Shown here in pieces: positions 1 through 64,000 of a stretch of 64,000 nucleotides of DNA. Source of the stretch: Prevotella sp. (GTDB taxonomy: Bacteria > Bacteroidota > Bacteroidia > Bacteroidales > Bacteroidaceae); the NCBI GenBank assembly GCA_017475005.1, contig JAFVGI010000024.1, positions 59,373-123,372 on the forward strand, in the 5' to 3' direction. The notes under the pieces were generated by a model. The model saw only the letters and a list, made by a program, of their open reading frames with translations. It was not told where the DNA came from and did no database searches. The translations under genes were made by a program, and so were the position numbers. The stretch's first letter is position 1. Every line of letters begins with the position of its first letter.

Positions 1-879
1 GATAACTGTCAGCAGGCCAATGCACACACCGTATATCAACTGACCCTTTGCACACATAGGAGATGTGACATAGTCTGTTGCCATAAAGATAGCGCCCAGC
101 ATCAAGCCACCTGACAGGATAACCTGCACAGGATTTGCATATACCGGATTAGACAGGTGCAGCAAGCCAGAGAAGCAGAACACCGTCGCAATGATGCTGA
201 TAGGGATGTGCCATGTGATTATCTTCTTACACAGCATATATATCAATCCCAACAAGAGTGCTACTGCACATATTTCACCGATTGTTCCAGCACCCATATT
301 GTTGGTTTGTGTTACTCCCAAGAACATATCAAGAGATGAGGGGAGTTTTTCCAACAATGTCGGATCACCATTCTTTATTGCCATCTGCATCAGATACAAA
401 GGTGTTGCTCCTGTTTTTGCATCTGTATAAGCCATCAACTGGTTTCCTACTGGCCATGATGTCATTGCCACAGGGAAGCTGACGAGCAGGAAGCATCGAC
501 CAACAAGGGCAGGATTGAATGGATTTTGCCCCAATCCTCCAAAGGTCATCTTACCAACACCAATAGCTACTAAGGCACCAATGACAATCATCCATATCGG
601 GAAATTACTTGGCAGATTCATACCCAAAAGCAGTCCCGTCACTATAGCAGAGCCATCAGAGATTGTGGGAGTACGCTGCAGCATGAATTTGCTTATCAAC
701 CACTCAAAAAATACACATGCTATCACACTGGCAGCACATACAATCAGCGATCCTAATCCGAAGAAATAGAACGATGCCAATAGCGCAGGAACAAGCGCAA
801 TGATGACACCATACATATTCTTCTCAACAGAATCTGTGCCATGAGCATGTGGTGATAATGATACTATTATTTGTGACAT
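1..879 (-). CDS. rnfD: RnfD subunit of Rnf ion-translocating oxidoreductase (3' end outside window)
   Basis: Reverse-strand frame open from an ATG at 879 to the window edge (293 codons, no stop, so the C-terminus is missing). RnfD is a membrane subunit of the ferredoxin:NAD+ oxidoreductase that couples electron flow to Na+/H+ export, and it carries a covalently bound FMN. Seen here: a hydrophobic multi-helix protein starting MSQIIVSLSPHAHG, the TGAT flavinylation motif within DAKTGATPLY, and near the edge the ATDYVTSPM segment typical of the NqrB/RnfD family. It begins 32 bp after the rnfC stop in an rnfB-rnfC-rnfD order, so rnfG, rnfE and rnfA are expected beyond position 1. It is missed by simple ORF calling because it has no stop in the window. 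Confidence 0.95.
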   Translation of the reverse strand, partial: MSQIIVSLSPHAHGTDSVEKNMYGVIIALVPALLASFYFFGLGSLIVCAASVIACVFFEWLISKFMLQRTPTISDGSAIVTGLLLGMNLPSNFPIWMIVIGALVAIGVGKMTFGGLGQNPFNPALVGRCFLLVSFPVAMTSWPVGNQLMAYTDAKTGATPLYLMQMAIKNGDPTLLEKLPSSLDMFLGVTQTNNMGAGTIGEICAVALLLGLIYMLCKKIITWHIPISIIATVFCFSGLLHLSNPVYANPVQVILSGGLMLGAIFMATDYVTSPMCAKGQLIYGVCIGLLTVI

Positions 880-911
880 CCGTCAAAATATATTTTCGTT
901 GTTAATTCTTT

Positions 912-2264
912 TTATTTCTTGGCAGCTCTACTGCGTATGATTCCCATAACGGTTTGTTTACCCATTCTTATATTATCCAGCAACGGACGATGTGCAGGAC
1001 AAGTGAACTGACATGAGCCACATTCTATGCAGCTTGTTATCATCTCAGCCTCCATACGTTCCCACATTTTCATTGCACTACCCTTTGCAAGCAGATAAGG
1101 TTCAAGTCCCATTGGACAAACTCCTACACATTTCGCACATCTGATGCAAGGCCGCGGTTCTTTTCTGTGGGCATCCCTATCTGAAAGCACAGTAATTGAA
1201 TTCTGTCCTTTTCCGACAGGAGTATTCAGGCTGTTAACAGCCTTACCCATCATCGGACCACCTGCAAGAATCTTGTTGTCTCCATCAGGCAATCCGCCAC
1301 AGAGGTCTATCAACTGTCCGAATGGGGTTCCCATACGCACCAAGAAGTTGCCTGGCTTCTTCAATTGTTTTCCTGTAACAGTAGTATAGCGCTCGAAGAG
1401 TGGCTTATTCTTCATTACTGCCTCATAGACAGCGACAGCAGTAGCCACATTCTGTACTATTGCTCCTACATTGATAGGAATAGCAGGAGGTGCTGGTACC
1501 TGTCTGCGGATAACGGCATCGATAAGCTGTTTCTCACCACCCTGCGGATATTTCTTTGCCAGAGGCACCACCTCTATATCCAGGTTGGTCATCAACTTCT
1601 GTATCATCAGGTCTATGGCGTGAGGCTTATTTACCTCAATACCTATATATGCTTTATTTACGCCAACTGCCTTCATGATGAGTTTCACGCCTTCGACAAC
1701 CTCGTCAGGCTTCTCCATCATCAGGCGATAATCTGACGTGATATATGGCTCACACTCTACACCATTTATTATTACGCATTCTGCTTTCTCTGTCGGTGGA
1801 GGACACAGTTTTACGTGTGTTGGGAAGCACGCGCCTCCCATACCAACAATACCAGCATATTTTACTTTCTCAATGATTTTCTCCGCCGTCAGCTCCGGAT
1901 GATGTTCCAAGCGTTCAATCTTGTCGGAGCGGTCAATGGTTTCTTCCCATTCGTCGCCCTCGACATTGATGATGATGCAAGGCTTCTGATAGCCTGTTGC
2001 ATCAACAGCATTATCCACCTTAAAGACGGTTCCTGACACAGAAGAGAAGATATTAGCGCTCACAAAGCCGCCAGCCTCAGCAATCATCGTACCCACCTTT
2101 ACCTTATCGCCTTTCTGTACGATAGGTTTTGCTGGAGCGCCGATGTGCTGACTCAGAGGAAAGATAGCCTGCTGAGGTAATGGAGCAACCTGTGTTGGCT
2201 CTTCATGGGTCAACTTGTTCTCCTCGGGATGAACACCACCTATTCTAAATGTTTTTGTATCCAA
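912..2264 (-). CDS. rnfC: RnfC, NADH-side peripheral subunit of the Rnf complex
   Basis: 450-residue protein that matches RnfC, the peripheral subunit that carries FMN/NADH-binding folds and passes electrons between NAD and the membrane core. Seen: N-terminal barrel-sandwich region (HIGAPAKPIVQKGDKVKVG), a Gly-rich nucleotide-binding stretch (GIVGMGGACFPTHVKL), and two C-terminal 4Fe-4S motifs, CIRCAKCVGVCP (about residue 375) and CIECGSCQFTCP (about 415). The length is typical of the short RnfC form and lacks the long Ala/Lys-rich tail of enterobacterial RnfC. It lies 14 bp after rnfB and 32 bp before rnfD, so one transcript is likely. Confidence 0.96.
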   Translation of the reverse strand: MDTKTFRIGGVHPEENKLTHEEPTQVAPLPQQAIFPLSQHIGAPAKPIVQKGDKVKVGTMIAEAGGFVSANIFSSVSGTVFKVDNAVDATGYQKPCIIINVEGDEWEETIDRSDKIERLEHHPELTAEKIIEKVKYAGIVGMGGACFPTHVKLCPPPTEKAECVIINGVECEPYITSDYRLMMEKPDEVVEGVKLIMKAVGVNKAYIGIEVNKPHAIDLMIQKLMTNLDIEVVPLAKKYPQGGEKQLIDAVIRRQVPAPPAIPINVGAIVQNVATAVAVYEAVMKNKPLFERYTTVTGKQLKKPGNFLVRMGTPFGQLIDLCGGLPDGDNKILAGGPMMGKAVNSLNTPVGKGQNSITVLSDRDAHRKEPRPCIRCAKCVGVCPMGLEPYLLAKGSAMKMWERMEAEMITSCIECGSCQFTCPAHRPLLDNIRMGKQTVMGIIRSRAAKK

Positions 2265-2278
2265 TTTCCTTTGTGTTT

Positions 2279-3163
2279 TTAAGCGTTAGTTATTTCCTCA
2301 GCCTTTGGCTCTTTTGGTTTCAGTGCCGGCAGCTCCCAGGTTGCGTGAATAGCATTCTTTGGACATTCGCGCACACATAGTCCACAAGCCTTACACTTTT
2401 CCATATCTATATAAGCGACATTATTCTCTATTGAGATAGCGTCAAACTTACATACCTTCTGACATTTGCCGCATGCTATGCAGCTGACCTTACATACTTT
2501 GTTTGCAACAGGGCCTTTGTCCTTATTTACACAAGACACATAGACGCGATGTGGCTGGTCCTTTATAACACGTCCCTTGTAACGCAATTCTATAATATTA
2601 CGTGGACATGCTTTCACACAAGCACCACAAGAGGTACACAGGTCTTCATTGACAACCGGAAGTCCCAAGTCTGGATCTATTTCTATCGCCCCGAAGTTAC
2701 AAGCCGATACGCAATCACCACATCCCAGACATCCGTAGCCGCATGCTGTCTCGCCGCTGCCGACACTATTCATAGCAGCACATGAACGCAAGCCATCATA
2801 CTCTGCTATACGAGGACGATGTTCCAAACATCCGTTACATCTAACGACAGCCACCTTTGGAGCACTGTCTTCCGCTTCCATCCCAAGCAAGCCGGCTATT
2901 TTAGTCATCACCTCCTGACCACCTACAGGACACGAGAGTCCTTCTAAAGTTCCGGCATCAGCACCCTTAACGAGAGCTGCTGCAAGACCCGAGCAGCCAG
3001 GAAAGCCACAACCGCCACAGTTAGCCTGTGGCAATGCTTCTGCCACAACAGACAAGCGAGGGTCTTCTTGTACAGCAAAACGCTTTGAGCATACATATAG
3101 CACTACAGATGCTACCAATGCGATTGCTACTAAAGCAATTACTGCAGATAAGATAAAATTCAT
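2279..3163 (-). CDS. rnfB: RnfB, multi-ferredoxin subunit of the Rnf complex
   Basis: 294-residue iron-sulfur protein that feeds electrons from ferredoxin into Rnf. Seen: one N-terminal membrane helix (about residues 2-24), then the Fe4 motif CGGCGFPGC followed by a distal Cys, then several ferredoxin-type CxxCxxCxxxC(P) clusters: CLGCGDCVSAC, CTSCGACVKACP, CIACGKCQKVC, CKACGLCVRECP. This makes it a polyferredoxin-type RnfB with four tandem clusters after the Fe4 domain, longer than the proteobacterial form. It is preceded by a small Cys-rich membrane protein 24 bp upstream and followed by rnfC, the usual Bacteroidales order. Confidence 0.96.
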   Translation of the reverse strand: MNFILSAVIALVAIALVASVVLYVCSKRFAVQEDPRLSVVAEALPQANCGGCGFPGCSGLAAALVKGADAGTLEGLSCPVGGQEVMTKIAGLLGMEAEDSAPKVAVVRCNGCLEHRPRIAEYDGLRSCAAMNSVGSGETACGYGCLGCGDCVSACNFGAIEIDPDLGLPVVNEDLCTSCGACVKACPRNIIELRYKGRVIKDQPHRVYVSCVNKDKGPVANKVCKVSCIACGKCQKVCKFDAISIENNVAYIDMEKCKACGLCVRECPKNAIHATWELPALKPKEPKAEEITNA

Positions 3164-3187
3164 TTTATAGTAGTTATTTTAAAGGCT

Positions 3188-3385
3188 TTAGAACATAAGA
3201 TTTATCAGGTACGAAACTCCCACCATCAATGTCACAGCTATTAGCAGAGCACAAGGCAGAAGTAATTTTCCCCATACAGATGTTGTCCCATTATCAACAG
3301 TCTCGCAAACACTACCACACTGTTCATACAGTTGGCAACCTATACAAGACTCTAAGTTTTTGTTGTTCATGTTGTTCAAGGACAT
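3188..3385 (-). CDS. small Cys-rich membrane protein at RseC position (shortened RseC-like)
   Basis: 65-residue protein starting MSLNNMNNK. An upstream TTG start is rejected because it lies within the promoter -7 box. Seen: a CxxCx5CxxxC cluster (CIGCQLYEQCGSVC) and a C-terminal membrane helix (LLLPCALLIAVTLMVGVSYL). In Bacteroidales the gene before rnfB is usually a RseC-type protein of about 140 residues, with a Cys cluster and two helices, linked to reduction of iron-sulfur regulators. This protein keeps the position, the Cys spacing and one helix but is about half the length. It could be a degenerate RseC or a separate small Rnf accessory protein; the assignment rests mainly on context. 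It is the first gene of the Rnf operon. Confidence 0.6.
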   Translation of the reverse strand: MSLNNMNNKNLESCIGCQLYEQCGSVCETVDNGTTSVWGKLLLPCALLIAVTLMVGVSYLINLMF

Positions 3386-3406
3386 ATTTTTCTGCTTTAT
3401 CGGGTG

Positions 3407-3438
3407 CAAATGTATCAAATTTATCCATACTAACCAAA
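3407..3438 (-). promoter_or_regulatory. Bacteroidota-type promoter for the rseC-like/rnf operon
   Basis: On the reverse strand a TTTG (-33 box, 3435-3438) is separated by 20 bp from TACATTTG (-7 box, 3407-3414). This matches the Bacteroidota consensus TTTG-N19-21-TAnnTTTG. The first ATG of the operon is at 3385, giving a leader of about 15 nt. Confidence 0.8.
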
Positions 3439-3520
3439 TTATTTCTTAAAAATATGACTATTTTCTCTAAAAGTTTCTTAAAATTATAGGTAGCGAACCA
3501 GGTATCTGAAGAAAATTTCC

Positions 3521-3528
3521 TACTTTTG
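3521..3528 (+). promoter_or_regulatory. -7 promoter box upstream of the pseudouridine synthase operon
   Basis: TACTTTTG fits TAnnTTTG and is followed about 50 bp later by the ATG at 3578. No good TTTG is found 19-21 bp upstream, so the -33 box is weak. It would drive the rightward operon up to the outer-membrane barrel gene. Confidence 0.55.
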
Positions 3529-3577
3529 TGCGCTAACAAAGTAAACGTCCGACAGACGACATGCACGACTGATTGAT

Positions 3578-4444
3578 ATGTATAATCCGAAGCTAAAAGA
3601 ATACAAGACATACAATGTTACCAAAGAGATTCCTCTGCTGGAGTTTCTTTTGGAGACGCTCTCTGCCTCAAGAAATAAGGTGAAGGATATCCTGAAGGGT
3701 CGTGGCATCAAGGTCGATGGCAAGACAGTGACACAATTTGACTATCCTCTTACTGCAGGCATGAAGGTGCAGGTTTCCAATTCCAAGAAGAACGATGTCT
3801 TCAAGAGCCGATATGTCAGTATTGTGTATGAGGACCAATACCTCGTGGTTATTGAGAAGAAGGCCGGCATTCTCTCTATGGCAGCTGGCCATTCTTCCCT
3901 GAATGTAAAGAGTGTTCTCGATGACTATTTCCACAAGACTCGCCAGAAGTGCCGGGCTCATGTGGTGCATCGTCTGGACAGAGACACCTCTGGTCTTATG
4001 GTCTATGCAAAGGATATTGACACAGAGCAGATTCTGGAGCACGAATGGCACGACATTGTGTTCGACCGCCGATATGTTGCCGTCCTGAGCGGCGAGGTGG
4101 TAGAAGATGACGGAACCATCGAGAGCTGGCTGAAGGACAACAAGGCATACATTACATATTCTTCCAGTGTGGATAATGGTGGAAAACATGCTATAACACA
4201 TTTTCACGTGCTCAAACGCACAGCGACCCACACACTGATGGAGTTCAAACTCGAAACAGGCAGGAAGAATCAGATTCGTGTTCATGCAGCAGAGATGGGA
4301 CATCCCGTCTGCGGCGATGTGAAATACGGCAATGGTGACGACCCACTGCACCGTCTGTGTCTGCATGCATACATGCTGTGTTTCTACCACCCAATAACAC
4401 ACAAACCACTGGAATTTACAACAACAATACCATTTAAGATATGA
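3578..4444 (+). CDS. RluA-family RNA pseudouridine synthase
   Basis: 288-residue enzyme that isomerises uridine to pseudouridine in rRNA or tRNA; the target base cannot be told from sequence. Seen: an N-terminal S4-like RNA-binding region (about 20-75, VKDILKGRGIKVDGK), then the synthase domain with the catalytic motif HRLDRDTSGLMVYAK (Asp in RLDRDTSG, about residue 136) and the C-terminal RKNQIRVHAAEMGHPVCGD motif of RluA/RluC/RluD enzymes. The stop overlaps the next ATG by 4 bp (ATGA), so it is co-translated with the DUF4468 gene. Start chosen as the first ATG after the -7 box at 3521. Confidence 0.92.
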   Translation: MYNPKLKEYKTYNVTKEIPLLEFLLETLSASRNKVKDILKGRGIKVDGKTVTQFDYPLTAGMKVQVSNSKKNDVFKSRYVSIVYEDQYLVVIEKKAGILSMAAGHSSLNVKSVLDDYFHKTRQKCRAHVVHRLDRDTSGLMVYAKDIDTEQILEHEWHDIVFDRRYVAVLSGEVVEDDGTIESWLKDNKAYITYSSSVDNGGKHAITHFHVLKRTATHTLMEFKLETGRKNQIRVHAAEMGHPVCGDVKYGNGDDPLHRLCLHAYMLCFYHPITHKPLEFTTTIPFKI

Positions 4445-5220
4445 CACAATTAATCCTTGGAATTATTGCAATCATCATTGCATTGTTCATCATTAAGAAA
4501 GTAGTCGGTTGCGTGGCACGCATCGTAGTAATCATCATTCTTTGCGCCATACTGTCCATTCTGTATGCGACGCATGCCAATGCCCAGCTCTTCAAGCCTA
4601 AGAAGAAGCCACAAGAGTCATACACTGTTACTCAAGATGGTAAGATAAAGAAGCGTGCTCTGTTTGAAAAGAAGCCAAAGGCAGAAAGGGTTGTTGACCC
4701 TAAGTACCTTGCCGGAGCATGCCCAGAGGTTAACGGTAAGATTCAGTGGCAGAAGGCCATTGAGGTTCCTGGCAAGTCAACCGAGGAAATATACAATACC
4801 ATGCTTGCTTTCGCTAAGGGATATTGCTCAGAGCGTGGCGGCAATGGTGTAAATCCGAAGACCGATGTCAGCAAGATAACCATCAACGATGAAGCAAATC
4901 ATCAGATAGTGGCACGAATACAGGAGATTCTGACTTTTGAGAACAAATTCCTGTCTCTTGACCAGACAAAGTTCAACTACCAGCTGGTTATCGACTGCTA
5001 TGACGGAAAATGTCTGGTTACCATGTGCAACCTCAACTACATCTACGACGAGGAGCGTGGTGGCGGCCAGTTCCCCGCAGAGGACATGATATCTGATGCT
5101 CAGGCCATCAACAAGAAGGGTGACGGCTTCCAGATAGGAGGCTCTGAGAAATTCCGCACCAAGACCATTGATGCTAAAGATGCATTGTTCAATCGCATCG
5201 AGGCGACCCTGAAACAATAA
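4441..5220 (+). CDS. DUF4468-type protein with N-terminal membrane segments
   Basis: 259 residues. Seen: two hydrophobic stretches at the N-terminus (about 3-18 and 24-42) ending at a signal-peptidase-like ANAQ, a short basic linker rich in K/P, then a soluble alpha/beta domain (about 85-258) with the pattern IEVPGKSTEEIYNTMLAFAKG near its start. That pattern fits the DUF4468 'TBP-like fold' family of Bacteroidota. Function is unknown. It overlaps the pseudouridine synthase by 4 bp and is followed 15 bp later by a small membrane protein. The double hydrophobic N-terminus is longer than a simple signal peptide, so it may be anchored in the inner membrane rather than released. Confidence 0.7.
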   Translation: MTQLILGIIAIIIALFIIKKVVGCVARIVVIIILCAILSILYATHANAQLFKPKKKPQESYTVTQDGKIKKRALFEKKPKAERVVDPKYLAGACPEVNGKIQWQKAIEVPGKSTEEIYNTMLAFAKGYCSERGGNGVNPKTDVSKITINDEANHQIVARIQEILTFENKFLSLDQTKFNYQLVIDCYDGKCLVTMCNLNYIYDEERGGGQFPAEDMISDAQAINKKGDGFQIGGSEKFRTKTIDAKDALFNRIEATLKQ

Positions 5221-5235
5221 TATCCCTTCTGTCAG

Positions 5236-5448
5236 ATGCATCAACAACCACAAGGTCACACAACGATTTTCAAAATCAGGCAGATTCTCAATCTGCTGTT
5301 CATCGTCATCGGCATCATCGGTGCCGGTGTCAACGCCTATGGTCAGTGGTTCATTCACGATGAGCGCACCAAGATGATGGGTATTGTCATTGTCATCATC
5401 GCTATGGCAATAAAGATGGCGGAATGTGTCTTAAGATATATGAAATAA
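5236..5448 (+). CDS. small two-helix membrane protein of unknown function
   Basis: 70 residues with two hydrophobic helices (about 14-36, ILNLLFIVIGIIGAGVNAYG, and 47-66, MMGIVIVIIAMAIKMAECVL) separated by a short charged loop (HDERTK). No family recognised. It sits 15 bp after the DUF4468 gene and 2 bp before the outer-membrane barrel gene in the same direction, so it is probably translated from the same mRNA. Support for it being real: it fills the gap exactly and has clear membrane-protein composition. Confidence 0.7.
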   Translation: MHQQPQGHTTIFKIRQILNLLFIVIGIIGAGVNAYGQWFIHDERTKMMGIVIVIIAMAIKMAECVLRYMK

Positions 5449-5450
5449 AT

Positions 5451-7778
5451 ATGAGAAGGATTTGCGACATCATACTTATTTCTGCGATATTGTTCGCCTT
5501 CTGCATTCCGTCGATGGCTCAGGGCAATAACACCTTCTACGATGATGGTTTCACCGTGACTGAAAACACTTTCAACCCCAATCGCGCCCTCGACTCTTTG
5601 AGCCACAAGCACAAGGAAGTGCCGAAGGGTTTGCACCTATGGACCATTGATGACCATTTCGGAGACAGGACGGCTGTTGCTCCCGATACTGCGCAGCATC
5701 TGTTCATGAATTCTATCTTCACGACAGGACGCTATGGAGAATACAATACGACAGGAAACCTTGGAGCACCACGAATTGCCCGCATAGCGACTGATCGCGA
5801 CTTTAACACGTTCGGCTTTACTGATGGGCTGTCGTATTTCCTTACTCCTCCTTCAGAACTGAAATTCAGTAACACCCTCTCGCCTATCACTAATCTGTCA
5901 TTCAACTCTTGCGGTGACAGAACAGATGGCGAAGACCATTTCAAGGCTCTCTTTGCTAATAATATTAACAAGGAGGCAGGATTTGGTTTTAAGTTCGACT
6001 ATATCTACGGACGTGGATACTACCAGAACCAATCCACTGCACTCTTCGACTACACGATGTGGGGTTCATATATCGGCCAAAGGTATAATGCCCACCTCAT
6101 ATTCTCTTTCGACCATTTGAAGCTGACAGAGAATGGCGGCATCACCAATGACGAATATATCACACACCCTGAGGCTACTTCCGAGACATATTCCGAGAAC
6201 GAGATTCCTGTCTTGTTGAGCAGCAACTGGAATCGCACCAATGCCTTCCATGCTACCCTCTCCCACAGATACAACATTGGTTTCTATCGCAAGGTGCCGA
6301 TGACGGAGCAGGAAATCGAAGCCCGCCGTTTTGCCCTCAAGGCCCAAAAGGAGCAAGAGCAGGCAGAAGCTGCTGCGGAGGCAGAGAAGATGCTTTCAAA
6401 CGATGCCAGTGCTTCAACGAAACCATCAAAACGTCTGGGCAGACCAGACGACGCACAGATTGTCGGTGACCTTGCCGATGACTCTGTCAGGTTGGCTTTC
6501 AAGAAGGCAGCAGAAGAGAAGCGCAAGCTGCTGATGGATTCTCTTTTGGCCCATAAGGATTCTGCAGCCGTTGATACGTCATGGATGAAAGAGGAATATG
6601 TGCCTGTCACCAGCTTTATCCATAACCTGCAGTTTGATGACAACTGGCACACTTATATCGCATACAGATCCCCCAAGAACCTTTACAACAACAGGTATAG
6701 TGTTCCCATGGACAAAGCGCTGGGCGATTCCATTTATGACAAGACTGATTACTATACCCTCCGGAATACTTTTGCTGTCGGCTTGCTCGAAGGCTTCAAC
6801 AAATACGTTCCGATGGGAGCGAAGGCGTTCATTGCCCACAGCATCTCCAACTACCGTTTGGCAGAGGACAGCCTCACCCGCTACAGCAGTTATATAGAGA
6901 ATGACGTCTCTGTCGGCGGCCAACTCATAAAGACTCTTGGCAAGACCTTCCATTATAAGGTGCTGGGAGAAGTATGGATTGCGGGCAAGCAGGTAGGTGA
7001 CCTGAAGTTTGACGGCACGGGTGATGTGAGGATTCCTCTTTTCAAGGATTCCGTAAAGCTTAACCTCGGGGCCTTCTATCATCTCACCACCCCAGCCTTC
7101 TTCAAGCGTCACTATCATTCCAAGCACTTCTGGTGGGACCATGACGGGCTGAACAAGCAGATGCAGACCCACATCGAGGGAAGTCTCACATACAGCAAGA
7201 CACGCACATCGATACGCGTGGCTTATGACAACTTCCAGAATCTGGCTTACCTCGGCGTTTCATACAACAGGTCTGACAACAATGTCATTACCGGCTACGA
7301 GGCCGACATCCAGCAGTCCTCGAAGAATATCAGTCTCCTGACACTGGCCCTGGAGCAGAATTTCACTCTCGGTGTGCTGAACTGGGAAAACCGCATCACC
7401 TTCCAGAAGAGCAGTGCAGAGGATGTTCTTCCTGTGCCGTCAGTGAATATATGGACCAATCTCTACCTGAAGTTCAAGATTGCCCGTGTGCTGTCTGTTC
7501 ATTTCGGTGGCGACATGCGTTTCTTCACGTCTTACTATGCTCCGGAATATGTTCCGCAGCTGTCGCAGTTTGCTGTGCAGCAGAATGAAGAGGTGAAGAC
7601 AAAGATTGGCAACTATCCGCTCATCAACGTCTATGCCAACTTCATGCTGAAGCGCTGCCGTTTCTTTGTCATGATGTCTCATGTCAATGCCGGTTCAGGA
7701 AATTATTTCTACACCCCACACCATCCTCTCAACAGCCGCATCTTCCGCCTTGGCCTCAGCTGGACGGTGTTTAACTAA
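5451..7778 (+). CDS. putative porin, outer-membrane beta-barrel (Porin_10-like)
   Basis: 775 residues from the ATG at 5451 (MRRICDIILISAILFAFC...), chosen because a signal peptide ending SMAQ follows directly; an in-frame start 27 bp earlier overlaps the previous gene. Seen: signal peptide, then many amphipathic strands with alternating aromatic residues and a C-terminus ending in an aromatic strand (LGLSWTVFN), as in outer-membrane barrels. An extended charged insert (about residues 280-380, rich in A/E/K/S) interrupts the barrel and probably lies outside it. The opening region (GRYGEYNTTGNLGAPRI) is typical of the 'putative porin' family of Bacteroidota. Substrate unknown. The stop codon adjoins a heptamer repeat. 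Confidence 0.82.
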   Translation: MRRICDIILISAILFAFCIPSMAQGNNTFYDDGFTVTENTFNPNRALDSLSHKHKEVPKGLHLWTIDDHFGDRTAVAPDTAQHLFMNSIFTTGRYGEYNTTGNLGAPRIARIATDRDFNTFGFTDGLSYFLTPPSELKFSNTLSPITNLSFNSCGDRTDGEDHFKALFANNINKEAGFGFKFDYIYGRGYYQNQSTALFDYTMWGSYIGQRYNAHLIFSFDHLKLTENGGITNDEYITHPEATSETYSENEIPVLLSSNWNRTNAFHATLSHRYNIGFYRKVPMTEQEIEARRFALKAQKEQEQAEAAAEAEKMLSNDASASTKPSKRLGRPDDAQIVGDLADDSVRLAFKKAAEEKRKLLMDSLLAHKDSAAVDTSWMKEEYVPVTSFIHNLQFDDNWHTYIAYRSPKNLYNNRYSVPMDKALGDSIYDKTDYYTLRNTFAVGLLEGFNKYVPMGAKAFIAHSISNYRLAEDSLTRYSSYIENDVSVGGQLIKTLGKTFHYKVLGEVWIAGKQVGDLKFDGTGDVRIPLFKDSVKLNLGAFYHLTTPAFFKRHYHSKHFWWDHDGLNKQMQTHIEGSLTYSKTRTSIRVAYDNFQNLAYLGVSYNRSDNNVITGYEADIQQSSKNISLLTLALEQNFTLGVLNWENRITFQKSSAEDVLPVPSVNIWTNLYLKFKIARVLSVHFGGDMRFFTSYYAPEYVPQLSQFAVQQNEEVKTKIGNYPLINVYANFMLKRCRFFVMMSHVNAGSGNYFYTPHHPLNSRIFRLGLSWTVFN

Positions 7779-7779
7779 T

Positions 7780-7814
7780 GGTTAGCGGTTAGTGGTTAGC
7801 GGTTAGTGGTTAGC
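7780..7814 (+). repeat. heptamer tandem repeat GGTTAGC/GGTTAGT, 5 units
   Basis: Five consecutive 7-bp units alternating GGTTAGC and GGTTAGT immediately after the porin stop (TAA at 7776-7778). Each unit contains TAG, and since 7 is not a multiple of 3 the stop appears in all three frames within three units. Related heptamers occur at 30484, 38989, 58086 and 61519. Confidence 0.95.
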
Positions 7815-7834
7815 GAAAACTGTAAACTAAAAAA

Positions 7835-8488
7835 ATGAAAGACTCTGTTATTATACTCAGTGGTGGTATGGACTCCACCACCCTACTCTATGATTACAAG
7901 GAGCGCATCGCCCTTGCTGTTTCTTACGACTATGGCTCACGTCATAATGCCAAGGAGCTGGCTTTTGCCAAGTGGCATTGTGAACAGCTGGGCATTCCGC
8001 AGATAATAATTCCTCTCGACTTCATGCAGAAATATTTCACCTCTTCCCTGCTTATTGGCGGAGAAGAGATTCCCGAGGGTCATTATGCTGACGAGAACAT
8101 GAAGAGTACCGTAGTGCCTTTCCGTAATGGCATCATGCTTGCTATTGCAGCAGGAATGGCAGAGAGCCGTGGGCTGAAATATGTCATGATGGCCAATCAC
8201 AGTGGCGACCACGCCATCTATCCCGACTGCCGTCCAGAGTTTGTGTCTGCCATGAGTGCTGCCATCTCTGCCGGCACGTATGAGAATCTGCAGATTCTGG
8301 CACCCTATACCAATATCACCAAGGGCGACATTGCCGTCAGGGGAAAGCAGCTGGGCATCGATTACGGCAAGACGTGGTCATGCTACAAAGGCGGAGAGAA
8401 GCATTGTGGCAAATGCGGCACCTGCATAGAACGCAAAGAAGCCCTCCAAGTTGCTGGAATAGAAGATATGACAGAGTACGAAAACTAA
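7835..8488 (+). CDS. queC: 7-cyano-7-deazaguanine (preQ0) synthase QueC
   Basis: 217 residues. QueC converts 7-carboxy-7-deazaguanine to preQ0 using ATP and ammonia, on the path to queuosine. Seen: the PP-loop SGGMDSTTLLYDY (residues 8-20), the central NHSGDHAIYPDCR motif, and the C-terminal zinc-binding cysteines in CYKGGEKHCGKCGTC. Full length for the family. A tgt gene for inserting the modified base lies elsewhere in this window (22336-23463); queD, queE and queF are not in the window. It follows a heptamer repeat by 20 bp and precedes the GH31 gene by 53 bp. Confidence 0.96.
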   Translation: MKDSVIILSGGMDSTTLLYDYKERIALAVSYDYGSRHNAKELAFAKWHCEQLGIPQIIIPLDFMQKYFTSSLLIGGEEIPEGHYADENMKSTVVPFRNGIMLAIAAGMAESRGLKYVMMANHSGDHAIYPDCRPEFVSAMSAAISAGTYENLQILAPYTNITKGDIAVRGKQLGIDYGKTWSCYKGGEKHCGKCGTCIERKEALQVAGIEDMTEYEN

Positions 8489-8499
8489 AACGAAAACTA

Positions 8500-8534
8500 A
8501 AACATATAGTTCCCATAAGACCAATTAGACCAAT
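8500..8534 (+). repeat. 9-bp repeats of the CCNATTAGA type
   Basis: Between queC and the GH31 gene the sequence is built of loose 9-bp units (CCCATAAGA, CCAATTAGA, CCAATAACA). Similar nonamers occur at about 37470-37497 and 61441-61475, each in a gap between genes. Confidence 0.7.
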
Positions 8535-8541
8535 AACAATC

Positions 8542-10983
8542 ATGAAACCCATTTTCTCTAGCTTAGTAATTTTACTATTCTCTTTGCCTCTGATGGCGAA
8601 GCCTACAGTGGTGAAGACATCTTCTACAGACGTTTGCGTAGAGTTTTTCACTCCTCGCACAGTACACATCAGCAAGGTGCCCACAGGACGCACCATCTCC
8701 CACCCCAGCCTTGTCGTTACGGCACAGCCGCAGGACATCGACGTCAAGCGTGGAGAGAGTGGCAGCGAGGTGTCACTGAGCAGCAGCGAACTGACTGTTC
8801 GTGTCAACAAGACGACCGGACGCATCAGCTTCGAGGGCCGCAAGGTGAAGAATCTGCTGCAGGAGCTGTCCTATAGCTTCGAGGAGCGCACCGGCGGTCC
8901 CGACAAGGGAGCCTACCGTGTTACGACGGCGTTTGCCTTGCAGAAGGATGAGCCCATCTACGGCCTCGGCACATTGCAGGACGGTAAAATATCACATCGC
9001 GGAAAGCGTGTGGAGATGGAGCAGTCTAACCTGCAGGATTTCCAACCGGTGTTCCAGAGCATCCGCGGATGGTCTATATATTGGGATAACTATTCCCGCA
9101 CCATATTCGATGCCACAGGCCAGAACAAGATGGAATTGTCCTCTGAGGTGGGCGACGGCGTTGACTATTACTTCATGCTGGGCGGCTCTGTCGATGGCAA
9201 TATCGCTGAGATGCGCTCTCTGTCGGGTCAGGTGCCGATGTTCCCGCTGTGGACCTACGGCTATTGGCAGTCGAAGGAACGCTACAGGACTTCCAAGGAA
9301 CTTCTCAGCGTGGTAAATCGCTACCGCAAGAGCCAGATACCCCTCGACGGCATCATACAAGACTGGCAATACTGGGGTTCCAACTATACATGGAATGCTA
9401 TGGAATTTGTCCATGAGGATTTCCTCGACGGCAAAAGGATGATTGACGAGGTGCACCGCCAGCATGCCCACTTCATGATAAGCATCTGGGCAAGCTTCGG
9501 TCCCAAGACAAAGCAATATCGTGAGCTCGACTCGCTGGGCCTTCTCTACGACTTCCAGACATGGCCTCAGAGCGGACTGGCACAGTGGCCTCCACGCATG
9601 GACTATCCTTCCGGAGTGCGTGTGTATGATGCTCTCAGTCCAAAGGCTCGCGACATCTACTGGAGATACCTCACCAACCTCCTCAACGAGGGCACTGATG
9701 CGTGGTGGATGGATTCTACCGACCCCGACTGCTTCAATCCTCAGGAGTCCGACTACGACCACAGTGCCGGCGACGGCACATGGCGCCGCTACCGCAATGC
9801 CTTCCCTCTGGCCACCGTCAGCGGTGTCTATGAGGGACAGCGTCAGGCTACTTCCGACAAGCGCGTGTTCATCATGACACGTTCTGCCTTTGCCGGTCAG
9901 CAGCGCTACGGCTCCGGTCTGTGGAGCGGCGATGTCAGCTCTTCGTGGGAAGTGCTGCGCAACCAGATTCCACTGGGCCTGAACTATTGCATGACGGGCT
10001 GCCCTAACTTCAATACCGACATCGGCGGCTTCTTCTGTGGCAGCTACAACACTCGCGGCAGCGGTTCGGCACCACGCAATCCGCAGTTCCAGGAGCTGTA
10101 TGTGCGCTGGATGCAGTACGGACTGTTCTGTCCCGTCTTCCGCAGCCACGGCACCGATTGCTCACGTGAGATTTGGGAATTTGGCAAACCGGGCGAAGCC
10201 GTCTATGACGCCATAGCAGCCCAGATACGCCTCCGCTATCGCCTCCTGCCTTACATCTACAGCACAGCATGGCAGGTGACCAGCAACAACGGCACCTATA
10301 TGCGTCCGCTGTTTGCCGACTTTGCTGCCGACAAGCGCACATGGCAGGAGCCAAGCGAATTCCTCTTTGGCAGCAGCATCCTCGCAGCCCCCATCGTGCA
10401 GGCACAATATACTCCCGAGGCCGTCAGCCGCTCACGGGGCGGCAAGCTCGATGCACAGGGTTTGGACGGATGGAGCGTCACCAGCACCGCCACCACCAGC
10501 GAGGGATATCCCGTAGTAGATTTCAGCGGCACCAAGAGTGCACAGAAATACCTCCCCAAGGGTGCCATGTGGTATGACTTCTGGACAGGCCAGCAATATC
10601 GCGGCGGACAGGACGTGACCATCGAGACACGCCTCGACCGCGTGCCGATGTTCGTGCGTGCCGGCAGCATACTGCCTCTCGGACCAGAGATGCAATATGT
10701 CGGCGAAAAGGCATGGGACGAGCTGGAGCTGCGCGTCTATCCTGGTGCTGACGGCACCTTCACACTCTACGAAGACGAGGGCGACAACTACAACTACGAA
10801 CGTGGCAAGTACACCACCATCACGATGCAGTGGAACGACAGCCGCCGCACCCTCACCATCGGCGCCCGCCAAGGCAGCTACGACGGCATGCTCACCAACC
10901 GCATCTTTAACGTAGTCCTCCCCGATGGTACAAAACAAACCGTCACCTACATCGGACAAGAAGTTAGCACTTCGTTCAATTGA
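8542..10983 (+). CDS. secreted glycoside hydrolase family 31 (alpha-xylosidase or alpha-glucosidase type)
   Basis: 813 residues from the ATG at 8542, chosen because it begins a signal peptide (MKPIFSSLVILLFSLPLMAKP); the longer in-frame ORF runs into queC and is unlikely. GH31 enzymes release alpha-linked glucose or xylose from oligosaccharide ends. Seen: N-terminal beta-sandwich, the (beta/alpha)8 barrel with the nucleophile region WWMDSTDPD (Asp about residue 391), the acid/base region GLWSGDVSSSW (Asp about 461), and a C-terminal beta domain of the DUF5110 type (PMFVRAGSILPLGPE). The barrel resembles Bacteroidota alpha-xylosidases, but specificity cannot be fixed from sequence. Codon use is GC-rich compared with neighbours. 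The TGA stop lies inside a heptamer repeat. Confidence 0.92.
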   Translation: MKPIFSSLVILLFSLPLMAKPTVVKTSSTDVCVEFFTPRTVHISKVPTGRTISHPSLVVTAQPQDIDVKRGESGSEVSLSSSELTVRVNKTTGRISFEGRKVKNLLQELSYSFEERTGGPDKGAYRVTTAFALQKDEPIYGLGTLQDGKISHRGKRVEMEQSNLQDFQPVFQSIRGWSIYWDNYSRTIFDATGQNKMELSSEVGDGVDYYFMLGGSVDGNIAEMRSLSGQVPMFPLWTYGYWQSKERYRTSKELLSVVNRYRKSQIPLDGIIQDWQYWGSNYTWNAMEFVHEDFLDGKRMIDEVHRQHAHFMISIWASFGPKTKQYRELDSLGLLYDFQTWPQSGLAQWPPRMDYPSGVRVYDALSPKARDIYWRYLTNLLNEGTDAWWMDSTDPDCFNPQESDYDHSAGDGTWRRYRNAFPLATVSGVYEGQRQATSDKRVFIMTRSAFAGQQRYGSGLWSGDVSSSWEVLRNQIPLGLNYCMTGCPNFNTDIGGFFCGSYNTRGSGSAPRNPQFQELYVRWMQYGLFCPVFRSHGTDCSREIWEFGKPGEAVYDAIAAQIRLRYRLLPYIYSTAWQVTSNNGTYMRPLFADFAADKRTWQEPSEFLFGSSILAAPIVQAQYTPEAVSRSRGGKLDAQGLDGWSVTSTATTSEGYPVVDFSGTKSAQKYLPKGAMWYDFWTGQQYRGGQDVTIETRLDRVPMFVRAGSILPLGPEMQYVGEKAWDELELRVYPGADGTFTLYEDEGDNYNYERGKYTTITMQWNDSRRTLTIGARQGSYDGMLTNRIFNVVLPDGTKQTVTYIGQEVSTSFN

Positions 10984-11301
10984 TAATTGACAATTGACAA
11001 TTGATAATGGCGCAGATGCAATCATTGCATTCTGCGCCAATTCATGTTTGAAGTATGAAGGTTGAAGGTTGATGTATCGGCTTTCGTCGAGGTGGATGTT
11101 TGAAGTTGGAAGGTTGAATTACGATGTTTGAAGTTACTTCGTACTTTGTACCTTATACTTTGTAATCGCGCAGCGACACATCGTACCTCCTACATCCTAC
11201 TTCCTACTCGCGTCAGCGACACATCGTACATCCTACATCCTACTTCCTACTCGCGTCAGCGACACATCGTACTTCCTACTTCGTACATCGTACTTCTTAA
11301 T
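10977..11301 (+). repeat. intergenic region built from several heptamer repeat families
   Basis: The whole gap of about 310 bp between GH31 and the DUF6261 gene is low-complexity sequence with a 7-bp period: (C/T)AATTGA x4 at 10977-11004, GGTTGAA-type units near 11055-11075 and 11105-11120, TTTGTAC/CTTATAC units near 11138-11165, then TCCTAC(A/T) and TCGTAC(A/T) units to 11301. From 11166 a longer 42-43-bp unit (starting TCGCG(T)CAGCGACACATCG) is repeated 2.5 times (11166, 11208, 11251). Both flanking stop codons (GH31 at 10981-10983, DUF6261 at 11297-11299) fall in repeat units. No ORF is credible here. Confidence 0.85.
11008..11039. terminator. inverted repeat, copy 1 (TGGCGCAGATGCAAT arms), convergent junction
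   Basis: Arms TGGCGCAGATGCAAT and ATTGCATTCTGCGCCA form a near-perfect hairpin with a single bulged T. It stands between the convergent GH31 and DUF6261 genes. Copies 2 and 3 are at 39008-39038 and 61481-61512. No strong T-tract follows, so it may be a bidirectional terminator or a dispersed palindromic element. Confidence 0.75.
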
Positions 11302-12232
11302 TCTCCGTTCCTCCAGCATTAGGGTCCGGATCCGGCGTTGTGCCGCCACCACCCGTGCCAGGGTCGGGATTATCTGGAGTGTCGGGAGTAGTAGTGCCAC
11401 CACCATTTTCGGTGCCACCAGGGTTTTCGTTTTGGTTTTCGTTTTCGTTACCAGAACCGTTTTCGTTTTCGTTCCCACCACCGTTTTCGTTTTGACTTCC
11501 GCTGCCGGTGCTTACGCCCTTGCGAGCCAATATCTGACGGAAATGCTCAATCTCGGCATTCAGCAGGTCGATGGCAGAACTGTAGTCAACACCGGCTGGT
11601 ATCTCAGCGATGGCCAGAGCATTGATAAGCTTTACCAAATCCTTGTATGCTGCCTCGGCCTCAAGGCGCGTGGCGCGGACAATACCGGTCTGATGACCTG
11701 CCTGTGCCTCGGTACGCTCGTTCATCTTGGCAAGGAAGGCATCGTTCTTGGTCTTAAGGTCGGTGAACCATTCGTCAAGCCCCGTTGTCGTAAGACATTC
11801 CGTCAGCTCTGCGCTGGCCTCAATCTCCTTGATGTACTGGTCTGCATCGGTCGTCTGCTTCATGTACTCGTCGCTCGGGTCGAGGTGGTACTTCTCGCGG
11901 ACGAACTGCAGTTTCTTTGCAGCAGCCTGCTTTGCCGCGTTAGGAGATTTCAGCATGGCCTTCAGGGCTGCAAGGAAAGCGCTCTGGGCACTGTCACGAC
12001 TCTCGTCCAGTTCCTTGATTTCTTCCGTCTCTTCCCACTTGCGGGCCTGTGCATAGGCATTGTCATAGGCCGTCACCTTGTTGACATAGTTGGTCCACAC
12101 GTTACTGAGCGCATCGGTAAGCGGCGAACGCACAATGATGATACCCTTAATCTGAAGGAAGAAACTGAGAGCAGTTGTTACGTCCATGTGATTGACATGG
12201 ATGCTGTTCAATTGTTTTGCATTTACATTCAT
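11297..12232 (-). CDS. DUF6261 family protein with Gly/Asn-rich C-terminal tail
   Basis: 311 residues. The first 240 or so are alpha-helical, with no signal peptide, and fit the DUF6261 family of Bacteroidales (late block LTTTGLDEWFTDLKTKNDA and EHFRQILARKG). Function unknown. The last 70 residues are low-complexity: NENGGG/NENENGSG repeats, then Pro/Asp/Thr/Gly (PDNPDPGTGGGG), ending AGGTEN. The HU-HIG protein at 61541-62140 has a similar tail ending GGTEN. A gap of 40 bp separates the ATG from a 41-bp-period palindromic array, with an A/T-rich stretch (TATATTTT on the reverse strand, 12257-12264) that could be a -7 box. The TAA stop lies in a heptamer-type repeat. Confidence 0.8.
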   Translation of the reverse strand: MNVNAKQLNSIHVNHMDVTTALSFFLQIKGIIIVRSPLTDALSNVWTNYVNKVTAYDNAYAQARKWEETEEIKELDESRDSAQSAFLAALKAMLKSPNAAKQAAAKKLQFVREKYHLDPSDEYMKQTTDADQYIKEIEASAELTECLTTTGLDEWFTDLKTKNDAFLAKMNERTEAQAGHQTGIVRATRLEAEAAYKDLVKLINALAIAEIPAGVDYSSAIDLLNAEIEHFRQILARKGVSTGSGSQNENGGGNENENGSGNENENQNENPGGTENGGGTTTPDTPDNPDPGTGGGGTTPDPDPNAGGTEN

Positions 12233-12272
12233 AGTTTTAAATATTAGTTAGGTTAAAAAATATATTTATAGC

Positions 12273-12494
12273 TTGCGCAAGTTGCGCGAGGCTTATAGTA
12301 TGTTCTTTTTAGCTCGCGCAGGTTGCGCGAGGCTCCCGACAATTATTTTCTCATTCGCGCAGGTTGCGCGAGACCCTCGATAACATTTTTCTCGTTTGCG
12401 CAGGTTGCGCAAAGCAGCCGACAATCTTTTTCCCGTTCGCGCAGGCCGCGCGAAGTCCCCGACACCTCTCCCCTATCTCGCGCAGGTTGCGCGA
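12273..12494. repeat. tandem array, exact 41-bp period, six palindromic cores TCGCGCAGGTTGCGCGA
   Basis: Six 17-bp cores start at 12273, 12314, 12355, 12396, 12437 and 12478, each exactly 41 bp apart. The core is near-palindromic (TCGCGCAggTTGCGCGA). Core 4 has TTGCGC...GCGCAA, with changes matched on both arms, and core 5 has GGCC in the middle. The 24-bp spacers are more variable but still related (pattern CCCGACAAT-T-rich). 41 is not a multiple of 3 and no frame is conserved, so it is not coding. It lies just upstream of the DUF6261 start and downstream of a terminator hairpin, so it belongs to the DUF6261 upstream region. Confidence 0.93.
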
Positions 12495-12506
12495 GCATAC
12501 AACAAA

Positions 12507-12542
12507 GGCACGCCCCAGTCCCGCTTGGGACTGAAACGTGCC
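12507..12542 (-). terminator. strong hairpin ending the surface-protein/45-residue ORF operon
   Basis: On the reverse strand GGCACG and CAGTCCC pair with GGGACTG and CGTGCC around an AAGC loop, with a small internal loop. The hairpin is followed by TTTGTTGT. It separates the 12848-16117 operon from the DUF6261 upstream array. The stretch 12543-12695 beyond it holds a GCGC/ACGT palindrome (12553-12567) and a run of nine G (12593-12601) but no gene that I can see. Confidence 0.65.
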
Positions 12543-12695
12543 AAAAATCGTCCGCGCCACGTGCGCGTATCTTATTGATTTACAGTTATTTAGGGGGGGG
12601 GTAGCACGATTTCCTGCCGCTGCGCGAGCAGTGGCAAGGTTAATCGCTGATGTCAAAATGGGGTGTTGCATTGATCAAGCTGACTGATTTAACGA

Positions 12696-12833
12696 TTACT
12701 CAAAACCTTCGTCTTCTTCCATTTCCATATCCGGTCTGACAGGAATCTGCGTCGGGTCTGACGTACAGATTATCGATATGGGACTCAGTGTCACTACCTT
12801 TATCTCCGGCTTCTCATATATTTTCTTAATCAT
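12696..12833 (-). CDS. 45-residue peptide with strong Shine-Dalgarno, coupled to the surface protein
   Basis: Short ORF starting MIKKIYEKPEIKVVTL, with a middle TSDPTQIPVRPD and an acidic C-terminus (EMEEDEGFE). It begins 14 bp after the stop of the beta-helix surface protein. The spacer contains AGGAGG six bases before the ATG, a strong Shine-Dalgarno that is rare in this phylum. The pattern K-x-Y-x-x-P-x-x-x-V with a Thr/Ser/Pro middle resembles short peptides I associate with Bacteroidales surface-protein genes. Function unknown. No signal peptide. The coupling and the SD support a real gene. Confidence 0.7.
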   Translation of the reverse strand: MIKKIYEKPEIKVVTLSPISIICTSDPTQIPVRPDMEMEEDEGFE

Positions 12834-12847
12834 AGCGTCCTCCTTCC

Positions 12848-15800
12848 TTAGTTAATGAAAATTTTCTTGCCGTTTACGATGTAAATACCCTTGGTGGTAG
12901 GCTTGCTGTTCAGGCGAAGACCACTGAGCGTAAACCAAGAATCATTGTCACCTCTTACATCTTCCGTCTTACTTCTTACATCGTTCACGCCTGTCACCAC
13001 ATCCTTGTCCCACACCAGCTTGATACCACGTGCCGTAGCCTCTTGTGTCAATGCGCTCGTCAGAATGTGCAGGTAAGCACGGTTCGCCTTCACAGTACCG
13101 CCTGCTGAGTTCACTTTCTTGAACGTGCCGTTCGAGAGACCGAAGTTGGTGTAGTCACCACTTGTCTGGTCGATTTTCGTCTGCGTCGTTACAGCCACCA
13201 GGGCATTGTCGGTCACCGTTGCCGGCGTATCGTCGCTGATGGTCAGCGTGTACGTCTCGCCCGGTTCGCCTCTGAGCAGTACGCCAATCTCGGCAGGCAC
13301 AACACCCTCGATAGCCGTCACACCTATCGCACCTTCCGTTGCATCATAGTTCTTGCAATAATAAGCCTCCAAGCCTTCGGGCAAAGCAAACTTCGCCTTC
13401 GCGCTGAATGTTCCGAGGCCTGATGCAGGCACCGTATACTTTCCGGCAAACAACGCTAGCATCGGCTGGTTTGTCAGCGGGTCTTGCACCCATATTTCCT
13501 CAGCGCGGCCAGCTTGCAGAGCTGTTGCAGTTGTACCGTCGGAGAGTTCTGCAGCAGTTGCTTGTGTACCTTGAGCTGTTCCTATGGGAGTCTTGTAGTA
13601 GCAGTTATTTAGCGTGCCAGACATGGCAATAAAAGTAGCCACATCACTCATCCTGACATTGTATTCATCGCACAAGACCAAACAATTGGTTAGCGTCGAA
13701 CTGCCATAGTACCAACCGACAAAGCCACCCCATGTGTAGGCATTAGGGCCATTGAATACGCCATTGAATATACAATCGTTCATGTAAAGCGTACCCCTCT
13801 GGGCAGCCACGAAACCTCCTTGAACGCCATCACCTGAATAAGTAGTATTAATGGTAACGCTGGAAATACAATTATTAATATAATAAGTGCCTGTGCCTTC
13901 TCCTACAAAACCACCTATCCAACGGTGAGCACCATTAATCGTACCGGCAATACGCAGATTTTGAATGGTGGCTCCATCGGCAACATAACGGAATACGCCA
14001 CATACGTTAGCAGTCGAAGTTAAATTGACAGTCAATGTATGCCCTTGGCCATCAAAGATTCCATTAAAAGATCCAATCATTGCTTGTTCATCCCCGAGAT
14101 TGATATCGGCAACTAACTTTCCTTTTGGAGAAGTTTCTATCTGCGACAAGATCGCAAATTCCTTCCAATTCGTCACATCTGCAATGAGGTAATAGCCCTC
14201 TCCATCTTGTTCTATGTCTGTTTCCGGGTCGAACGATGCTTTTGGTGTCAAAGTACGTGTATTACCTTCTGTGACATCGTTCAGATTTGCTGAAATATAG
14301 ACTGTCGCACCTTGGATGGCGTTTGCAGCGTCAGGTCCTTTGGATGCTGTTAAACTTGTAATACTGCTTCGAATAAGTACACCCTTATCACCACTTATAC
14401 CCACACCTTCACTACCTGAAGCAGAAGCTACGATGGTACCACCTTCAATATATACCACACCACTACTGCCAATACCGACGCTCGTAGTAGTTGAGGCATT
14501 TATATCGCCTCCGCTAATCGCAACTTTGCTGCAATTTCCTCCTATTGCAGTACTTCTCACAGCACTGCTGGTTATTGTTCCTCCGTTGATAGTAATTGCA
14601 CCACACGAATTGGGACCTCCTGCACCAATACCAATACCATCAGATGCGGCAGCGTTGATGGTTCCACCATTGATAGTTATATCTCCACAAGACGAACCAT
14701 GACTATCATCTGCACCTACAGCACCTATTCCACTAGTATAACTACTATTACCATGAGCAGAAATAACACCTCCGTTGATAATTAAACCACCATAAGCGAC
14801 ACGATTATCCCTACAGCCAATGGCTGATGATAATCTTCCTCCGATAGCAATTAGTCTTCCGGTATTTCCATTGATAGTCAAAGTGGTTCCCGACGGACCA
14901 AAAGCAAGTGCGGGACGCCCATACGAATTGCTATCTTCGTCTGAGTCCCTGAGCCTGTTGACAGATCCGTCTTCGATATTGATGGTTGCATTGCCCAAGC
15001 ATTGGATTGGGGATTTTCGGTAATTAGTAATAGTCACATCGCTGAGCGTAATGGTTGCATCTGCAGCAATCTGGATAGAATAGCTGGTAGTACCTGTCAA
15101 CACATCGCCATCCTGCGCGATGTAATCTTCGGTAAGTTCTGAAAGGTTGATGATTTGAGATGTGGGATGCACATACGGCTCATAGGTGGTAATAGGATGA
15201 TTGAAGACATCCAGTCTCGGCTGACCGCTAATACCGTCTTGCACCCAAACAGTCTCTGAACGGCCTGCTTGCAAAGCGGTAGTAATAGAACCATCTGCTA
15301 ATTGCTCGTCGGTGACTTTTGTGCCTTGGACAACTCCAAAGTCCCGATAGTAGTAGCAATTGGTATAAGATCCTGTAGATTGGTCTTCTTTTGCAAACCT
15401 ATCAAAAGTGAAGAACGTTACTCCCCAATCATTATATATATTGGTGTCGCTGCCCTCATCCAGTATAACTAGGCAATTGGTGAGAGCGGAAGTACCTGAG
15501 TAATGATAACCGATAAATCCGCTATGAGATTTTTTGCAGGTCGATTGAATACGACCCGTAAAAATACAATCTGTTATGTTAATCGAGGTTCCATACATAA
15601 AGGCCACAAAGCCTGTGAACGTATCTGCAGTATTGTTTGACGATGCGATATTCACATCGCTCCAGCAATTCTCTATAGTGTTTGTTCCGTATGCCCAGCC
15701 AACTAATCCGGAAGCTCCGATTTTATCTGCTGTTATACTGCCGGCTGTGCGTAGATTGCGGATAGTTGCACCCTCAATATCTCTAAAAGGAGCTGCGCCC

Positions 15801-16117
15801 AAATAACTTTGACCGCTCTCTATACTCATACTCGATGTGTTATAATTGAAGGTCAAAGTATGACCTTGTCCATCAAATGTACCGCTATACCTTGTGGCGT
15901 AAGATCCAATCATCGTCTGGTCAGAGCCAAGGTCAATGTCTGCTATCATACGCGCATTGATGGTAGGTACTGTTTGTGCCAAGGATGCAAAATCCTGCCA
16001 ATCTTGCAATGAACTGAGAATGTAGTAATTCTCTGTGTCTCGATCCAGCGCCCACAGACCAGTGGTCAGCCCGCAGGTGAGGAGCAGCAATGTAAGTAGT
16101 CTTTTCATTCTGTTCAT
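12848..16117 (-). CDS. large secreted beta-helix/GLUG-type surface protein, probable T9SS cargo
   Basis: 1089 residues from the ATG at 16117 (MNRMKRLLTLLLLTCGLTTG), chosen for its signal peptide; another ATG is at 16108. Seen: two homologous modules (roughly 25-320 and 650-890) with NYYILSSLQDWQDF/GYYLIADVTNWKEF openings, FDGQGHTL and GLUG-like 'GGFVG' turns. Between them is a right-handed beta-helix with repeats of the form ITINGGTI. The C-terminus (GLRLNSKPTTKGIYIVNGKK) resembles a type IX secretion sorting domain. PorU and PorV are in this window. It is probably surface-attached; ligand unknown. Downstream and coupled is a 45-residue ORF. Confidence 0.75.
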   Translation of the reverse strand: MNRMKRLLTLLLLTCGLTTGLWALDRDTENYYILSSLQDWQDFASLAQTVPTINARMIADIDLGSDQTMIGSYATRYSGTFDGQGHTLTFNYNTSSMSIESGQSYLGAAPFRDIEGATIRNLRTAGSITADKIGASGLVGWAYGTNTIENCWSDVNIASSNNTADTFTGFVAFMYGTSINITDCIFTGRIQSTCKKSHSGFIGYHYSGTSALTNCLVILDEGSDTNIYNDWGVTFFTFDRFAKEDQSTGSYTNCYYYRDFGVVQGTKVTDEQLADGSITTALQAGRSETVWVQDGISGQPRLDVFNHPITTYEPYVHPTSQIINLSELTEDYIAQDGDVLTGTTSYSIQIAADATITLSDVTITNYRKSPIQCLGNATINIEDGSVNRLRDSDEDSNSYGRPALAFGPSGTTLTINGNTGRLIAIGGRLSSAIGCRDNRVAYGGLIINGGVISAHGNSSYTSGIGAVGADDSHGSSCGDITINGGTINAAASDGIGIGAGGPNSCGAITINGGTITSSAVRSTAIGGNCSKVAISGGDINASTTTSVGIGSSGVVYIEGGTIVASASGSEGVGISGDKGVLIRSSITSLTASKGPDAANAIQGATVYISANLNDVTEGNTRTLTPKASFDPETDIEQDGEGYYLIADVTNWKEFAILSQIETSPKGKLVADINLGDEQAMIGSFNGIFDGQGHTLTVNLTSTANVCGVFRYVADGATIQNLRIAGTINGAHRWIGGFVGEGTGTYYINNCISSVTINTTYSGDGVQGGFVAAQRGTLYMNDCIFNGVFNGPNAYTWGGFVGWYYGSSTLTNCLVLCDEYNVRMSDVATFIAMSGTLNNCYYKTPIGTAQGTQATAAELSDGTTATALQAGRAEEIWVQDPLTNQPMLALFAGKYTVPASGLGTFSAKAKFALPEGLEAYYCKNYDATEGAIGVTAIEGVVPAEIGVLLRGEPGETYTLTISDDTPATVTDNALVAVTTQTKIDQTSGDYTNFGLSNGTFKKVNSAGGTVKANRAYLHILTSALTQEATARGIKLVWDKDVVTGVNDVRSKTEDVRGDNDSWFTLSGLRLNSKPTTKGIYIVNGKKIFIN

Positions 16118-16247
16118 AATGTTATTGATTGTTTGTTTTAGTAGATATTCTTGGCACACAAAGCCCTCTCCATTTTCTTCTCTCTTGGAGGGAGAGATGT
16201 ATGTATGTATGCATTCTTGCTTAGGTTAGGGTTTAGGAAGGTTTATA

Positions 16248-16565
16248 TTATACGCTCACACCAGTGCGCATTACGTCATCGTAAAGGGGTGACTGGCGAT
16301 CTTCAGCCATGAGGACAGGTTCTATAAGAAGACTCACCTGATCGACATCGTGCCAAAGATTCTTGGATATCTCAAACTTTCTGTTACCATAAGTAGGCAC
16401 TATAACAGCAACGTCGATATCACTATCGGCATTAGCATTGCCCTTGCTATAAGAACCAAACATCAAGACCTTCGGCTCCACGGCAAAACGCGAGCTGATA
16501 ACCTGCTTGTAACGGCGTACAAGTTCGAGGGCCTCTTCACGGGTCAAAGCCTGTCTTTTATCCAT
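16248..16565 (-). CDS. minimal nucleotidyltransferase (MNT), antitoxin-type partner of HEPN
   Basis: 105 residues. Seen: the nucleotidyltransferase motif GSYSKGNANADSDIDVAV (about residues 37-54: GS, then D-x-D metal ligands). The pair with the HEPN protein directly upstream (22-bp overlap) is the classic HEPN/MNT two-gene module, in which the MNT partner is known in some systems to neutralise the HEPN RNase by nucleotide transfer. Here the third catalytic acid is not obvious. A role as toxin-antitoxin is family knowledge, not shown by the sequence. Confidence 0.88.
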   Translation of the reverse strand: MDKRQALTREEALELVRRYKQVISSRFAVEPKVLMFGSYSKGNANADSDIDVAVIVPTYGNRKFEISKNLWHDVDQVSLLIEPVLMAEDRQSPLYDDVMRTGVSV

Positions 16566-16936
16566 TGTTGCAGTTGTTTAGTTTCGTCTATTATTTGTCG
16601 GCACACCTGAGGGGTGAGCATTTTCGAAAGTTCTTCCTTGTCTTCAGGGTAACGGGCCTCAATATTATAATTCGTAATAGCATTGAGGAAGTCTTTCTGC
16701 TCTTCACTCATTATCGCATAAAGCCCACAACCATCAGCCAAGCGTTTGTGGCTATGAGTATATGGCGGGTCTGACTCCTGAGTACCACACCAATATGCCT
16801 TTAGAGTTTTTTCGATTGTCTGATGACACATAAAAGCAACATAAAGCCAACGTCCCGTCTGGTACATAGCCTCTGCTGTGTTTATGTCATAGTCGGCAAT
16901 GTCAAGCCAATATTCTACTTTTTCTTCTTTTGTCAT
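16544..16936 (-). CDS. HEPN domain protein, partner of MNT
   Basis: 130 residues from the ATG at 16936 (MTKEEKVEYW). The upstream GTG at 16960 is rejected because it sits only a few bases from the promoter -7 box. Seen: helical HEPN pattern YDINTAEAMYQTGRWLYVAF, HQTIEKTLKAYW and the family signature NIEARYP. The RNase motif R-x4-6-H of toxic HEPN proteins is not clear; the only candidate is R-x8-H (RWLYVAFMCH), so nuclease activity is uncertain. It may be a regulatory or nucleotide-binding HEPN. Overlaps the MNT gene by 22 bp. Confidence 0.85.
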   Translation of the reverse strand: MTKEEKVEYWLDIADYDINTAEAMYQTGRWLYVAFMCHQTIEKTLKAYWCGTQESDPPYTHSHKRLADGCGLYAIMSEEQKDFLNAITNYNIEARYPEDKEELSKMLTPQVCRQIIDETKQLQQWIKDRL

Positions 16937-16964
16937 ATTAGCCAATGTATTTGCAATCACGCTG

Positions 16965-16996
16965 CAAAAGTAAGAATAAATTTTTAACCACGCAAG
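16965..16996 (-). promoter_or_regulatory. promoter of the HEPN/MNT pair
   Basis: Reverse strand: CTTG (16993-16996), 20-bp spacer, TACTTTTG (16965-16972). It fits the Bacteroidota consensus with one mismatch in the -33 box and supports the ATG at 16936 as the start. Confidence 0.65.
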
Positions 16997-17016
16997 AAAA
17001 TCAGCAAAAAAAGAAA

Positions 17017-17044
17017 AATCCCGCAGTCGGATAACTGCGGGATT
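17017..17044 (-). terminator. intrinsic terminator at the end of the ftsY-to-deacetylase operon
   Basis: Eleven-bp perfect arms (AATCCCGCAGT / ACTGCGGGATT) with a 6-nt loop. In the leftward direction it is followed by TTTTTCTTTTTTT. It lies 70 bp after the polysaccharide deacetylase stop. Confidence 0.85.
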
Positions 17045-17063
17045 CTACCTTTATATATTATAG

Positions 17064-17107
17064 GGGAGTGAAAAGGGAGTGAAAAGGGAGTGATAGTGGA
17101 GTGACAG
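17064..17107. repeat. 11-bp tandem repeat GGGAGTGAAAA, 4 units
   Basis: Units GGGAGTGAAAA, GGGAGTGAAAA, GGGAGTGATAG and TGGAGTGACAG lie between the deacetylase stop and its terminator. A related block on the other strand occurs at 44751-44800, also beside a terminator. Confidence 0.85.
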
Positions 17108-17112
17108 GGACA

Positions 17113-17787
17113 TTACAGTGTCTTCAGCTCGTAGCCTTGCTCCTTAAGGAAACGTATGGAGGCCGGGAGGGCGTACTTCAGTTTCTGGATGCTCTTCAGG
17201 GAATCGTGGAACGTGATGATGGAGCCGTTGCGGGTGTAATAGACCACATTCCTGAAGACGTCGAAGGCATTAAGGTTGCGGGAATAGTCACGCGTCACAA
17301 GGTCCCACATCACGATGGTGTAACCCCTCTTCATCAGCATGTGATAGGCGCTGAGCCACATCCAGCCGTGAGGCGGACGGAACAGAGGCTTTTCAAGTGA
17401 AGAGTGACGAGTGAAGAGTGAAGAGTTTTCTGAGCCACCGACATTCGCGGCTGTCTGCATTACGGCATCGGCCGTCTCGATGTTCGAGAGATAGGTCTTG
17501 ACATAATGCCTCAGCGAACCCATGTGGTTGTAGGTATGGTTGCCGATGCTGTGGCCCTCGCTGATGATACGGCGAAAGAGGTCGGGATAGCGTTTCACAT
17601 TCTCGCCCACCACGAAGAAGGTGGCCTTCACGCCATGCTCCTTGAGGGTATCGAGAATGAAGGGCGTCGATTCGGGTATCGGACCGTCATCGAATGTCAG
17701 GTACACCGAATGCTCCGCAGCGTCCATGCGCCACAGAGCCTTCGGATATAACCATTTCATCCATTTGGAAGGTTGTTCAATGAACAC
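17113..17787 (-). CDS. polysaccharide deacetylase (NodB-type, carbohydrate esterase family 4)
   Basis: 224 residues. These enzymes remove acetyl groups from N-acetylated sugars, for example in peptidoglycan or exopolysaccharide. Seen: the five CE4 motifs TFDDGP (about 31), HSIGNHTYNH (metal-binding His pair, about 80-89), RPPHGW (about 137), WDLVTRDY and ITFHDS. No signal peptide. Three bp separate it from the DUF2723 gene. Oddity: about residues 120-130 (SENSSLFTRHSSLE) are encoded by CTTCACT heptamer repeats that look like an insertion of an intergenic repeat between motifs 2 and 3; on this strand the repeat has no stop codon. Confidence 0.9.
   Translation of the reverse strand: MFIEQPSKWMKWLYPKALWRMDAAEHSVYLTFDDGPIPESTPFILDTLKEHGVKATFFVVGENVKRYPDLFRRIISEGHSIGNHTYNHMGSLRHYVKTYLSNIETADAVMQTAANVGGSENSSLFTRHSSLEKPLFRPPHGWMWLSAYHMLMKRGYTIVMWDLVTRDYSRNLNAFDVFRNVVYYTRNGSIITFHDSLKSIQKLKYALPASIRFLKEQGYELKTL
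17396..17427 (+). repeat. heptamer repeat AGTGAAG, 4 units, inside the deacetylase gene
   Basis: Units AGTGAAG, AGTGACG, AGTGAAG, AGTGAAG plus a partial unit. The same unit follows the GH29 gene at 61422-61435, where its TGA supplies the stop codon. Here it is read on the opposite strand as CTTCACT, which is stop-free in all frames. Confidence 0.85.
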
Positions 17788-17790
17788 GGC

Positions 17791-20700
17791 TTATTCTCCT
17801 CCTAAGTTTCCACCGCGACTTTGATAGGCGGTGATGAGTTGGTTAAGATTCTGTGTCATCTTGTCGGCAAGAGTCTTGTTGTATGGAGATGCTATCTCGC
17901 AGAAGCGCTGCATGATATACAGATGATACATGCAATCGCGCTGTGACGACATGAAACGGGACTGCGACAGAGAGAGGTAGTACCTGACATACTGTGCAGA
18001 GGTTTTCCACATAGCATCGAGGGTTTCCTCGGCCTTCTTGTTCATGCCGAGCGCGTAGTATGCCTGCGCAAAGTCGGCACCGCCGTTCATATATGACATC
18101 GGAACATTATACGTAGGAATGACCTTCTCGGCATAGCTGACGGCCTTCTTGGCCTGGTCGAGCTTACCCTCGTCAATGAGATGGAGCAGCAGCGTACCGA
18201 AGAGGCGACGGTGGGTAGCACACATACGGGTAACGGTCTCGTCGAGATAGAGGCCCAGCTTCTCCAGACCGCCGTACCTGAACTTCGTCATAAGGTTGGT
18301 ATATACCTTCTCGGTGTCGAAGTTGTTGCTGTCGTCGGTATGGAACGGAGTGATACGGTTGACGAGGCCCTCCTGTATGAAGTTCTCACCAAGGTTCATG
18401 TAGTTCTCCTTACCTACCGTCAACGCCACATACAACGGACGTGTCCAGTTGCTGTTTGCCACCATCTCGAGCAGCATCAGGTCACCCTTGTAGAGGGCAC
18501 GCTTGCCGGCAAGAGAGATTGCCATGCGCTCGGGGATAACAACATTGCCGGCAGAATCCTTCGGAAGCATCATGCCACTCTTGAGGACTGCCTCCTTGTC
18601 GATGTTCAGGTAGAGCGTGTCGGTCGGGATGCAGTGCATCTCGTCATTATCCTCAATGCCGCGTACCCAGCGGGCAAGGACATTCTTGACCTCGAACGGG
18701 TCTTCACCGAACTGCTTGGCAGCAGCAACAGGATCCTGCTTGAAATATTCCAGTATCTGATTCTTCAACTCCGGATTTACGGTGACATATTCGTTCCTGC
18801 CAGAGCAGTAGTCGATACGAGGCCATGTGATAGGCAGAGAAGGAGAATTCCATGCCGGACGAATCATCTGGTCGATATACCAGTCGGTCTGGATATATGA
18901 CAGGTTACATACACGGGCATCGGTACGTACCTGCTCCACATCCTGATTATACCAAAGTGGGAAGGTATCGTTATCACCGTTTGTGAAGATGATAGGATAG
19001 CCTGTCTCCTGCAGAGAGTTGAGGTAGTTCTGACCGAAGTCGCGACAGGTGTAGCGTCCTGAGCGGTCGTGGTCGTCCCATGTCTGCGATGCCATCTGAA
19101 CTGGCACCAGCAATGCTACTACGCCAATGACTGCTGCCAGTGCGACATTCTCCTTATTCTTAAGAAGCTTTCTCGTCAGGAGGTCGATGATAGCAGCAAC
19201 GCCCATACCACACCATATAGCATAAGCATAGAACGAACCGGCATAGGCATAGTCACGCTCACGTGGCTGCATAGGTGTCTGGTTGAGGTAGATGACAATA
19301 GCAAGACCTGTCATGAAGAACAGGAAGAACACTACCCAGAACTGCTGAATGCCCTTCTTGCCCTTGTAAGCCTGCCAGAAGAGTCCCAGCAAGCCAAGCA
19401 GCAGCGGCATGCAGTAGAAGACGTTATGGCCCTTGTTCTCCTTCAACTCGTCAGGAAGGAGGTCCTGATTGCCGAGCATCATCTCATCAATGAATGAGAA
19501 GCCGGTAACCCAGTTGCCATGCTCCAGTTCGCCATTACCTTGGATGTCGTTCTGACGGCCGGCGAAGTTCCACATGAAGTAACGCCAGTACATGAAGTTA
19601 CACTGATAAGACAGGAAGAAGCGGATATTCTCAAGGAAGGTAGGCATCTTCACCTGTACCATCTGTCCGCAACGGTCATAGTCTTTCACATTGCCATCAA
19701 CGCCACCCATCCAGTCCTCATAAGCCTGGGCATGACCGGAGTCATACATACGCGGGAACAGCATATTCTGTGCATATTCGTAGGAATCCTTTGTGCGGAC
19801 GATGAAATACTTATCAGGCTCATCAGGAGAATGTTTCTCCACCTTTTGATATATAGGAGCGCCTGTCTTCATACGAGGAATACACATATTGCCCTCGATG
19901 TCAAGAGCCACCTGTGAGGTGTATGCCTGACCATAGAAGAGAGGTCTGTCACCATACTGGTCACGAGAGAGATAGTTGCCGAGGGTGAAGATATCCTCCG
20001 GAGAATTCTGGTCCATAGGAGGGTTACTTGCCGAACGTACTACTATCAGTGCGTATGTAGAATAGCCAATCATCAGCATCAACATACAGCAGAGTGCCGT
20101 GTTCTTGATGCGGTTGGTTATGACTGCAACACCCTTCTTCTTGAAGTTCAGACAGAAATAGAGTACTGCAAGTACCACAACGCCAATCACGGCAGCGCTC
20201 CATCCGTAACCGTAGAATGGGATACCCAGCATTCCTATTGCCAACAGGAAAGAGACATTACCACGCACGGCAGACTTGTCTGCATAGGTTTCCCAGATAG
20301 CCCACAATACTGAAGCCACCAATATGACAAGGTATATAATAACACCGGTATTGAACGGCATGCCGAGGGTGTTCACAAAGAACAACTCAAACCATCCGCC
20401 AACGGTAATGATGCCGGGAACGACGCCATAAAGCACTGCTGCAACGATGACAACAGAAATAAATAGTGCTATCAACGAACCCTTGAGGTCGGCATCGGGA
20501 TACCTTTTATAATAATATACTAATACGATGGCCGGAATACACAGCAGGTTGAGCAGGTGGACACCGATTGACAATCCCGTCATATATGTAATAAGGATAA
20601 GCCAACGGTCTGAACCCGGTTCGTCAGCATGGTCTTCCCACTTTAATATCAGCCAGAATACTACCGCCGTGAAGCAAGAAGAATAAGCATACACCTCACC

Positions 20701-21129
20701 CTCGACAGCCGAGAACCAGAAGGTATCGGAGAAGGTGTAGATGAGCGCTCCTACCAAACCTGAGGCCTCTATTGCTATCATCTTCATTGGCGTCAGTTCC
20801 TCCCACTTGTCAATAAGAAGACGGCGCACCAGATGCGTGATACTCCAGAAGAGGAACAGGATACATGCAGCCGACAACAGAGCCGACATCGTATTCACCA
20901 TGCGAGCCACCTGTGTGGCATCAGAAGCAAACTGAGAGAACAGATTGGCCGTCAGCATGAAGAATGGTGCGCCCGGTGGGTGACCAACCTCCAAAAGATA
21001 ACCCGTGGTGATAAACTCTGGACAATCCCAGAAGGATGCCGTTGGTTCAATAGTAGAACAATATACGAAGGAGGCAACAAAGAATGCCACCCAGCCGAGT
21101 ATATTATCTACAATACGAAACTTTTTCAT
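17791..21129 (-). CDS. DUF2723 family membrane protein (O-mannosyltransferase-like fold)
   Basis: 1112 residues. Seen: N-terminal membrane region with many helices (about residues 10-390 and 540-670), the DUF2723 opening (YCSTIEPTASFWDCPEFITT and GHPPGAPFFML), then a large soluble C-terminal region with helical repeats. The family is Bacteroidota-specific and related to dolichyl-phosphate mannosyltransferases/ArnT-type enzymes: acidic residues in the first loop (WDCPE) match the usual catalytic Asp/Glu position. A role in transferring sugars to envelope components or secreted proteins is inference. It lies 46 bp after the lptG-type gene and 3 bp before the deacetylase, so a shared envelope role is likely. 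Confidence 0.88.
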   Translation of the reverse strand: MKKFRIVDNILGWVAFFVASFVYCSTIEPTASFWDCPEFITTGYLLEVGHPPGAPFFMLTANLFSQFASDATQVARMVNTMSALLSAACILFLFWSITHLVRRLLIDKWEELTPMKMIAIEASGLVGALIYTFSDTFWFSAVEGEVYAYSSCFTAVVFWLILKWEDHADEPGSDRWLILITYMTGLSIGVHLLNLLCIPAIVLVYYYKRYPDADLKGSLIALFISVVIVAAVLYGVVPGIITVGGWFELFFVNTLGMPFNTGVIIYLVILVASVLWAIWETYADKSAVRGNVSFLLAIGMLGIPFYGYGWSAAVIGVVVLAVLYFCLNFKKKGVAVITNRIKNTALCCMLMLMIGYSTYALIVVRSASNPPMDQNSPEDIFTLGNYLSRDQYGDRPLFYGQAYTSQVALDIEGNMCIPRMKTGAPIYQKVEKHSPDEPDKYFIVRTKDSYEYAQNMLFPRMYDSGHAQAYEDWMGGVDGNVKDYDRCGQMVQVKMPTFLENIRFFLSYQCNFMYWRYFMWNFAGRQNDIQGNGELEHGNWVTGFSFIDEMMLGNQDLLPDELKENKGHNVFYCMPLLLGLLGLFWQAYKGKKGIQQFWVVFFLFFMTGLAIVIYLNQTPMQPRERDYAYAGSFYAYAIWCGMGVAAIIDLLTRKLLKNKENVALAAVIGVVALLVPVQMASQTWDDHDRSGRYTCRDFGQNYLNSLQETGYPIIFTNGDNDTFPLWYNQDVEQVRTDARVCNLSYIQTDWYIDQMIRPAWNSPSLPITWPRIDYCSGRNEYVTVNPELKNQILEYFKQDPVAAAKQFGEDPFEVKNVLARWVRGIEDNDEMHCIPTDTLYLNIDKEAVLKSGMMLPKDSAGNVVIPERMAISLAGKRALYKGDLMLLEMVANSNWTRPLYVALTVGKENYMNLGENFIQEGLVNRITPFHTDDSNNFDTEKVYTNLMTKFRYGGLEKLGLYLDETVTRMCATHRRLFGTLLLHLIDEGKLDQAKKAVSYAEKVIPTYNVPMSYMNGGADFAQAYYALGMNKKAEETLDAMWKTSAQYVRYYLSLSQSRFMSSQRDCMYHLYIMQRFCEIASPYNKTLADKMTQNLNQLITAYQSRGGNLGGE

Positions 21130-21175
21130 TTTCTTGTATTTTATTTAATATTACGATTTTCAATGAATCAGTTTT

Positions 21176-22378
21176 TTAATTCGGTGCATGTCGGTAACAG
21201 AAGTATGCCACAATGCCAAAGAGTATGTTCGGCACCCATGCCGCAAGTATCGGCGGTGTACCGGCATTGATGGCAAACGTTGATGATATCGTCTGCAACA
21301 TTATATATAGGAAGCTCAAGGCAAGTCCCAAACCGAGGTACATTCCCATGCCGCCCTTTCTCTTTCTCGAAGACAACGACGCTCCGATGATGGTGAGGAT
21401 GAAGGAAGCAAACGAACTTGCGATGCGCTTATGATATTCCACCTGATATTGTACTACATTCTGTGAACCGCGGTCTATCTGCTTGCTGATGTAATCGGAA
21501 AGCTGCGGTGACGTGAATGTCTCCTGCTGGCCCTTTGAGAACACAAGGTCCACCGGTTCCATCTGTATCAAGGTATCCAGCGTCAGACCCGACGTGATAT
21601 GCTCGCGCATACCAGCCATCTCACGTATCTTCCAGTTCGTGGCCTTCCAATGGTATTTTGAGTCGGAAATCGTGTCGTACTGTAGCTCAGATGCCGTCAT
21701 GTGGGAGACGAGTTTCTTATTCTCAAATTTATCGAGACAGAAACCATAACCCTTCTTGAAGACGTTATCGTAGTGCTGCATATAGGCAATAACACCTCTA
21801 TCTACCTGCAGTTGCACATTCTCTGCCGAAGTATTCTTCTTGTTGTTCTTATACATCGACTCAAAATTCTGACGTATCACCGTACCATGAGGAATGACAT
21901 ATGCCGCCAATGTATATGACAACATGGAAATAAACACACACGATACCATATACGGCACCATAAGACGCTTGAAACTTACTCCAGCCGCAAGGATAGAGAT
22001 AATCTCCGAATTGCCTGCCATCTTTGACGTAAAGAATATGACGGCAATGAAGACGAACAGCGGAGAGAAGAGGTTTGCAAAATATGGTATGAAGTTGAGG
22101 TAATAATCAAAAACAATAGCCTTCCAAGGAGCATTATACTGAGTGAACTTTGAAAGATTCTCATTGAAGTCGAAGACAATAGCAAGGGATATGATAAGCG
22201 CAATGGCAAAGAAATATGTGCCAATGAACTTAACGATAATATATCTGTCCAGTCGTGGGCAGATGCGATAGAACTGAGAGAAGTATTTGTTCTTAATACG
22301 TCTGTTCCTTCTCTCTGTCGTGGTACGGATGACCCTTATCGCCTTCGTTGCATATTCTCTATAATGCTTTTCTTCCAT
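21176..22378 (-). CDS. LptF/LptG-family permease (YjgP/YjgQ)
   Basis: 400 residues. LptF and LptG form the inner-membrane part of the ABC transporter that extracts lipopolysaccharide for export. Seen: N-terminal basic stretch, LDRYIIVKFIGTYFFAIAL (start of helix 1), SEIISILAAGVSF (coupling region between helices 2 and 3), a periplasmic jellyroll in the middle (about 165-300) and three C-terminal helices. The annotated ATG gives a 35-residue N-terminal extension and a 43-bp overlap with tgt; family members usually begin near residue 40, so a later non-ATG start cannot be excluded. G or F cannot be decided by eye; the single gene in tandem with tgt is the usual Bacteroidales arrangement. Confidence 0.87.
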   Translation of the reverse strand: MEEKHYREYATKAIRVIRTTTERRNRRIKNKYFSQFYRICPRLDRYIIVKFIGTYFFAIALIISLAIVFDFNENLSKFTQYNAPWKAIVFDYYLNFIPYFANLFSPLFVFIAVIFFTSKMAGNSEIISILAAGVSFKRLMVPYMVSCVFISMLSYTLAAYVIPHGTVIRQNFESMYKNNKKNTSAENVQLQVDRGVIAYMQHYDNVFKKGYGFCLDKFENKKLVSHMTASELQYDTISDSKYHWKATNWKIREMAGMREHITSGLTLDTLIQMEPVDLVFSKGQQETFTSPQLSDYISKQIDRGSQNVVQYQVEYHKRIASSFASFILTIIGASLSSRKRKGGMGMYLGLGLALSFLYIMLQTISSTFAINAGTPPILAAWVPNILFGIVAYFCYRHAPN

Positions 22379-23463
22379 TGTGTGAAATCACCTTTTATTA
22401 TGTGTTCACGGGCATCACCCACGAGTCGTAAATAGAAAGCCAGATTATGGATAGAGGCTATCTGTAATGCGAGATATTCCTGTGCTTTGAAGAGATGGTG
22501 CAGATATGCTTTTGTGGTAATCCTGTCGATATCGCAACCCTCTGGGTCAATCGGTGTGAAGTCGTCTTCCCACTTCTTGTTCTTCATGTTTATAGTACCT
22601 TCGTATGTGAACAACATCGCATTACGTCCGTTTCGCGTCGGCATAACACAATCAAACATATCCACACCGCGTTCTATGTTCTCAAGAATATTCCAAGGAG
22701 TACCGACTCCCATGAGATAACGTGGCTTGTCTTTTGGCAGAATCTCATTTACCACTTCCACCATTTCATACATCACCTCAGTTGGTTCTCCTACCGCCAA
22801 ACCGCCGATGGCATTTCCATCACATCCCTTGTCGGCAATATATTTTGCTGACTCCTGACGCAAATCTTTATATGAACATCCTTGCACAATCGGGAACAGA
22901 GACTGCTTATAGCCGTAAAGCGGTTCTGTTTCGTTGAAACGCTTTATGCAGCGATCCAACCATCTGTGTGTCAGGTCTAACGACTTGCGGGCATACTGCC
23001 AGTCACTCTGTCCTGGAGCACACTCATCAAGAGCCATAATAATATCAGCACCGATGGTACGTTCGGTATCCATAACATTCTCAGGAGTGAAGATGTGCTT
23101 CGAGCCGTCTATATGACTGCGGAACTCGCATCCCTCCTCCGTCAACTTACGAATACCCGTAAGCGAAAATACCTGAAAACCACCTGAGTCCGTCAGGATA
23201 GGTCTCTCCCACCCTATGAACTGGTGCAAGCCACAAGCCTTTCGCAGGATATCCATCCCCGGACGCAGATACAGGTGATAGGTATTTCCCAGTATTATCT
23301 GGGCCTTCACCTGACGGCGCAATTCCTCGAAATGGACAGCCTTTACGGAACCGACAGTACCCACAGGCATGAAGATGGGAGTACGTATCTCACCATGATC
23401 TGTCGTGATAACACCAGCACGGGCACTGCTATAGGGGTCGTTATTTTGTATCTGGAATTTCAA
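22336..23463 (-). CDS. tgt: queuine/preQ1 tRNA-guanine transglycosylase
   Basis: 375 residues. It exchanges guanine-34 of GUN tRNAs for preQ1. Seen: LTDSGGFQVFSL (substrate-binding Asp about residue 92), GLAVGEP, and the nucleophile region FDCVMPTRNGRNAM (Asp about 269). The C-terminal zinc motif of most bacterial Tgt enzymes (CxCxxC...H) is not kept: the equivalent stretch reads EGCDIDRITTKAYLHHLF, with a single Cys. The product of queC in this window belongs to the same pathway. Overlaps lon by 23 bp and the lptG-type gene by 43 bp. Confidence 0.95.
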   Translation of the reverse strand: MKFQIQNNDPYSSARAGVITTDHGEIRTPIFMPVGTVGSVKAVHFEELRRQVKAQIILGNTYHLYLRPGMDILRKACGLHQFIGWERPILTDSGGFQVFSLTGIRKLTEEGCEFRSHIDGSKHIFTPENVMDTERTIGADIIMALDECAPGQSDWQYARKSLDLTHRWLDRCIKRFNETEPLYGYKQSLFPIVQGCSYKDLRQESAKYIADKGCDGNAIGGLAVGEPTEVMYEMVEVVNEILPKDKPRYLMGVGTPWNILENIERGVDMFDCVMPTRNGRNAMLFTYEGTINMKNKKWEDDFTPIDPEGCDIDRITTKAYLHHLFKAQEYLALQIASIHNLAFYLRLVGDAREHIIKGDFTQWKKSIIENMQRRR

Positions 23464-25945
23464 AACTCAGCGGATTATCTACTAATTCTTTTGTTAATGC
23501 AAAATCCCATACATCACGGACATTCTCCACGAAATGGAATTTCACACCTTTCAAGTACTGTTCTGGAATGTCCTCTACATCCTTCTTGTTTGCGGAGCAC
23601 ATCACGATATCAGTTATACCGGCACGCTTTGCTGCAAGGAGTTTTTCCTTTATACCACCAACCGGCAATACCTTTCCGCGAAGAGTTATCTCGCCAGTCA
23701 TAGCAACATTCTTACGCACCTTTCTTTGGGTAATAGCTGATGCTATAGAGGTCGCTATTGTAATACCTGCAGAAGGACCATCCTTTGGTGTTGCACCCTC
23801 CGGTACATGGATGTGTATGTTCCAATGTTGGAATATGCGGGAATCAATATTGAGGTATTCGGCATGAGCCTTGACATATTCGAGGGCGATAACAGCACTC
23901 TCCTTCATCACGTCTCCCAGATTACCTGTCAAAGTCAGTTTTCCTTCCTTTCCCTTTGAGAGTGATGTCTCAATGAAGAGTATCTCACCACCGACACTTG
24001 TCCATGCCAAGCCCGTTACAACGCCAGCATAGTCATTGCCCTGATAGATGTCACGATAGAAAGGAGGATTTCCTAACAATTCCGTTACATTCTCAGGCTT
24101 TAGTGGTGACTCCAGCAACTCAATTGATGATTCCATAGAACCCTCTTTCGCAATCTTATATGCTATCTTACGCAAAGCCTTGTTTATTTGCTTCTCAAGT
24201 TGTCGCACACCACTTTCGCGAGTATATCGCTCAACAATATATTCGAGTGTCTTCTTTGGGAATTTGATATTTTTGAAGGAAGCCAAGCCTGTCTTGTCTT
24301 TCTCACGTGGCACCAAGTGGCGTTTTGCTATCTCCGTCTTTTCTTCTGTCGTATATCCAGAAAGTTCTATTATCTCCATACGGTCACGCAAAGGAGACGG
24401 TATTGTTGACAAATCATTTGCAGTAGCAATGAAGAGTACCTTTGACAAGTCATAGTCAAGATCCAGATAGTTATCATGGAAGGCAGTATTCTGCTCTGGG
24501 TCTAATACTTCTAGCAAAGCAGAAGCAGGATCTCCGTTTATCGTATTCTGTGTTACCTTATCTATCTCGTCAAGGATGAGGACAGGATTTGATGAACCAG
24601 CCTTCTCAATACACTTTATGATACGACCTGGCATAGCACCGACGTATGTGCGACGATGTCCTCGTATCTCAGCCTCATCGTGCAGGCCACCCAAGGACAT
24701 ACGGACATATTTTCTTCCCAAAGCCTCTGCAATGCTCTTTCCTAGCGATGTCTTACCAACACCAGGAGGGCCATACAAACACAGTATAGGAGACTTCAGG
24801 TCACCACGCATGAGGAGTACGGAAACATATTCCAAGATACGTTCCTTTACTTTCTCCATTCCATAATGGTCACGATTAAGGACGCGTTCAGCATGATGGA
24901 GGTCCAGATTATCTTCCGTATATTCGTTCCAAGGAAGATCAACCAGTTTTTGGAGATATGTAAGCTGCGTATTATAGTCAGAACTCTGCACGTGAAGCTG
25001 GTCAAGGCGTTCCATTTCCTTTTCGAAAAATTCGCTGGTTTCCTTGTTCCATTTTTTCGTTGCGGCCTTTTCACGCAGTTTTGTCTTCTCTGGGGATCCG
25101 TCTTCGCGTCCCAACTGTTGGTTGATACTCTTCAGTTGCTGACGCAGGAAATATTCCTTCTGCTCAACATCAATAGCATGTTGGGTACGATTATGGATAT
25201 CAATACGCATATCCGCATATTGTATCTCACGATTCATCAGCTGCAGGAGTTCGAAGCAGCGCATCTTCAAATCATCACACGCCAACAGGTGCATCTTCTC
25301 CGTAAGCTTAAACGGCATGAAATACGACACCGTATTCAGAAGCTGCACAGGATTTGCCAGGTCTTTCAACACCATCTGCATCTCAAAGGTGAAGGAATCC
25401 GTCTTCTGGATGTATTCACGCACCTTTGAATTGAGGTCGTTAAGCATTGTCTGATACTCCATATCGTTAGCATCAGGCTCATCCTCTGGAGCTGGTAATA
25501 TGTGTGCCTTGATGTAAGGTTCCTCCTGCAACACCTCACCAATGCGACAACGAGCAAGAGGATGTGCGAGAAATGCTATACGATTCTCCTGACCAGGCAC
25601 CTCAAATACTTTTATAAACTGAGTTATGACGCCATATTCACAAAGGTCTTCCGAAGTAGGATATTCTATCGAAGGGTCCTTCTGGCAGAACATAGCAAAC
25701 TTATCCCTCTTATGCTTCTCGAGATATTTGATAAGTTGACGTGTAGTGCTGCGCGCTATCGTTATGGAGGCAAGGATAAGGGGGAAGTTAACCATATTTC
25801 TGGTTACAAGGACAGGCATATCACCCTCCTTCTGCCCTTTCAACATTTCCGTAAAGTCGCCTTCAAATTCCGTTATGCGTACGAAGCCTTCAGAATCGTC
25901 TTTGTTGAAATCGTCTAAAGTAAACTTTGAAAATATATCTTCCAT
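23441..25945 (-). CDS. lon: ATP-dependent Lon protease
   Basis: 834 residues, full length. Seen: N-terminal LAN substrate-binding domain (about 35-240), coiled-coil region, AAA+ domain with Walker A GPPGVGKTS (about 393) and Walker B VLILDEIDK, and the C-terminal protease domain with the catalytic Ser in PKDGPSAG (about 719) and Lys in GGIKEKLLAAKRAG (about 762). Lon degrades misfolded and regulatory proteins. The ATG is only 2 bp after the membrane-HU stop and the 3' end overlaps tgt, so it is part of the long leftward operon rather than a separately heat-controlled gene as in many bacteria. Confidence 0.97.
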   Translation of the reverse strand: MEDIFSKFTLDDFNKDDSEGFVRITEFEGDFTEMLKGQKEGDMPVLVTRNMVNFPLILASITIARSTTRQLIKYLEKHKRDKFAMFCQKDPSIEYPTSEDLCEYGVITQFIKVFEVPGQENRIAFLAHPLARCRIGEVLQEEPYIKAHILPAPEDEPDANDMEYQTMLNDLNSKVREYIQKTDSFTFEMQMVLKDLANPVQLLNTVSYFMPFKLTEKMHLLACDDLKMRCFELLQLMNREIQYADMRIDIHNRTQHAIDVEQKEYFLRQQLKSINQQLGREDGSPEKTKLREKAATKKWNKETSEFFEKEMERLDQLHVQSSDYNTQLTYLQKLVDLPWNEYTEDNLDLHHAERVLNRDHYGMEKVKERILEYVSVLLMRGDLKSPILCLYGPPGVGKTSLGKSIAEALGRKYVRMSLGGLHDEAEIRGHRRTYVGAMPGRIIKCIEKAGSSNPVLILDEIDKVTQNTINGDPASALLEVLDPEQNTAFHDNYLDLDYDLSKVLFIATANDLSTIPSPLRDRMEIIELSGYTTEEKTEIAKRHLVPREKDKTGLASFKNIKFPKKTLEYIVERYTRESGVRQLEKQINKALRKIAYKIAKEGSMESSIELLESPLKPENVTELLGNPPFYRDIYQGNDYAGVVTGLAWTSVGGEILFIETSLSKGKEGKLTLTGNLGDVMKESAVIALEYVKAHAEYLNIDSRIFQHWNIHIHVPEGATPKDGPSAGITIATSIASAITQRKVRKNVAMTGEITLRGKVLPVGGIKEKLLAAKRAGITDIVMCSANKKDVEDIPEQYLKGVKFHFVENVRDVWDFALTKELVDNPLSFEIPDTK

Positions 25946-25947
25946 TA

Positions 25948-26802
25948 TTATCTTCTTCTGCGGTGTCTTCTGTATTTACGTCCGTGACGTCTTGACTTCT
26001 TGTTGGAAACAGATGTTGTGTCATCATTCTCAACAACAGGCTGAGCATCATTCTTCACGATTGTCGTATCTACATTTGCCGTATCTCGGCTCACCGTATC
26101 CATTACTACTGTTTGTGGTTCTGCTGATGGTGTAGGGGTTGCAGTATTGTATCTGCTGAATCCGTATATTGCAGCAATCACAATTAATATTCCAACTGCT
26201 ATACCAACGAAGATATTGCTACTTCCATGCATGCGCTCAGAGATTGACTTCTGACCATCATTATCTATTGACAATGCAACAGGTTTTTCCTCAACTTTCT
26301 CTGGAACTACTTCAGGAACAGCCTTCTTCGGAGTTTTTTTCTTGGGCGCAGGTTTGTCTTCAACCTTTACCTCTTCTTTTGGTTCTTCCTTGATTTCCGC
26401 CTTTACTTCTTCAATAACTTCTTCCTGCTCATCATCCTGAGAATCTTCAGCATCATCCACAGGAGTCATTTCGTCAAGCAGAGGACTTTTGTCATCTATC
26501 TCAACAGTCTCAAAATGAGCGAACGGCTTATTGATGGCATTCTTCATAAGAGCATCAGGAAGGAAGGTTATTCTGTCATGTTCGCCAATAATTACTCTCT
26601 CGCCAGTATTCACATTAACACTGGCACGAGATTTCATTGCTTGCATTTTGAATGTACCAAAACCCTTTATTTTTACCAATCTGTCAGCTTCCAGGCCTTC
26701 ATTGATAGTATCTACCAACTTCTGAACGAACTCCTCAGCTTCTGCAACCTTAATATTATGTTGAGAAGCTACTATCTTGGCTATATCTTTTATTGTTACC
26801 AT
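25948..26802 (-). CDS. HU-family DNA-binding protein fused to acidic linker, membrane helix and Arg-rich tail
   Basis: 284 residues. Seen: an HU/IHF fold at 1-95 (MVTIKDIAKIVASQ, KIKGFGTFKMQ), then a long charged linker rich in E/K/P (about 110-190), one membrane helix (about 196-214, IFVGIAVGILIVIAAIYGF), a Thr/Val/Asp-rich segment and a basic end (SRRHGRKYRRHRRRR). This architecture would tether DNA to the inner membrane, with the Arg-rich tail on the periplasmic side if the HU domain is cytoplasmic. It sits between a normal HU gene (10 bp) and lon (2 bp). Function is inference; the domain order is seen directly. Confidence 0.88.
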   Translation of the reverse strand: MVTIKDIAKIVASQHNIKVAEAEEFVQKLVDTINEGLEADRLVKIKGFGTFKMQAMKSRASVNVNTGERVIIGEHDRITFLPDALMKNAINKPFAHFETVEIDDKSPLLDEMTPVDDAEDSQDDEQEEVIEEVKAEIKEEPKEEVKVEDKPAPKKKTPKKAVPEVVPEKVEEKPVALSIDNDGQKSISERMHGSSNIFVGIAVGILIVIAAIYGFSRYNTATPTPSAEPQTVVMDTVSRDTANVDTTIVKNDAQPVVENDDTTSVSNKKSRRHGRKYRRHRRRR

Positions 26803-26812
26803 AATCTTCTAC

Positions 26813-27067
26813 CTATTTTTTTCTTGGTTTAAATGTTGCAACGAGTTTTGGTGGCACCAGATTCTTTTTTCCTGTTCCTGGATTGACAATGATTCTTTCA
26901 TTTCGTTTTCTCACGTCAAAAGTACCCAACCCGCTGATATTAACAGGTTCTGCATCACACATCTTATCAATTATGGCTTTGACGGTTGTCAGTACCATAC
27001 CCTGGGTGTCTGTTGTCTTACCGCCTGTTTTCTGCGACAAGGCCGTTATCAAATCTTTGTTATTCAT
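26813..27067 (-). CDS. HU-family DNA-binding protein (short)
   Basis: 84 residues with the HU fold: N-terminal helices (MNNKDLITALSQKTGGKT), the NISGLGTFDVRKR turn and the arm region (NPGTGKKNLVPPKLVATF). It is a nucleoid protein that bends DNA. It overlaps the rimO 3' end by 8 bp and precedes the membrane-tethered HU by 10 bp. The adjacent pair could form heterodimers, which is inference only. Confidence 0.92.
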   Translation of the reverse strand: MNNKDLITALSQKTGGKTTDTQGMVLTTVKAIIDKMCDAEPVNISGLGTFDVRKRNERIIVNPGTGKKNLVPPKLVATFKPRKK

Positions 27068-28367
27068 ATGATTTTATTTTAGCATATAAGTCGAAATCTT
27101 CTGAATCTGTTACCACAACATTATAGAATTCCCCTACTTTCAATTGTGCTTTCTCTGCACTTATAAGTATTTCCGGGTCTACTTCTGGCGAGGAGTACTG
27201 GCTACGGGCAATGTAATAATCATTCTCTCTTCTGTCGATAACAACTTCGAGGGTCTTACCAATCTTCTCATCCATTATCTCGTGCGAAATACGTTGTTGT
27301 ACTCTCATCAGTTTGCTGAGACGCGCCTGTTTCACCTCTTCTGGTATATTGTCTTCAAAATGCTCTGCACTATAAGTACCTTCTTCCTCAGAATAAGCGA
27401 AAGCACCTAACCTGTCAAAACGAGCCCACTTTACGAAATCTATCAATTCATTAAAGTCTTCATCCGTCTCTCCAGGATATCCTACCATCATTGTCGTTCT
27501 GAGACATATTCCCGGCACTTCTTCGCGTAACCGTTTTATGAGTTCTATTGTCTCTTCCTTAGTAGTATTGCGTCGCATATTGCTAAGCACATTTGTTGAG
27601 ATGTGCTGTAACGCTATATCAAGATATTTGCAGACATTATCCTTCTCACGCATTACCTTTAGCAGTTCCATCGGGAATTGTGTAGGATAGGCATAGTGGA
27701 GTCTTATCCAATGTACCCCAGGAATGTCAGCCATCTTTTCTATCAATTCTGCTATATGACGCTTACCGTCCTTATCAACACCAAAATATGTCAGTTCTTG
27801 GGCAATGACATTAAATTCTTTCACGCCCTCCTTCACGCGTTCTTTGACTTCGTCTAAGATATCCTCTATATCACGACTTTGATGTTTTCCGGTAATAAGA
27901 GGGATGGCGCAATAGGCACAATGTCTGTCACAGCCTTCCGATATCTTTATGTAGCAGGAATATCTTGTGCTAGACGAAGGCTTGCCAGTTTTCGGTGAAA
28001 TCTTGGAAGATGAATTCGCATTCTTGCAACATTCCGCAACAAGTCCTTTCCAATCAAACTTTCCGTAATACTTATCTACTTCTGGAATCTCTTGCTGTAG
28101 TTCTTTCAGATAGCGTTGCGAAAGACAACCCATAACATATAGATGACGGATACGACCTTTCGTTTTTGCATCAGCAAACTGCAATATGGTATCTATACTT
28201 TCCTGCTTTGCATCTTCTATGAATCCACAGGTATTTATGATGACAGTATCTCCCGTTACCTTTGGCGCATCAATAGCGCAGCGAAGACCATTCTTCAAGA
28301 ACAGTCTTTGCAATGTCTCGCTATCAACGAGATTCTTTGAGCAACCAAGAGAAATAATATCTATCAT
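27060..28367 (-). CDS. rimO: ribosomal protein S12 methylthiotransferase RimO
   Basis: 435 residues. RimO is a radical-SAM enzyme that adds a methylthio group to an aspartate of ribosomal protein S12. Seen: N-terminal MTTase domain (SLGCSKNLVDSE), the radical-SAM motif CDRHCAYC within KISEGCDRHCAYCAIP (about residue 149), and a C-terminal TRAM region. Full length. It overlaps ftsY by 4 bp and the HU gene by 8 bp. Confidence 0.96.
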   Translation of the reverse strand: MIDIISLGCSKNLVDSETLQRLFLKNGLRCAIDAPKVTGDTVIINTCGFIEDAKQESIDTILQFADAKTKGRIRHLYVMGCLSQRYLKELQQEIPEVDKYYGKFDWKGLVAECCKNANSSSKISPKTGKPSSSTRYSCYIKISEGCDRHCAYCAIPLITGKHQSRDIEDILDEVKERVKEGVKEFNVIAQELTYFGVDKDGKRHIAELIEKMADIPGVHWIRLHYAYPTQFPMELLKVMREKDNVCKYLDIALQHISTNVLSNMRRNTTKEETIELIKRLREEVPGICLRTTMMVGYPGETDEDFNELIDFVKWARFDRLGAFAYSEEEGTYSAEHFEDNIPEEVKQARLSKLMRVQQRISHEIMDEKIGKTLEVVIDRRENDYYIARSQYSSPEVDPEILISAEKAQLKVGEFYNVVVTDSEDFDLYAKIKSYE

Positions 28368-29320
28368 TTATTATCGAAAAGCGAATTTACGAATTCCTGT
28401 CTGTTGAACAACTGTAGGTCTTCCATCCCTTCTCCCAACCCTATATATTTGACAGGCACTTTCAGTTGGTCGGATATTCCTATCACTACTCCGCCCTTTG
28501 CTGTACCGTCAATTTTTGTGATAGCAAGAGAAGTTATTTGTGTAACAGCCGAGAATTGTTTTGCCTGTTCAAAGGCGTTCTGTCCTGTTGAGCCATCAAG
28601 TACAAGCATCACCTCATCAGGAGCCTCAGGCATTACCTTCTTCATTACCTCCTTAATTTTCTTGAGCTCATTCATGAGGTTCACCTTGTTGTGCAGTCGT
28701 CCTGCGGTATCTATCAGCACCACATCAGCACCACTTGCTTTTGCTGACTGCAGGGTATCAAATGCCACACTGGCTGGGTCTGCCCCCATCTGTTGCTTTA
28801 CAACTGTTACCCCTACTCTTTCGCCCCATATGCATAACTGCTCTACTGCAGCAGCCCTGAAGGTATCAGCAGCTCCAAGCACCACCTTCAAACCTTCCGA
28901 CTTAAACAGATGAGCCAACTTACCAATAGTTGTTGTCTTACCAACCCCATTTACGCCGACTACCAATATCACATATGGTTTGTGATCTGTAGGAAGAGTC
29001 CAAGAGCCATCACCCTGAGCATTATTTTCTGCCATCAAAGTGGCTATCTCTTCACGCAATATATTGTTGAGTTCGCTTGTGGAAACATACTTGTCACGAG
29101 CAACACGCTCCTGTATCCTCTCAATAATCTTTAACGTAGTGTCAACACCGACATCACTTGTGATAAGCATCTCTTCAAGGTCGTCAAGCACATCGTCATC
29201 AACTGTATCTTTAGCTGCAACGACACGAACCACCTTATCTAAGAAACTCTGCTTTGTCTTTTCTAGTCCTTTATCTAATGTCTCTTTTTTCTCTTTACTG
29301 AATAATCCGAAAAAGCCCAT
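28364..29320 (-). CDS. ftsY: signal recognition particle receptor FtsY
   Basis: 318 residues. FtsY is the GTPase receptor that docks SRP-ribosome complexes at the membrane. Seen: N domain (about 1-95), then the G domain with G1 GVNGVGKTTTIGKLA (about 120), DTAGRLHNK (G3), TKIDGTAKGG (G4) and GLGEGMEDL at the end. The acidic A domain of E. coli FtsY is absent, as in many other bacteria. It is the first gene of the nine-gene leftward operon and has a consensus promoter just upstream. Confidence 0.96.
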   Translation of the reverse strand: MGFFGLFSKEKKETLDKGLEKTKQSFLDKVVRVVAAKDTVDDDVLDDLEEMLITSDVGVDTTLKIIERIQERVARDKYVSTSELNNILREEIATLMAENNAQGDGSWTLPTDHKPYVILVVGVNGVGKTTTIGKLAHLFKSEGLKVVLGAADTFRAAAVEQLCIWGERVGVTVVKQQMGADPASVAFDTLQSAKASGADVVLIDTAGRLHNKVNLMNELKKIKEVMKKVMPEAPDEVMLVLDGSTGQNAFEQAKQFSAVTQITSLAITKIDGTAKGGVVIGISDQLKVPVKYIGLGEGMEDLQLFNRQEFVNSLFDNK

Positions 29321-29348
29321 TTCCTAATATATAATTAAATTTCGGGCG

Positions 29349-29379
29349 CAAAGATACAAAAAAATAGCGAAATAACAAA
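29349..29379 (-). promoter_or_regulatory. consensus promoter of the ftsY operon
   Basis: Reverse strand: TTTG (29376-29379), 19-bp spacer, TATCTTTG (29349-29356). Exact match to the Bacteroidota consensus; the ATG is 29 bp further on. It is the only clear promoter I see for the 12-kb run down to 17113. Confidence 0.85.
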
Positions 29380-29462
29380 GAAATAAGATTTCTTAACTCT
29401 AAATTATTTACCTTTTCCCTCATTTTTATGCATAAAAATTACCTCGTGTCAATTCTTTATAT

Positions 29463-29470
29463 TACCTTTG
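29463..29470 (+). promoter_or_regulatory. -7 box for the BASS transporter gene
   Basis: TACCTTTG ten bases before the ATG at 29480; no convincing TTTG 19-21 bp upstream. It argues against the in-frame TTG at 29468 as start and implies a very short leader. Confidence 0.6.
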
Positions 29471-29479
29471 CGCCCAATT

Positions 29480-30496
29480 ATGTATAAAATATTGTATAAA
29501 TTCAGTCAGTGGCTGTCCACATACACTTCGTGGTTTATAATAGCCATCGCAGTAGTAACATACTTCATTCCAGACATTTTCACATGGGTTCACGGCACCA
29601 CACAATCATGCATTCTGGGATTCATTATGCTCACTATGGGATTAACCCTTACGATGCAGGACATGCGGATTCTTGCTGCCAGGCCTTTAGACATCCTTAT
29701 CGGCACCTGTGCACAATATAGTCTTATGCCCCTGATAGCATGGAGTCTGACAATTGGCGCAAGTACTTTGTGTGAGACATTTTTTCATGTCTCGCTTTTC
29801 GGAAATGCTTTTCAACCTATCGTAGTGGGATTAATATTGGTAGGATGCTGTCCTGGAGGTGTTTCCAGCAACATTATGTCATACCTCTGCAGAGGCGATG
29901 TCGCATACTCTGTTGGAATGACAACAGTATCCACTTTACTGGCCCCTATTGTCACCCCGATTTTGGTGCTTTGGTTTGCAGGAGAACAAGTGGAAGTTGA
30001 TGCTTTGGGAATGTTTCTTAACATCCTTATTGTCACGCTGTTACCTGTCAGCATAGGTTTTTTTGCAAATCTCTTTTATGGTCACAACGAAGGGTTCAAA
30101 AAGGCACAAGCCGTAATGCCTGCATTTTCAGTATTAGGACTTGCTTGCATAGTAGGCGGTGTGATTGCTGCTGTACGAGACAAATTAATGATAGAAGGAT
30201 TAACATTCTTCCTTATAGTATTTGCCGTCGTACTCTGTCATAACAGCCTTGGATATCTTACAGGTTATAGCGTAGGAAAGATATTCGGTTTCTCAAAAGC
30301 TAAGAACCGCACTATTTCCATTGAGGTCGGCATGCAGAATGCAGGACTTGCTACTGTCCTTGCCTCAACATTCTTTGCTATCAGTTGTCCGCTTTCCGTA
30401 ATACCTGCTGCTGTCAGTTGTGCATGGCATTCTATTTCCGGAACCATATTGGCTACCTGGTTCAGGAACAGGGATAAGGAAGAGGTTAACGGTTAG
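29480..30496 (+). CDS. bile acid:sodium symporter (BASS) family transporter
   Basis: 338 residues from the ATG at 29480. Seen: about ten hydrophobic helices, the BASS motifs LTMGLTLTMQDM and GCCPGGVSSNIMSYLCRGD (Na+-site Gly/Ser-rich turn), and EVGMQNAGLATVLA in the second half. Members move bile acids, pantoate or other organic anions with Na+; the substrate here is unknown. The last residues (VNG, then TAG) fall in GGTTAAC/GGTTAGT heptamers, and the gene converges on the NUDIX gene with only 10 bp between stops. Confidence 0.92.
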   Translation: MYKILYKFSQWLSTYTSWFIIAIAVVTYFIPDIFTWVHGTTQSCILGFIMLTMGLTLTMQDMRILAARPLDILIGTCAQYSLMPLIAWSLTIGASTLCETFFHVSLFGNAFQPIVVGLILVGCCPGGVSSNIMSYLCRGDVAYSVGMTTVSTLLAPIVTPILVLWFAGEQVEVDALGMFLNILIVTLLPVSIGFFANLFYGHNEGFKKAQAVMPAFSVLGLACIVGGVIAAVRDKLMIEGLTFFLIVFAVVLCHNSLGYLTGYSVGKIFGFSKAKNRTISIEVGMQNAGLATVLASTFFAISCPLSVIPAAVSCAWHSISGTILATWFRNRDKEEVNG

Positions 30497-30511
30497 TAGT
30501 TCGCAGTTACT
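30484..30511. repeat. heptamer repeat over both convergent stop codons (BASS/NUDIX)
   Basis: Units GGTTAAC, GGTTAGT, AGTTCGC, AGTTACT. The BASS stop (TAG 30494-30496) lies in the second unit and the NUDIX stop (TAA on the reverse strand, 30507-30509) in the fourth. Confidence 0.7.
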
Positions 30512-31037
30512 GAAGTTTTAGGAGCAAAAATTCCTTCTCAAACATAGGGGTAAGAACATTCTTACCTATTGCGGAGCGTATCTCGTTAATACTCCAATAT
30601 TTACCACCTTGTGTCTCTGTAGGTGACGGATGTAATTCTCCCTCATATTCTGTCGTGAAGACATATACCAATTCACGTTCTATATTATTTTCAAAGATAT
30701 ATGTCTTGACGAGTTTTGGGGTATAACTATTTGATGGCAGTCCTATCTCCTCATTCACCTCACGAGCCAGAGCTGTCATCACATCCTCTCCTAAATCCAC
30801 GTGCCCGCCAGTTGCTGTGTCCCACTTGTCTGGTTGCACACTCTTCCATTTTGCACGATGCTGAAGGTACAACTCTCCACGAGAATTGAAAACATGCAGA
30901 TGTACCACAGGATGCAGGCGTTTTGTACCATCATGGGCTTCTGCACGAGTAATCTGCCCTACTACATTACCTGCTTCATCTACTTCCGGAAATAGTTCTG
31001 TATCTTTGTCAGAGGTTATAAAATTGCGCTTTTCCAT
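30507..31037 (-). CDS. NUDIX hydrolase
   Basis: 176 residues. NUDIX enzymes cleave nucleoside diphosphates linked to another group. Seen: the Nudix box from GGHVDLGEDVMTALAREVNE (about residues 94-113) continuing EIGL, fitting GX5EX7REUXEEXGU. The N-terminal layout (DEAGNVVGQITRAEAHDG, HPVVHLHVFNSRGELYLQHR) resembles the IPP-isomerase-like branch, but the extra IDI catalytic residues cannot be confirmed. Convergent with the BASS gene and divergent from etfB. Confidence 0.9.
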   Translation of the reverse strand: MEKRNFITSDKDTELFPEVDEAGNVVGQITRAEAHDGTKRLHPVVHLHVFNSRGELYLQHRAKWKSVQPDKWDTATGGHVDLGEDVMTALAREVNEEIGLPSNSYTPKLVKTYIFENNIERELVYVFTTEYEGELHPSPTETQGGKYWSINEIRSAIGKNVLTPMFEKEFLLLKLQ

Positions 31038-31108
31038 TGCTTTCTTTTTATTCTACTATTAATAACGTGAGAAGAGTGTCATTTGTTGTGTTATTTTTTG
31101 TTTATTTT

Positions 31109-31140
31109 TTTGCATTTCTCAAAACTTAATTGTACCTTTG
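31109..31140 (+). promoter_or_regulatory. consensus promoter of the etfB-to-manA operon
   Basis: TTTG (31109-31112), 20-bp spacer, TACCTTTG (31133-31140); the etfB ATG follows 45 bp later. Exact consensus. Confidence 0.88.
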
Positions 31141-31185
31141 TGCGCAAAATAGAAAAACATCTACTTAATTTAAAAGAATACAATC

Positions 31186-31995
31186 ATGAGTTTGAAAATC
31201 GTTGTACTTGCAAAGCAAGTCCCCGACACGCACAATGTAGGTCCTGACGCTATGACAGCAGAAGGTACTATCAATCGTAGTGCGTTGCCAGCAATCTTCA
31301 ATCCCGATGACCTCAATGCTTTGGAGCAGGCTCTCCAGTTGAAAGAGAAATTTCCGGGAAGTACCATCACAGTTGTCACCATGGGTTTGCCAAAGTCTGC
31401 AGACATCATCCGTGAGTCGCTCTATCGTGGAGCTGATGCAGGATATGTAGTAACAGACCGTTGTCTTGGTGGTGCAGATACTCTGGCAACTTCATACACT
31501 CTGTCACAAGCCATAAAGAAGATTGGCGACTACGACATCATTCTTGGTGGACGACAGGCTATTGATGGTGATACAGCACAGGTTGGACCACAGATAGCAG
31601 AAAAACTGGGTCTTACACAGGTAACATACGCTGAAGAGATTCTCTCTCTCGATCCAAAGGCAAAGAAAATCGTCATCAGACGTCATATCGACGGTGGTGT
31701 AGAAACCGTTGAGGCTCCTATGCCTCTTGTTGTTACTGTCAACGGCTCTGCTGCTGAGTGCCGTCCTGCTAATGCAAAGCGCATCATGGCATACAAGAAG
31801 GCTGTAATTCCTGAGTGGAATGCCACTGACATCAACTGCGATATGAATCAGGTTGGTAAGACGGGTTCACCAACTAACGTTAAGAAGGTTGAGAACATTG
31901 TCTTCAAGGCAAAGGAAAGTCGCACTATGACAGGCTCTGACGAAGACATCAACAGCCTTATGGCAGAACTTATTAATGACAAAATCATAGGATAA
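31186..31995 (+). CDS. etfB: electron transfer flavoprotein beta subunit
   Basis: 269 residues. EtfB binds the electron-transfer or bifurcating cofactor and passes electrons between acyl-CoA dehydrogenase and other carriers. Seen: VVLAKQVPDT at the N-terminus, FNPDDLNALEQALQLKE, the nucleotide-binding GGRQAIDGDTAQVGPQIAE and the recognition-loop region with EAPMPLVVTVNG. Sequence style is close to the clostridial/anaerobe EtfB group. Followed 21 bp later by etfA. With an Rnf complex in the same chromosome region, a role in flavin-based electron confurcation or bifurcation is possible but not proven. Confidence 0.94.
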   Translation: MSLKIVVLAKQVPDTHNVGPDAMTAEGTINRSALPAIFNPDDLNALEQALQLKEKFPGSTITVVTMGLPKSADIIRESLYRGADAGYVVTDRCLGGADTLATSYTLSQAIKKIGDYDIILGGRQAIDGDTAQVGPQIAEKLGLTQVTYAEEILSLDPKAKKIVIRRHIDGGVETVEAPMPLVVTVNGSAAECRPANAKRIMAYKKAVIPEWNATDINCDMNQVGKTGSPTNVKKVENIVFKAKESRTMTGSDEDINSLMAELINDKIIG

Positions 31996-32016
31996 CGAAA
32001 AAAAAACATATACATT

Positions 32017-33057
32017 ATGAATAGCGTTTTTGTATATTGTGAAATAGAGGGTACAAAAGTAAAGGATGTAGCCCTCGAGCTCCTTACCAAGGGGCGTAAG
32101 CTTGCCAACACCCTCGGTGTGCAGTTGGAATGTATCATCGCTGGTTCCGGCCTCAATGGTGTTGAGAATCAAGTAATAAAATATGGTGTTGACAAAGTAC
32201 ATATCTTCGATGCAGAAGGTTTGTTCCCATACACTTCTAATCCTCATACCGCTCTCGTAGTAAACCTCTTCAAGGAGGAAAATCCACAGATATGTCTCAT
32301 GGGTGCTACCGTAATAGGTCGCGACCTTGGACCAAGAGTCTCTTCTGCTCTCTTCAGCGGTCTGACCGCCGACTGTACACAGTTGGAGATTGACGATTTT
32401 GACATGAAGGTGAAGAACGAGGCCGGCGAACTGGTTGACAAGCACTATGAGAATCAGCTCATGCAGATTCGTCCTGCTTTCGGTGGCAATATCGTTGCTA
32501 CTATCGTAAACCCAGAGCATCGTCCACAGATGGCAACAGTTCGTGAGGGTGTGATGAAGAAAGAAGTGCTTGACGAGAATTATAAAGGTGAAGTAATACG
32601 CCACGACGTTGCAAAATATGTTCCTGAAACAGAATATGTCGTAAAGGTTCTCGACCGCCACGTTCAGCAGGCGAAGCATAACCTCAAGGGCTCACCAATC
32701 ATCGTTTCTGGTGGTTACGGTGTTGGTAGCAAGGAAGGTTTTGATATGCTCTTCGAACTGGCAAAGGAACTCCACGCAGAGGTTGGTGCTTCTCGTGCTG
32801 CCGTTGATGCAGGATGGATTGACAACGACCGTCAGATAGGCCAGACAGGTGTCACAGTACGCCCGAAGGTTTATATCGCCTGCGGCATTTCAGGACAGAT
32901 ACAGCATATTGCTGGTATGCAGGATTCCGGCATCATCATTTCCATCAACAATGATCCTGATGCTCCTATTAACACCATAGCCGACTATGTCATCAATGGC
33001 ACAGTAGAAGAGGTGGTTCCAAAAATGATAAAGTATTACAAGCAGAATAATAAGTGA
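32017..33057 (+). CDS. etfA: electron transfer flavoprotein alpha subunit
   Basis: 346 residues. Seen: N-terminal alpha/beta domain, then the C-terminal FAD domain with GGYGVGSKEGFD, AVDAGWIDNDRQIGQTG, PKVYIACGISGQIQHIAGM and SINNDPDAPI, the standard EtfA FAD motif set. The stop TGA overlaps the ATG of the acyl-CoA dehydrogenase by one base (TGATG). Confidence 0.95.
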   Translation: MNSVFVYCEIEGTKVKDVALELLTKGRKLANTLGVQLECIIAGSGLNGVENQVIKYGVDKVHIFDAEGLFPYTSNPHTALVVNLFKEENPQICLMGATVIGRDLGPRVSSALFSGLTADCTQLEIDDFDMKVKNEAGELVDKHYENQLMQIRPAFGGNIVATIVNPEHRPQMATVREGVMKKEVLDENYKGEVIRHDVAKYVPETEYVVKVLDRHVQQAKHNLKGSPIIVSGGYGVGSKEGFDMLFELAKELHAEVGASRAAVDAGWIDNDRQIGQTGVTVRPKVYIACGISGQIQHIAGMQDSGIIISINNDPDAPINTIADYVINGTVEEVVPKMIKYYKQNNK

Positions 33058-34832
33058 TGAATTTCTATTTAGATAATCCTGAGATGAAATTCCATCTCAA
33101 TCACCCATTGCTCAAGCATATCGTTGAGCTGAAAGAAAGAAATTATGCCGACTTCGGCAAGTATGATTATGCACCAGAGAATTTCGAGGATGCGATGGAC
33201 TCTTACGAGCGCATCATCTCTCTTGCCGGCGACATTTGCGCTAACGTCATAGCACCTAATGCCGAGGCCGTAGATGCTGAAGGACCTCACGTTGAGAACA
33301 ACCGCATGGTTTATGCCAGCAAGACCTACGACAACCTGAAGGCTTGCCGTCAGGCTGGTTTGCATGGTGTCTTGATGCCACGCCGCTATGGTGGTCTCAA
33401 CTTCCCACAATTCATCTATGCTCCTATCAACGAGATGATGGCAACAGCCGATACCGGTTTCGAGAATATATGGTCTTTGCAGGATTGTATCTCTACCCTC
33501 TACGAATTCGGCAATGAGGAGCAGCGCAAGAAGTATATCCCACTCGTATGTAATGGTGCTACCATGTCAATGGACCTGACTGAGCCTGATGCCGGTTCCG
33601 ACCTGCAGAGTGTCATGCTGAAGGCTACATACGACGAGAAGGAAGACTGCTGGCGTCTGAATGGCTGTAAGCGTTTCATTACCAACGGTGACTCCGACAT
33701 CCACCTTGTGCTGGCTCGTTCAGAAGAAGGCACTCGCGACGGTCGCGGACTTTCTATGTTCATCTACGACAAGCGCAACTGCGGTGTTGACGTACGTCGT
33801 ATTGAGAACAAACTGGGCATACACGGTTCTCCTACATGCGAACTGGTATATAAGAATGCCAAGGCAGAGCTCTGCGGCGACCGCAAGTTGGGACTTATAA
33901 AATATGTCATGGCACTGATGAACGGTGCACGTCTGGGTATTGCTGGCCAGTCAACCGGTCTGTCACAGATGGCTTACAACGAGGCTTTGGCATACGCAAA
34001 GGACCGTAAACAGTTCGGTAAGGCTATCATCGAGTTCCCTGCCGTTTACGACATGCTTGCAATAATGAAGGCCAAGCTTGATGCTGGCCGTGCCCTCTAT
34101 TATGCTACAGCACGTTATGTGGATATCTACAAGATTTGGGAAGACATTGAGCGCGACCGCAAGGCAGAAGGTGGTAAGCTGGAGCCTGCAGAGCGCACAG
34201 AATACAAGACCTTCGCACGTCTGGCTGATGCCTTTACACCTGTTGCAAAGGGTATGACATCCGAATATGCTAACCAGAATGCCTATGACGGCATACAGGT
34301 ACACGGCGGTTCAGGCTTCATGCTTGAATATGCTTGCCAGCGTCTCTATCGCGATGCCCGTATCCTGTCCATCTATGAGGGTACTACACAGTTGCAGTGC
34401 GTTGCAGCAGGACGTTACATCACCAACGGCACATATGGACAGATTATTGCCGACATCCTCGAGAAGGGCGAGGCAGGAATGGCTATGTCATCTCTTGCAG
34501 AAGCCGGTGAGTGTGATGCCAACTGGTGCGGTGCAGAGTTTGCTGCCCTCAAGGAGCGTATGGCAAAGGCTGCCGAGAAATACAACGAGGCTGTGGCATA
34601 TACCAATGACCAGAAAGACGACGACTTCAAGAACCTCGTTCTGCGTCACCTCTACGAAATGGCTGCCGACATTATCATGTCATTGCTGCTCATCGGAGAT
34701 GCTACAAAGAACCCAGAGCTATTCGCTAAGTCTGCAAAGGTTTACAACCGCTATGCTGCCGCTGAAATAGAGAAGCACTATGACTTCATTATGTCACTGA
34801 GTGTTGAAAATCTGACAGACTATCAGGCATAG
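33057..34832 (+). CDS. acyl-CoA dehydrogenase, large form
   Basis: 591 residues from the ATG at 33057; a GTG one codon earlier is less likely. Seen: the acyl-CoA dehydrogenase fold with SMDLTEPDAGSDLQSVM (FAD/substrate motif), GCKRFITNGDSDIHLVLAR, YAKDRKQFGKAI and the C-terminal catalytic segment DARILSIYEGTTQLQ (Glu). About 200 residues longer than short-chain enzymes, with a C-terminal helical extension as in FadE5-like members. The preferred substrate is unknown. Direct coupling with etfAB suggests that it donates or accepts electrons through this Etf. Confidence 0.92.
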   Translation: MNFYLDNPEMKFHLNHPLLKHIVELKERNYADFGKYDYAPENFEDAMDSYERIISLAGDICANVIAPNAEAVDAEGPHVENNRMVYASKTYDNLKACRQAGLHGVLMPRRYGGLNFPQFIYAPINEMMATADTGFENIWSLQDCISTLYEFGNEEQRKKYIPLVCNGATMSMDLTEPDAGSDLQSVMLKATYDEKEDCWRLNGCKRFITNGDSDIHLVLARSEEGTRDGRGLSMFIYDKRNCGVDVRRIENKLGIHGSPTCELVYKNAKAELCGDRKLGLIKYVMALMNGARLGIAGQSTGLSQMAYNEALAYAKDRKQFGKAIIEFPAVYDMLAIMKAKLDAGRALYYATARYVDIYKIWEDIERDRKAEGGKLEPAERTEYKTFARLADAFTPVAKGMTSEYANQNAYDGIQVHGGSGFMLEYACQRLYRDARILSIYEGTTQLQCVAAGRYITNGTYGQIIADILEKGEAGMAMSSLAEAGECDANWCGAEFAALKERMAKAAEKYNEAVAYTNDQKDDDFKNLVLRHLYEMAADIIMSLLLIGDATKNPELFAKSAKVYNRYAAAEIEKHYDFIMSLSVENLTDYQA

Positions 34833-37096
34833 TGGATAACATTCCTTCTTTAATACAGGATCTTGCCCTGATTCTCGTCACAGCGGGAGTTGTGACGTTG
34901 ATATTCAAGAAACTCAAGCAGCCGCTTGTGCTTGGATATATCATGGCAGGATTCCTTGTTTCACCGAACTTTCCTCTTACGGTATCCGTCGTTGACAACG
35001 AGAATATCGAGATATGGGGCAACATCGGCGTTATGTTTCTTCTCTTCACTTTGGGCTTGGACTTCTCGTTCAAGAAAATCCTGAAGATGGGAATGGCTCC
35101 GATTATCGCTGCCCTCACCATTGTTTTCTCGATGATGATGATAGGTATTCTCGTGTCGCGTATCTTCGGCTGGTCGCAGATGAATGGTATGTTCCTTGCC
35201 GGCATGCTTGCCATGTCGTCCACAACCATCATCTATAAGGCCTTCGACGATATGGGGCTGAAGCAACAGCAGTTCTCGGGCCTCGTCATGAGTGTGCTGA
35301 TACTGGAGGACATCCTCGCCATCGTCATGATGGTCGTGCTGGGTGCTCTTGCCGGCGGTGGGTCACCTGATGGCGGCATGATGGTGCAAATGGTACTCTA
35401 CATCGGATTCGTCATCATCATCTGGTTTGTGATAGGACTGTTCCTGATTCCTACATTCCTGCGCCGCGTGAGGCCTCTTATGAATGAAGAGGTGCTGCTT
35501 ATCGTGGCTCTCGGTATGTGCTGCCTTATGGCGGTGCTTTCCACAAAGGCCGGTTTCAGCTCTGCCTTCGGAGCCTTCGTGATGGGCAGCATACTTGCCG
35601 AAACGGTAGAGGCAAAGAAGATAGAGAAGGTAGTGGCTCCCGTAAAAGACCTCTTCGGAGCCATCTTCTTCGTATCTGTCGGTATGCTGGTAGATGCCCA
35701 GATTATTGTTGACCAGTGGCTGACGATTGTTGTCATCACGATAGCAATACTCCTGGGCCAGAGCATCTTCGGCACCTTCGGCTTCATGCTTTCCGGACAG
35801 CCGCTGAGGACGGCAATGCGATGCGGCTTCTCCATGGCGCAAATAGGCGAATTTGCCTTCATCATAGCTTCCCTTGGACTGTCGCTGCACGTATTGAGCG
35901 ATGTCGTATATCCTGTTGTGGTGACGGTATCTGTCGTAACGACATTCCTCACCCCGTACATGATACGCCTTGCAGTGCCGGCATACGAGACTCTTGAGAA
36001 GCGCCTGCCTGAAAGTTGGATTTCCCTCATCAACCGCATCTCGGACATCGCACCGTCAGGACGCCACAACAACACAGGCGGTTACTGGAGGCCGCTACTC
36101 CGTCAGATGTGTGTCAACACTCTCATATACTCCTGTCTGACAATTGCCATCATTGCCTTCATGGAAGCCTTCACGCTGCCCGTCGTGCGCCGCATCATGC
36201 CGCCTCACTACGAAATGGGGGCTGACATCACCGTAGGCGTTGTGACGCTACTCCTTATGTCACCGTTCCTGCGTGCTATGGTGATGAAGAAGAACAAGAG
36301 CGAGGAATTCCACTCCCTGTGGGTGTCACGAGGCAACAGGGCACCGCTAATATTTACCATCTTCGTAAGAATCATCATTGCCATGGCATTCATCTTCTAT
36401 GTCTGCTACATGGTGACGGAATTCAACTATGCCATCCTGATATGCGTGGCATTGGGGTTGGTAATCCTCATGATAATGTCGCGATGGCTCAAGGCCAGCT
36501 CTATAAAGATTGAACGTCTCTTCATCCAGAATCTCCGTTCCAAGGATTACGCCCTGCGTGCCAGCGGTGCCAAGAGGCCATTGTTTGAGGGACGCCTGCT
36601 TGACCGCGACATACACATTGCCACCGTCGATGTTCCGCACAACTCTCTTTGGGGAGGCAAGGCGTTGCGCGACCTCGACCTGGGCAACCGCTTCGGTGTG
36701 CACGTCAGTAGCATCATGCGTGGCTACAAGAAGATAAACATTCCGTCAGGCAGTGATATCGTCTTCCCTCTCGACCAACTCAATGTCATCGGTACTGACG
36801 AACAGCTGGCAAAGCTCAATGCTGCCTTGCAACAGGAGGTGGAGCCTGAGATGCTGGACCTCGACGGAAAGGACATGCAGCTGAAGCGATTCGGCATTTC
36901 GCCTGACAGCCCGTTTGTCGGGAAATCGCTCATCACGAGCCACCTCCGCGACAAGTACAACTGTATGTTCATCGGTCTGGAAGAGGATGAAGACAAACTC
37001 ATCAACATCACCCCACTCTATATGTTCCAGCCTGCGGACATCATCTGGGTGGTAGGCGAAGAAGATGACATCAAACGACTGTCAGAAGATATATAA
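34832..37096 (+). CDS. cation:proton antiporter (CPA2/KefB-like) with C-terminal TrkA_C domains
   Basis: 754 residues starting with GTG at 34832, which shares its G with the TAG stop of the previous gene. Seen: about 12 hydrophobic helices in residues 1-380 with the CPA core (LFTLGLDFSFKKIL, MLAMSSTTIIYKAF, FGAFVMGSILAET), a second membrane segment (about 430-550), and a soluble C-terminus with two TrkA_C-like regions (GRLLDRDIHIATVDVP; RFGISPDSPFVGKSL). It exchanges Na+ or K+ for H+. Placed in the same transcript as the Etf genes, it may balance ions in step with Rnf, which is inference. Confidence 0.9.
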   Translation: MDNIPSLIQDLALILVTAGVVTLIFKKLKQPLVLGYIMAGFLVSPNFPLTVSVVDNENIEIWGNIGVMFLLFTLGLDFSFKKILKMGMAPIIAALTIVFSMMMIGILVSRIFGWSQMNGMFLAGMLAMSSTTIIYKAFDDMGLKQQQFSGLVMSVLILEDILAIVMMVVLGALAGGGSPDGGMMVQMVLYIGFVIIIWFVIGLFLIPTFLRRVRPLMNEEVLLIVALGMCCLMAVLSTKAGFSSAFGAFVMGSILAETVEAKKIEKVVAPVKDLFGAIFFVSVGMLVDAQIIVDQWLTIVVITIAILLGQSIFGTFGFMLSGQPLRTAMRCGFSMAQIGEFAFIIASLGLSLHVLSDVVYPVVVTVSVVTTFLTPYMIRLAVPAYETLEKRLPESWISLINRISDIAPSGRHNNTGGYWRPLLRQMCVNTLIYSCLTIAIIAFMEAFTLPVVRRIMPPHYEMGADITVGVVTLLLMSPFLRAMVMKKNKSEEFHSLWVSRGNRAPLIFTIFVRIIIAMAFIFYVCYMVTEFNYAILICVALGLVILMIMSRWLKASSIKIERLFIQNLRSKDYALRASGAKRPLFEGRLLDRDIHIATVDVPHNSLWGGKALRDLDLGNRFGVHVSSIMRGYKKINIPSGSDIVFPLDQLNVIGTDEQLAKLNAALQQEVEPEMLDLDGKDMQLKRFGISPDSPFVGKSLITSHLRDKYNCMFIGLEEDEDKLINITPLYMFQPADIIWVVGEEDDIKRLSEDI

Positions 37097-37119
37097 GTGA
37101 CCTTTGACCTTTTAAAACC

Positions 37120-37467
37120 ATGCTCAACGAGGACAAGAATCTGAAGACATACTACACCGTCAGGGAGGTAGCTGAGATGTTCAACATTTCAGACTCCACC
37201 CTCAGATATTGGGAGACAGAGTTTCCCAATTTGAAGCCTCGCGTAGTGAAGTCGAGCAGGGCGCGCATGTATGCAGCCAAAGACCTTGAGGACATCAAGA
37301 AGATATACAACCTGGTGAAGGTGCGCGGCTTCAAACTCGCTGCCGCAAAGAAAATGCTGCAGGCCAACCCCTCCGGCGTCGACCGCACCGCCGACATGAT
37401 TGAGAAACTGACATCCATAAAGGAAGAACTGCTGAAGATAAAGGCAGCACTCGACAATATTAACTAA
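37120..37467 (+). CDS. MerR-family transcriptional regulator
   Basis: 115 residues. Seen: an N-terminal winged-helix of the MerR type (YYTVREVAEMFNISDSTLRY, WETEFPNLKP, Y.AKDLEDIKKIYNLV) and a short helical C-terminus (EKLTSIKEELLKIKAAL) for dimerisation, with no metal-binding cysteines. The short effectorless form is common in Bacteroidota. Starts 23 bp after the antiporter gene. Target promoters unknown. Confidence 0.92.
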   Translation: MLNEDKNLKTYYTVREVAEMFNISDSTLRYWETEFPNLKPRVVKSSRARMYAAKDLEDIKKIYNLVKVRGFKLAAAKKMLQANPSGVDRTADMIEKLTSIKEELLKIKAALDNIN

Positions 37468-37469
37468 CA

Positions 37470-37497
37470 AGTCCTATAAGACCAATAGGACTAATAA
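37470..37497 (+). repeat. 9-bp repeats, CCTATAAGA/CCAATAGGA type
   Basis: Short block between the MerR and HIT genes built of 9-bp units (CCTATAAGA, CCAATAGGA, CTAATAATA), like those at 8500-8534 and 61441-61475. Confidence 0.6.
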
Positions 37498-37509
37498 TAA
37501 AGAAAGATT

Positions 37510-37935
37510 ATGTACAGTGACCCTAAAGATTGTCTCTATTGCACTAATAACGAGACCCAGAAATCATTGATGATAGAAATCTGTCATCTTCGTGTTTCAC
37601 GCGTATTCCTGTTCAAGGAACAAACCTACCACGGCCGTTGCCTCGTGGCATACGACAAGCATGTCAACGACCTCAACGAACTCTCTGACCAGGAGCGCAA
37701 CGACTTCATGGCCGACGTGGCACAGACCACACGCGCCATGCAGAAGGTGTTCAATCCTGAGAAGATTAACTACGGAGCATTCTCCGATACTCTCTGCCAC
37801 CTGCACTTCCACCTCGTGCCGAAGTATGTCGGCGGCCCTGACTATCCCGGCCTCTTCCGCATGAATCCGCAGGAGGTATATCTCTCCGACCAGGAGTATC
37901 AGGACATGATAGCAAAGATAAAAGCCGCGCTGTAG
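37510..37935 (+). CDS. HIT family protein (nucleotide hydrolase/transferase)
   Basis: 141 residues. Seen: the histidine triad HLHFHLVPK (about residues 97-105, HxHxHxx pattern), upstream CLYCTNNETQ (possible zinc pair with a later Cys), and an N-terminal region GRCLVAYDKHVNDLNELSDQE. HIT enzymes cleave nucleotide phosphoramidates or dinucleotides. Between MerR (42 bp) and manA (1 bp) in one operon. Confidence 0.92.
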   Translation: MYSDPKDCLYCTNNETQKSLMIEICHLRVSRVFLFKEQTYHGRCLVAYDKHVNDLNELSDQERNDFMADVAQTTRAMQKVFNPEKINYGAFSDTLCHLHFHLVPKYVGGPDYPGLFRMNPQEVYLSDQEYQDMIAKIKAAL

Positions 37936-37936
37936 A

Positions 37937-39001
37937 ATGTCCTGTCATTACCCTCTACTTTTCGAGAAAAACATCCATACCCTCGTATGGGGCACGGAGT
38001 CGTGGGAAGTGTCTGCCGTTCCCAGCAGCCCCTGCACCGTTGCCAACGGTCCGCTGAAGGGACGCGACATCATCAGCGTCATCGACGAATTCGGTCCCGA
38101 CATCCTCGGCGATGCTGTCTATGAGGAGTATGGCGGCAAGTTGCCGCTGCTCGTGAAATTCATCGATGCCAAGAAAGACCTCTCCATACAGGTACACCCC
38201 GACGACCAGCTTGCCATGGAGCGCCATCAGTGCTTCGGCAAGACCGAGATGTGGTATATCATCGCTGCCGAGCCCGGAGCATCCATCCTCGCCGGTTTCA
38301 AGGAAGAACTGACGCCCGAGGACTATAAGCGTCGCGTTGCCGACGGCACCATCGTCAATGCTCTGGCACGCCATGAGGTACATCCTGGCGACGTCTTCTA
38401 CATCCCTGCCGGACGCGTGCATGCCATCTGTGGCGGAGTATATCTGGCAGAGGTGCAGCAGAGCAGCGACATCACCTACCGCCTCTACGACTACAACCGT
38501 CCGGGCCTTGACGGCAAGCCGCGTCAGCTGCATACGGAACAGGCTGCCGATGCCATCAACTTCCGCGTAGAACGCGACTACCGCACCTATTACGGCAATA
38601 CCGTAGGCCATGCGGCAAAGGTCATCGACACGCCGTTCTTCGACGTCCGCGTGATGGACCTTGACAAACGCTCCCTCGCCAACGGACAGCCACTCGTGCT
38701 GTCGGGAAGGCCAAAGGGATTCCATCGCAAGCTGAAGAAATACAACTCCTTCATCATCTCTATGTGCATCAGCGGCAAGTGCCAGATAAACCTACGCAAC
38801 ACCGACCAGCCCATACAGATGCTCGGCAACAAGGAGACGCTGCCGCAGTCCGTTGTCCTCTCAGCCGGTGAGAGCTGTCTCATCCCAGCCTGCTGTGCCG
38901 ACTACGACATCACCCCCATCAGCCTCGACACACGCATCCTTGAAACCCACATCGACCGCCGGAAAAAATCATGGTGGAAGAAGATAACGGTTAAAGGTTA
39001 A
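37937..39001 (+). CDS. manA: mannose-6-phosphate isomerase (class I type, cupin)
   Basis: 354 residues. It interconverts mannose-6-phosphate and fructose-6-phosphate. Seen: the metal-binding stretch IDAKKDLSIQVHPDDQLA (His), GKTEMWYII (Glu), the second His in IPAGRVHAICGG, and a C-terminal cupin half. The start is one base after the HIT stop. The final codons (ACG GTT AAA GGT TAA) lie in GGTTAAA/GGTTAAC heptamers, so both the last residues TVKG and the stop come from a repeat. Confidence 0.9.
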   Translation: MSCHYPLLFEKNIHTLVWGTESWEVSAVPSSPCTVANGPLKGRDIISVIDEFGPDILGDAVYEEYGGKLPLLVKFIDAKKDLSIQVHPDDQLAMERHQCFGKTEMWYIIAAEPGASILAGFKEELTPEDYKRRVADGTIVNALARHEVHPGDVFYIPAGRVHAICGGVYLAEVQQSSDITYRLYDYNRPGLDGKPRQLHTEQAADAINFRVERDYRTYYGNTVGHAAKVIDTPFFDVRVMDLDKRSLANGQPLVLSGRPKGFHRKLKKYNSFIISMCISGKCQINLRNTDQPIQMLGNKETLPQSVVLSAGESCLIPACCADYDITPISLDTRILETHIDRRKKSWWKKITVKG

Positions 39002-39292
39002 CGAGAATGGCGCAGATGCAATCAAGCATTCTGCGCCATTTAACTTTCAATCTGTTTGCTATAATTTTAAGTTATTGTTATGTATGTTTTTGTCCGCTGA
39101 GGGCTCAGAGGCACCTTTGTAACCTTGCAGAAGCACCGCTGAGTGTGCAGAGTCTATTCTGCTTCCGCGCAGCACCACCGCACCGGCAGAGGGCGACCTC
39201 CTTGATTGTTACTTTGATTTATATCCTCGCGTTTGTTTTAAATGACTTAGAAAAGAAGCGCGAGGCATCTTTGATAAACGGCTTTATTTCCT
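39002..39292. other. convergent intergenic region manA/porV
   Basis: About 290 bp. It holds the inverted repeat at 39008-39038 and a weaker hairpin CCTCGCG (39225-39231)/CGCGAGG (39259-39265) with a 27-nt loop that could serve porV as a terminator. The middle (39070-39210) is GC-richer, but no gene is supported. Confidence 0.6.
39008..39038. terminator. inverted repeat, copy 2, convergent junction manA/porV
   Basis: Arms TGGCGCAGATGC and GCATTCTGCGCCA with a 6-nt loop, same element as at 11008 and 61481; slightly shortened centre. Begins 7 bp after the manA stop. Confidence 0.75.
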
Positions 39293-40498
39293 TTACTTTC
39301 TTCCGAAGAGGTCTTTTATGCCGTCGATGTCGAAGGCGAGTGAGAAGCGGAGGGTTTGGTCAAGAGGGTTGCTTGACGCTGTAGAGATGACGTAGGCGGC
39401 ATCCAGCGAGAAGGCGCTCATCTTGAAACCTGCACCGATGGTGAAGTACTTACGGTTACCCTTTGTCTCGGCCTCGTCGTGATAACCGGCGCGAACAGAG
39501 AAACGGTCGTTGTAGCAATATTCGGCACCGATGCTCCACTGTATCTCCTTCATCTCTTCCTTGAAACCACCAGGGGCATCGCCAAAGCTCTTGAAGATAC
39601 CGGCAATGGAACCAACGTTGTAATATACCTCGTCGGCATACTGCTCAAGGTTCACAGCAGTAGTCTTACCTTCGGCAACAGCCTTCTCGTACTGCTCCGT
39701 TGTAGGATAGGTAGGCACGAGGAGTTTGTTGACATCAGTAGCAATGGTGATGGCATTGTATTCGTCGATGGGCACCTTGAGAGATGCACCGAGACGCAGG
39801 TTGGTAGGAATGAATTCCGACCTGTCGGTACCGGTAAGATTCATCTTTGAACCGATGTTGCTGATATTGAAACCAAGACCGAGCTGACACTCACGCTTGC
39901 CGATATTGATGTAGTTCTGATAGTATCCCGCAATGTCGGCAGCGAAGGCGCCGGAGGTCTTCTTCTCCTCAGTAGAACTGTAGGACATGTCGGAGAACAT
40001 ATACCTTACGGCAGCACCAAGGGAGAATTTCTCTGACAGCATCATAGAATAACCCGCATCGATACTCATCTCGTAAGGCTTGATGGTCATGTCGTAGGTA
40101 TCGCCGGTGCCGCCTGAAGAAGTATATACCTCACCAAGAGAGAAATAGTGCAAAGAGGCAGAAACGGCGCTGTTGTCACCAATTCTGTAGTAGCCCGACA
40201 GGTATGCTATGTTCATATCGTTGACGAGTTTGCGCAACCATGGGGTGTAGTTGAGCTGCACGCCAGCCTTCGAAATAGCAAACGGATACTTTGCGGGGTT
40301 CCAGTATTGTGACGACACATCTGCCTCGGTAGCAACACCCACATCACCCATACCGCCGGCACGGGCATCAGGAGCGATATTCTGACTCACCATAGCCGTA
40401 TGCACAGGGTTGAAGAGGGTTTGCTTGTCCTGGGCATTGGCTGCCGTCGTCAGCATAAGGGCTGACAACAGAAAGAGGATTTTGATTTTGTTTGTCAT
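39293..40498 (-). CDS. porV: type IX secretion outer-membrane protein PorV
   Basis: 401 residues with a signal peptide (MTNKIKILFLLSALMLTTAANAQ). PorV is a FadL-like 14-strand barrel that shuttles cargo from the T9SS translocon to the attachment complex. Seen: the family opening NIAPDARAGGMGDVGVATEAD followed by SSQYWNPAKYPFA, then alternating amphipathic strands to the end. Encoded 29 bp after porU, the usual porU-porV order. Confidence 0.95.
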   Translation of the reverse strand: MTNKIKILFLLSALMLTTAANAQDKQTLFNPVHTAMVSQNIAPDARAGGMGDVGVATEADVSSQYWNPAKYPFAISKAGVQLNYTPWLRKLVNDMNIAYLSGYYRIGDNSAVSASLHYFSLGEVYTSSGGTGDTYDMTIKPYEMSIDAGYSMMLSEKFSLGAAVRYMFSDMSYSSTEEKKTSGAFAADIAGYYQNYINIGKRECQLGLGFNISNIGSKMNLTGTDRSEFIPTNLRLGASLKVPIDEYNAITIATDVNKLLVPTYPTTEQYEKAVAEGKTTAVNLEQYADEVYYNVGSIAGIFKSFGDAPGGFKEEMKEIQWSIGAEYCYNDRFSVRAGYHDEAETKGNRKYFTIGAGFKMSAFSLDAAYVISTASSNPLDQTLRFSLAFDIDGIKDLFGRK

Positions 40499-40527
40499 TT
40501 ATTTCAAATTTATGTTGTTGTTCGTCA

Positions 40528-43500
40528 TTAATATCCTATCAGGAGTTTCTTTGTCTTTGAGACGTATCTTGACTTGTCGCATGAGATTCTTACACGGTAG
40601 AGGTACATGCCCTGTGAGAGGCCGGATGCCGTCCACTTGTAGTATGTTGTAGGCTTGGTGGCAGAGAAGGTATCGCTCCACTGCAGCTGGCCGACGATGC
40701 GGCCCGTCATATCGATGATGTCGATGTTCACCTCTGCCTCAGAGCCCTGCAGGTCGTGGGTGACGTAGAACGTGATGTTCTCGCCCATCTTAGCAGGATT
40801 TGGCGATACAAAGACATCGGCAATAGTTGGTTCGAACCCCTTCACGACATTGAAGTCGAGGGATACCTGGCTGGTATTGTTGAGCACATCCCATGCACGG
40901 AAGGTCAGGGAGTGCTTGCCCAAAGAGAGGTTTGGCAATACGTACCATGTAGAACCGGAGGTATAACTGTCGGTATTGAAAGTGAAGTTGTCGTTAAGGT
41001 TATAAGTCATCTCGGCACTGCCGTCAATAATGAGTTCCATATAGTGTCCCAGCGACGACTCTGCAACGTTGATGCCGTCGGCATCGTTTATCTCTGCCAC
41101 AAAGAATGGCGTGCGGCCTACATTGCCGCCATTGACAAACGACGGAGTATTCAGGTAAGAATAAATGGCAGGACCGATAGAGTCATTTACGGTTTCCTCC
41201 ATGCCATAAGGATAAATCGAGGTATCATGACCGTTTGCCGACACCTTATTGTTCTCGTCGAAGGCATAGAGCACCATCAGGCCGTTGGCATTCTCGTCAT
41301 AGATATCCTTCGGTACACGGAAGGTGAAACGGTACTGTCCGCCAGTGACTGTTGTAGAACCCGTGAAGATATTGGAATCATAGTCCTCATACTGGAAGCG
41401 TGTGTCGGAATCGTCTGACTGCCCACGACAGATGATGGTCTGCTTGGCATCCTTCACCGTGCTGTTAAGCTTGCCGTTAAAGCCCGTTGCTGTCTGACCG
41501 TCACGCGTCTCAATATGTCCCTCTACGGTTACGGTGCTGAGAGCCTTCGTCTGTATCTGGTTACCGGCTGCAATGCCGTTAATCTTATCTACCTTTACGC
41601 TGTATGTAGGTATGGCAAGCGTCATCGCAGGATCTCCCAGAAGGGCGTAGTGATGCTTGTTGACAGTGAGGTCGGCGCCTGTCGTTATCAACTGATTCTT
41701 TGCACGACGCTGCACCTCACCAAGGGTCAATGGCTTTCCGTTGCCGTCATAAGTAAACAGATTGTCCATCATGTATTTGTCTATCTTCGCATTGTATGTC
41801 TCATATACTGCACGGACAGCACCATAGGAGGCAATGGCACCACCATCCTTGTTCAGCAGCAACTGTTCACCAATGGTACTGTGGGTGTAGTCATAAGGCA
41901 TCGTCTCACAGGCTGCCATAATCCACATGGAGTAGTTATCGCCCTTAAATTTCTTCACGTCATCAAGCGTCAGTATCTTCTCATGGCTCAACTGCGTCCA
42001 GGAACCGTGGCCACCATAGTTCATAATGAGCTGGCCATCGTTCTGCAACTGCTTGATAAGTGTCTCTACGACAGGATATCTGTTGCCGGTGGATGTTTTC
42101 TTCAGGACATAGGCATCTGCCATAATCTTCGTCACGTCATAACCGCCGCGCGCTATCATCTCGTCTGCCATGTCATTGATAAACTTCATGTGGCTGTTCT
42201 CGTCACCATCATCGCCAATGAATGTGATGCCGTTCTGCCAATTACCTGACGGAGATTTCTCGACGTAATCCACTATCTTATCGACAACATGTTTTGCTTC
42301 CGAATCAGTGGTAACAGGGATGCGCCCTACCCCACAGTCAATCTGCATATTGGTCTGCACAATGCCGTCAGCATGCACCGTCATGCCGTCCTGCAATATG
42401 GCAACGAAATCATCAATAGGCACTGACTTCGTCTTATCATAGGAATTATAGGTCTCATAGGCAAGGAGGTAGTCGTCAACAGAATAGCCTGCTGTAAGGG
42501 TCTTCATTCTGTTATCCCAAATACAATCGCCCAGCAGGAGCACATTCTTCACCCCGCCATCGCTGCTCTTGTCGTAGAACATCTTCAGGTACCTACGATA
42601 AGCCGATACGTCGGGCGTGCCGCTGGAGAACTCATTATATAACTCGTTTGCAGGAACAATGCGATATGTCATTCCGTCATGTGTAGCATGGAGGTCACCA
42701 AGACGCTTCGCCTGATTGTACAGTTTCTTTGATGTCGGAATAATAATGACATAATCCACAACTTCGTCAGCGTGATGGTTTTGGTTTGCGACATTCTCCA
42801 CATACTCTGCTGCAGGCAAACTGCTGCTAAGGGCATAGGACTTTGGGGTTTCGGATGTCGCCAGTATGTAATCAATTCTTATAGGACCGCCACTTGTGCA
42901 TGAGACTGTGACAGGCAATGTACTACCAGAGCCACTACACTTGAACGTAACAGTCTCGAACATCGTAACCTGTTCGTCGGAGTTTGTCTTTATAGTGCCG
43001 CTCTTGCTTGCTCCGTTTGCAGAAACAGTATAATTGGCATTTGCTGCCGTAAGCACGGCCGTAACGGTAATCTCACCTGGATTGTCGGGCACAGAGAGGT
43101 ATTTAGTCCTTGTTCTACCTGCCAAATACGTTTCAGACTCCACTAATTCACGACCCATCTCATACCACGCAAATTCATCATTCTCATACAAATCGTGATA
43201 GGCCACACTATTTGCCGAAGCACTGCTGAGCAATTCAGCCTCAGAACACTCTTTTCTTGCGCCGTCTGTCTGAGTGATGAAATAGTATCCGTAGTCTGAA
43301 TATGGATTCCTTGTGCGTTTTGTTGCGGTATTGTCGGTATATGATACAGGACCGTATGCATAGAAATACAACTGTCCATCCTTTGGACATACAGCGACCT
43401 CTGGCAAATCATCATGGGCCGCAATCCACTCTTGTGTCAACTGCTCTGGCACCAAAGCGCCACCGAATCCATAAATCTTCACCTTGGAAATGTCGGAGAA

Positions 43501-44061
43501 CCCAGCCTGTGAGATAACATCAGGCGTTAGACGGCAGATACCGCTCTCGCTGACACGAATCTTTGCCCACGTTCCGGAAGCCAACACTGAGGACGAAGAA
43601 TATGACGAAGCAGTCATTGTCAATGCAGAGGCACGCGATGCAGACCTCGCAGCACTTTGGGACGCTCCAGAATTACGTAATGCCACACTCCACTGTGGAA
43701 CGTAATCGGTAACCTCATATAATTTGCCGTCTCGTTCTACAATAGGATTGAAAGAAGCACGCAAAACGGCTTCCTTTCTATCTACAAAGATATCGTAACC
43801 AACGGTTGGACTTTCGGGAAGAACAAGATTTTCTCTCTCTATCTTTTTGCGATATTTTCGTGCAACCTTGCGCTTTAAAGGAGTATAGTCAGGATAAAGG
43901 ATTCGCATTGTGTAAGCAGAATCCTTATAGTTTCCGAACAAGGGATGGAACTCATTCTTGGGTTCGTCAATCTCCCTGCTCGCCAACTTATACATATCCT
44001 GTGCCGACGCCATAACAGGCATCAGCAACAAAAGTAATATAATACGTATTATCTGCACCAA
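40528..44061 (-). CDS. porU: type IX secretion sortase PorU (gingipain-type C25 peptidase)
   Basis: 1177 residues with a signal peptide (MVQIIRIILLLLLMPVMASA). PorU removes the C-terminal signal of T9SS cargo and joins the cargo to anionic LPS at the surface. Seen: N-terminal beta domains, the C25 peptidase domain (about 430-800) with the catalytic His in NYGGHGSWTQ (about 683) and Cys in WIMAACETMPYD (about 715), and a C-terminal domain (about 1090-1177) ending in a CTD-like segment (SQGMYLYRVRI). Overlaps the FAH gene by 13 bp and precedes porV. Confidence 0.95.
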   Translation of the reverse strand: MVQIIRIILLLLLMPVMASAQDMYKLASREIDEPKNEFHPLFGNYKDSAYTMRILYPDYTPLKRKVARKYRKKIERENLVLPESPTVGYDIFVDRKEAVLRASFNPIVERDGKLYEVTDYVPQWSVALRNSGASQSAARSASRASALTMTASSYSSSSVLASGTWAKIRVSESGICRLTPDVISQAGFSDISKVKIYGFGGALVPEQLTQEWIAAHDDLPEVAVCPKDGQLYFYAYGPVSYTDNTATKRTRNPYSDYGYYFITQTDGARKECSEAELLSSASANSVAYHDLYENDEFAWYEMGRELVESETYLAGRTRTKYLSVPDNPGEITVTAVLTAANANYTVSANGASKSGTIKTNSDEQVTMFETVTFKCSGSGSTLPVTVSCTSGGPIRIDYILATSETPKSYALSSSLPAAEYVENVANQNHHADEVVDYVIIIPTSKKLYNQAKRLGDLHATHDGMTYRIVPANELYNEFSSGTPDVSAYRRYLKMFYDKSSDGGVKNVLLLGDCIWDNRMKTLTAGYSVDDYLLAYETYNSYDKTKSVPIDDFVAILQDGMTVHADGIVQTNMQIDCGVGRIPVTTDSEAKHVVDKIVDYVEKSPSGNWQNGITFIGDDGDENSHMKFINDMADEMIARGGYDVTKIMADAYVLKKTSTGNRYPVVETLIKQLQNDGQLIMNYGGHGSWTQLSHEKILTLDDVKKFKGDNYSMWIMAACETMPYDYTHSTIGEQLLLNKDGGAIASYGAVRAVYETYNAKIDKYMMDNLFTYDGNGKPLTLGEVQRRAKNQLITTGADLTVNKHHYALLGDPAMTLAIPTYSVKVDKINGIAAGNQIQTKALSTVTVEGHIETRDGQTATGFNGKLNSTVKDAKQTIICRGQSDDSDTRFQYEDYDSNIFTGSTTVTGGQYRFTFRVPKDIYDENANGLMVLYAFDENNKVSANGHDTSIYPYGMEETVNDSIGPAIYSYLNTPSFVNGGNVGRTPFFVAEINDADGINVAESSLGHYMELIIDGSAEMTYNLNDNFTFNTDSYTSGSTWYVLPNLSLGKHSLTFRAWDVLNNTSQVSLDFNVVKGFEPTIADVFVSPNPAKMGENITFYVTHDLQGSEAEVNIDIIDMTGRIVGQLQWSDTFSATKPTTYYKWTASGLSQGMYLYRVRISCDKSRYVSKTKKLLIGY

Positions 44062-44720
44062 AAATCTAATATCTTCTTTTCGTTTAAGAATCCCTCGATA
44101 TGGTCATCTGGCTTTACAGCGCCCACTCCCACAGGGGTTCCGGTATATATCATATCTCCCGTTTTGAGAGTAAAGTATTGCGATATGTAACTTATCAGAC
44201 GGTCAATGGAACACAACATCTCTACAGTGTTTCCTTTCTGTTTCAATTCTCCGTTCATCAACATTGAGAAATCCACAGCCGGACGTTCCTTTCCCTTCAT
44301 CTGCTGCTCGTTCAGCACACTCTCCTTAGGAATCCACTCTCCAATTACCGCCGCTCCGTCAAAGCCCTTCGCTATCTCCCATGGTTGTCCCTCTTCTCGA
44401 AGAGCTTTCTGCATATCACGAGCCGTGAAATCTATTCCGACAGTGAAAGCATCATAGTAGCGATGTGCAAATTGCTCCGGAATACTCTTTCCCAGGCGAC
44501 AGATGCGCACCACAACCTCTGTTTCATAGTCTATGCGCCCCATGAAATCTGGCACAAAGAATGGTTTCCCGTCTTTCAGCAATGAAGAATCAGCTTTCGT
44601 GAAGATGACTGGATTGCGCTCCGTGTCATTATCCGAGGAGCCAACTCCCTTTTGTAATAACGCAGTTTTTATCTCTTTATTGTGCTGAGCATAGTTCATG
44701 CCCACAGCGAATATTTTCAT
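44049..44720 (-). CDS. fumarylacetoacetate hydrolase (FAH) family enzyme
   Basis: 223 residues. Seen: the FAH-fold metal-site segments DYETEVVVRICR and VGIDFTARDMQ and the C-terminal GDMIYTGTPVGVGAVKPDD. Members hydrolyse C-C bonds or decarboxylate/tautomerise oxaloacetate-type compounds; the reaction here cannot be assigned. First gene of the FAH-porU-porV run, overlapping porU by 13 bp. No consensus promoter is visible in the 140 bp upstream, which contain a terminator and 11-bp repeats. Confidence 0.9.
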   Translation of the reverse strand: MKIFAVGMNYAQHNKEIKTALLQKGVGSSDNDTERNPVIFTKADSSLLKDGKPFFVPDFMGRIDYETEVVVRICRLGKSIPEQFAHRYYDAFTVGIDFTARDMQKALREEGQPWEIAKGFDGAAVIGEWIPKESVLNEQQMKGKERPAVDFSMLMNGELKQKGNTVEMLCSIDRLISYISQYFTLKTGDMIYTGTPVGVGAVKPDDHIEGFLNEKKILDFWCR

Positions 44721-44750
44721 TTTTATTTTATTAAGTTTTTATTCCCATTT

Positions 44751-44800
44751 TAACTCTCCTTCTACTCCCTTTTCACTCCCCTTCTCACTCCCCTATAAAG
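44751..44800. repeat. 11-bp repeat block (TTTTCACTCCC type)
   Basis: Imperfect copies of TTTTCACTCCC/CTTCTCACTCC between the tsf terminator and the FAH gene. It is the reverse complement of the block at 17064-17107, and both blocks contain CCCCTATA at one end. Confidence 0.7.
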
Positions 44801-44838
44801 AAAAAAAAATGCGCCAGCGCCCCAAGGCACTGACGCAT
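44801..44838 (-). terminator. intrinsic terminator after tsf
   Basis: Reverse-strand hairpin ATGCGTCAGTGCC / GGGGCGCTGGCGCAT with two G-T-type mismatches, directly followed by nine T. It closes the rplM-rpsI-rpsB-tsf operon. Confidence 0.85.
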
Positions 44839-44861
44839 CTATTATCGTAATAATCTTTTTC

Positions 44862-45854
44862 TTAATCTGCCTGCAAAGAGAATCTCTTGAATGCAGTAAC
44901 TGTCAAATCCTTATCAGCAGACTTCAGATAATCTGTTACAGTCATCTTAGAGTCCTGAATGAACTCCTGGTTGAGCAGACAAGCCTCCTTATAGAACTTG
45001 TTGATACGTCCGTTAACGATACCCTCAAGCATCTGTGCAGGAATGCTGGCAGCCTTCTCAGCAGAAACGGTAGCAATGATTTCCTTTGCCTTAGCAACGT
45101 CCTCAGCTGTAATCCATCCCTTAGCCATGTTAGACTCCATGTGATCCTCAGAGTCAACGTGTGCTGGGTTGATACCTGCCTTCTTCAGAGCATTGTCAAC
45201 AGCCTTCTGTACCTGCTCTTGCTTTGTCTTCTCACGAGCTACAGTCTTCTCCTCCTCAATGATCTTTGGATCAACGTCAGCCTCATTGAGAGCAACTGGC
45301 TTCATTGCTGCTACCTGCATAGCAATAGCGTGTGCCTGCTCCTCTGCTGGCTTGTTGGTCTGTACCATTGTGCAGAGAGTGTTCTTGTTCATGTGGTTGT
45401 AGCAAGATACATTCTCACCCTCGAGGTAGAGGTATCCGTCCAGTTCCATCTTCTCACCTGTTACACCAGATCTCTCTGTAACAGCTGCAGCAACAGTCTG
45501 TCCGTTAGCAAGTGTCAGGTTGTTAACCTCATCGATGCTCTTAGCCTTTGCAGCAACAGCAGCGTCAAGGATTTCCTGTGTCAGCTTTATGTAGTCAGCA
45601 CCGTTAGCAACGAAATCGGTTTCACACTTCAGGGCGATAATAGCACTGAATCCGTTTGCGCTCTTAACGAGTACACAACCATTTGATGTCTCACGATCAC
45701 TACGCTTCGCAGCTATTGCCTGACCACGCTCACGGAGGATCTCCTTAGCACGATCCATATCGCCGTCAGCCTCTGTCAGAGCCTTTTTCACGTCAGCAAG
45801 ACCAGCGCCTGTCATAGCACGCAGAGTCTTGATGCTTTCCATTGTTATAGCCAT
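44862..45854 (-). CDS. tsf: translation elongation factor Ts
   Basis: 330 residues. EF-Ts recycles EF-Tu-GDP. Seen: N-terminal UBA-like domain (MESIKTLRAMTGAGLADVKK), the TDFVAN motif (ALKCETDFVANGADYI) and dimerisation domains. Longer than the E. coli protein, as usual in Bacteroidota. 48 bp after rpsB. Confidence 0.97.
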   Translation of the reverse strand: MAITMESIKTLRAMTGAGLADVKKALTEADGDMDRAKEILRERGQAIAAKRSDRETSNGCVLVKSANGFSAIIALKCETDFVANGADYIKLTQEILDAAVAAKAKSIDEVNNLTLANGQTVAAAVTERSGVTGEKMELDGYLYLEGENVSCYNHMNKNTLCTMVQTNKPAEEQAHAIAMQVAAMKPVALNEADVDPKIIEEEKTVAREKTKQEQVQKAVDNALKKAGINPAHVDSEDHMESNMAKGWITAEDVAKAKEIIATVSAEKAASIPAQMLEGIVNGRINKFYKEACLLNQEFIQDSKMTVTDYLKSADKDLTVTAFKRFSLQAD

Positions 45855-45902
45855 TGTAATAACTAATTTTTAAAGTGAAATAAATTAAATGTAGAAACCA
45901 GA

Positions 45903-46805
45903 TTACTCAGCATCCTCTGCCTTTTCCTCTGCTACCTCAGCCTCTTCTGCCTCTTCAGCAGCCTTCTTTGCTGACTTTCTTGTAGCCTTCTTTGCTGGCT
46001 TCTCAGCTGGCTCCTCGTCCTCATCAGCAGGAGCCGCAGCCTCTGCAACCTTCTCTACCTTCTTGATGCGTGGCTTATCCTCCTGCTCAGCAGCTGCCTT
46101 TTCGTCAGCCTTCTCAGCCTTACGCTCTGTGAGACCCTCGTTGATAGCGTCGCACATAGCATTGAGGATTACCTCTACTGAATCCTTTGCATCGTCGTTT
46201 GCTGGGATAGCATAGTCAACGTCGTTAGGATTTGTGTTGGTATCAGTGATTGCAAATACAGGGATATTAAGACGATGAGCCTCCTTAACAGCGATGTGCT
46301 CCTTCTCAATATCAACAATGAAGAGTGCAGATGGCAGACGTGTCAGGTCAACGATAGAACCGAGGTTCTTCTCCAACTTAGCACGCTGACGAGAAATCTG
46401 GAGCAACTCACGCTTTGAAAGGTTAGCGAAAGTGCCGTCAGAAGTCATCTTGTCGATGTTAGCCATCTTCTTGATAGCCTTACGGATTGTCTGGAAGTTG
46501 GTAAGCATACCACCAGCCCAACGCTCGTTAACGTATGGCATCTGTACGCTCTGTGCCTTCTCAGCAACAACGTCCTTAGCCTGCTTCTTTGTAGCAACAA
46601 AGAGAATCTTCTTACCCTGCTTAGCTATATTCTTCAGTGCTTCTGCAGCCTCATCAATCTTAACGACTGTCTTGTTAAGGTCAATGATATGGATGCCATT
46701 GCGTTCCATGAAGATGTATGGAGCCATTGCTGGATTCCATTTACGCTTGAGGTGTCCGAAATGACAACCTGCCTGAAGTAACTGTTCAAAATTTGTTCTT
46801 GACAT
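45903..46805 (-). CDS. rpsB: 30S ribosomal protein S2 with acidic/lysine-rich C-terminal extension
   Basis: 300 residues. Seen: S2 motifs LLQAGCHFGHLKRKWNPAM, YIFMERNGIHIIDL, RWAGGMLTNF and VFAITDTNTNP. The S2 core ends near residue 230; the last 70 residues are a low-complexity tail rich in A, E and K (RKSAKKAAEEAEEAEVAEE). The tail is an addition to the usual S2 and is probably disordered. Operon rplM-rpsI-rpsB-tsf. Confidence 0.97.
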   Translation of the reverse strand: MSRTNFEQLLQAGCHFGHLKRKWNPAMAPYIFMERNGIHIIDLNKTVVKIDEAAEALKNIAKQGKKILFVATKKQAKDVVAEKAQSVQMPYVNERWAGGMLTNFQTIRKAIKKMANIDKMTSDGTFANLSKRELLQISRQRAKLEKNLGSIVDLTRLPSALFIVDIEKEHIAVKEAHRLNIPVFAITDTNTNPNDVDYAIPANDDAKDSVEVILNAMCDAINEGLTERKAEKADEKAAAEQEDKPRIKKVEKVAEAAAPADEDEEPAEKPAKKATRKSAKKAAEEAEEAEVAEEKAEDAE

Positions 46806-46946
46806 AATGTTCTTTTTAAAAATGTTTACTTTCTTTTTTAATTGCTATTTTAAGCAACCAACACACTGGGTAGCCTACACATTATTATATACGCATAAGA
46901 GCGTGTGTAGAGTCTCAGGTGTTTAGATGCTAAACTATATCTGCTA
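46806..46946 (-). promoter_or_regulatory. rpsI-rpsB intergenic leader, possible structured element
   Basis: 140-bp gap in an otherwise tight operon. It contains a long-loop inverted repeat (CTACACA...TGTGTAG, about 46873-46910) and an A/T-rich end. It could hold an S2 autoregulatory leader or an internal promoter; no clear TAnnTTTG box was seen. Confidence 0.35.
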
Positions 46947-47333
46947 TTAACGCTTAGAGAACTGGAAGCGGCGACGTGCCTTTGGACGACCTGGCTTCTT
47001 ACGTTCAACCTCACGTGCATCACGTGTCAGGAAGCCCTGATCCTTCAGTTTCTTCTTATCTTCAGCATCAACCTTTACCAGTGCGCGAGCAATAGCGAGT
47101 CTGAGAGCCTGAGACTGACCTGTAAAGCCACCACCATCAAGATTAGCCTTGATGTCATACTTTCCAGTTGCCTCGAGCAGCTCCAATGGCTGCTTAACAA
47201 CGTACTGCAGGATAGCAGATGGGAAATATTCTGTTATATCTACCTTATTGATAGTTATCTTACCGGTGCCCTCTGACATATATACACGTGCAACAGCACT
47301 CTTGCGGCGACCGATTGCGTTTATTACTTCCAT
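46947..47333 (-). CDS. rpsI: 30S ribosomal protein S9
   Basis: 128 residues. Seen: NAIGRRKSAVARVYMSEGTG, the central GGGFTGQSQALRLAIARAL and the C-terminal KKPGRPKARRRFQFSKR, which reaches the P-site tRNA. 17 bp after rplM. Confidence 0.98.
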   Translation of the reverse strand: MEVINAIGRRKSAVARVYMSEGTGKITINKVDITEYFPSAILQYVVKQPLELLEATGKYDIKANLDGGGFTGQSQALRLAIARALVKVDAEDKKKLKDQGFLTRDAREVERKKPGRPKARRRFQFSKR

Positions 47334-47350
47334 TGTATCTTACTTTGTGT

Positions 47351-47812
47351 TTATTTATACTGATTGATATCGATTGCCTTAGGCTTCTGAGCCTCTTGCT
47401 TGTGCTCAGCGCCCTCGTATATGTAGAGGTTATTCATCAGAGAACGTCCCAGTATGCCTTTTGGCAGCATACCCTTTACAGCGTGACGGAGCATCTTCTC
47501 AACGCCACCATTCTTCTTACGCAGCTCAGCAGGAGTATTGAAACGCTGACCACCTGGATAACCAGTGTAACGTGTGTAAACCTTATCGGTTTCTTTCTTA
47601 CCTGTGAAGACTACCTTTTCTGCGTTAATTATAATAACATTGTCACCACAATCAACATGCGGAGTAAAGGTTGGCTTATACTTACCACGAAGCAGTTTTG
47701 CCACTTTTGAAGCGAAACGTCCAACTACCTGATCAGTAGCATCAACAACGATCCACTCCTTCTTCGCTGTTTCCTTGTTGATGGAAATTGTCTTGTAACT
47801 TAAAGTGTTCAT
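47351..47812 (-). CDS. rplM: 50S ribosomal protein L13
   Basis: 153 residues from the ATG at 47812 (MNTLSYKTISINKE); an upstream in-frame start at 47851 would extend into the structured leader and is rejected. Seen: WIVVDATDQVVGRFASKVAK, DNVIIINAEKV and GMLPKGILGRSLMNNL. Confidence 0.98.
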   Translation of the reverse strand: MNTLSYKTISINKETAKKEWIVVDATDQVVGRFASKVAKLLRGKYKPTFTPHVDCGDNVIIINAEKVVFTGKKETDKVYTRYTGYPGGQRFNTPAELRKKNGGVEKMLRHAVKGMLPKGILGRSLMNNLYIYEGAEHKQEAQKPKAIDINQYK

Positions 47813-47997
47813 TCTTAAGTTTCTTTTAAAATTACTTTTATTAATATACATTCTTCGGAGTCGGATTCACTAACCGTAGGCGCGGCCAAACGCCGTACTA
47901 TTAACACCTTCTCCAATGGGTGGGGCTCTAAGTGTACCCCAGCGGCTCTCTCGAACCATGAAACCAAGCGCCGGTAGTCTAGGTCGACGCAGTTTCG
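47813..47997 (-). ncRNA. structured 5' leader of the rplM operon (probable L13 ribosomal leader)
   Basis: About 185 nt between the promoter at 48003-48010 and the rplM ATG. The RNA is GC-rich against the local background, with several possible stems (GTCGACCTAGAC, TGGGG...CCCCA, CGGCG...CGCC). L13 leaders that bind L13 and repress its operon are described for Bacteroidia; assignment here rests on position and apparent structure, not on a covariance match. Confidence 0.6.
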
Positions 47998-48002
47998 GGT
48001 TG

Positions 48003-48010
48003 CAAAGGTA
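48003..48010 (-). promoter_or_regulatory. -7 box of the rplM operon
   Basis: TACCTTTG on the reverse strand, directly after the terminator of the upstream operon; the -33 box is weak. Implies a start of transcription near 47996. Confidence 0.65.
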
Positions 48011-48011
48011 T

Positions 48012-48049
48012 AAAAAAATCCTCACATACAGCGTGCGTATATGCGAGGA
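48012..48049 (-). terminator. intrinsic terminator of typA/TrmH operon
   Basis: Reverse strand hairpin CCTCGCATA...TATGTGAGG followed by ATTTTTTT, 24 bp after the methyltransferase stop and butting against the rplM promoter. Confidence 0.85.
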
Positions 48050-48073
48050 ATGTTCAATTTTATATTTTTTTAA

Positions 48074-48856
48074 CTATTTTCTTTGCCTAACAGCCTCAAA
48101 CATCAGTATGGCAGATGAGACAGAGACATTCAGGCTATCAAGTTTTCCACACATCGGAATGCGAATATGTTTGTCGGCTACATCTCTCCATTGCTGTGTA
48201 AGACCTGTTGACTCTGTACCCATTACAATAGCAGTAGCCTTTTTCATATCTATGTCGTAATAAAGGCTGGAATCCTGCAGTTGGGCGGTCAATATCTGTA
48301 TTTTATTCTCTTTGAGCCAAGCAATACACTCCTCGCTTGTACATGCTACAGTAGGTACAGTAAAAACTGCCCCTATTGACGCACGAACCAAATTAGGATT
48401 ATATAAATCCGTCAGCGGATCACATACAATCACTCCGTCAACACCTGCAGCATCTGCAGAACGCAGTATAGCTCCCATATTTCCTGGCTTCTCGACAGAT
48501 TCTAGCACAACATACAAGGGTGTCTTCCCCATTTTACGCTCAAGGTCTTTCAAAGTATGCTGCCATGTCTTCACAACAGCTACCATTCCCTCTGTAGAAC
48601 CACGATATGCTATCTTCTCATATACTCTAGGAGACACTTCTACAACCTCTATACCATCAGTCGGGATATTCTTCAAATCATTTCCACACTTCTCACAGTC
48701 AGCAAACACAGTCTTCACCTCATAACCAGAATTGATGCAATGGAGCAGTTCCCTTTGTCCTTCTACCACAAAGAGTTTCTCCTGCCGCCTGAGTGCAGAT
48801 TTCTGCTGTAGCAGCAAGAGGTGTTTTATGCGTTCATTCTGTAAAGAAGTAATCAT
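48074..48856 (-). CDS. TrmH-family (SpoU) RNA 2'-O-methyltransferase
   Basis: 260 residues. Seen: an N-terminal substrate-binding region (LFVVEGQRELLHCINSG), then the SPOUT knot with VLESVEKPGNMGAILRSADA (motif 1), the GAVFTVP strand, IVMGTESTGLT (motif 2) and IPMCGKLDSLNVSVSSAIL (motif 3). The family methylates ribose in rRNA or tRNA; the target is not predictable. Overlaps typA by 4 bp. Confidence 0.93.
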   Translation of the reverse strand: MITSLQNERIKHLLLLQQKSALRRQEKLFVVEGQRELLHCINSGYEVKTVFADCEKCGNDLKNIPTDGIEVVEVSPRVYEKIAYRGSTEGMVAVVKTWQHTLKDLERKMGKTPLYVVLESVEKPGNMGAILRSADAAGVDGVIVCDPLTDLYNPNLVRASIGAVFTVPTVACTSEECIAWLKENKIQILTAQLQDSSLYYDIDMKKATAIVMGTESTGLTQQWRDVADKHIRIPMCGKLDSLNVSVSSAILMFEAVRQRK

Positions 48857-50685
48857 TCTCTGTTCGCTCTCTTTCTCTCCAGATGGTCGAGTATTGCCTT
48901 TCTCATTCGGATGCTCTTAGGAGTACATTCCACCAATTCATCTTCCTTGATGTATTCCAGGCATTCCTCCAGCGACATCACTGTCTTTGGAATAATACGA
49001 GCCTTGTCGTCAGAACCGGAAGCACGCACATTAGTAAGCTGCTTTGCCTTGGTAACATTTATGACGAGGTCTATCTCGTGAACATGCTCTCCCACTACCT
49101 GTCCTCCATAAACATCCTCACCTGGGTCGATGAAGAATTTTCCTCTATCTTGCAACTTATCTATAGAATATGCATATGCATTGCCTGTCTCCATTGCAAT
49201 CAGCGAACCATTCTGACGTCTCTCTATATCACCTTTGTATGGCTGATATTCCTTGAAGCGATGAGACATTATCGCCTCACCCTGTGATGCCGTCAAGATA
49301 TTTGTTCTCAGTCCTATAGTACCACGAGAAGGGATATCGAAGTCTATATTCACTCTGTCGCCTTGGGTCTCCATTGAGGTCATCTCGCCCTTTCTGCGAG
49401 TCACCATATCAATCATCTTGCTTGCGAACTCCTCAGGCACATTGATATTCAGTTCCTCAACAGGTTCGCAGCGCACACCGTCAATTTCCTTATATATTAC
49501 CTGTGGCTGTCCGACCTGTAGCTCATACCCTTCACGACGCATTGTCTCGATGAGCACAGAGAGGTGCAGCACTCCACGACCACTGACAATCCACTTATCA
49601 GTGCTGTCGCCGAACGGTTCCACACGAAGAGCAAGGTTTTTCTCTATCTCCTTTTGCAGGCGGTCATTGATATGTCTTGACGTAACCAACTTACCCTCCT
49701 TGCCAAAGAAAGGTGAGTCATTGATGGTAAACAGCATCGACATCGTAGGTTCATCAACAGAGATAGTAGGCAAAGCCTCTGGGTTTTCTATATCACATAG
49801 GGTATCACCAATTTCAAAGTGTGACAATCCTATAACGGCGCATATATCACCAGAAGACACCTCTTCCGTAGCATGGTGTCCCATGCCGTCAAAGGTATGC
49901 AGTTCCTTAATCTTTGTCTTCTCCATGCTGCCGTCGCGATGGGAAATTGTTATCTGCATACCGGCCTTCAGAGTTCCCCTGTGCACGCGTCCCACAGCGA
50001 TACGACCTGTATATGTAGAATAATCCAACGATGTTATCAGCATCTGCGGAGTACCCTCCAGTTTTTCTGGTGCAGGGATAACCTCCACAATCTTGTCAAG
50101 CAGATACTCGATGTTGTCTGTAGGCTTTTTATAGTCCTCAGACATCCAACCTAACTTAGCAGAACCATATACAACAGGGAAGTCGAGTTGGTCCTCGGTT
50201 GCATTAAGGGCAAACATCAGGTCGAACACCATTTCATATACCTCTTCCGGACGACAGTTAGGCTTATCCACCTTATTGACAACTACGATAGGCTTCAGAC
50301 CTATCTCAAGAGCCTTCTGCAGAACAAAGCGTGTCTGTGGCATAGGTCCCTCAAAGGCATCAACAAGCAGTATGCAGCCATCTGCCATATTCAGCACACG
50401 CTCTACTTCACCGCCGAAGTCTGAGTGTCCCGGAGTGTCTATGATATTTATCTTTGTGCCCTTCCAGTTGATAGACACATTCTTTGACAGAATCGTTATT
50501 CCACGTTCGCGCTCAAGGTCGTTGGCATCAAGCACCTGGTCAGAATTATTCTGTCCGTCACGGAACAACTTACCTGCCAGCATCATCTTGTCAACAAGAG
50601 TCGTCTTTCCATGATCCACATGGGCAATGATAGCAATGTTTCTGATACTGGCCAAGCCGTTTGATTGGGTATTATTGGTATCCAT
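48853..50685 (-). CDS. typA: ribosome-associated GTPase TypA/BipA
   Basis: 610 residues from the ATG at 50685 (MDTNNTQSNGLASIRN), chosen because the upstream in-frame extension runs into the promoter. Seen: G1 AHVDHGKTTLVDKMM, the switch motif ERERGITILSKN, DTPGHSDFGGEVER, NKVDKPNCRP, then EF-G-like domains and the BipA-specific C-terminus. It acts in ribosome assembly and stress adaptation. Full length. Confidence 0.97.
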   Translation of the reverse strand: MDTNNTQSNGLASIRNIAIIAHVDHGKTTLVDKMMLAGKLFRDGQNNSDQVLDANDLERERGITILSKNVSINWKGTKINIIDTPGHSDFGGEVERVLNMADGCILLVDAFEGPMPQTRFVLQKALEIGLKPIVVVNKVDKPNCRPEEVYEMVFDLMFALNATEDQLDFPVVYGSAKLGWMSEDYKKPTDNIEYLLDKIVEVIPAPEKLEGTPQMLITSLDYSTYTGRIAVGRVHRGTLKAGMQITISHRDGSMEKTKIKELHTFDGMGHHATEEVSSGDICAVIGLSHFEIGDTLCDIENPEALPTISVDEPTMSMLFTINDSPFFGKEGKLVTSRHINDRLQKEIEKNLALRVEPFGDSTDKWIVSGRGVLHLSVLIETMRREGYELQVGQPQVIYKEIDGVRCEPVEELNINVPEEFASKMIDMVTRRKGEMTSMETQGDRVNIDFDIPSRGTIGLRTNILTASQGEAIMSHRFKEYQPYKGDIERRQNGSLIAMETGNAYAYSIDKLQDRGKFFIDPGEDVYGGQVVGEHVHEIDLVINVTKAKQLTNVRASGSDDKARIIPKTVMSLEECLEYIKEDELVECTPKSIRMRKAILDHLERKRANRE

Positions 50686-50715
50686 AATTATCAATCCTAT
50701 TTTAATTTCAGGCTG

Positions 50716-50747
50716 CAAAATTAACACTTTTTTCCCGAATACACAAA
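50716..50747 (-). promoter_or_regulatory. consensus promoter of typA
   Basis: Reverse strand TTTG (50744-50747), 20-bp spacer, TAATTTTG (50716-50723). Exact fit; the ATG at 50685 follows after about 30 bp. Confidence 0.85.
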
Positions 50748-50761
50748 TATTTTATAGTTTT

Positions 50762-50803
50762 GCCCTGGAAAACGTCGTTTTTTTATTCAACGTAATCCAG
50801 GGC
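50762..50803 (-). terminator. hairpin downstream of the GH51 gene
   Basis: Eight-bp outer arms (GCCCTGGA/TCCAGGGC) with an inner ACGT pairing. It is followed leftward by AAAACTAT rather than a T-run, so termination efficiency is uncertain. It lies between the GH51 stop and the typA promoter. Confidence 0.55.
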
Positions 50804-50833
50804 AAGACACTATTTTTTGCTTTCTTGCAAATT

Positions 50834-52840
50834 TTACATCTCGTATTCCAACATCACCATTGTGTAAGGTTCCAAATCAAAGCTGAACTTCTTCTGTGCC
50901 TTGATAGTTTCCTTCTTTGGTGCGATAGGCTGCTTTTCATAGTTATTCTCGTCTTTTGCATCTCCTGTCAGCACTGTCTTCACAACGTTCTTCTTTATTG
51001 GGAAGCGGCTCAGGTCGATATCCGCCTCCTTCTTCTCGGCAGAAGCATTTACCAGCTTTACATACAGCTTACGCTTATTCACATTGAGCACTACGCTCTG
51101 CCCATAGTGTACATCCACCTGTGGCTGCTCAACACCGGCTGCATCACCCTTGAACTGCACGCAGTCACCGTAGTAATACTGTCCTGATGACTGACCGAAC
51201 ATCTGCTGCACGTAATAGCTACATGTCAGATATGGACGTTCGTTATCAAAATAAATCATGTCCGGATTCCAGTTGGTTGCATCCTTCTTTGCAAAGAGTG
51301 GTGCATATGATGTCATGCAGACAACATCGCCGTTGCGCTCTACATGCAACAGATACAGACCTTCTGCCAAAGCATCGATGAGGCGCTTGTCCTTTGCTGC
51401 ATATTCGCCCAGATACACCTTTGTCTTGCGAGTGCGGGGATATTTGTCATATTGGCGCTTGCTGAGGAAGAAACTGTCTTTCTCATAATAATGCTCATCA
51501 ATGATTGGCATATCCAACTCTTCTGCCAGTTTCCAGCCAGCCTCAAAGTCAGGATTCTTTGGATGTGAGCCTGGACCAGCAGTACCTACAATGATAATCT
51601 CCGGATGTGCCTTCATTACGCGTTCATATATATACTTAAAGCGTTCGCAAAATTCTGGAGATATCTTCTCCTCGTTACCAATACCCAGATACTTCAGGTT
51701 GAAAGGCTTTGGATGACCGGCATCAGCACGCATCTTTGCCCACTTGTTGGTAGCAGGGTCGCCATTAGCCCATTCTATCAGGTCTATAGCCTCGCTCACC
51801 CACTCGTCCATCTCCGACATCGGAACGATATCCTGAGCCTGGGTAGGCCACATATTCCAACCACCGTTTGCTCCCTGACAGCTTACGCCAGAAGGCAGAA
51901 TAGGTACTGGCTCCATGCCGAGGTCTTCGCAGAACTGGAAATACTCATAGTAACCTAATCCCATGCTCTGATGGTAGCCCCATGTATTCTTCAAGCCACG
52001 ACGCTGTTCCTTAGGACCTATTGTGGTCTTCCAACGGTAGGTATCCCAAAAGCCGTCGCCACCACCATGTACTACACAACCGCCAGGGAAACGCATAAAT
52101 TTAGGCTGCAGGTCAGCAAGTGCCTGTGCCAAATCCTTGCGCAGACCGTGACCCTTGTATGTATCCTGAGGCATCAGCGACACCATATCAACATCCATGA
52201 CGCCCTGTGTCAGCATGAGAATCTGCAGTGTGGCTTTCTTGCTGTCAGCATTTGGAACGAGAACAGCATTGTATTTCTTCCAGTCAGCAGCATCGGCTGT
52301 AACGAAAGCCTCTGCCAACAGCTTTGGCTCCTTACCCTTCTGAGGCTCTACGAGGGCAATACGTATCTGCTTTGCCTGACCATAGTTACGCAGGAAGACA
52401 GAGAAGTCATACATTGCGCCACCCTTCACACTTATGCCGCCAAAGCCGCTATTCTCAATGCCATAGCCTTTCCAGCCTTTATAGTCGTAGAACTCCTTCA
52501 CGCGCTCTGCTGTAAGGCGCATATAGGTAGGGTTGTTAGGATGAATACCCTTATCCATCTTCACCTCCAAGAGACCCAGAGAATGTCCTGGGCGTATCAC
52601 CTTCCAAGAAGTACCGGCGCCCCATCCGTCACGCTCAGCAGGAGAATACTCAAAAGAGCCGTTTTGTATCAGTTCTGCATACAGGCCACCGTCAGCGCTG
52701 GAACTGATATCCTCAAAGAATATACCTATCAGTTCGTCACTAATGGCCTTGCCACCCTTTGGAGCATTCATAGGCTTCTGGGCATTCATACCCATCGTCG
52801 CTGCTAACAGCAACGCAACACACGTTGTCAGTCGTTTCAT
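50834..52840 (-). CDS. secreted alpha-L-arabinofuranosidase, GH51
   Basis: 668 residues with a signal peptide (MKRLTTCVALLLAATMGMNA). GH51 enzymes remove arabinofuranose from arabinoxylan or arabinan. Seen: N-terminal GIFFEDISSSADGGLYAEL, the acid/base region KYLGIGNEEKIS (Glu about residue 387), the nucleophile region VYLGEYAAK (Glu about 478) and a C-terminal beta-sandwich. 20 bp after the CotH/dockerin gene, so co-transcribed. Confidence 0.93.
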   Translation of the reverse strand: MKRLTTCVALLLAATMGMNAQKPMNAPKGGKAISDELIGIFFEDISSSADGGLYAELIQNGSFEYSPAERDGWGAGTSWKVIRPGHSLGLLEVKMDKGIHPNNPTYMRLTAERVKEFYDYKGWKGYGIENSGFGGISVKGGAMYDFSVFLRNYGQAKQIRIALVEPQKGKEPKLLAEAFVTADAADWKKYNAVLVPNADSKKATLQILMLTQGVMDVDMVSLMPQDTYKGHGLRKDLAQALADLQPKFMRFPGGCVVHGGGDGFWDTYRWKTTIGPKEQRRGLKNTWGYHQSMGLGYYEYFQFCEDLGMEPVPILPSGVSCQGANGGWNMWPTQAQDIVPMSEMDEWVSEAIDLIEWANGDPATNKWAKMRADAGHPKPFNLKYLGIGNEEKISPEFCERFKYIYERVMKAHPEIIIVGTAGPGSHPKNPDFEAGWKLAEELDMPIIDEHYYEKDSFFLSKRQYDKYPRTRKTKVYLGEYAAKDKRLIDALAEGLYLLHVERNGDVVCMTSYAPLFAKKDATNWNPDMIYFDNERPYLTCSYYVQQMFGQSSGQYYYGDCVQFKGDAAGVEQPQVDVHYGQSVVLNVNKRKLYVKLVNASAEKKEADIDLSRFPIKKNVVKTVLTGDAKDENNYEKQPIAPKKETIKAQKKFSFDLEPYTMVMLEYEM

Positions 52841-52860
52841 ATTATCTTTTTATTATTTAG

Positions 52861-55245
52861 TTATTTTGGAAATTTCCCTTTCCGGATATAATTCATTATA
52901 AACATCACATCAGCCATACCCACTTTGCCGTCCAGATTAGCATCAGCAGCATCGATATTGAAGGAATCACCTGGAGTGCCGAGGATATAGTTTGCAACAG
53001 ACATTGCATCTGCCATATTCACCTCGCCGTCACCATTAGCATCACCACGCAGGAATGAAGGAATGAGATATATACCCTTTATGTTAGCATGCTGTCCCCA
53101 GTTGGCCTTGATGGCATCTAAATGAACAAACGCATCAATGCGGCGATTATTGCTTGAAGTATTCTTATTTTTGAAGTCTGCCAACGGAATCATCAGAACG
53201 CCGTATTCTGCATTCCAATACGGGTCGTTCGCGCTGAATGAAGCGGTTATCTCCTTCCATTCACCTCCTGCTACCAATCTGTTTGCCAACAGGCGGGCAT
53301 TACCGCCTTCAACGCCACGCAGCACGATATATTCATATTTACTGAGGTCAGCAAACCTGTCAGGTTCTACACTCACGAATCCTGCCACAGTACCTCCGTT
53401 GTAACAATCCACACCCAGATTCCATGATGTATACGGATCTATGTACAATGGCTGAGCATTAACACCAGAGCCGTCCCATTTACAGAACATATTGCTCCTC
53501 ATCTTCCTCCAGTTTTCAGGAACATCGAATTCATCAACATCCAGATATTGCTGTATCTGTGCCAGACAGTTTCCCGCCCTGGCAGGGAAATATTCTGTCA
53601 GCAGCCTGTTGCGCTCTGTCATATACGTACCGTCAACGGTATATAGCGATGCTTCGTCCGACCATTTGTGCACATCACGACGATAGTCACCCCATCGGGC
53701 TGCCTCAGCGTATAATGCCTTCGAAATAGTGTTATAAAGGCTGTCCCATACCTCTACCACTGCATTCTCGCCCAGCAGACCATCATCAGACAGCAACTCC
53801 TTTGCACGATTGAAGTAACGCTGGAAGAAGTCCTTGTTGTTCAGCAGCGCGTTAAAAATACCTGTCGGACATCCATCGTTTCTTGTCTTGAGAGAGTTGT
53901 CTTTCACTCCTCCGAATATCATCTCCGAGTCCCAACACAGGAACTTGAATCCCTTGCTATTAGTACCGCTACTACGTATGGCATACCAGTTATGGTGATC
54001 CCAGTCGTTATTACCGGCATACTGGTTTATTATCATGTAATCGATGAAGTTATCCTTATCCAGCAACGTATCCAGTTTAGCATAGGCTTCCTCCGGGGAC
54101 ATCTCACTACTCTGTCCGCCTACGGCATACGCTGTCTTCACCATTTCCTCCCATGCATCAATGGTTCCTTCGCTGGCCTCTATGTGGTTACCACCTTCTT
54201 CCTCTATCTTTATGACGTCATATTCTGACTTCTTTCCGCCAAAATGGTTCTTTCCGAAGGTATCATCAATACGTTCCGCAATATTATAGAGTCCCCAGTA
54301 CATACCATTCAGGAACAGGTGAACGTAAACTGCATCAACACCTATGTTGCTAATCTTGCGCTGCATGCGGCGAGCCCACACATCACGCGTATATTGAGCC
54401 ACCTTGCGATGTGACTCCATCCAATGCTGCCACGAATTACCATAGTGACATCTCAACACTATCTGGTCAAACTTCTGAGGTCCGTTTTTTCCGAACAGAG
54501 GATAATCCAGCGATGACGGTCCATAGGTCTTTTTAAACTGCAGTCGGAAGGAATGCTTCGGATTCTTCTCTGCCAGACGTCCGTGACCACCATGCAGCTT
54601 TATACCGCAGTCGATGGTAAGGTTATGCTGTTGTGGACCACCAAACAACTCAGCGCAGCATTGGCGTGTCCATCCGTTTCCTGTAGGGTCACCAATAGGA
54701 GGGCCGGTAAAGATGTATATACCACCCTTCTCTTCGTCATTCTCATGACTGAACAGGTTATCCTTGTCTGTCACCACACTGAGGATTGGCAACTGTTTCA
54801 GACCTTCTATAATCTTAGGACGCAGAGTAGCATTTGTCGTCATCTCCTGATCCATCTCATAGTCAGCGATGGCAGTACCTTCAAACTGCGTATATTGTCC
54901 CCATGTATAAGGATATCCCTCCGGATTATTCGGCTGGCTCAATACCGATGACATCATGATATAGCTGGCTGTCGTGATGGCAGAACTCTTACCTTCTGTT
55001 ACTTCCAAAGCCCTGAGCAATGTCGTCTCTGTCAATGTCAAGGGACCGGTATAGAGGGTGCTCTCCGTCGTTGGAGTGCTGCCGTCGGTGGTATAGTAGA
55101 TATCAGCTCCCGCATTCGTAGGACTTATAGCAACCGTTATACTCTCCTCATACAACCCATGCGGCATACTGAATGATGGCTGTGCCATACCGACTGTTGC
55201 AGACAGCAACATACCAACCGCCAATAGAAAAAACCTAGTAAACAT
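52861..55245 (-). CDS. secreted CotH-type protein with chitobiase-like N-domain and C-terminal dockerin type I
   Basis: 794 residues with a signal peptide (MFTRFFLLAVGMLLSATVGMAQ). Seen in order: a beta-sandwich of the chitobiase/FN3 type (about 25-90, ADIYYTTDGSTPT), a CotH kinase-like domain (about 140-520, HGGHGRLAEKNPKHSFRLQF; WGLYNIAERIDD; FLCWDSEMIFGG), a carbohydrate-binding-like region, and a C-terminal type I dockerin with two calcium loops (GDANGDGEVNMADAMS; ADANLDGKVGMADVM). CotH proteins can phosphorylate secreted proteins; dockerins bind cohesins in cellulosomes. No cohesin is in the window. Upstream of and coupled to GH51. Confidence 0.88.
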   Translation of the reverse strand: MFTRFFLLAVGMLLSATVGMAQPSFSMPHGLYEESITVAISPTNAGADIYYTTDGSTPTTESTLYTGPLTLTETTLLRALEVTEGKSSAITTASYIMMSSVLSQPNNPEGYPYTWGQYTQFEGTAIADYEMDQEMTTNATLRPKIIEGLKQLPILSVVTDKDNLFSHENDEEKGGIYIFTGPPIGDPTGNGWTRQCCAELFGGPQQHNLTIDCGIKLHGGHGRLAEKNPKHSFRLQFKKTYGPSSLDYPLFGKNGPQKFDQIVLRCHYGNSWQHWMESHRKVAQYTRDVWARRMQRKISNIGVDAVYVHLFLNGMYWGLYNIAERIDDTFGKNHFGGKKSEYDVIKIEEEGGNHIEASEGTIDAWEEMVKTAYAVGGQSSEMSPEEAYAKLDTLLDKDNFIDYMIINQYAGNNDWDHHNWYAIRSSGTNSKGFKFLCWDSEMIFGGVKDNSLKTRNDGCPTGIFNALLNNKDFFQRYFNRAKELLSDDGLLGENAVVEVWDSLYNTISKALYAEAARWGDYRRDVHKWSDEASLYTVDGTYMTERNRLLTEYFPARAGNCLAQIQQYLDVDEFDVPENWRKMRSNMFCKWDGSGVNAQPLYIDPYTSWNLGVDCYNGGTVAGFVSVEPDRFADLSKYEYIVLRGVEGGNARLLANRLVAGGEWKEITASFSANDPYWNAEYGVLMIPLADFKNKNTSSNNRRIDAFVHLDAIKANWGQHANIKGIYLIPSFLRGDANGDGEVNMADAMSVANYILGTPGDSFNIDAADANLDGKVGMADVMFIMNYIRKGKFPK

Positions 55246-55279
55246 ATTCTGTGCAATTTAGTGTTTTAAAATTTGAGTG

Positions 55280-55287
55280 CAAAAATA
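55280..55287 (-). promoter_or_regulatory. -7 box of the CotH/GH51 operon
   Basis: TATTTTTG on the reverse strand, 35 bp before the CotH ATG; the -33 element is not clear. Confidence 0.55.
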
Positions 55288-55361
55288 CACATATCTTACC
55301 ATACAAGCATTTTCTATTGTACCATATATTATTTCAGGTATTACTTATTGATAGTTTCCAT

Positions 55362-55404
55362 AAAAAAACTGCGGCAGTTGCTATTCATGAGCACTGCCGC
55401 AGTT
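55362..55404 (-). terminator. intrinsic terminator of the lipoprotein gene
   Basis: Perfect 12-bp arms AACTGCGGCAGT / ACTGCCGCAGTT with a 14-nt loop, followed leftward by a T-run. Classical intrinsic terminator, 31 bp after the lipoprotein stop. Confidence 0.92.
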
Positions 55405-55435
55405 GATATTTCTTTACGAAGCGGAAACTTCGGTT

Positions 55436-56593
55436 TTACTTCTTCGTATTGGGGGCGTATAATTCGACTTTTTCATCAGGACGCAGAGCACTTGTTACCT
55501 GTCCCTTTACTGTGCAAGGCTTGCCAAGCTTCACTACGCTGCTCTTGCAGAGCTGCTCCCAGATATCCTCTGTGGTGCAGTAGCTATGAATCTCGATTGT
55601 CAGACCATCGTGGAAGTTCTGCTTCAACTCCTGAATGAGCTGTGCAGGGATGTTTGCAATCTCGATGGTGATACCATTCTCGTTATGGGTAACGGTATGA
55701 GTGATGTTATACTCCTTATAGTTAAAGTCAAATACGCGGATAGCGAAGTCGTCCTTCTCAATAACATCAGCCTGATTCAAAGGAATGTTGATGGTAACAG
55801 ACTCTACGTCAGCACGAATGTGTACAGAAGTCTTTATCTCGTTCCAGTCCTGGTGTATCTGCTGGTGGATGTCAACCTCTACGTTGTTAGGATCAATGTA
55901 TGCGATGTCATTCTTGTTAGGCACTTCGTAATTAACGATAACGCCATTAACGTGCCATCCGTACTGCATACCAACTTCCTTCACAACATACCACAGGACG
56001 TGCTTGTCGAGGTAACCAGGGTTAGCATCCTCCAAGGCCTTCAGTTCATAAAGCTTACTGAGATCTTTCTTATTGTCATCTATCTCATCCTGTAGGATAT
56101 CCATCACCTTAGGAGCCTTCTTTATGGCAAACTGAGTATTTATGCCTTGCTGGTCAAGAACATAGCGGAATAGGCCAATGTTGTTGCCAGTCTTCTTGTC
56201 CTTCTTGTAATAGTCGAGGTCACGGTCATTGTAGCGTCCGTATGGATATAGGGTGTAAACCTCACCCCTGTTCCTACCGTCCTTGCCGGCAGAACGTCCA
56301 TAATAGAGTACAGAACTCTGGTCGATATAGCCAGGAATAAAGCCGTCAGCACGGATAGAGAAACGGGCTGTTTCCCAACCATCAACCGTGTTTACGTAAG
56401 GCCACTGGTATTCACCAAGTTCACTACGTGTCCCGGCAGTATTAGCGCCAAGCAACTGGCCCTGAACATAAATCTCAGTCTCAGGCACATTCGAATTGTC
56501 GATAGGACCTGTGCCTTCATCACTGCTGTCACTTGAGCAAGCCACAAAAAGCGGCATGCACAACATTGAAATGATTAGATGCTTGAAATTCAT
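55436..56593 (-). CDS. outer-surface lipoprotein of unknown function
   Basis: 385 residues from the ATG at 56593 (MNFKHLIISMLCMPLFVACSS). Seen: a lipobox LFVAC followed by SSDSSDEG, an acidic stretch consistent with surface export of Bacteroidota lipoproteins, then a beta-rich body with aspartate-rich and helical segments; no known catalytic motif recognised. Monocistronic: promoter at 56636-56665 and terminator at 55362-55404. It stands between the CotH/GH51 operon and the DUF4450 glycosidase, so a role in polysaccharide use is possible but unproven. Confidence 0.75.
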   Translation of the reverse strand: MNFKHLIISMLCMPLFVACSSDSSDEGTGPIDNSNVPETEIYVQGQLLGANTAGTRSELGEYQWPYVNTVDGWETARFSIRADGFIPGYIDQSSVLYYGRSAGKDGRNRGEVYTLYPYGRYNDRDLDYYKKDKKTGNNIGLFRYVLDQQGINTQFAIKKAPKVMDILQDEIDDNKKDLSKLYELKALEDANPGYLDKHVLWYVVKEVGMQYGWHVNGVIVNYEVPNKNDIAYIDPNNVEVDIHQQIHQDWNEIKTSVHIRADVESVTINIPLNQADVIEKDDFAIRVFDFNYKEYNITHTVTHNENGITIEIANIPAQLIQELKQNFHDGLTIEIHSYCTTEDIWEQLCKSSVVKLGKPCTVKGQVTSALRPDEKVELYAPNTKK

Positions 56594-56635
56594 ATACACA
56601 CTGTTTTTTTAAGGTGATTTTTATCTACGTGGGTG

Positions 56636-56665
56636 CAAAGGTAGCAAAAATTTCCAATACTCAAA
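56636..56665 (-). promoter_or_regulatory. promoter of the lipoprotein gene
   Basis: Reverse strand TTTG (56662-56665), 18-bp spacer, TACCTTTG (56636-56643). Spacer one base shorter than usual. Confidence 0.7.
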
Positions 56666-56709
56666 AATAAAATCTAAAAAATTTCGCTATTTCTATTATT
56701 ATTTTTGCG

Positions 56710-59688
56710 TTATCGCTGCAATGTAACCGCCATCAAACCTATTATCACATCGTTTGAGAGGGTACGAACGGTAATGTCTTTCAATGACTTCTGAACATTA
56801 ATAGGCATATCGAGGATTATGCCTGCACCTTTCTCCAGAGAACGATCGTTATAGCTGCCGGCAACTCCTGAGGATACAGGGCGTCCATAAAACTTTCCCA
56901 TTGGCATCAGCTGGCGAGTGACACGAGCCGTTGCAAAGTCGATGCGATAAGGACGCGGTTGTGCAGCATGGAAGGCCAAGCCGTCCTCATAATAGTCTTG
57001 TTCTATCGGACACCAGTTATGGGGATTCTGCAGGTGCAAGGTATCTGAAGTGCCATCATTATAGCGAACGATGACGAGACCATTATCAATGTGGCTCTGC
57101 ATGTGATTGGTAGAGCCAGCCATCAAGAGGTAGGCATGAGTTGCCTTCCCTGACAATGGCAGGGTGACAGCATCGGGATAGTTGTCCCACAGCGAGGTAT
57201 AGGCAATATTATGTCCCTTTGCAGAATATCGGAAGGGAATGCCGAGGGTATCTGTGATGAGCAATCCTTGAGCATCTGTCTTTTGGCGTAAGACACTATC
57301 ATCAATATCAGCCATTGTTTCAGGATGACACCACTCGCCAATGCCGTGAACAGGTATCTGGAGAGTAGTATATGGCGAACGTGGAGAGAGGTATGAATTC
57401 TTGAAAATATCACTGACGCAGGAGTTCCACAGTGAATCCATCGCGACAGGTTCCAACAGGCTGCGCTGCACATCATCAAAGTTATTTCCCCACACACTAT
57501 TGTCTATACGATAGGCCGTAATCAACGGCTTGGGGGGACGCTTTTGTTTTACATGAGGAACCACAAAGGTTTGTCGTTTCTCTCTGCTGCCAAGTGTCTC
57601 GACATATCCCCCATCACCTGTATTCTGACGCAGCACTACCTGCAGAGGCTGCACAAAATTCTGTTCTACCTCATAGATATCCATATTACCCTCACGATGG
57701 AAAGAATATTTGAAATATGGTGTCTCTATGCTCGCTTCTTTCCAATCATCAGGAAAACCCGGCCGAAGGATGCATCGCCCCTGCAGGGCATTAGGAATGA
57801 TGCCGTAAAGGCCTTGTATAAAGGTGCGAGCGGAGATGCCGCAATTGTCAGAGAAATCACGATAGAGTTCTCCACGGGCCTTGTCATAATAACTTATCTG
57901 TCCGAAGTTTCCCGGGCTGCCTCCCAGATAGGCCTGATCCATGATGTTCGCCTTTATGAGTGCAAAACCCTCTTTACTACGTCCTGCCAGGAAACAGCTC
58001 AGGGCAGTATGCATCACCTCTTCCGCCGCTACATTATTTATACTCCAGTCGTAGGGCATCCAGTCGGTGGTGCTGAGAGTTGAGAGGTTAGTGGTTAGTG
58101 TTAAGCGGTTAGCGGTTATTGGGATGTGGGGTATGCAGGAATCAACATATTGCGTTGCCTGAAAGGCCTGTTGGGGAGTACATGCTCCGCAGTCAATAGG
58201 GGTATATATGCTCCAAAGGGCTGCATGGTCATGTGTACGTTTCAAACCCAGGAAATCCTGATATTCAGCCCAATGCCCACTTTCCTTAAGCCATAGCCGC
58301 TGGTTCATGGCACGAAGGGTTTTGTCAGCTTCCTGCCTGTAATATGCAGGATTTTCACCAAGGATTTCTGCTATTCGTGCAGCAAGGGAGAACCCGCGAT
58401 AGTTATAGGCTGACGAATGAGTCACAGCCCCACTGTTATAATATAGTGCATCGGAAGCCCAAATGCAGCAATATGCATCATAGAGTCCGTCATCATCCGG
58501 GTCGAAGCAACGTTTTTCCCATGCCAGATGACGAGTGAGAACGGGCCACATTTTTCGCATATAGGCGGTATCGGCATCAAACTCAAAATGCCACAGCAAC
58601 TCGTCAATGAAGTTGAGGTTCATGTCATAGTGGTGCATCACATCCTTACGGTTAGGGTAACGACATATATAACCGTTGGAATACATCTGTGTACCCCACT
58701 TCTTTATTCCTCGTGACAGTCCTTTTTCTGGGTCGAGTGAAGGACCGGCAACAGTCGGTTCCACATCTGTCACCTGACTGGCGGCATAGGCGGAGAAATG
58801 GCTTTTTGCCCGTTCAGGCATTCCGAGGACATCGCCAAGATATCCTGCCCTCCAGCCATTGAGCTGCATACGCCATACCACAGCACCATGCAGCCAGGTC
58901 TCACCATCCCAGGCGCCGTCGCTGGCGGCCATCAGGGCACCACCAAGAGTATTGATATATGGATCAGGGGTATTGAACACTATATTGTTTGCAAGCCATT
59001 GGTGATGTCTCCAGGCTTTGTCAAACAGCTGTTGTCCCTCAGAGACGGTAGGTACCGACAGCGAATAGACACCTTCGGAATCACAATCCAGGACAGCAAA
59101 GGTCGGTCCCTGTCCTACAGTCCATTGTGATGTCAGTTTATTGGTCTCGGCAGGAGATGGGTCGAAAGAATCTGCCGGGTCGGAATTCATATCTCCGGCA
59201 CGCTTGAATTTTGGGCGCAACACATCACAAACAACACATGACAGCCGGGCATCCTGCGGCAGGTCATTTGCCTCAAACTTCCAGATAGCAGACTCGCTGT
59301 CGGGCTGCGCAAGAGCTGTGATGATGAGTTTTCCCTTTCCCCAATTATCATCTGTAAGGATATATACGCGTTTTCCGGAATTATAACGTGCCTCGCAGTG
59401 GGTGGTTTGTTCCAGTGGAACCGTCTTTCCACCTATTGTCAACGAGAAACGGATATTGCGGTGGCTGCGTTTGCGGTAGGTACCAAAGATGGGGCGGTCG
59501 CTTGTCTCCAGACGAAAATCCGTGTAGCCTCCATAGAGGGCACGGGTATAGCGATGCTGTCCGTCATAGCACACTATGTCACGCCCTTCAGGTTGGTAAT
59601 GCAGGGTACGGACATCCTGAGCCGACAGCGTACAGAAGGCTGTGCAGAAAACAAAAACAGCAAAAAGGGATGAAAAGCCTGTCTTCAT
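56710..59688 (-). CDS. DUF4450-type secreted six-hairpin glycosidase-like protein
   Basis: 992 residues from the ATG at 59688 (MKTGFSSLFAVFVFCTAFCT), chosen for its signal peptide; the longer ORF crosses the promoter. Seen: an N-terminal beta domain (LHYQPEGRDIVCYDGQHRYT, DUF4450-like), a central (alpha/alpha)6-type region (about 240-690; DGAWDGETWLHGAVVWRMQL, acidic residues that could be catalytic, and FDPDDDGLYDAY), and a C-terminal beta region. Sequence resembles Bacteroidota carbohydrate enzymes but the substrate is unknown. About residues 523-540 are encoded by an inserted heptamer repeat (58086-58120). Divergent from the GH29 gene. Confidence 0.72.
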   Translation of the reverse strand: MKTGFSSLFAVFVFCTAFCTLSAQDVRTLHYQPEGRDIVCYDGQHRYTRALYGGYTDFRLETSDRPIFGTYRKRSHRNIRFSLTIGGKTVPLEQTTHCEARYNSGKRVYILTDDNWGKGKLIITALAQPDSESAIWKFEANDLPQDARLSCVVCDVLRPKFKRAGDMNSDPADSFDPSPAETNKLTSQWTVGQGPTFAVLDCDSEGVYSLSVPTVSEGQQLFDKAWRHHQWLANNIVFNTPDPYINTLGGALMAASDGAWDGETWLHGAVVWRMQLNGWRAGYLGDVLGMPERAKSHFSAYAASQVTDVEPTVAGPSLDPEKGLSRGIKKWGTQMYSNGYICRYPNRKDVMHHYDMNLNFIDELLWHFEFDADTAYMRKMWPVLTRHLAWEKRCFDPDDDGLYDAYCCIWASDALYYNSGAVTHSSAYNYRGFSLAARIAEILGENPAYYRQEADKTLRAMNQRLWLKESGHWAEYQDFLGLKRTHDHAALWSIYTPIDCGACTPQQAFQATQYVDSCIPHIPITANRLTLTTNLSTLSTTDWMPYDWSINNVAAEEVMHTALSCFLAGRSKEGFALIKANIMDQAYLGGSPGNFGQISYYDKARGELYRDFSDNCGISARTFIQGLYGIIPNALQGRCILRPGFPDDWKEASIETPYFKYSFHREGNMDIYEVEQNFVQPLQVVLRQNTGDGGYVETLGSREKRQTFVVPHVKQKRPPKPLITAYRIDNSVWGNNFDDVQRSLLEPVAMDSLWNSCVSDIFKNSYLSPRSPYTTLQIPVHGIGEWCHPETMADIDDSVLRQKTDAQGLLITDTLGIPFRYSAKGHNIAYTSLWDNYPDAVTLPLSGKATHAYLLMAGSTNHMQSHIDNGLVIVRYNDGTSDTLHLQNPHNWCPIEQDYYEDGLAFHAAQPRPYRIDFATARVTRQLMPMGKFYGRPVSSGVAGSYNDRSLEKGAGIILDMPINVQKSLKDITVRTLSNDVIIGLMAVTLQR
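58086..58120. repeat. heptamer repeat (GGTTAGT-type, 5 units) inside the DUF4450 gene
   Basis: Units GGTTAGT, GGTTAGT, GTTAAGC, GGTTAGC, GGTTATT. Read on the coding strand they give ITANRLTLTTN. The third unit in reading order departs from the pattern (GCTTAAC instead of GCTAACC); a regular unit there would give an in-frame TAA. Confidence 0.85.
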
Positions 59689-59711
59689 CTTTGTGATTGT
59701 ATTTATGGGCA

Positions 59712-59719
59712 CAAAGATA
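59712..59719 (-). promoter_or_regulatory. -7 box of the DUF4450 gene
   Basis: TATCTTTG on the reverse strand, 23 bp before the ATG at 59688; no clear -33 box. Confidence 0.6.
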
Positions 59720-59736
59720 CAAAAAAAAGAATTAAT

Positions 59737-59769
59737 ATTGGTTTTTTGCAAAAAAAATTTCTATCTTTG
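59737..59769 (+). promoter_or_regulatory. promoter of the GH29 gene
   Basis: ATTG (59737-59740), 21-bp spacer, TATCTTTG (59762-59769). The ATG at 59807 follows after 37 bp. The two promoters of this divergent region face away from each other within 60 bp, so a shared regulator is plausible. Confidence 0.7.
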
Positions 59770-59806
59770 CAAGCGAAAAGTAAAATCTAAAAAAACATAT
59801 ATCACT

Positions 59807-61426
59807 ATGAACAAGACATCATTTGCTAGTATTGTGTTATTGTCACTTATGACGATGGTTCAGGCACAGACATACCAGGTTCCTGTTTCCGGAGAACATG
59901 AGAAGATGGCAGAAGGAAAGTATGAACCCACCTGGCAGTCGTTGCAGCAGCATAAGACTCCGGAATGGTTTCGCGATGCTAAATTCGGCATCTGGGCACA
60001 CTGGGGACCGCAATGCGTAGAGGGTTCCGGTGACTGGATGGCCCGTGAGATGTACATGGAGGGTTCAAAGGCATATAAGCACCATGTAGAGCATTACGGA
60101 CATCCGTCTGAAGTGGGATTCAAGGATATCCTGCCACTCTTCAAGGCAGAGAAATGGAATCCGGCAGAACTGGTGGCACGATATAAGAGAGTCGGAGCAA
60201 AGTATTTCTTCGTCTTGGCAAACCATCACGACAACTATGACTTGTGGGATTCAAAATACCAGCCTTGGAACTCCAAGAACATAGGTCCTAAACGCGATAT
60301 ACTGGCAGAATGGGAAGAAGCAGCACGCAAGGAGGGGCTGCCCTTCGGAATATCATTTCATGCCGACCATGCATGGATATTCTACGAACCCTCACAACGC
60401 TACGACCTCAACGGCAAAAAGGGAGGAGTATATTATGACGGACACATGACCAAGGAGGACGGCAAAGGAAAATGGTGGGAAGGCATGGACCCACAGCAGT
60501 TGTATGCACAGCAGCATCCAATGAGTGAACGAGGATGGTGGAACGGTGCAATACACCAACAATGGGACTGGACACATGGCGCCACCCTACCCTCACAGGA
60601 ATTTGTCACGAACTTCTATGACCGCACCCTGGATGCCATAAACCGCTATCATCCAGACCTGACATATTTCGATGTTACCGTATTGCCATTCAATGACATC
60701 AGCGATGCAGGACTGAAGATTGCCGCACACCAATATAACACCAATGACAAGAGCGTCCTGTTCGGAAAGATACTGAATGATGAGCAGCGTCAGGCCATCA
60801 CATGGGATGTGGAACGCGGAGCACCCAGCTATATTGTTCCGGAGCCCTGGCAGACATGCACCTGCATCGGTGGCTGGCATTATAACACCGGCATCTATGA
60901 GCGAAACGGATACAAGAGTGCCTTGACAGTAGTGCGCCAGTTGGTGGATGTGGTTTCAAAGAACGGTTGTCTGCTGCTCAGCATACCATTGCGTGCCGAC
61001 GGCACATACGACGAAAAGGAGGCAGTGGTCCTTGACGACCTGGAGGCATGGATGAAAATAAACGGCGAGAGCATCTACGGCACACGTCCGTGGCACATCT
61101 TTGGCGAAGGACCAGTGGCAAGTGCCGACATAAAGATGAATGCCCAAGGATTTAACGATGGGCAGTATGGAAAGATGGACTGTAGCGACATACGCTTCAA
61201 TCAGACAAAGAAGTATCTGTATATCACCCCTATGGCCTGGCCGGAAGACGGAAAGGTTGTCATAAAATCGTTGGCAAAGAACAACAAATACATGAAGAGC
61301 AACATCACCAGTGTCTATCTGTTAGGATACGGCAAGGTAAAGGCCCAGCAGACGGAAGAAGGTCTGGTAGTAACGCTACCTAAACCCCTGAACAACGTAG
61401 TGCCGGTGATGAGAGTTAAGAAGTGA
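59807..61426 (+). CDS. secreted alpha-L-fucosidase, GH29
   Basis: 539 residues from the ATG at 59807 (MNKTSFASIVLLSLMTMVQAQ), chosen for its signal peptide; the longer in-frame ORF overlaps the divergent gene. GH29 removes terminal L-fucose. Seen: WFRDAKFGIWAHWGPQCVEG (family N-terminus), YFFVLANHHDNYDLWDSKY, the nucleophile segment HPDLTYFDV (Asp about residue 287), and C-terminal beta strands. The stop TGA lies in an AGTGAAG heptamer. Confidence 0.93.
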   Translation: MNKTSFASIVLLSLMTMVQAQTYQVPVSGEHEKMAEGKYEPTWQSLQQHKTPEWFRDAKFGIWAHWGPQCVEGSGDWMAREMYMEGSKAYKHHVEHYGHPSEVGFKDILPLFKAEKWNPAELVARYKRVGAKYFFVLANHHDNYDLWDSKYQPWNSKNIGPKRDILAEWEEAARKEGLPFGISFHADHAWIFYEPSQRYDLNGKKGGVYYDGHMTKEDGKGKWWEGMDPQQLYAQQHPMSERGWWNGAIHQQWDWTHGATLPSQEFVTNFYDRTLDAINRYHPDLTYFDVTVLPFNDISDAGLKIAAHQYNTNDKSVLFGKILNDEQRQAITWDVERGAPSYIVPEPWQTCTCIGGWHYNTGIYERNGYKSALTVVRQLVDVVSKNGCLLLSIPLRADGTYDEKEAVVLDDLEAWMKINGESIYGTRPWHIFGEGPVASADIKMNAQGFNDGQYGKMDCSDIRFNQTKKYLYITPMAWPEDGKVVIKSLAKNNKYMKSNITSVYLLGYGKVKAQQTEEGLVVTLPKPLNNVVPVMRVKK

Positions 61427-61435
61427 AGAGTGAAG
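61414..61435 (+). repeat. AGTGAAG-type heptamers over the GH29 stop
   Basis: AGTTAAG, then AGTGAAG x2; the GH29 stop (TGA 61424-61426) is inside the first AGTGAAG. Same unit as at 17396-17427. Confidence 0.75.
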
Positions 61436-61440
61436 AATAA

Positions 61441-61475
61441 CCCATTAGCCCTATTAGTCTCATTAGACCTAGCAT
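61441..61475 (+). repeat. 9-bp repeats of the CCCATTAG type
   Basis: CCCATTAGC, CCTATTAGT, CTCATTAGA, CCTAGCATA; three to four 9-bp units between the GH29 stop and the inverted repeat. Confidence 0.65.
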
Positions 61476-61480
61476 AACAA

Positions 61481-61512
61481 TGGCGCAGATGCAATCATTG
61501 CATTCTGCGCCA
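61481..61512. terminator. inverted repeat, copy 3, convergent junction GH29/HU-HIG
   Basis: Identical in both arms and loop to copy 1 at 11008-11039 (arms TGGCGCAGATGCAAT / ATTGCATTCTGCGCCA). Confidence 0.78.
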
Positions 61513-61518
61513 ATAAAC

Positions 61519-61546
61519 TTTAACCGTTAAACGTTAACCGTTAATT
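61519..61546. repeat. heptamer repeat over the HU-HIG stop
   Basis: Units TTTAACC, GTTAAAC, GTTAACC, GTTAATT (reverse strand GGTTAAC type). The HU-HIG stop (TAA, 61541-61543) lies in the last unit. Confidence 0.8.
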
Positions 61547-62140
61547 CTCTGTGCCACCGGTATCGTCACCACCAGGATTGGTGTTATCGTTGTTTCCGGT
61601 GCCACCTCCGGTGTCGCCACCATTGTCGTCACCGCCTCCACCACCTGGGGTGTCGCCGCTGTCGGGATCGACGTTGCCGTTGCCCTGCGTGATGTCTTCT
61701 TCCTCTTCCTCAACGACGTTACCGTTGTTGTCCACCTTCTGCCATGATACGGAGCTGGCAAACAACAGCGAATACTTCGGCGACACTGTGCAACCCAAGC
61801 GCGACTTGGCATTGTTTGCCTTTACGTCCTTTGCCTCGGCAGCCTTCTTCACTGTGCCGTCAGGGTTCAGCTCGTCCTTCACAGAACACTGGATGTTGGG
61901 ATAAACTGTCAGGAAGTCTGTGCCCAACTTGCAGCGGAAGCCACGAGCAGCCTCGCGCTGAACTACCTTCATGAACTTCGATACGCAGCCCGTCATCTCC
62001 TCCACAGAATAGGTATTGTCCTCGCAAGCCTCCTCGCAAAGTTCGTTGAAACTCAGTGTGCCATTAAATTTTGGCACAGCATACCAGGAGTGGGTACCAG
62101 TCTTGGTATTTTCCTTTACTCCATACTTGATTTTTGCCAT
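61541..62140 (-). CDS. HU-HIG type DNA-binding protein with Gly-rich C-terminal tail
   Basis: 199 residues. Seen: an HU-like domain (about 1-125; FNGTLSFNELCEEACEDNT, KVVQREAARGFRCKLGTDFL) of the Bacteroidota HU-HIG family (HU fused to a winged helix, Ig or Gly-rich motif), then VEEEEEDITQGN and a tail of Gly/Asp/Asn (GGGGGDDNGGDTGGGTGNND), ending GGTEN. Function unknown; DNA binding is inferred from the family. A 23-bp-period palindromic array begins 60 bp upstream of the ATG, and a TACCTTTT box (62170-62177, reverse strand) could be its -7 element. Convergent with GH29. Confidence 0.83.
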   Translation of the reverse strand: MAKIKYGVKENTKTGTHSWYAVPKFNGTLSFNELCEEACEDNTYSVEEMTGCVSKFMKVVQREAARGFRCKLGTDFLTVYPNIQCSVKDELNPDGTVKKAAEAKDVKANNAKSRLGCTVSPKYSLLFASSVSWQKVDNNGNVVEEEEEDITQGNGNVDPDSGDTPGGGGGDDNGGDTGGGTGNNDNTNPGGDDTGGTEN

Positions 62141-62200
62141 AATAGTAGAAATAAATTTGGTTAATAATTAAAAGGTATAAAAATCTGTCGTTTTTCGCGA

Positions 62201-62260
62201 AGTATACTTTAGCTGTCAGACAAAGTATACTTCAGCTGGCAGGTAAAGTATACTTCAGCT
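62201..62260. repeat. tandem array, exact 23-bp period, three copies of AGTATACTTyAGCT
   Basis: Cores begin at 62201, 62224 and 62247 and contain the perfect palindrome AAGTATACTT (first copy preceded by GCG). The spacers GTCAGACAA and GGCAGGTAA are related. If the -7 box is at 62170-62177, the array covers roughly -38 to -98 relative to the expected start, a typical place for activator sites. Confidence 0.9.
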
Positions 62261-62280
62261 AAAACGCAGGGAGATAATGC

Positions 62281-63159
62281 TTATTTGTAATTCCAGAAAC
62301 AGGTGCGTGTGTAACTGTGGCCATCAGATGGGTAAGTTGTTGTAGTCACACACTTCGTAGGACGCCCAACAGCGTCAAGTGTCCATGCATTTTCACCTGT
62401 TTTTGACTCTGAGCCATTGCTATAGCTATAAGACTGTACAAGGTTTGCTGTACTCTTACCAAGCAGTCCCATGTAAAAGAGTTCTGGTAGATATAAATCA
62501 TCCATATCTCCTCCCATCTGTGCCACTATTTGGAGCCCAGCTACATTGCCGACATTGGTATATGTATAGTTATATGGCCTGTCCATGTGAGCGAAGTCCT
62601 TTTCTTCTATGATATTTCCATTCTGCCATGTAAATATACCGCCAAAAGGATTCTTATCATCCTCTGTCATCGTTATCTTTGTCAAATGCCCATCAGAATC
62701 ATATTCATACGTCGAAACATTTTTTTTATCGCTGTCTGTATATCCTTCGGTACATGACTCAGCGAATCCGTTAGCGCCTATAGTGATAACGAATTCTTTC
62801 ACTCTTTCACTCCCACTTCTTTTACGACTAACAGTTACTTGCTTATCCGTATAAGATACTTCGTATTCTCTGACAGCTTCTAATTGATTATTAAAAAAAG
62901 ATTCTCTTTTTATTTTGGTTACGAAACCATCGGAGTTATAGGTAAGATACCAATTACTGTTATTTTCTTCTCCAAATGAACTCAGCAAGTTGTCACCGAA
63001 AACGCGCTTAGGACCCTGGAATTCGCCATATTCTGGTTGTGGTGTCGGTGGTACAGGAACAGGGTCATCACCATCGTCGCCACCGCCGCAGGCTGTGAAC
63101 ATTGTCATTCCGAAAACCAAGCCTAACATGAGGCTGAGATAATAAAAATTCTTTTTCAT
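62281..63159 (-). CDS. lipoprotein with repeated YDSDG-type beta motifs
   Basis: 292 residues. Seen: a signal with lipobox (MKKNFYYLSLMLGLVFGMTM, then FTAC), GGG-Asp and Pro-rich linker (DDPVPVPPTPQPE), then a beta-rich domain with repeats such as LTYNSDGFVTKIKR, YEYDSDGHLTKITM and WTLDAVGRPTKCVT, resembling DUF4595/RHS-like strands of Bacteroidota lipoproteins. Function unknown. Signal, linker and about 40 bp of upstream DNA are almost identical to those of the next lipoprotein gene (63202-63927), while the mature domains are unrelated. Confidence 0.8.
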   Translation of the reverse strand: MKKNFYYLSLMLGLVFGMTMFTACGGGDDGDDPVPVPPTPQPEYGEFQGPKRVFGDNLLSSFGEENNSNWYLTYNSDGFVTKIKRESFFNNQLEAVREYEVSYTDKQVTVSRKRSGSERVKEFVITIGANGFAESCTEGYTDSDKKNVSTYEYDSDGHLTKITMTEDDKNPFGGIFTWQNGNIIEEKDFAHMDRPYNYTYTNVGNVAGLQIVAQMGGDMDDLYLPELFYMGLLGKSTANLVQSYSYSNGSESKTGENAWTLDAVGRPTKCVTTTTYPSDGHSYTRTCFWNYK

Positions 63160-63201
63160 AGTTTGTTAAAGATTTAATTGTTAAACTTAAGGTTAGATAA
63201 A

Positions 63202-63927
63202 TTATTCTTTTTCAAAAGTGTTTTCTCCCATATCTGGCCAATCCTTAAGGACTAATTTGTCAGTACTTAAGCTAACGACTCCAGCTTTATCCCTTAACTT
63301 ACCATCGTCATATGTAAAAGTTAGGGTTCCATTAGAGTAAGTATAGTTGTATACCGCGTCTTCTTCCCACTGGTTGTTGTCATATTCTTGAATTCTAACT
63401 TTTCCATTAGAGTCGAACGTTAACGTCATAAAGTTATTGGTTCCCCAACCCAAAGTCCATTTTCCAATGAGTGAAGCACTTTCATTGGGGGCGTTTGGAG
63501 GCGTGTTTGGGGTTTCATCGACATATTTTCCAAAAGTGTTTTCTCCCATATCTGGCCAATCCTTAAGGACTAATTTGTCAGTACTTAAGCTAACGACTCC
63601 AGCTTTATCCCTTAACTTACCATCATCATATGTAAAAGTTAGGGTTCCATTAGAGTAAGTATAGTTGTATACCGCGTCTTCTTCCCACTGGTTGTTGTCA
63701 TATTCTTGAATTCTAACTTTTCCATTAGAGTCGAACGTTAATATCATAAAGCTATTAGTCCCCCAATCCAAAGTCCATTTTCCAATAAGTGTAGCACTTT
63801 CAGGTTGCGGTGTCGGTGGTACAGGAACAGGGTCATCACCATCGTCGTCACCACCGCAGGCAGTGAACATTGTCATTCCGAAAAACAAGCCAAACATAAG
63901 GCTGAGATAATAAAAATTCTTTTTCAT
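63202..63927 (-). CDS. lipoprotein with two near-identical lipocalin-like domains
   Basis: 241 residues. Seen: the same signal and linker as the neighbour, then two copies (about 45-135 and 150-240) of a domain beginning LIGKWTL.WGTN.FM.LTF, typical of lipocalin-like lipoproteins, and ending KDWPDMGENTF. The copies are joined by a Pro/Asn-rich link (DETPNTPPNAPNES). The corresponding 272-bp DNA copies are about 97% identical, so the duplication is recent. Probably co-transcribed with or independently driven from the duplicated 5' region. Function unknown. Confidence 0.85.
   Translation of the reverse strand: MKKNFYYLSLMFGLFFGMTMFTACGGDDDGDDPVPVPPTPQPESATLIGKWTLDWGTNSFMILTFDSNGKVRIQEYDNNQWEEDAVYNYTYSNGTLTFTYDDGKLRDKAGVVSLSTDKLVLKDWPDMGENTFGKYVDETPNTPPNAPNESASLIGKWTLGWGTNNFMTLTFDSNGKVRIQEYDNNQWEEDAVYNYTYSNGTLTFTYDDGKLRDKAGVVSLSTDKLVLKDWPDMGENTFEKE
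63213..63802 (-). repeat. direct duplication of about 272 bp (63213-63484 and 63531-63802), offset 318 bp
   Basis: The two copies differ at only about nine or ten positions by eye. The offset of 318 bp is a multiple of 3, so reading frame is kept and domain number could change by recombination. Confidence 0.92.
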
Positions 63928-64000
63928 TGTTTGTTAATATTTAATTGTTAAACTTAAGGTTAGATAAATTATTGTTTGGTATTTATTAGGCACGCAAAAA
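63928..64000 (-). promoter_or_regulatory. 5' region of the two-domain lipoprotein, copied from or to 63160-63205
   Basis: The 48 bp before this ATG are nearly the same as those before the neighbouring lipoprotein (shared run includes TTAATTGTTAAACTTAAGGT). No exact TAnnTTTG box; TAAGTTTA in the shared part is the closest. Confidence 0.6.

What the first reader, a model, noticed from the sequence alone, without database searches (positions are those of the whole stretch)
11297..62140. Two unrelated proteins share a Gly-rich tail ending GGTEN, each behind its own palindromic array
DUF6261 (11297-12232) and HU-HIG (61541-62140) have no similarity in their folded parts, yet both end in a long Gly/Asn/Asp/Pro tail finishing GGTEN-stop (GAGAATTAA in DNA), both adjoin heptamer repeats and the same inverted repeat downstream, and both have a regular palindromic array upstream. 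The combination suggests a modular cassette type, perhaps a tail exchanged between loci by recombination, with a common purpose such as condensation, secretion or DNA-linked assembly. This is my best candidate for an undescribed system.
Basis: partly seen in the sequence, partly recalled or inferred. Interest (0 to 1): 0.85.

Follow-up and report, generated by a model that had tools for sequence, protein, structure and literature searches.

The report
Shared-tail proteins beside private DNA arrays
Two unrelated gut-bacterial proteins end in the same short tail because genes of these two families in one genome tend to share a tail ending, and many of these genes sit beside their own regularly spaced DNA repeats, which hints at an undescribed DNA-organising or self-regulating system.

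Summary
GGTEN-TAA occurs 9 times in the 2.36 Mb genome, 0 in the reversed control: seven intact genes (2 DUF6261, 5 HU-HIG), one truncated tail, one head-less remnant. Some other genomes have their own shared endings. Related heads in different genomes carry different endings; unrelated heads in one genome can share one. Codons vary while the peptide stays, and linkers share DNA blocks across both families.

The arrays are the stronger discovery: locus-private units at 41-43 bp in 34 of 40 DUF6261 loci and at 18-23 bp, mostly 22, in 20 of 47 HU-HIG loci; controls 0 of 38 other window ORFs, 3 of 32 neighbours. Regular spacing is general; palindromy is not (20 of 54 arrays beyond shuffles). No RNA-pairing signature was seen, so I read them as DNA sites of the adjacent protein.

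Tail and array are separable; heptamers are not specific, the downstream repeat is a separate element. Binding and function are inferred; head-array specificity is only weakly supported.

The parts
11297..12232 (-). DUF6261 gene: head (residues 1 to about 239) plus low-complexity tail
   Evidence: Pfam PF19775 7.7e-31; relatives in 7 named contigs
11297..11515 (-). DUF6261 Gly/Asn/Glu/Pro-rich tail ending GGTEN
   Evidence: translation; DNA blocks shared with HU tails elsewhere in the genome
12270..12500 (-). six-unit array, period 41 bp, core CTCGCGCAACCTGCGCGAG, upstream of the DUF6261 start codon
   Evidence: core nearly confined to this locus
11008..11039 (.). inverted repeat TGGCGCAGATGCAATCATTGCATTCTGCGCCA between converging GH31 and DUF6261 genes
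61541..62140 (-). HU-HIG-like gene with Gly-rich tail
   Evidence: Pfam PF18291 25.0 bits; NCBIfam HU_rel 1.7e-7, below its cut-off
61541..61699 (-). HU-HIG tail ending GGTEN; block GDDNGGDTGG shared at DNA level with genes on contigs 17 and 45
62200..62260 (-). three-unit array, period 23 bp, core AAGTATACTT, upstream of the HU start codon; palindromy not beyond chance
61481..61512 (.). second copy of the inverted repeat, between converging fucosidase and HU genes

Best explanation
HU-HIG and DUF6261 genes in Prevotella-like bacteria encode proteins that probably bind, as multimers, a helically phased DNA array next to their own start (about two helical turns per unit for HU-HIG, about four for DUF6261). 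This would autoregulate the gene and seed a nucleoprotein patch. The low-complexity tail with a tip common to several genes of a genome would be a shared interface, to one partner or to other tails, that links patches formed by heads of different specificity. Tails are kept alike within a genome by segmental DNA exchange plus purifying selection on the end peptide. Shown: arrays, fixed periods, units that differ between loci, shared tips, shared DNA blocks, synonymous variation. Inferred: that the head binds its own array, that DUF6261 binds DNA at all, that the arrays regulate, and what the tail contacts.
For: Arrays in 34 of 40 DUF6261 loci (periods 41, 42, 43) and 20 of 47 HU-HIG loci (18-23, mostly 22); controls 0 of 38 other window ORFs, 3 of 32 neighbours, 0 of 230 shuffles. 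The window core CGCGCAACCTGCGCG at up to 2 mismatches has 9 sites in the genome: 6 in the array, 1 in the same leader, 2 elsewhere. DNA rather than RNA: single stem changes to G-U against A-C are 31:35 and 13:13; promoter-like boxes lie outside the array in 11, between array and gene in 8 and inside in 1 of 54, with none found in 34. 20 of 54 units are palindromic beyond shuffles, about 2.7 expected. HU is a known DNA-binding fold (established knowledge). Related HU heads from different genomes (45% identity or more, 14 pairs) have more similar arrays than the rest (7.2 against 5.0; 20 of 2000 permutations). Tips follow the genome: 52 of 326 same-genome pairs with dissimilar heads share at least 4 of the last 8 residues, against 7 of 2155 cross-genome pairs. 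HU of contig 30 and L135: heads 60% identical, tip 0 of 8. GGTEN has 8 different codon spellings in 9 loci.
Against: No structure prediction was possible, so DUF6261 as a DNA binder is untested. A partial Mantel scan of 31 DUF6261 loci gave no consistent head segment that tracks the array; the cross-genome Spearman for HU is 0.02 and pairs with heads 67-76% identical (L124 and L127 with contig 63, L175 with L107) have unlike arrays. 34 of 54 units are not palindromic beyond shuffles, the window HU among them. 27 of 47 HU-HIG loci have no regular array. Arrays and tails are separable. One tip on both families is shown only in this genome; in G076 the DUF6261 tip is not on its HU-HIG genes. G006 and G008 show no pair of dissimilar heads with shared tips, 0 of 27 and 0 of 17.
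Confidence: 0.4

Rival explanations
1. Plain autoregulators: the arrays are operator clusters for each protein's own gene, and the tail is a disordered solubility or spacing segment whose likeness within a genome comes from recombination between low-complexity repeats, with no function of its own.
For: Arrays lie in the upstream regions, near promoter-like boxes where one was found. Tail blocks are shared at DNA level. Tails are dispensable: array-bearing HU-HIG genes without tails exist.
Against: The last five residues stay GGTEN in 9 loci with 8 codon spellings, and related heads change tip between genomes, which asks for selection on the peptide.
Confidence: 0.28
2. RNA leader control: the arrays are transcribed hairpins that act by attenuation, together with a short leader peptide ending RPPP.
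For: A short ORF ending in RPPP lies 4 to 45 nt before the array in 11 of 94 upstream regions, all DUF6261; CGNCCTCCGCCGG occurs only twice in this genome, both times in leaders of HU-HIG genes with arrays. In 11 of 20 arrays with a promoter-like box the box lies outside the array.
Against: G-U and A-C changes are equally frequent (by my hand count 12:17 and 9:10 when limited to loci whose palindrome passes). In 8 arrays the box lies between array and gene. Most units are not palindromic beyond shuffles. No Rfam match at the five loci or window arrays scanned.
Confidence: 0.12
3. Selfish or mobile gene family: head, array and tail are parts of a dispersing element that copies itself around the chromosome.
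For: DUF6261 is patchy (19 of 100 genomes, up to 11 matches in one); HU-HIG model matches run from 1 to 30 in 20 genomes, ordinary HU included. Copies with the same array at different sites (contigs 17 and 19; L108-L110). Head-less and broken remnants. DUF6261 has two distant matches in faecal phage records (27-28% identity, E 1e-10 and 1e-12) and one weak PHROG match (3.7e-5).
Against: No recombinase among the five flanking proteins scanned in the window. No plasmid match for DUF6261, and no close relative in viral contigs; HU was not searched there. Units differ between most loci.
Confidence: 0.14
4. Surface or secretion tail: GGTEN is a sorting signal.
For: A short conserved C-terminal end behind a flexible linker is typical of sorting tags (recalled).
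Against: The HU head is a DNA-binding fold; the N-termini show no obvious signal peptide (by eye; no predictor was run).
Confidence: 0.05

Closest known systems
HU-HIG family (Pfam PF18291, HU domain fused to wHTH, Ig or glycine-rich motif)
   Same: HU-like head plus Gly-rich C-terminus; the Pfam title already records this fusion
   Different: Private phased arrays and genome-specific shared tips were not found described in the searches made (partial library)
DUF6261 (Pfam PF19775)
   Same: The 11297-12232 head is a clear member
   Different: Family of unknown function; the 41-43 bp array and the shared tail are not part of its Pfam model
Iteron or centromere arrays with an adjacent binding-protein gene (plasmid Rep iterons, ParB-parS, ParR-parC; recalled)
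   Same: Regularly repeated sites beside the gene of the likely binder, periods near whole helical turns
   Different: Chromosomal contigs, many paralogs per genome each with a private unit; no replication or partition gene among the window neighbours scanned
SSB or FtsZ C-terminal tails (disordered linker plus conserved tip; recalled)
   Same: Low-complexity linker with a short conserved terminal peptide
   Different: Tip shared within a genome across unrelated heads, but different between genomes

Membership tests
HU-HIG (PF18291) | HU-type head scoring over the family cut-off | tested here: inconclusive
   25.0 bits against 26.2 in hmmscan; reported over it as 26.2 with its neighbours in the frame in the genome search
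HU-HIG (PF18291) | fusion to wHTH, Ig or glycine-rich motif | tested here: met
   Gly-rich tail of about 52 residues
DUF6261 (PF19775) | domain match over cut-off | tested here: met
   107.5 bits against 27
Iteron or centromere array system | regular direct repeats beside the binder gene | tested here: met
   (that the gene is the binder is inferred)
Iteron or centromere array system | adjacent replication or partition genes | tested here: not met
   window neighbours are GH31, fucosidase, DUF4595 and lipocalin-like proteins and one without Pfam match; other loci not scanned
Iteron or centromere array system | binding of the array by the protein | not testable with these tools
   needs EMSA or ChIP
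RNA cis-regulatory leader | G-U tolerant, covarying stems | tested here: not met
   31:35 and 13:13 G-U against A-C; 9 and 2 double changes kept a Watson-Crick pair, 12 and 2 broke it
Anti-phage defence system | match to PADLOC models | tested here: not met
   0 families for both proteins

The most novel reading that the evidence does not exclude
A chromosome-wide set of self-addressing DNA-organising proteins: each paralog reads its own private, helically phased array, and all are joined by a lineage-specific C-terminal tip spread by recombination across unrelated heads, with DUF6261 as a new array-binding fold using four-turn spacing.
Probability: 0.22. Interest if true: 0.9.

Novelty: new variant of a known kind. 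Interest (0 to 1): 0.72.

Why it matters
It gives a family of unknown function (DUF6261) a precise, testable partner: a 41-43 bp phased array private to each gene. It also shows a C-terminal peptide shared within a genome across unrelated heads yet different between genomes, which is unusual and points to a common, co-evolving partner. If right, it would be a chromosome-organising or self-regulating layer in gut and rumen Prevotella relatives.

Tried and rejected
Structure prediction of DUF6261 was switched off, so no fold search was made. A partial Mantel scan for a head segment that tracks the array over 31 DUF6261 loci was negative (windows at p 0.02-0.03 are scattered over the head; the lowest, 0.004, is at residues 231-242; three loci with fewer than three units skipped). 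The L157/L158/L159 comparison (10 of 54 N-terminal differences where the array core changed, 1 of 54 where it did not) is only suggestive; the L158-L056 row in that output is an artefact of a frame shift. The single GGTEN hit in another genome (G074, L034) is a short intergenic frame, not a tailed protein. RNA families: only the L13 leader in the window, none at five DUF6261 loci.

Counts replaced: one search gave HU-HIG arrays as 17 of 38 because a name-format slip dropped nine loci; (20 of 47, three left out as too short) replaces it. The neighbour control wrongly included focal genes and genes sharing the array; (3 of 32, 92 excluded) replaces it.

Rows dropped: DUF6261 loci L035, L054, L061 (same as L111-L113); L042 (11 nt upstream). 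L159 and L056 are one locus. The six DUF6261 negatives include L113 and L116 (6-7 units with an irregular gap) and L037 (three units in a longer stretch); L057 and L039 have two units, L049 none of that period. Neither family was sampled at random: one search gave loci for only part of its matches, and HU-HIG loci are the best-scoring ones of genomes with many copies. The paper on HU clades that I recall (Burroughs and others, 2017) was not held; nothing of it was read.
Full report
What was claimed and what is there. The two genes, the GGTEN endings, the upstream arrays and the downstream inverted repeat are present at the stated places. The DUF6261 array has six units at exactly 41 bp; the HU array has three at 23 bp. 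Of 40 window ORFs of 150 aa or more with 450 nt upstream, only these two have three or more regularly spaced units, and 0 of 230 dinucleotide shuffles of 23 related DUF6261 upstream regions do. The DUF6261 unit is palindromic beyond shuffles, the HU unit is not (p 0.14).

The tail in its own genome. In G000 (2.36 Mb, 72 contigs, 81% complete) back-translated GGTEN-TAA occurs 9 times exactly and once with one mismatch, none in the reversed control. Reading the frames: both DUF6261 genes (window, contig 26), five HU-HIG genes (window, contigs 17, 30, 45, 55), a truncated DUF6261 tail at the start of contig 34, and on contig 29 a head-less remnant, NKAGGTEN, closely behind what looks by eye like a repeat array. 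The one-mismatch case is a broken HU copy on contig 19 with the same array as contig 17. Another HU-HIG on contig 19 has a Gly-rich tail ending GGGDEG and a six-unit array.

Other genomes. Of 150 same-genus genomes searched, own included, only G000 and one spurious intergenic hit have GGTEN. Some other genomes have their own endings: in G007, GGDTE[VI][ED]P..GD-like ends on five of the 11 HU-HIG loci fetched, with a sixth cut by a contig end; in G076, six matches to the PSDPLPM[VI]PK[ED] end at up to one mismatch, five in frame with DUF6261 and one just behind a DUF6261 match whose frame stops earlier; in G003, 13 of 20 HU-HIG genes fetched end GP plus 3-4 residues; 7 of the 12 G076 HU-HIG loci read end KP. 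In a test of 73 proteins, same-genome pairs with dissimilar or unrelated heads share at least 4 of the last 8 residues in 52 of 326 cases, cross-genome dissimilar pairs in 7 of 2155, and cross-genome pairs with heads 35% identical or more in 3 of 83, those three having heads 86-99% identical (permutation reached the observed difference in 6 of 2000). DUF6261 against HU-HIG pairs within a genome: 10 of 18, all 18 from G000, since the G076 HU-HIG genes were not in this test. G006 and G008 gave 0 of 27 and 0 of 17. Heads 60% identical (contig 30 and L135) have 0 of 8 in common at the tip. Four further pairs between G076 and G003, chosen by eye (two with measured heads, 79% and 68%), have 0 to 2 of 8.

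Exchange or selection. Within G000 the tip has 8 codon spellings in 9 loci while the peptide stays. Linkers share identical DNA longer than synonymous shuffles give: HU contig 55 with window DUF6261, 37 nt; HU contig 17 with DUF6261 contig 26, 24 nt; HU contigs 17, 45 and window, 29-35 nt (7 of 36 pairs at the floor p of 0.01 from 100 shuffles). The two window genes share only 10 nt (p 0.68). Slippage of the GAAAAC repeats could add to the NEN blocks. So segments seem to be exchanged between loci, and the end peptide is also kept by selection.

The arrays. DUF6261: 34 of 40 evaluable loci have a regular array, periods 41 (19), 42 (13), 43 (2); this includes all seven named relatives, from rumen and other Prevotella-like MAGs. 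HU-HIG: 20 of 47, periods 22 (13), 21 (3), 23 (2), 20 and 18. By genome: G003 10 of 20, G008 6 of 9, G007 3 of 9, G006 0 of 8. Neighbouring genes whose upstream DNA is not shared with a focal gene: 3 of 32. Units are alike within an array and mostly different between loci. Palindromy beyond shuffles: 10 of 34 DUF6261 and 10 of 20 HU-HIG arrays. Periods near 21 and 42 are close to two and four helical turns. In stems, single changes to G-U and to A-C are equal (31:35 in DUF6261, 13:13 in HU-HIG), which speaks against RNA hairpins. A TAnnTTTG box (recalled Bacteroidetes consensus) was found for 20 of 54 arrays: outside the array in 11, between array and gene in 8, inside in 1; neither window array has one. 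The window core at up to 2 mismatches has 9 genome sites, 6 in its array and 1 in the same leader. These facts fit DNA sites for the adjacent protein. Direct support that the head reads its array is modest: 14 cross-genome HU pairs with heads 45% identical or more have more similar arrays (20 of 2000 permutations), with clear cases L176-L100 and L140-contig 29, but other close pairs have unlike arrays, the overall rank correlation is 0.02, and a scan over DUF6261 heads found no consistent segment.

Leader peptide. A short ORF ending RPPP lies 4 to 45 nt before the array in 11 of 94 upstream regions, all DUF6261, with CGC, CGA and CGG as Arg codon; none occurs in the six frames of the window. 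CGNCCTCCGCCGG occurs only twice in G000, both times in leaders of HU-HIG genes with arrays, contigs 19 and 45. So both families share this feature too. A PPP motif can stall ribosomes (recalled).

Separable parts. Of the seven intact GGTEN genes five have arrays; contigs 30 and 55 do not. HU-HIG on contigs 29 and 63 have arrays without the tail. Seven of eight inverted-repeat copies examined lie between converging ORF ends; of the nine copies, five are beside GGTEN ends. Period-7 repeats occur elsewhere in the window.

Reading. I take these as array-associated DNA-binding proteins, with the tail tip as a common interface. The HU part is supported by its known fold; that DUF6261 binds DNA is an inference from sharing array, leader and tail with HU-HIG. 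No paper describing this combination was found in searches (listings only; passages of PMC10434189, tables of gene names, seen); the library is partial, and the paper on HU clades that I recall was not held. The Gly-rich tail of HU-HIG is known from the family's title.

Noticed in passing
L157-L163, L047, L048, L052, L058; G000 contigs 19 (L011) and 45 (L019): Short leader ORF ending RPPP directly before the array in both gene families; possible ribosome-stalling leader.
   Followed up: partly
L028, up to the tail at 1491-1518: What looks like a repeat array followed closely by the last codons of a tail (NKAGGTEN-stop), the head missing.
   Followed up: no
L026 (contig 17) and L033 (contig 19): Two copies of one HU-HIG locus with the same TTGGTGCGCGCCAAC array; the contig 19 copy is broken.
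   Followed up: no
window 63208-63802: 318 bp tandem duplication inside a lipocalin-like gene near the HU gene.
   Followed up: no
window 47864-47941: L13-Bacteroidia ribosomal protein leader (RF03127).
   Followed up: no
downstream of G007 loci L131, L132, L134, L135; upstream of the HU gene in L017 (contig 55): Small single-helix peptides (smalltalk-like; name recalled, not tested) next to several tailed HU-HIG genes, by eye.
   Followed up: no
L092, L107-L110 (G003): HU-HIG tails reading LTPAPSPKGEGS or close variants, which look like a dispersed GC-rich repeat read through in frame, with further repeats just downstream.
   Followed up: no
G000 contigs 19, 26, 30, 34, 63; G007 contigs 9, 13, 78: Many of these genes lie at contig ends, so assemblies may break at them and copy numbers are probably underestimates.
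   Followed up: no
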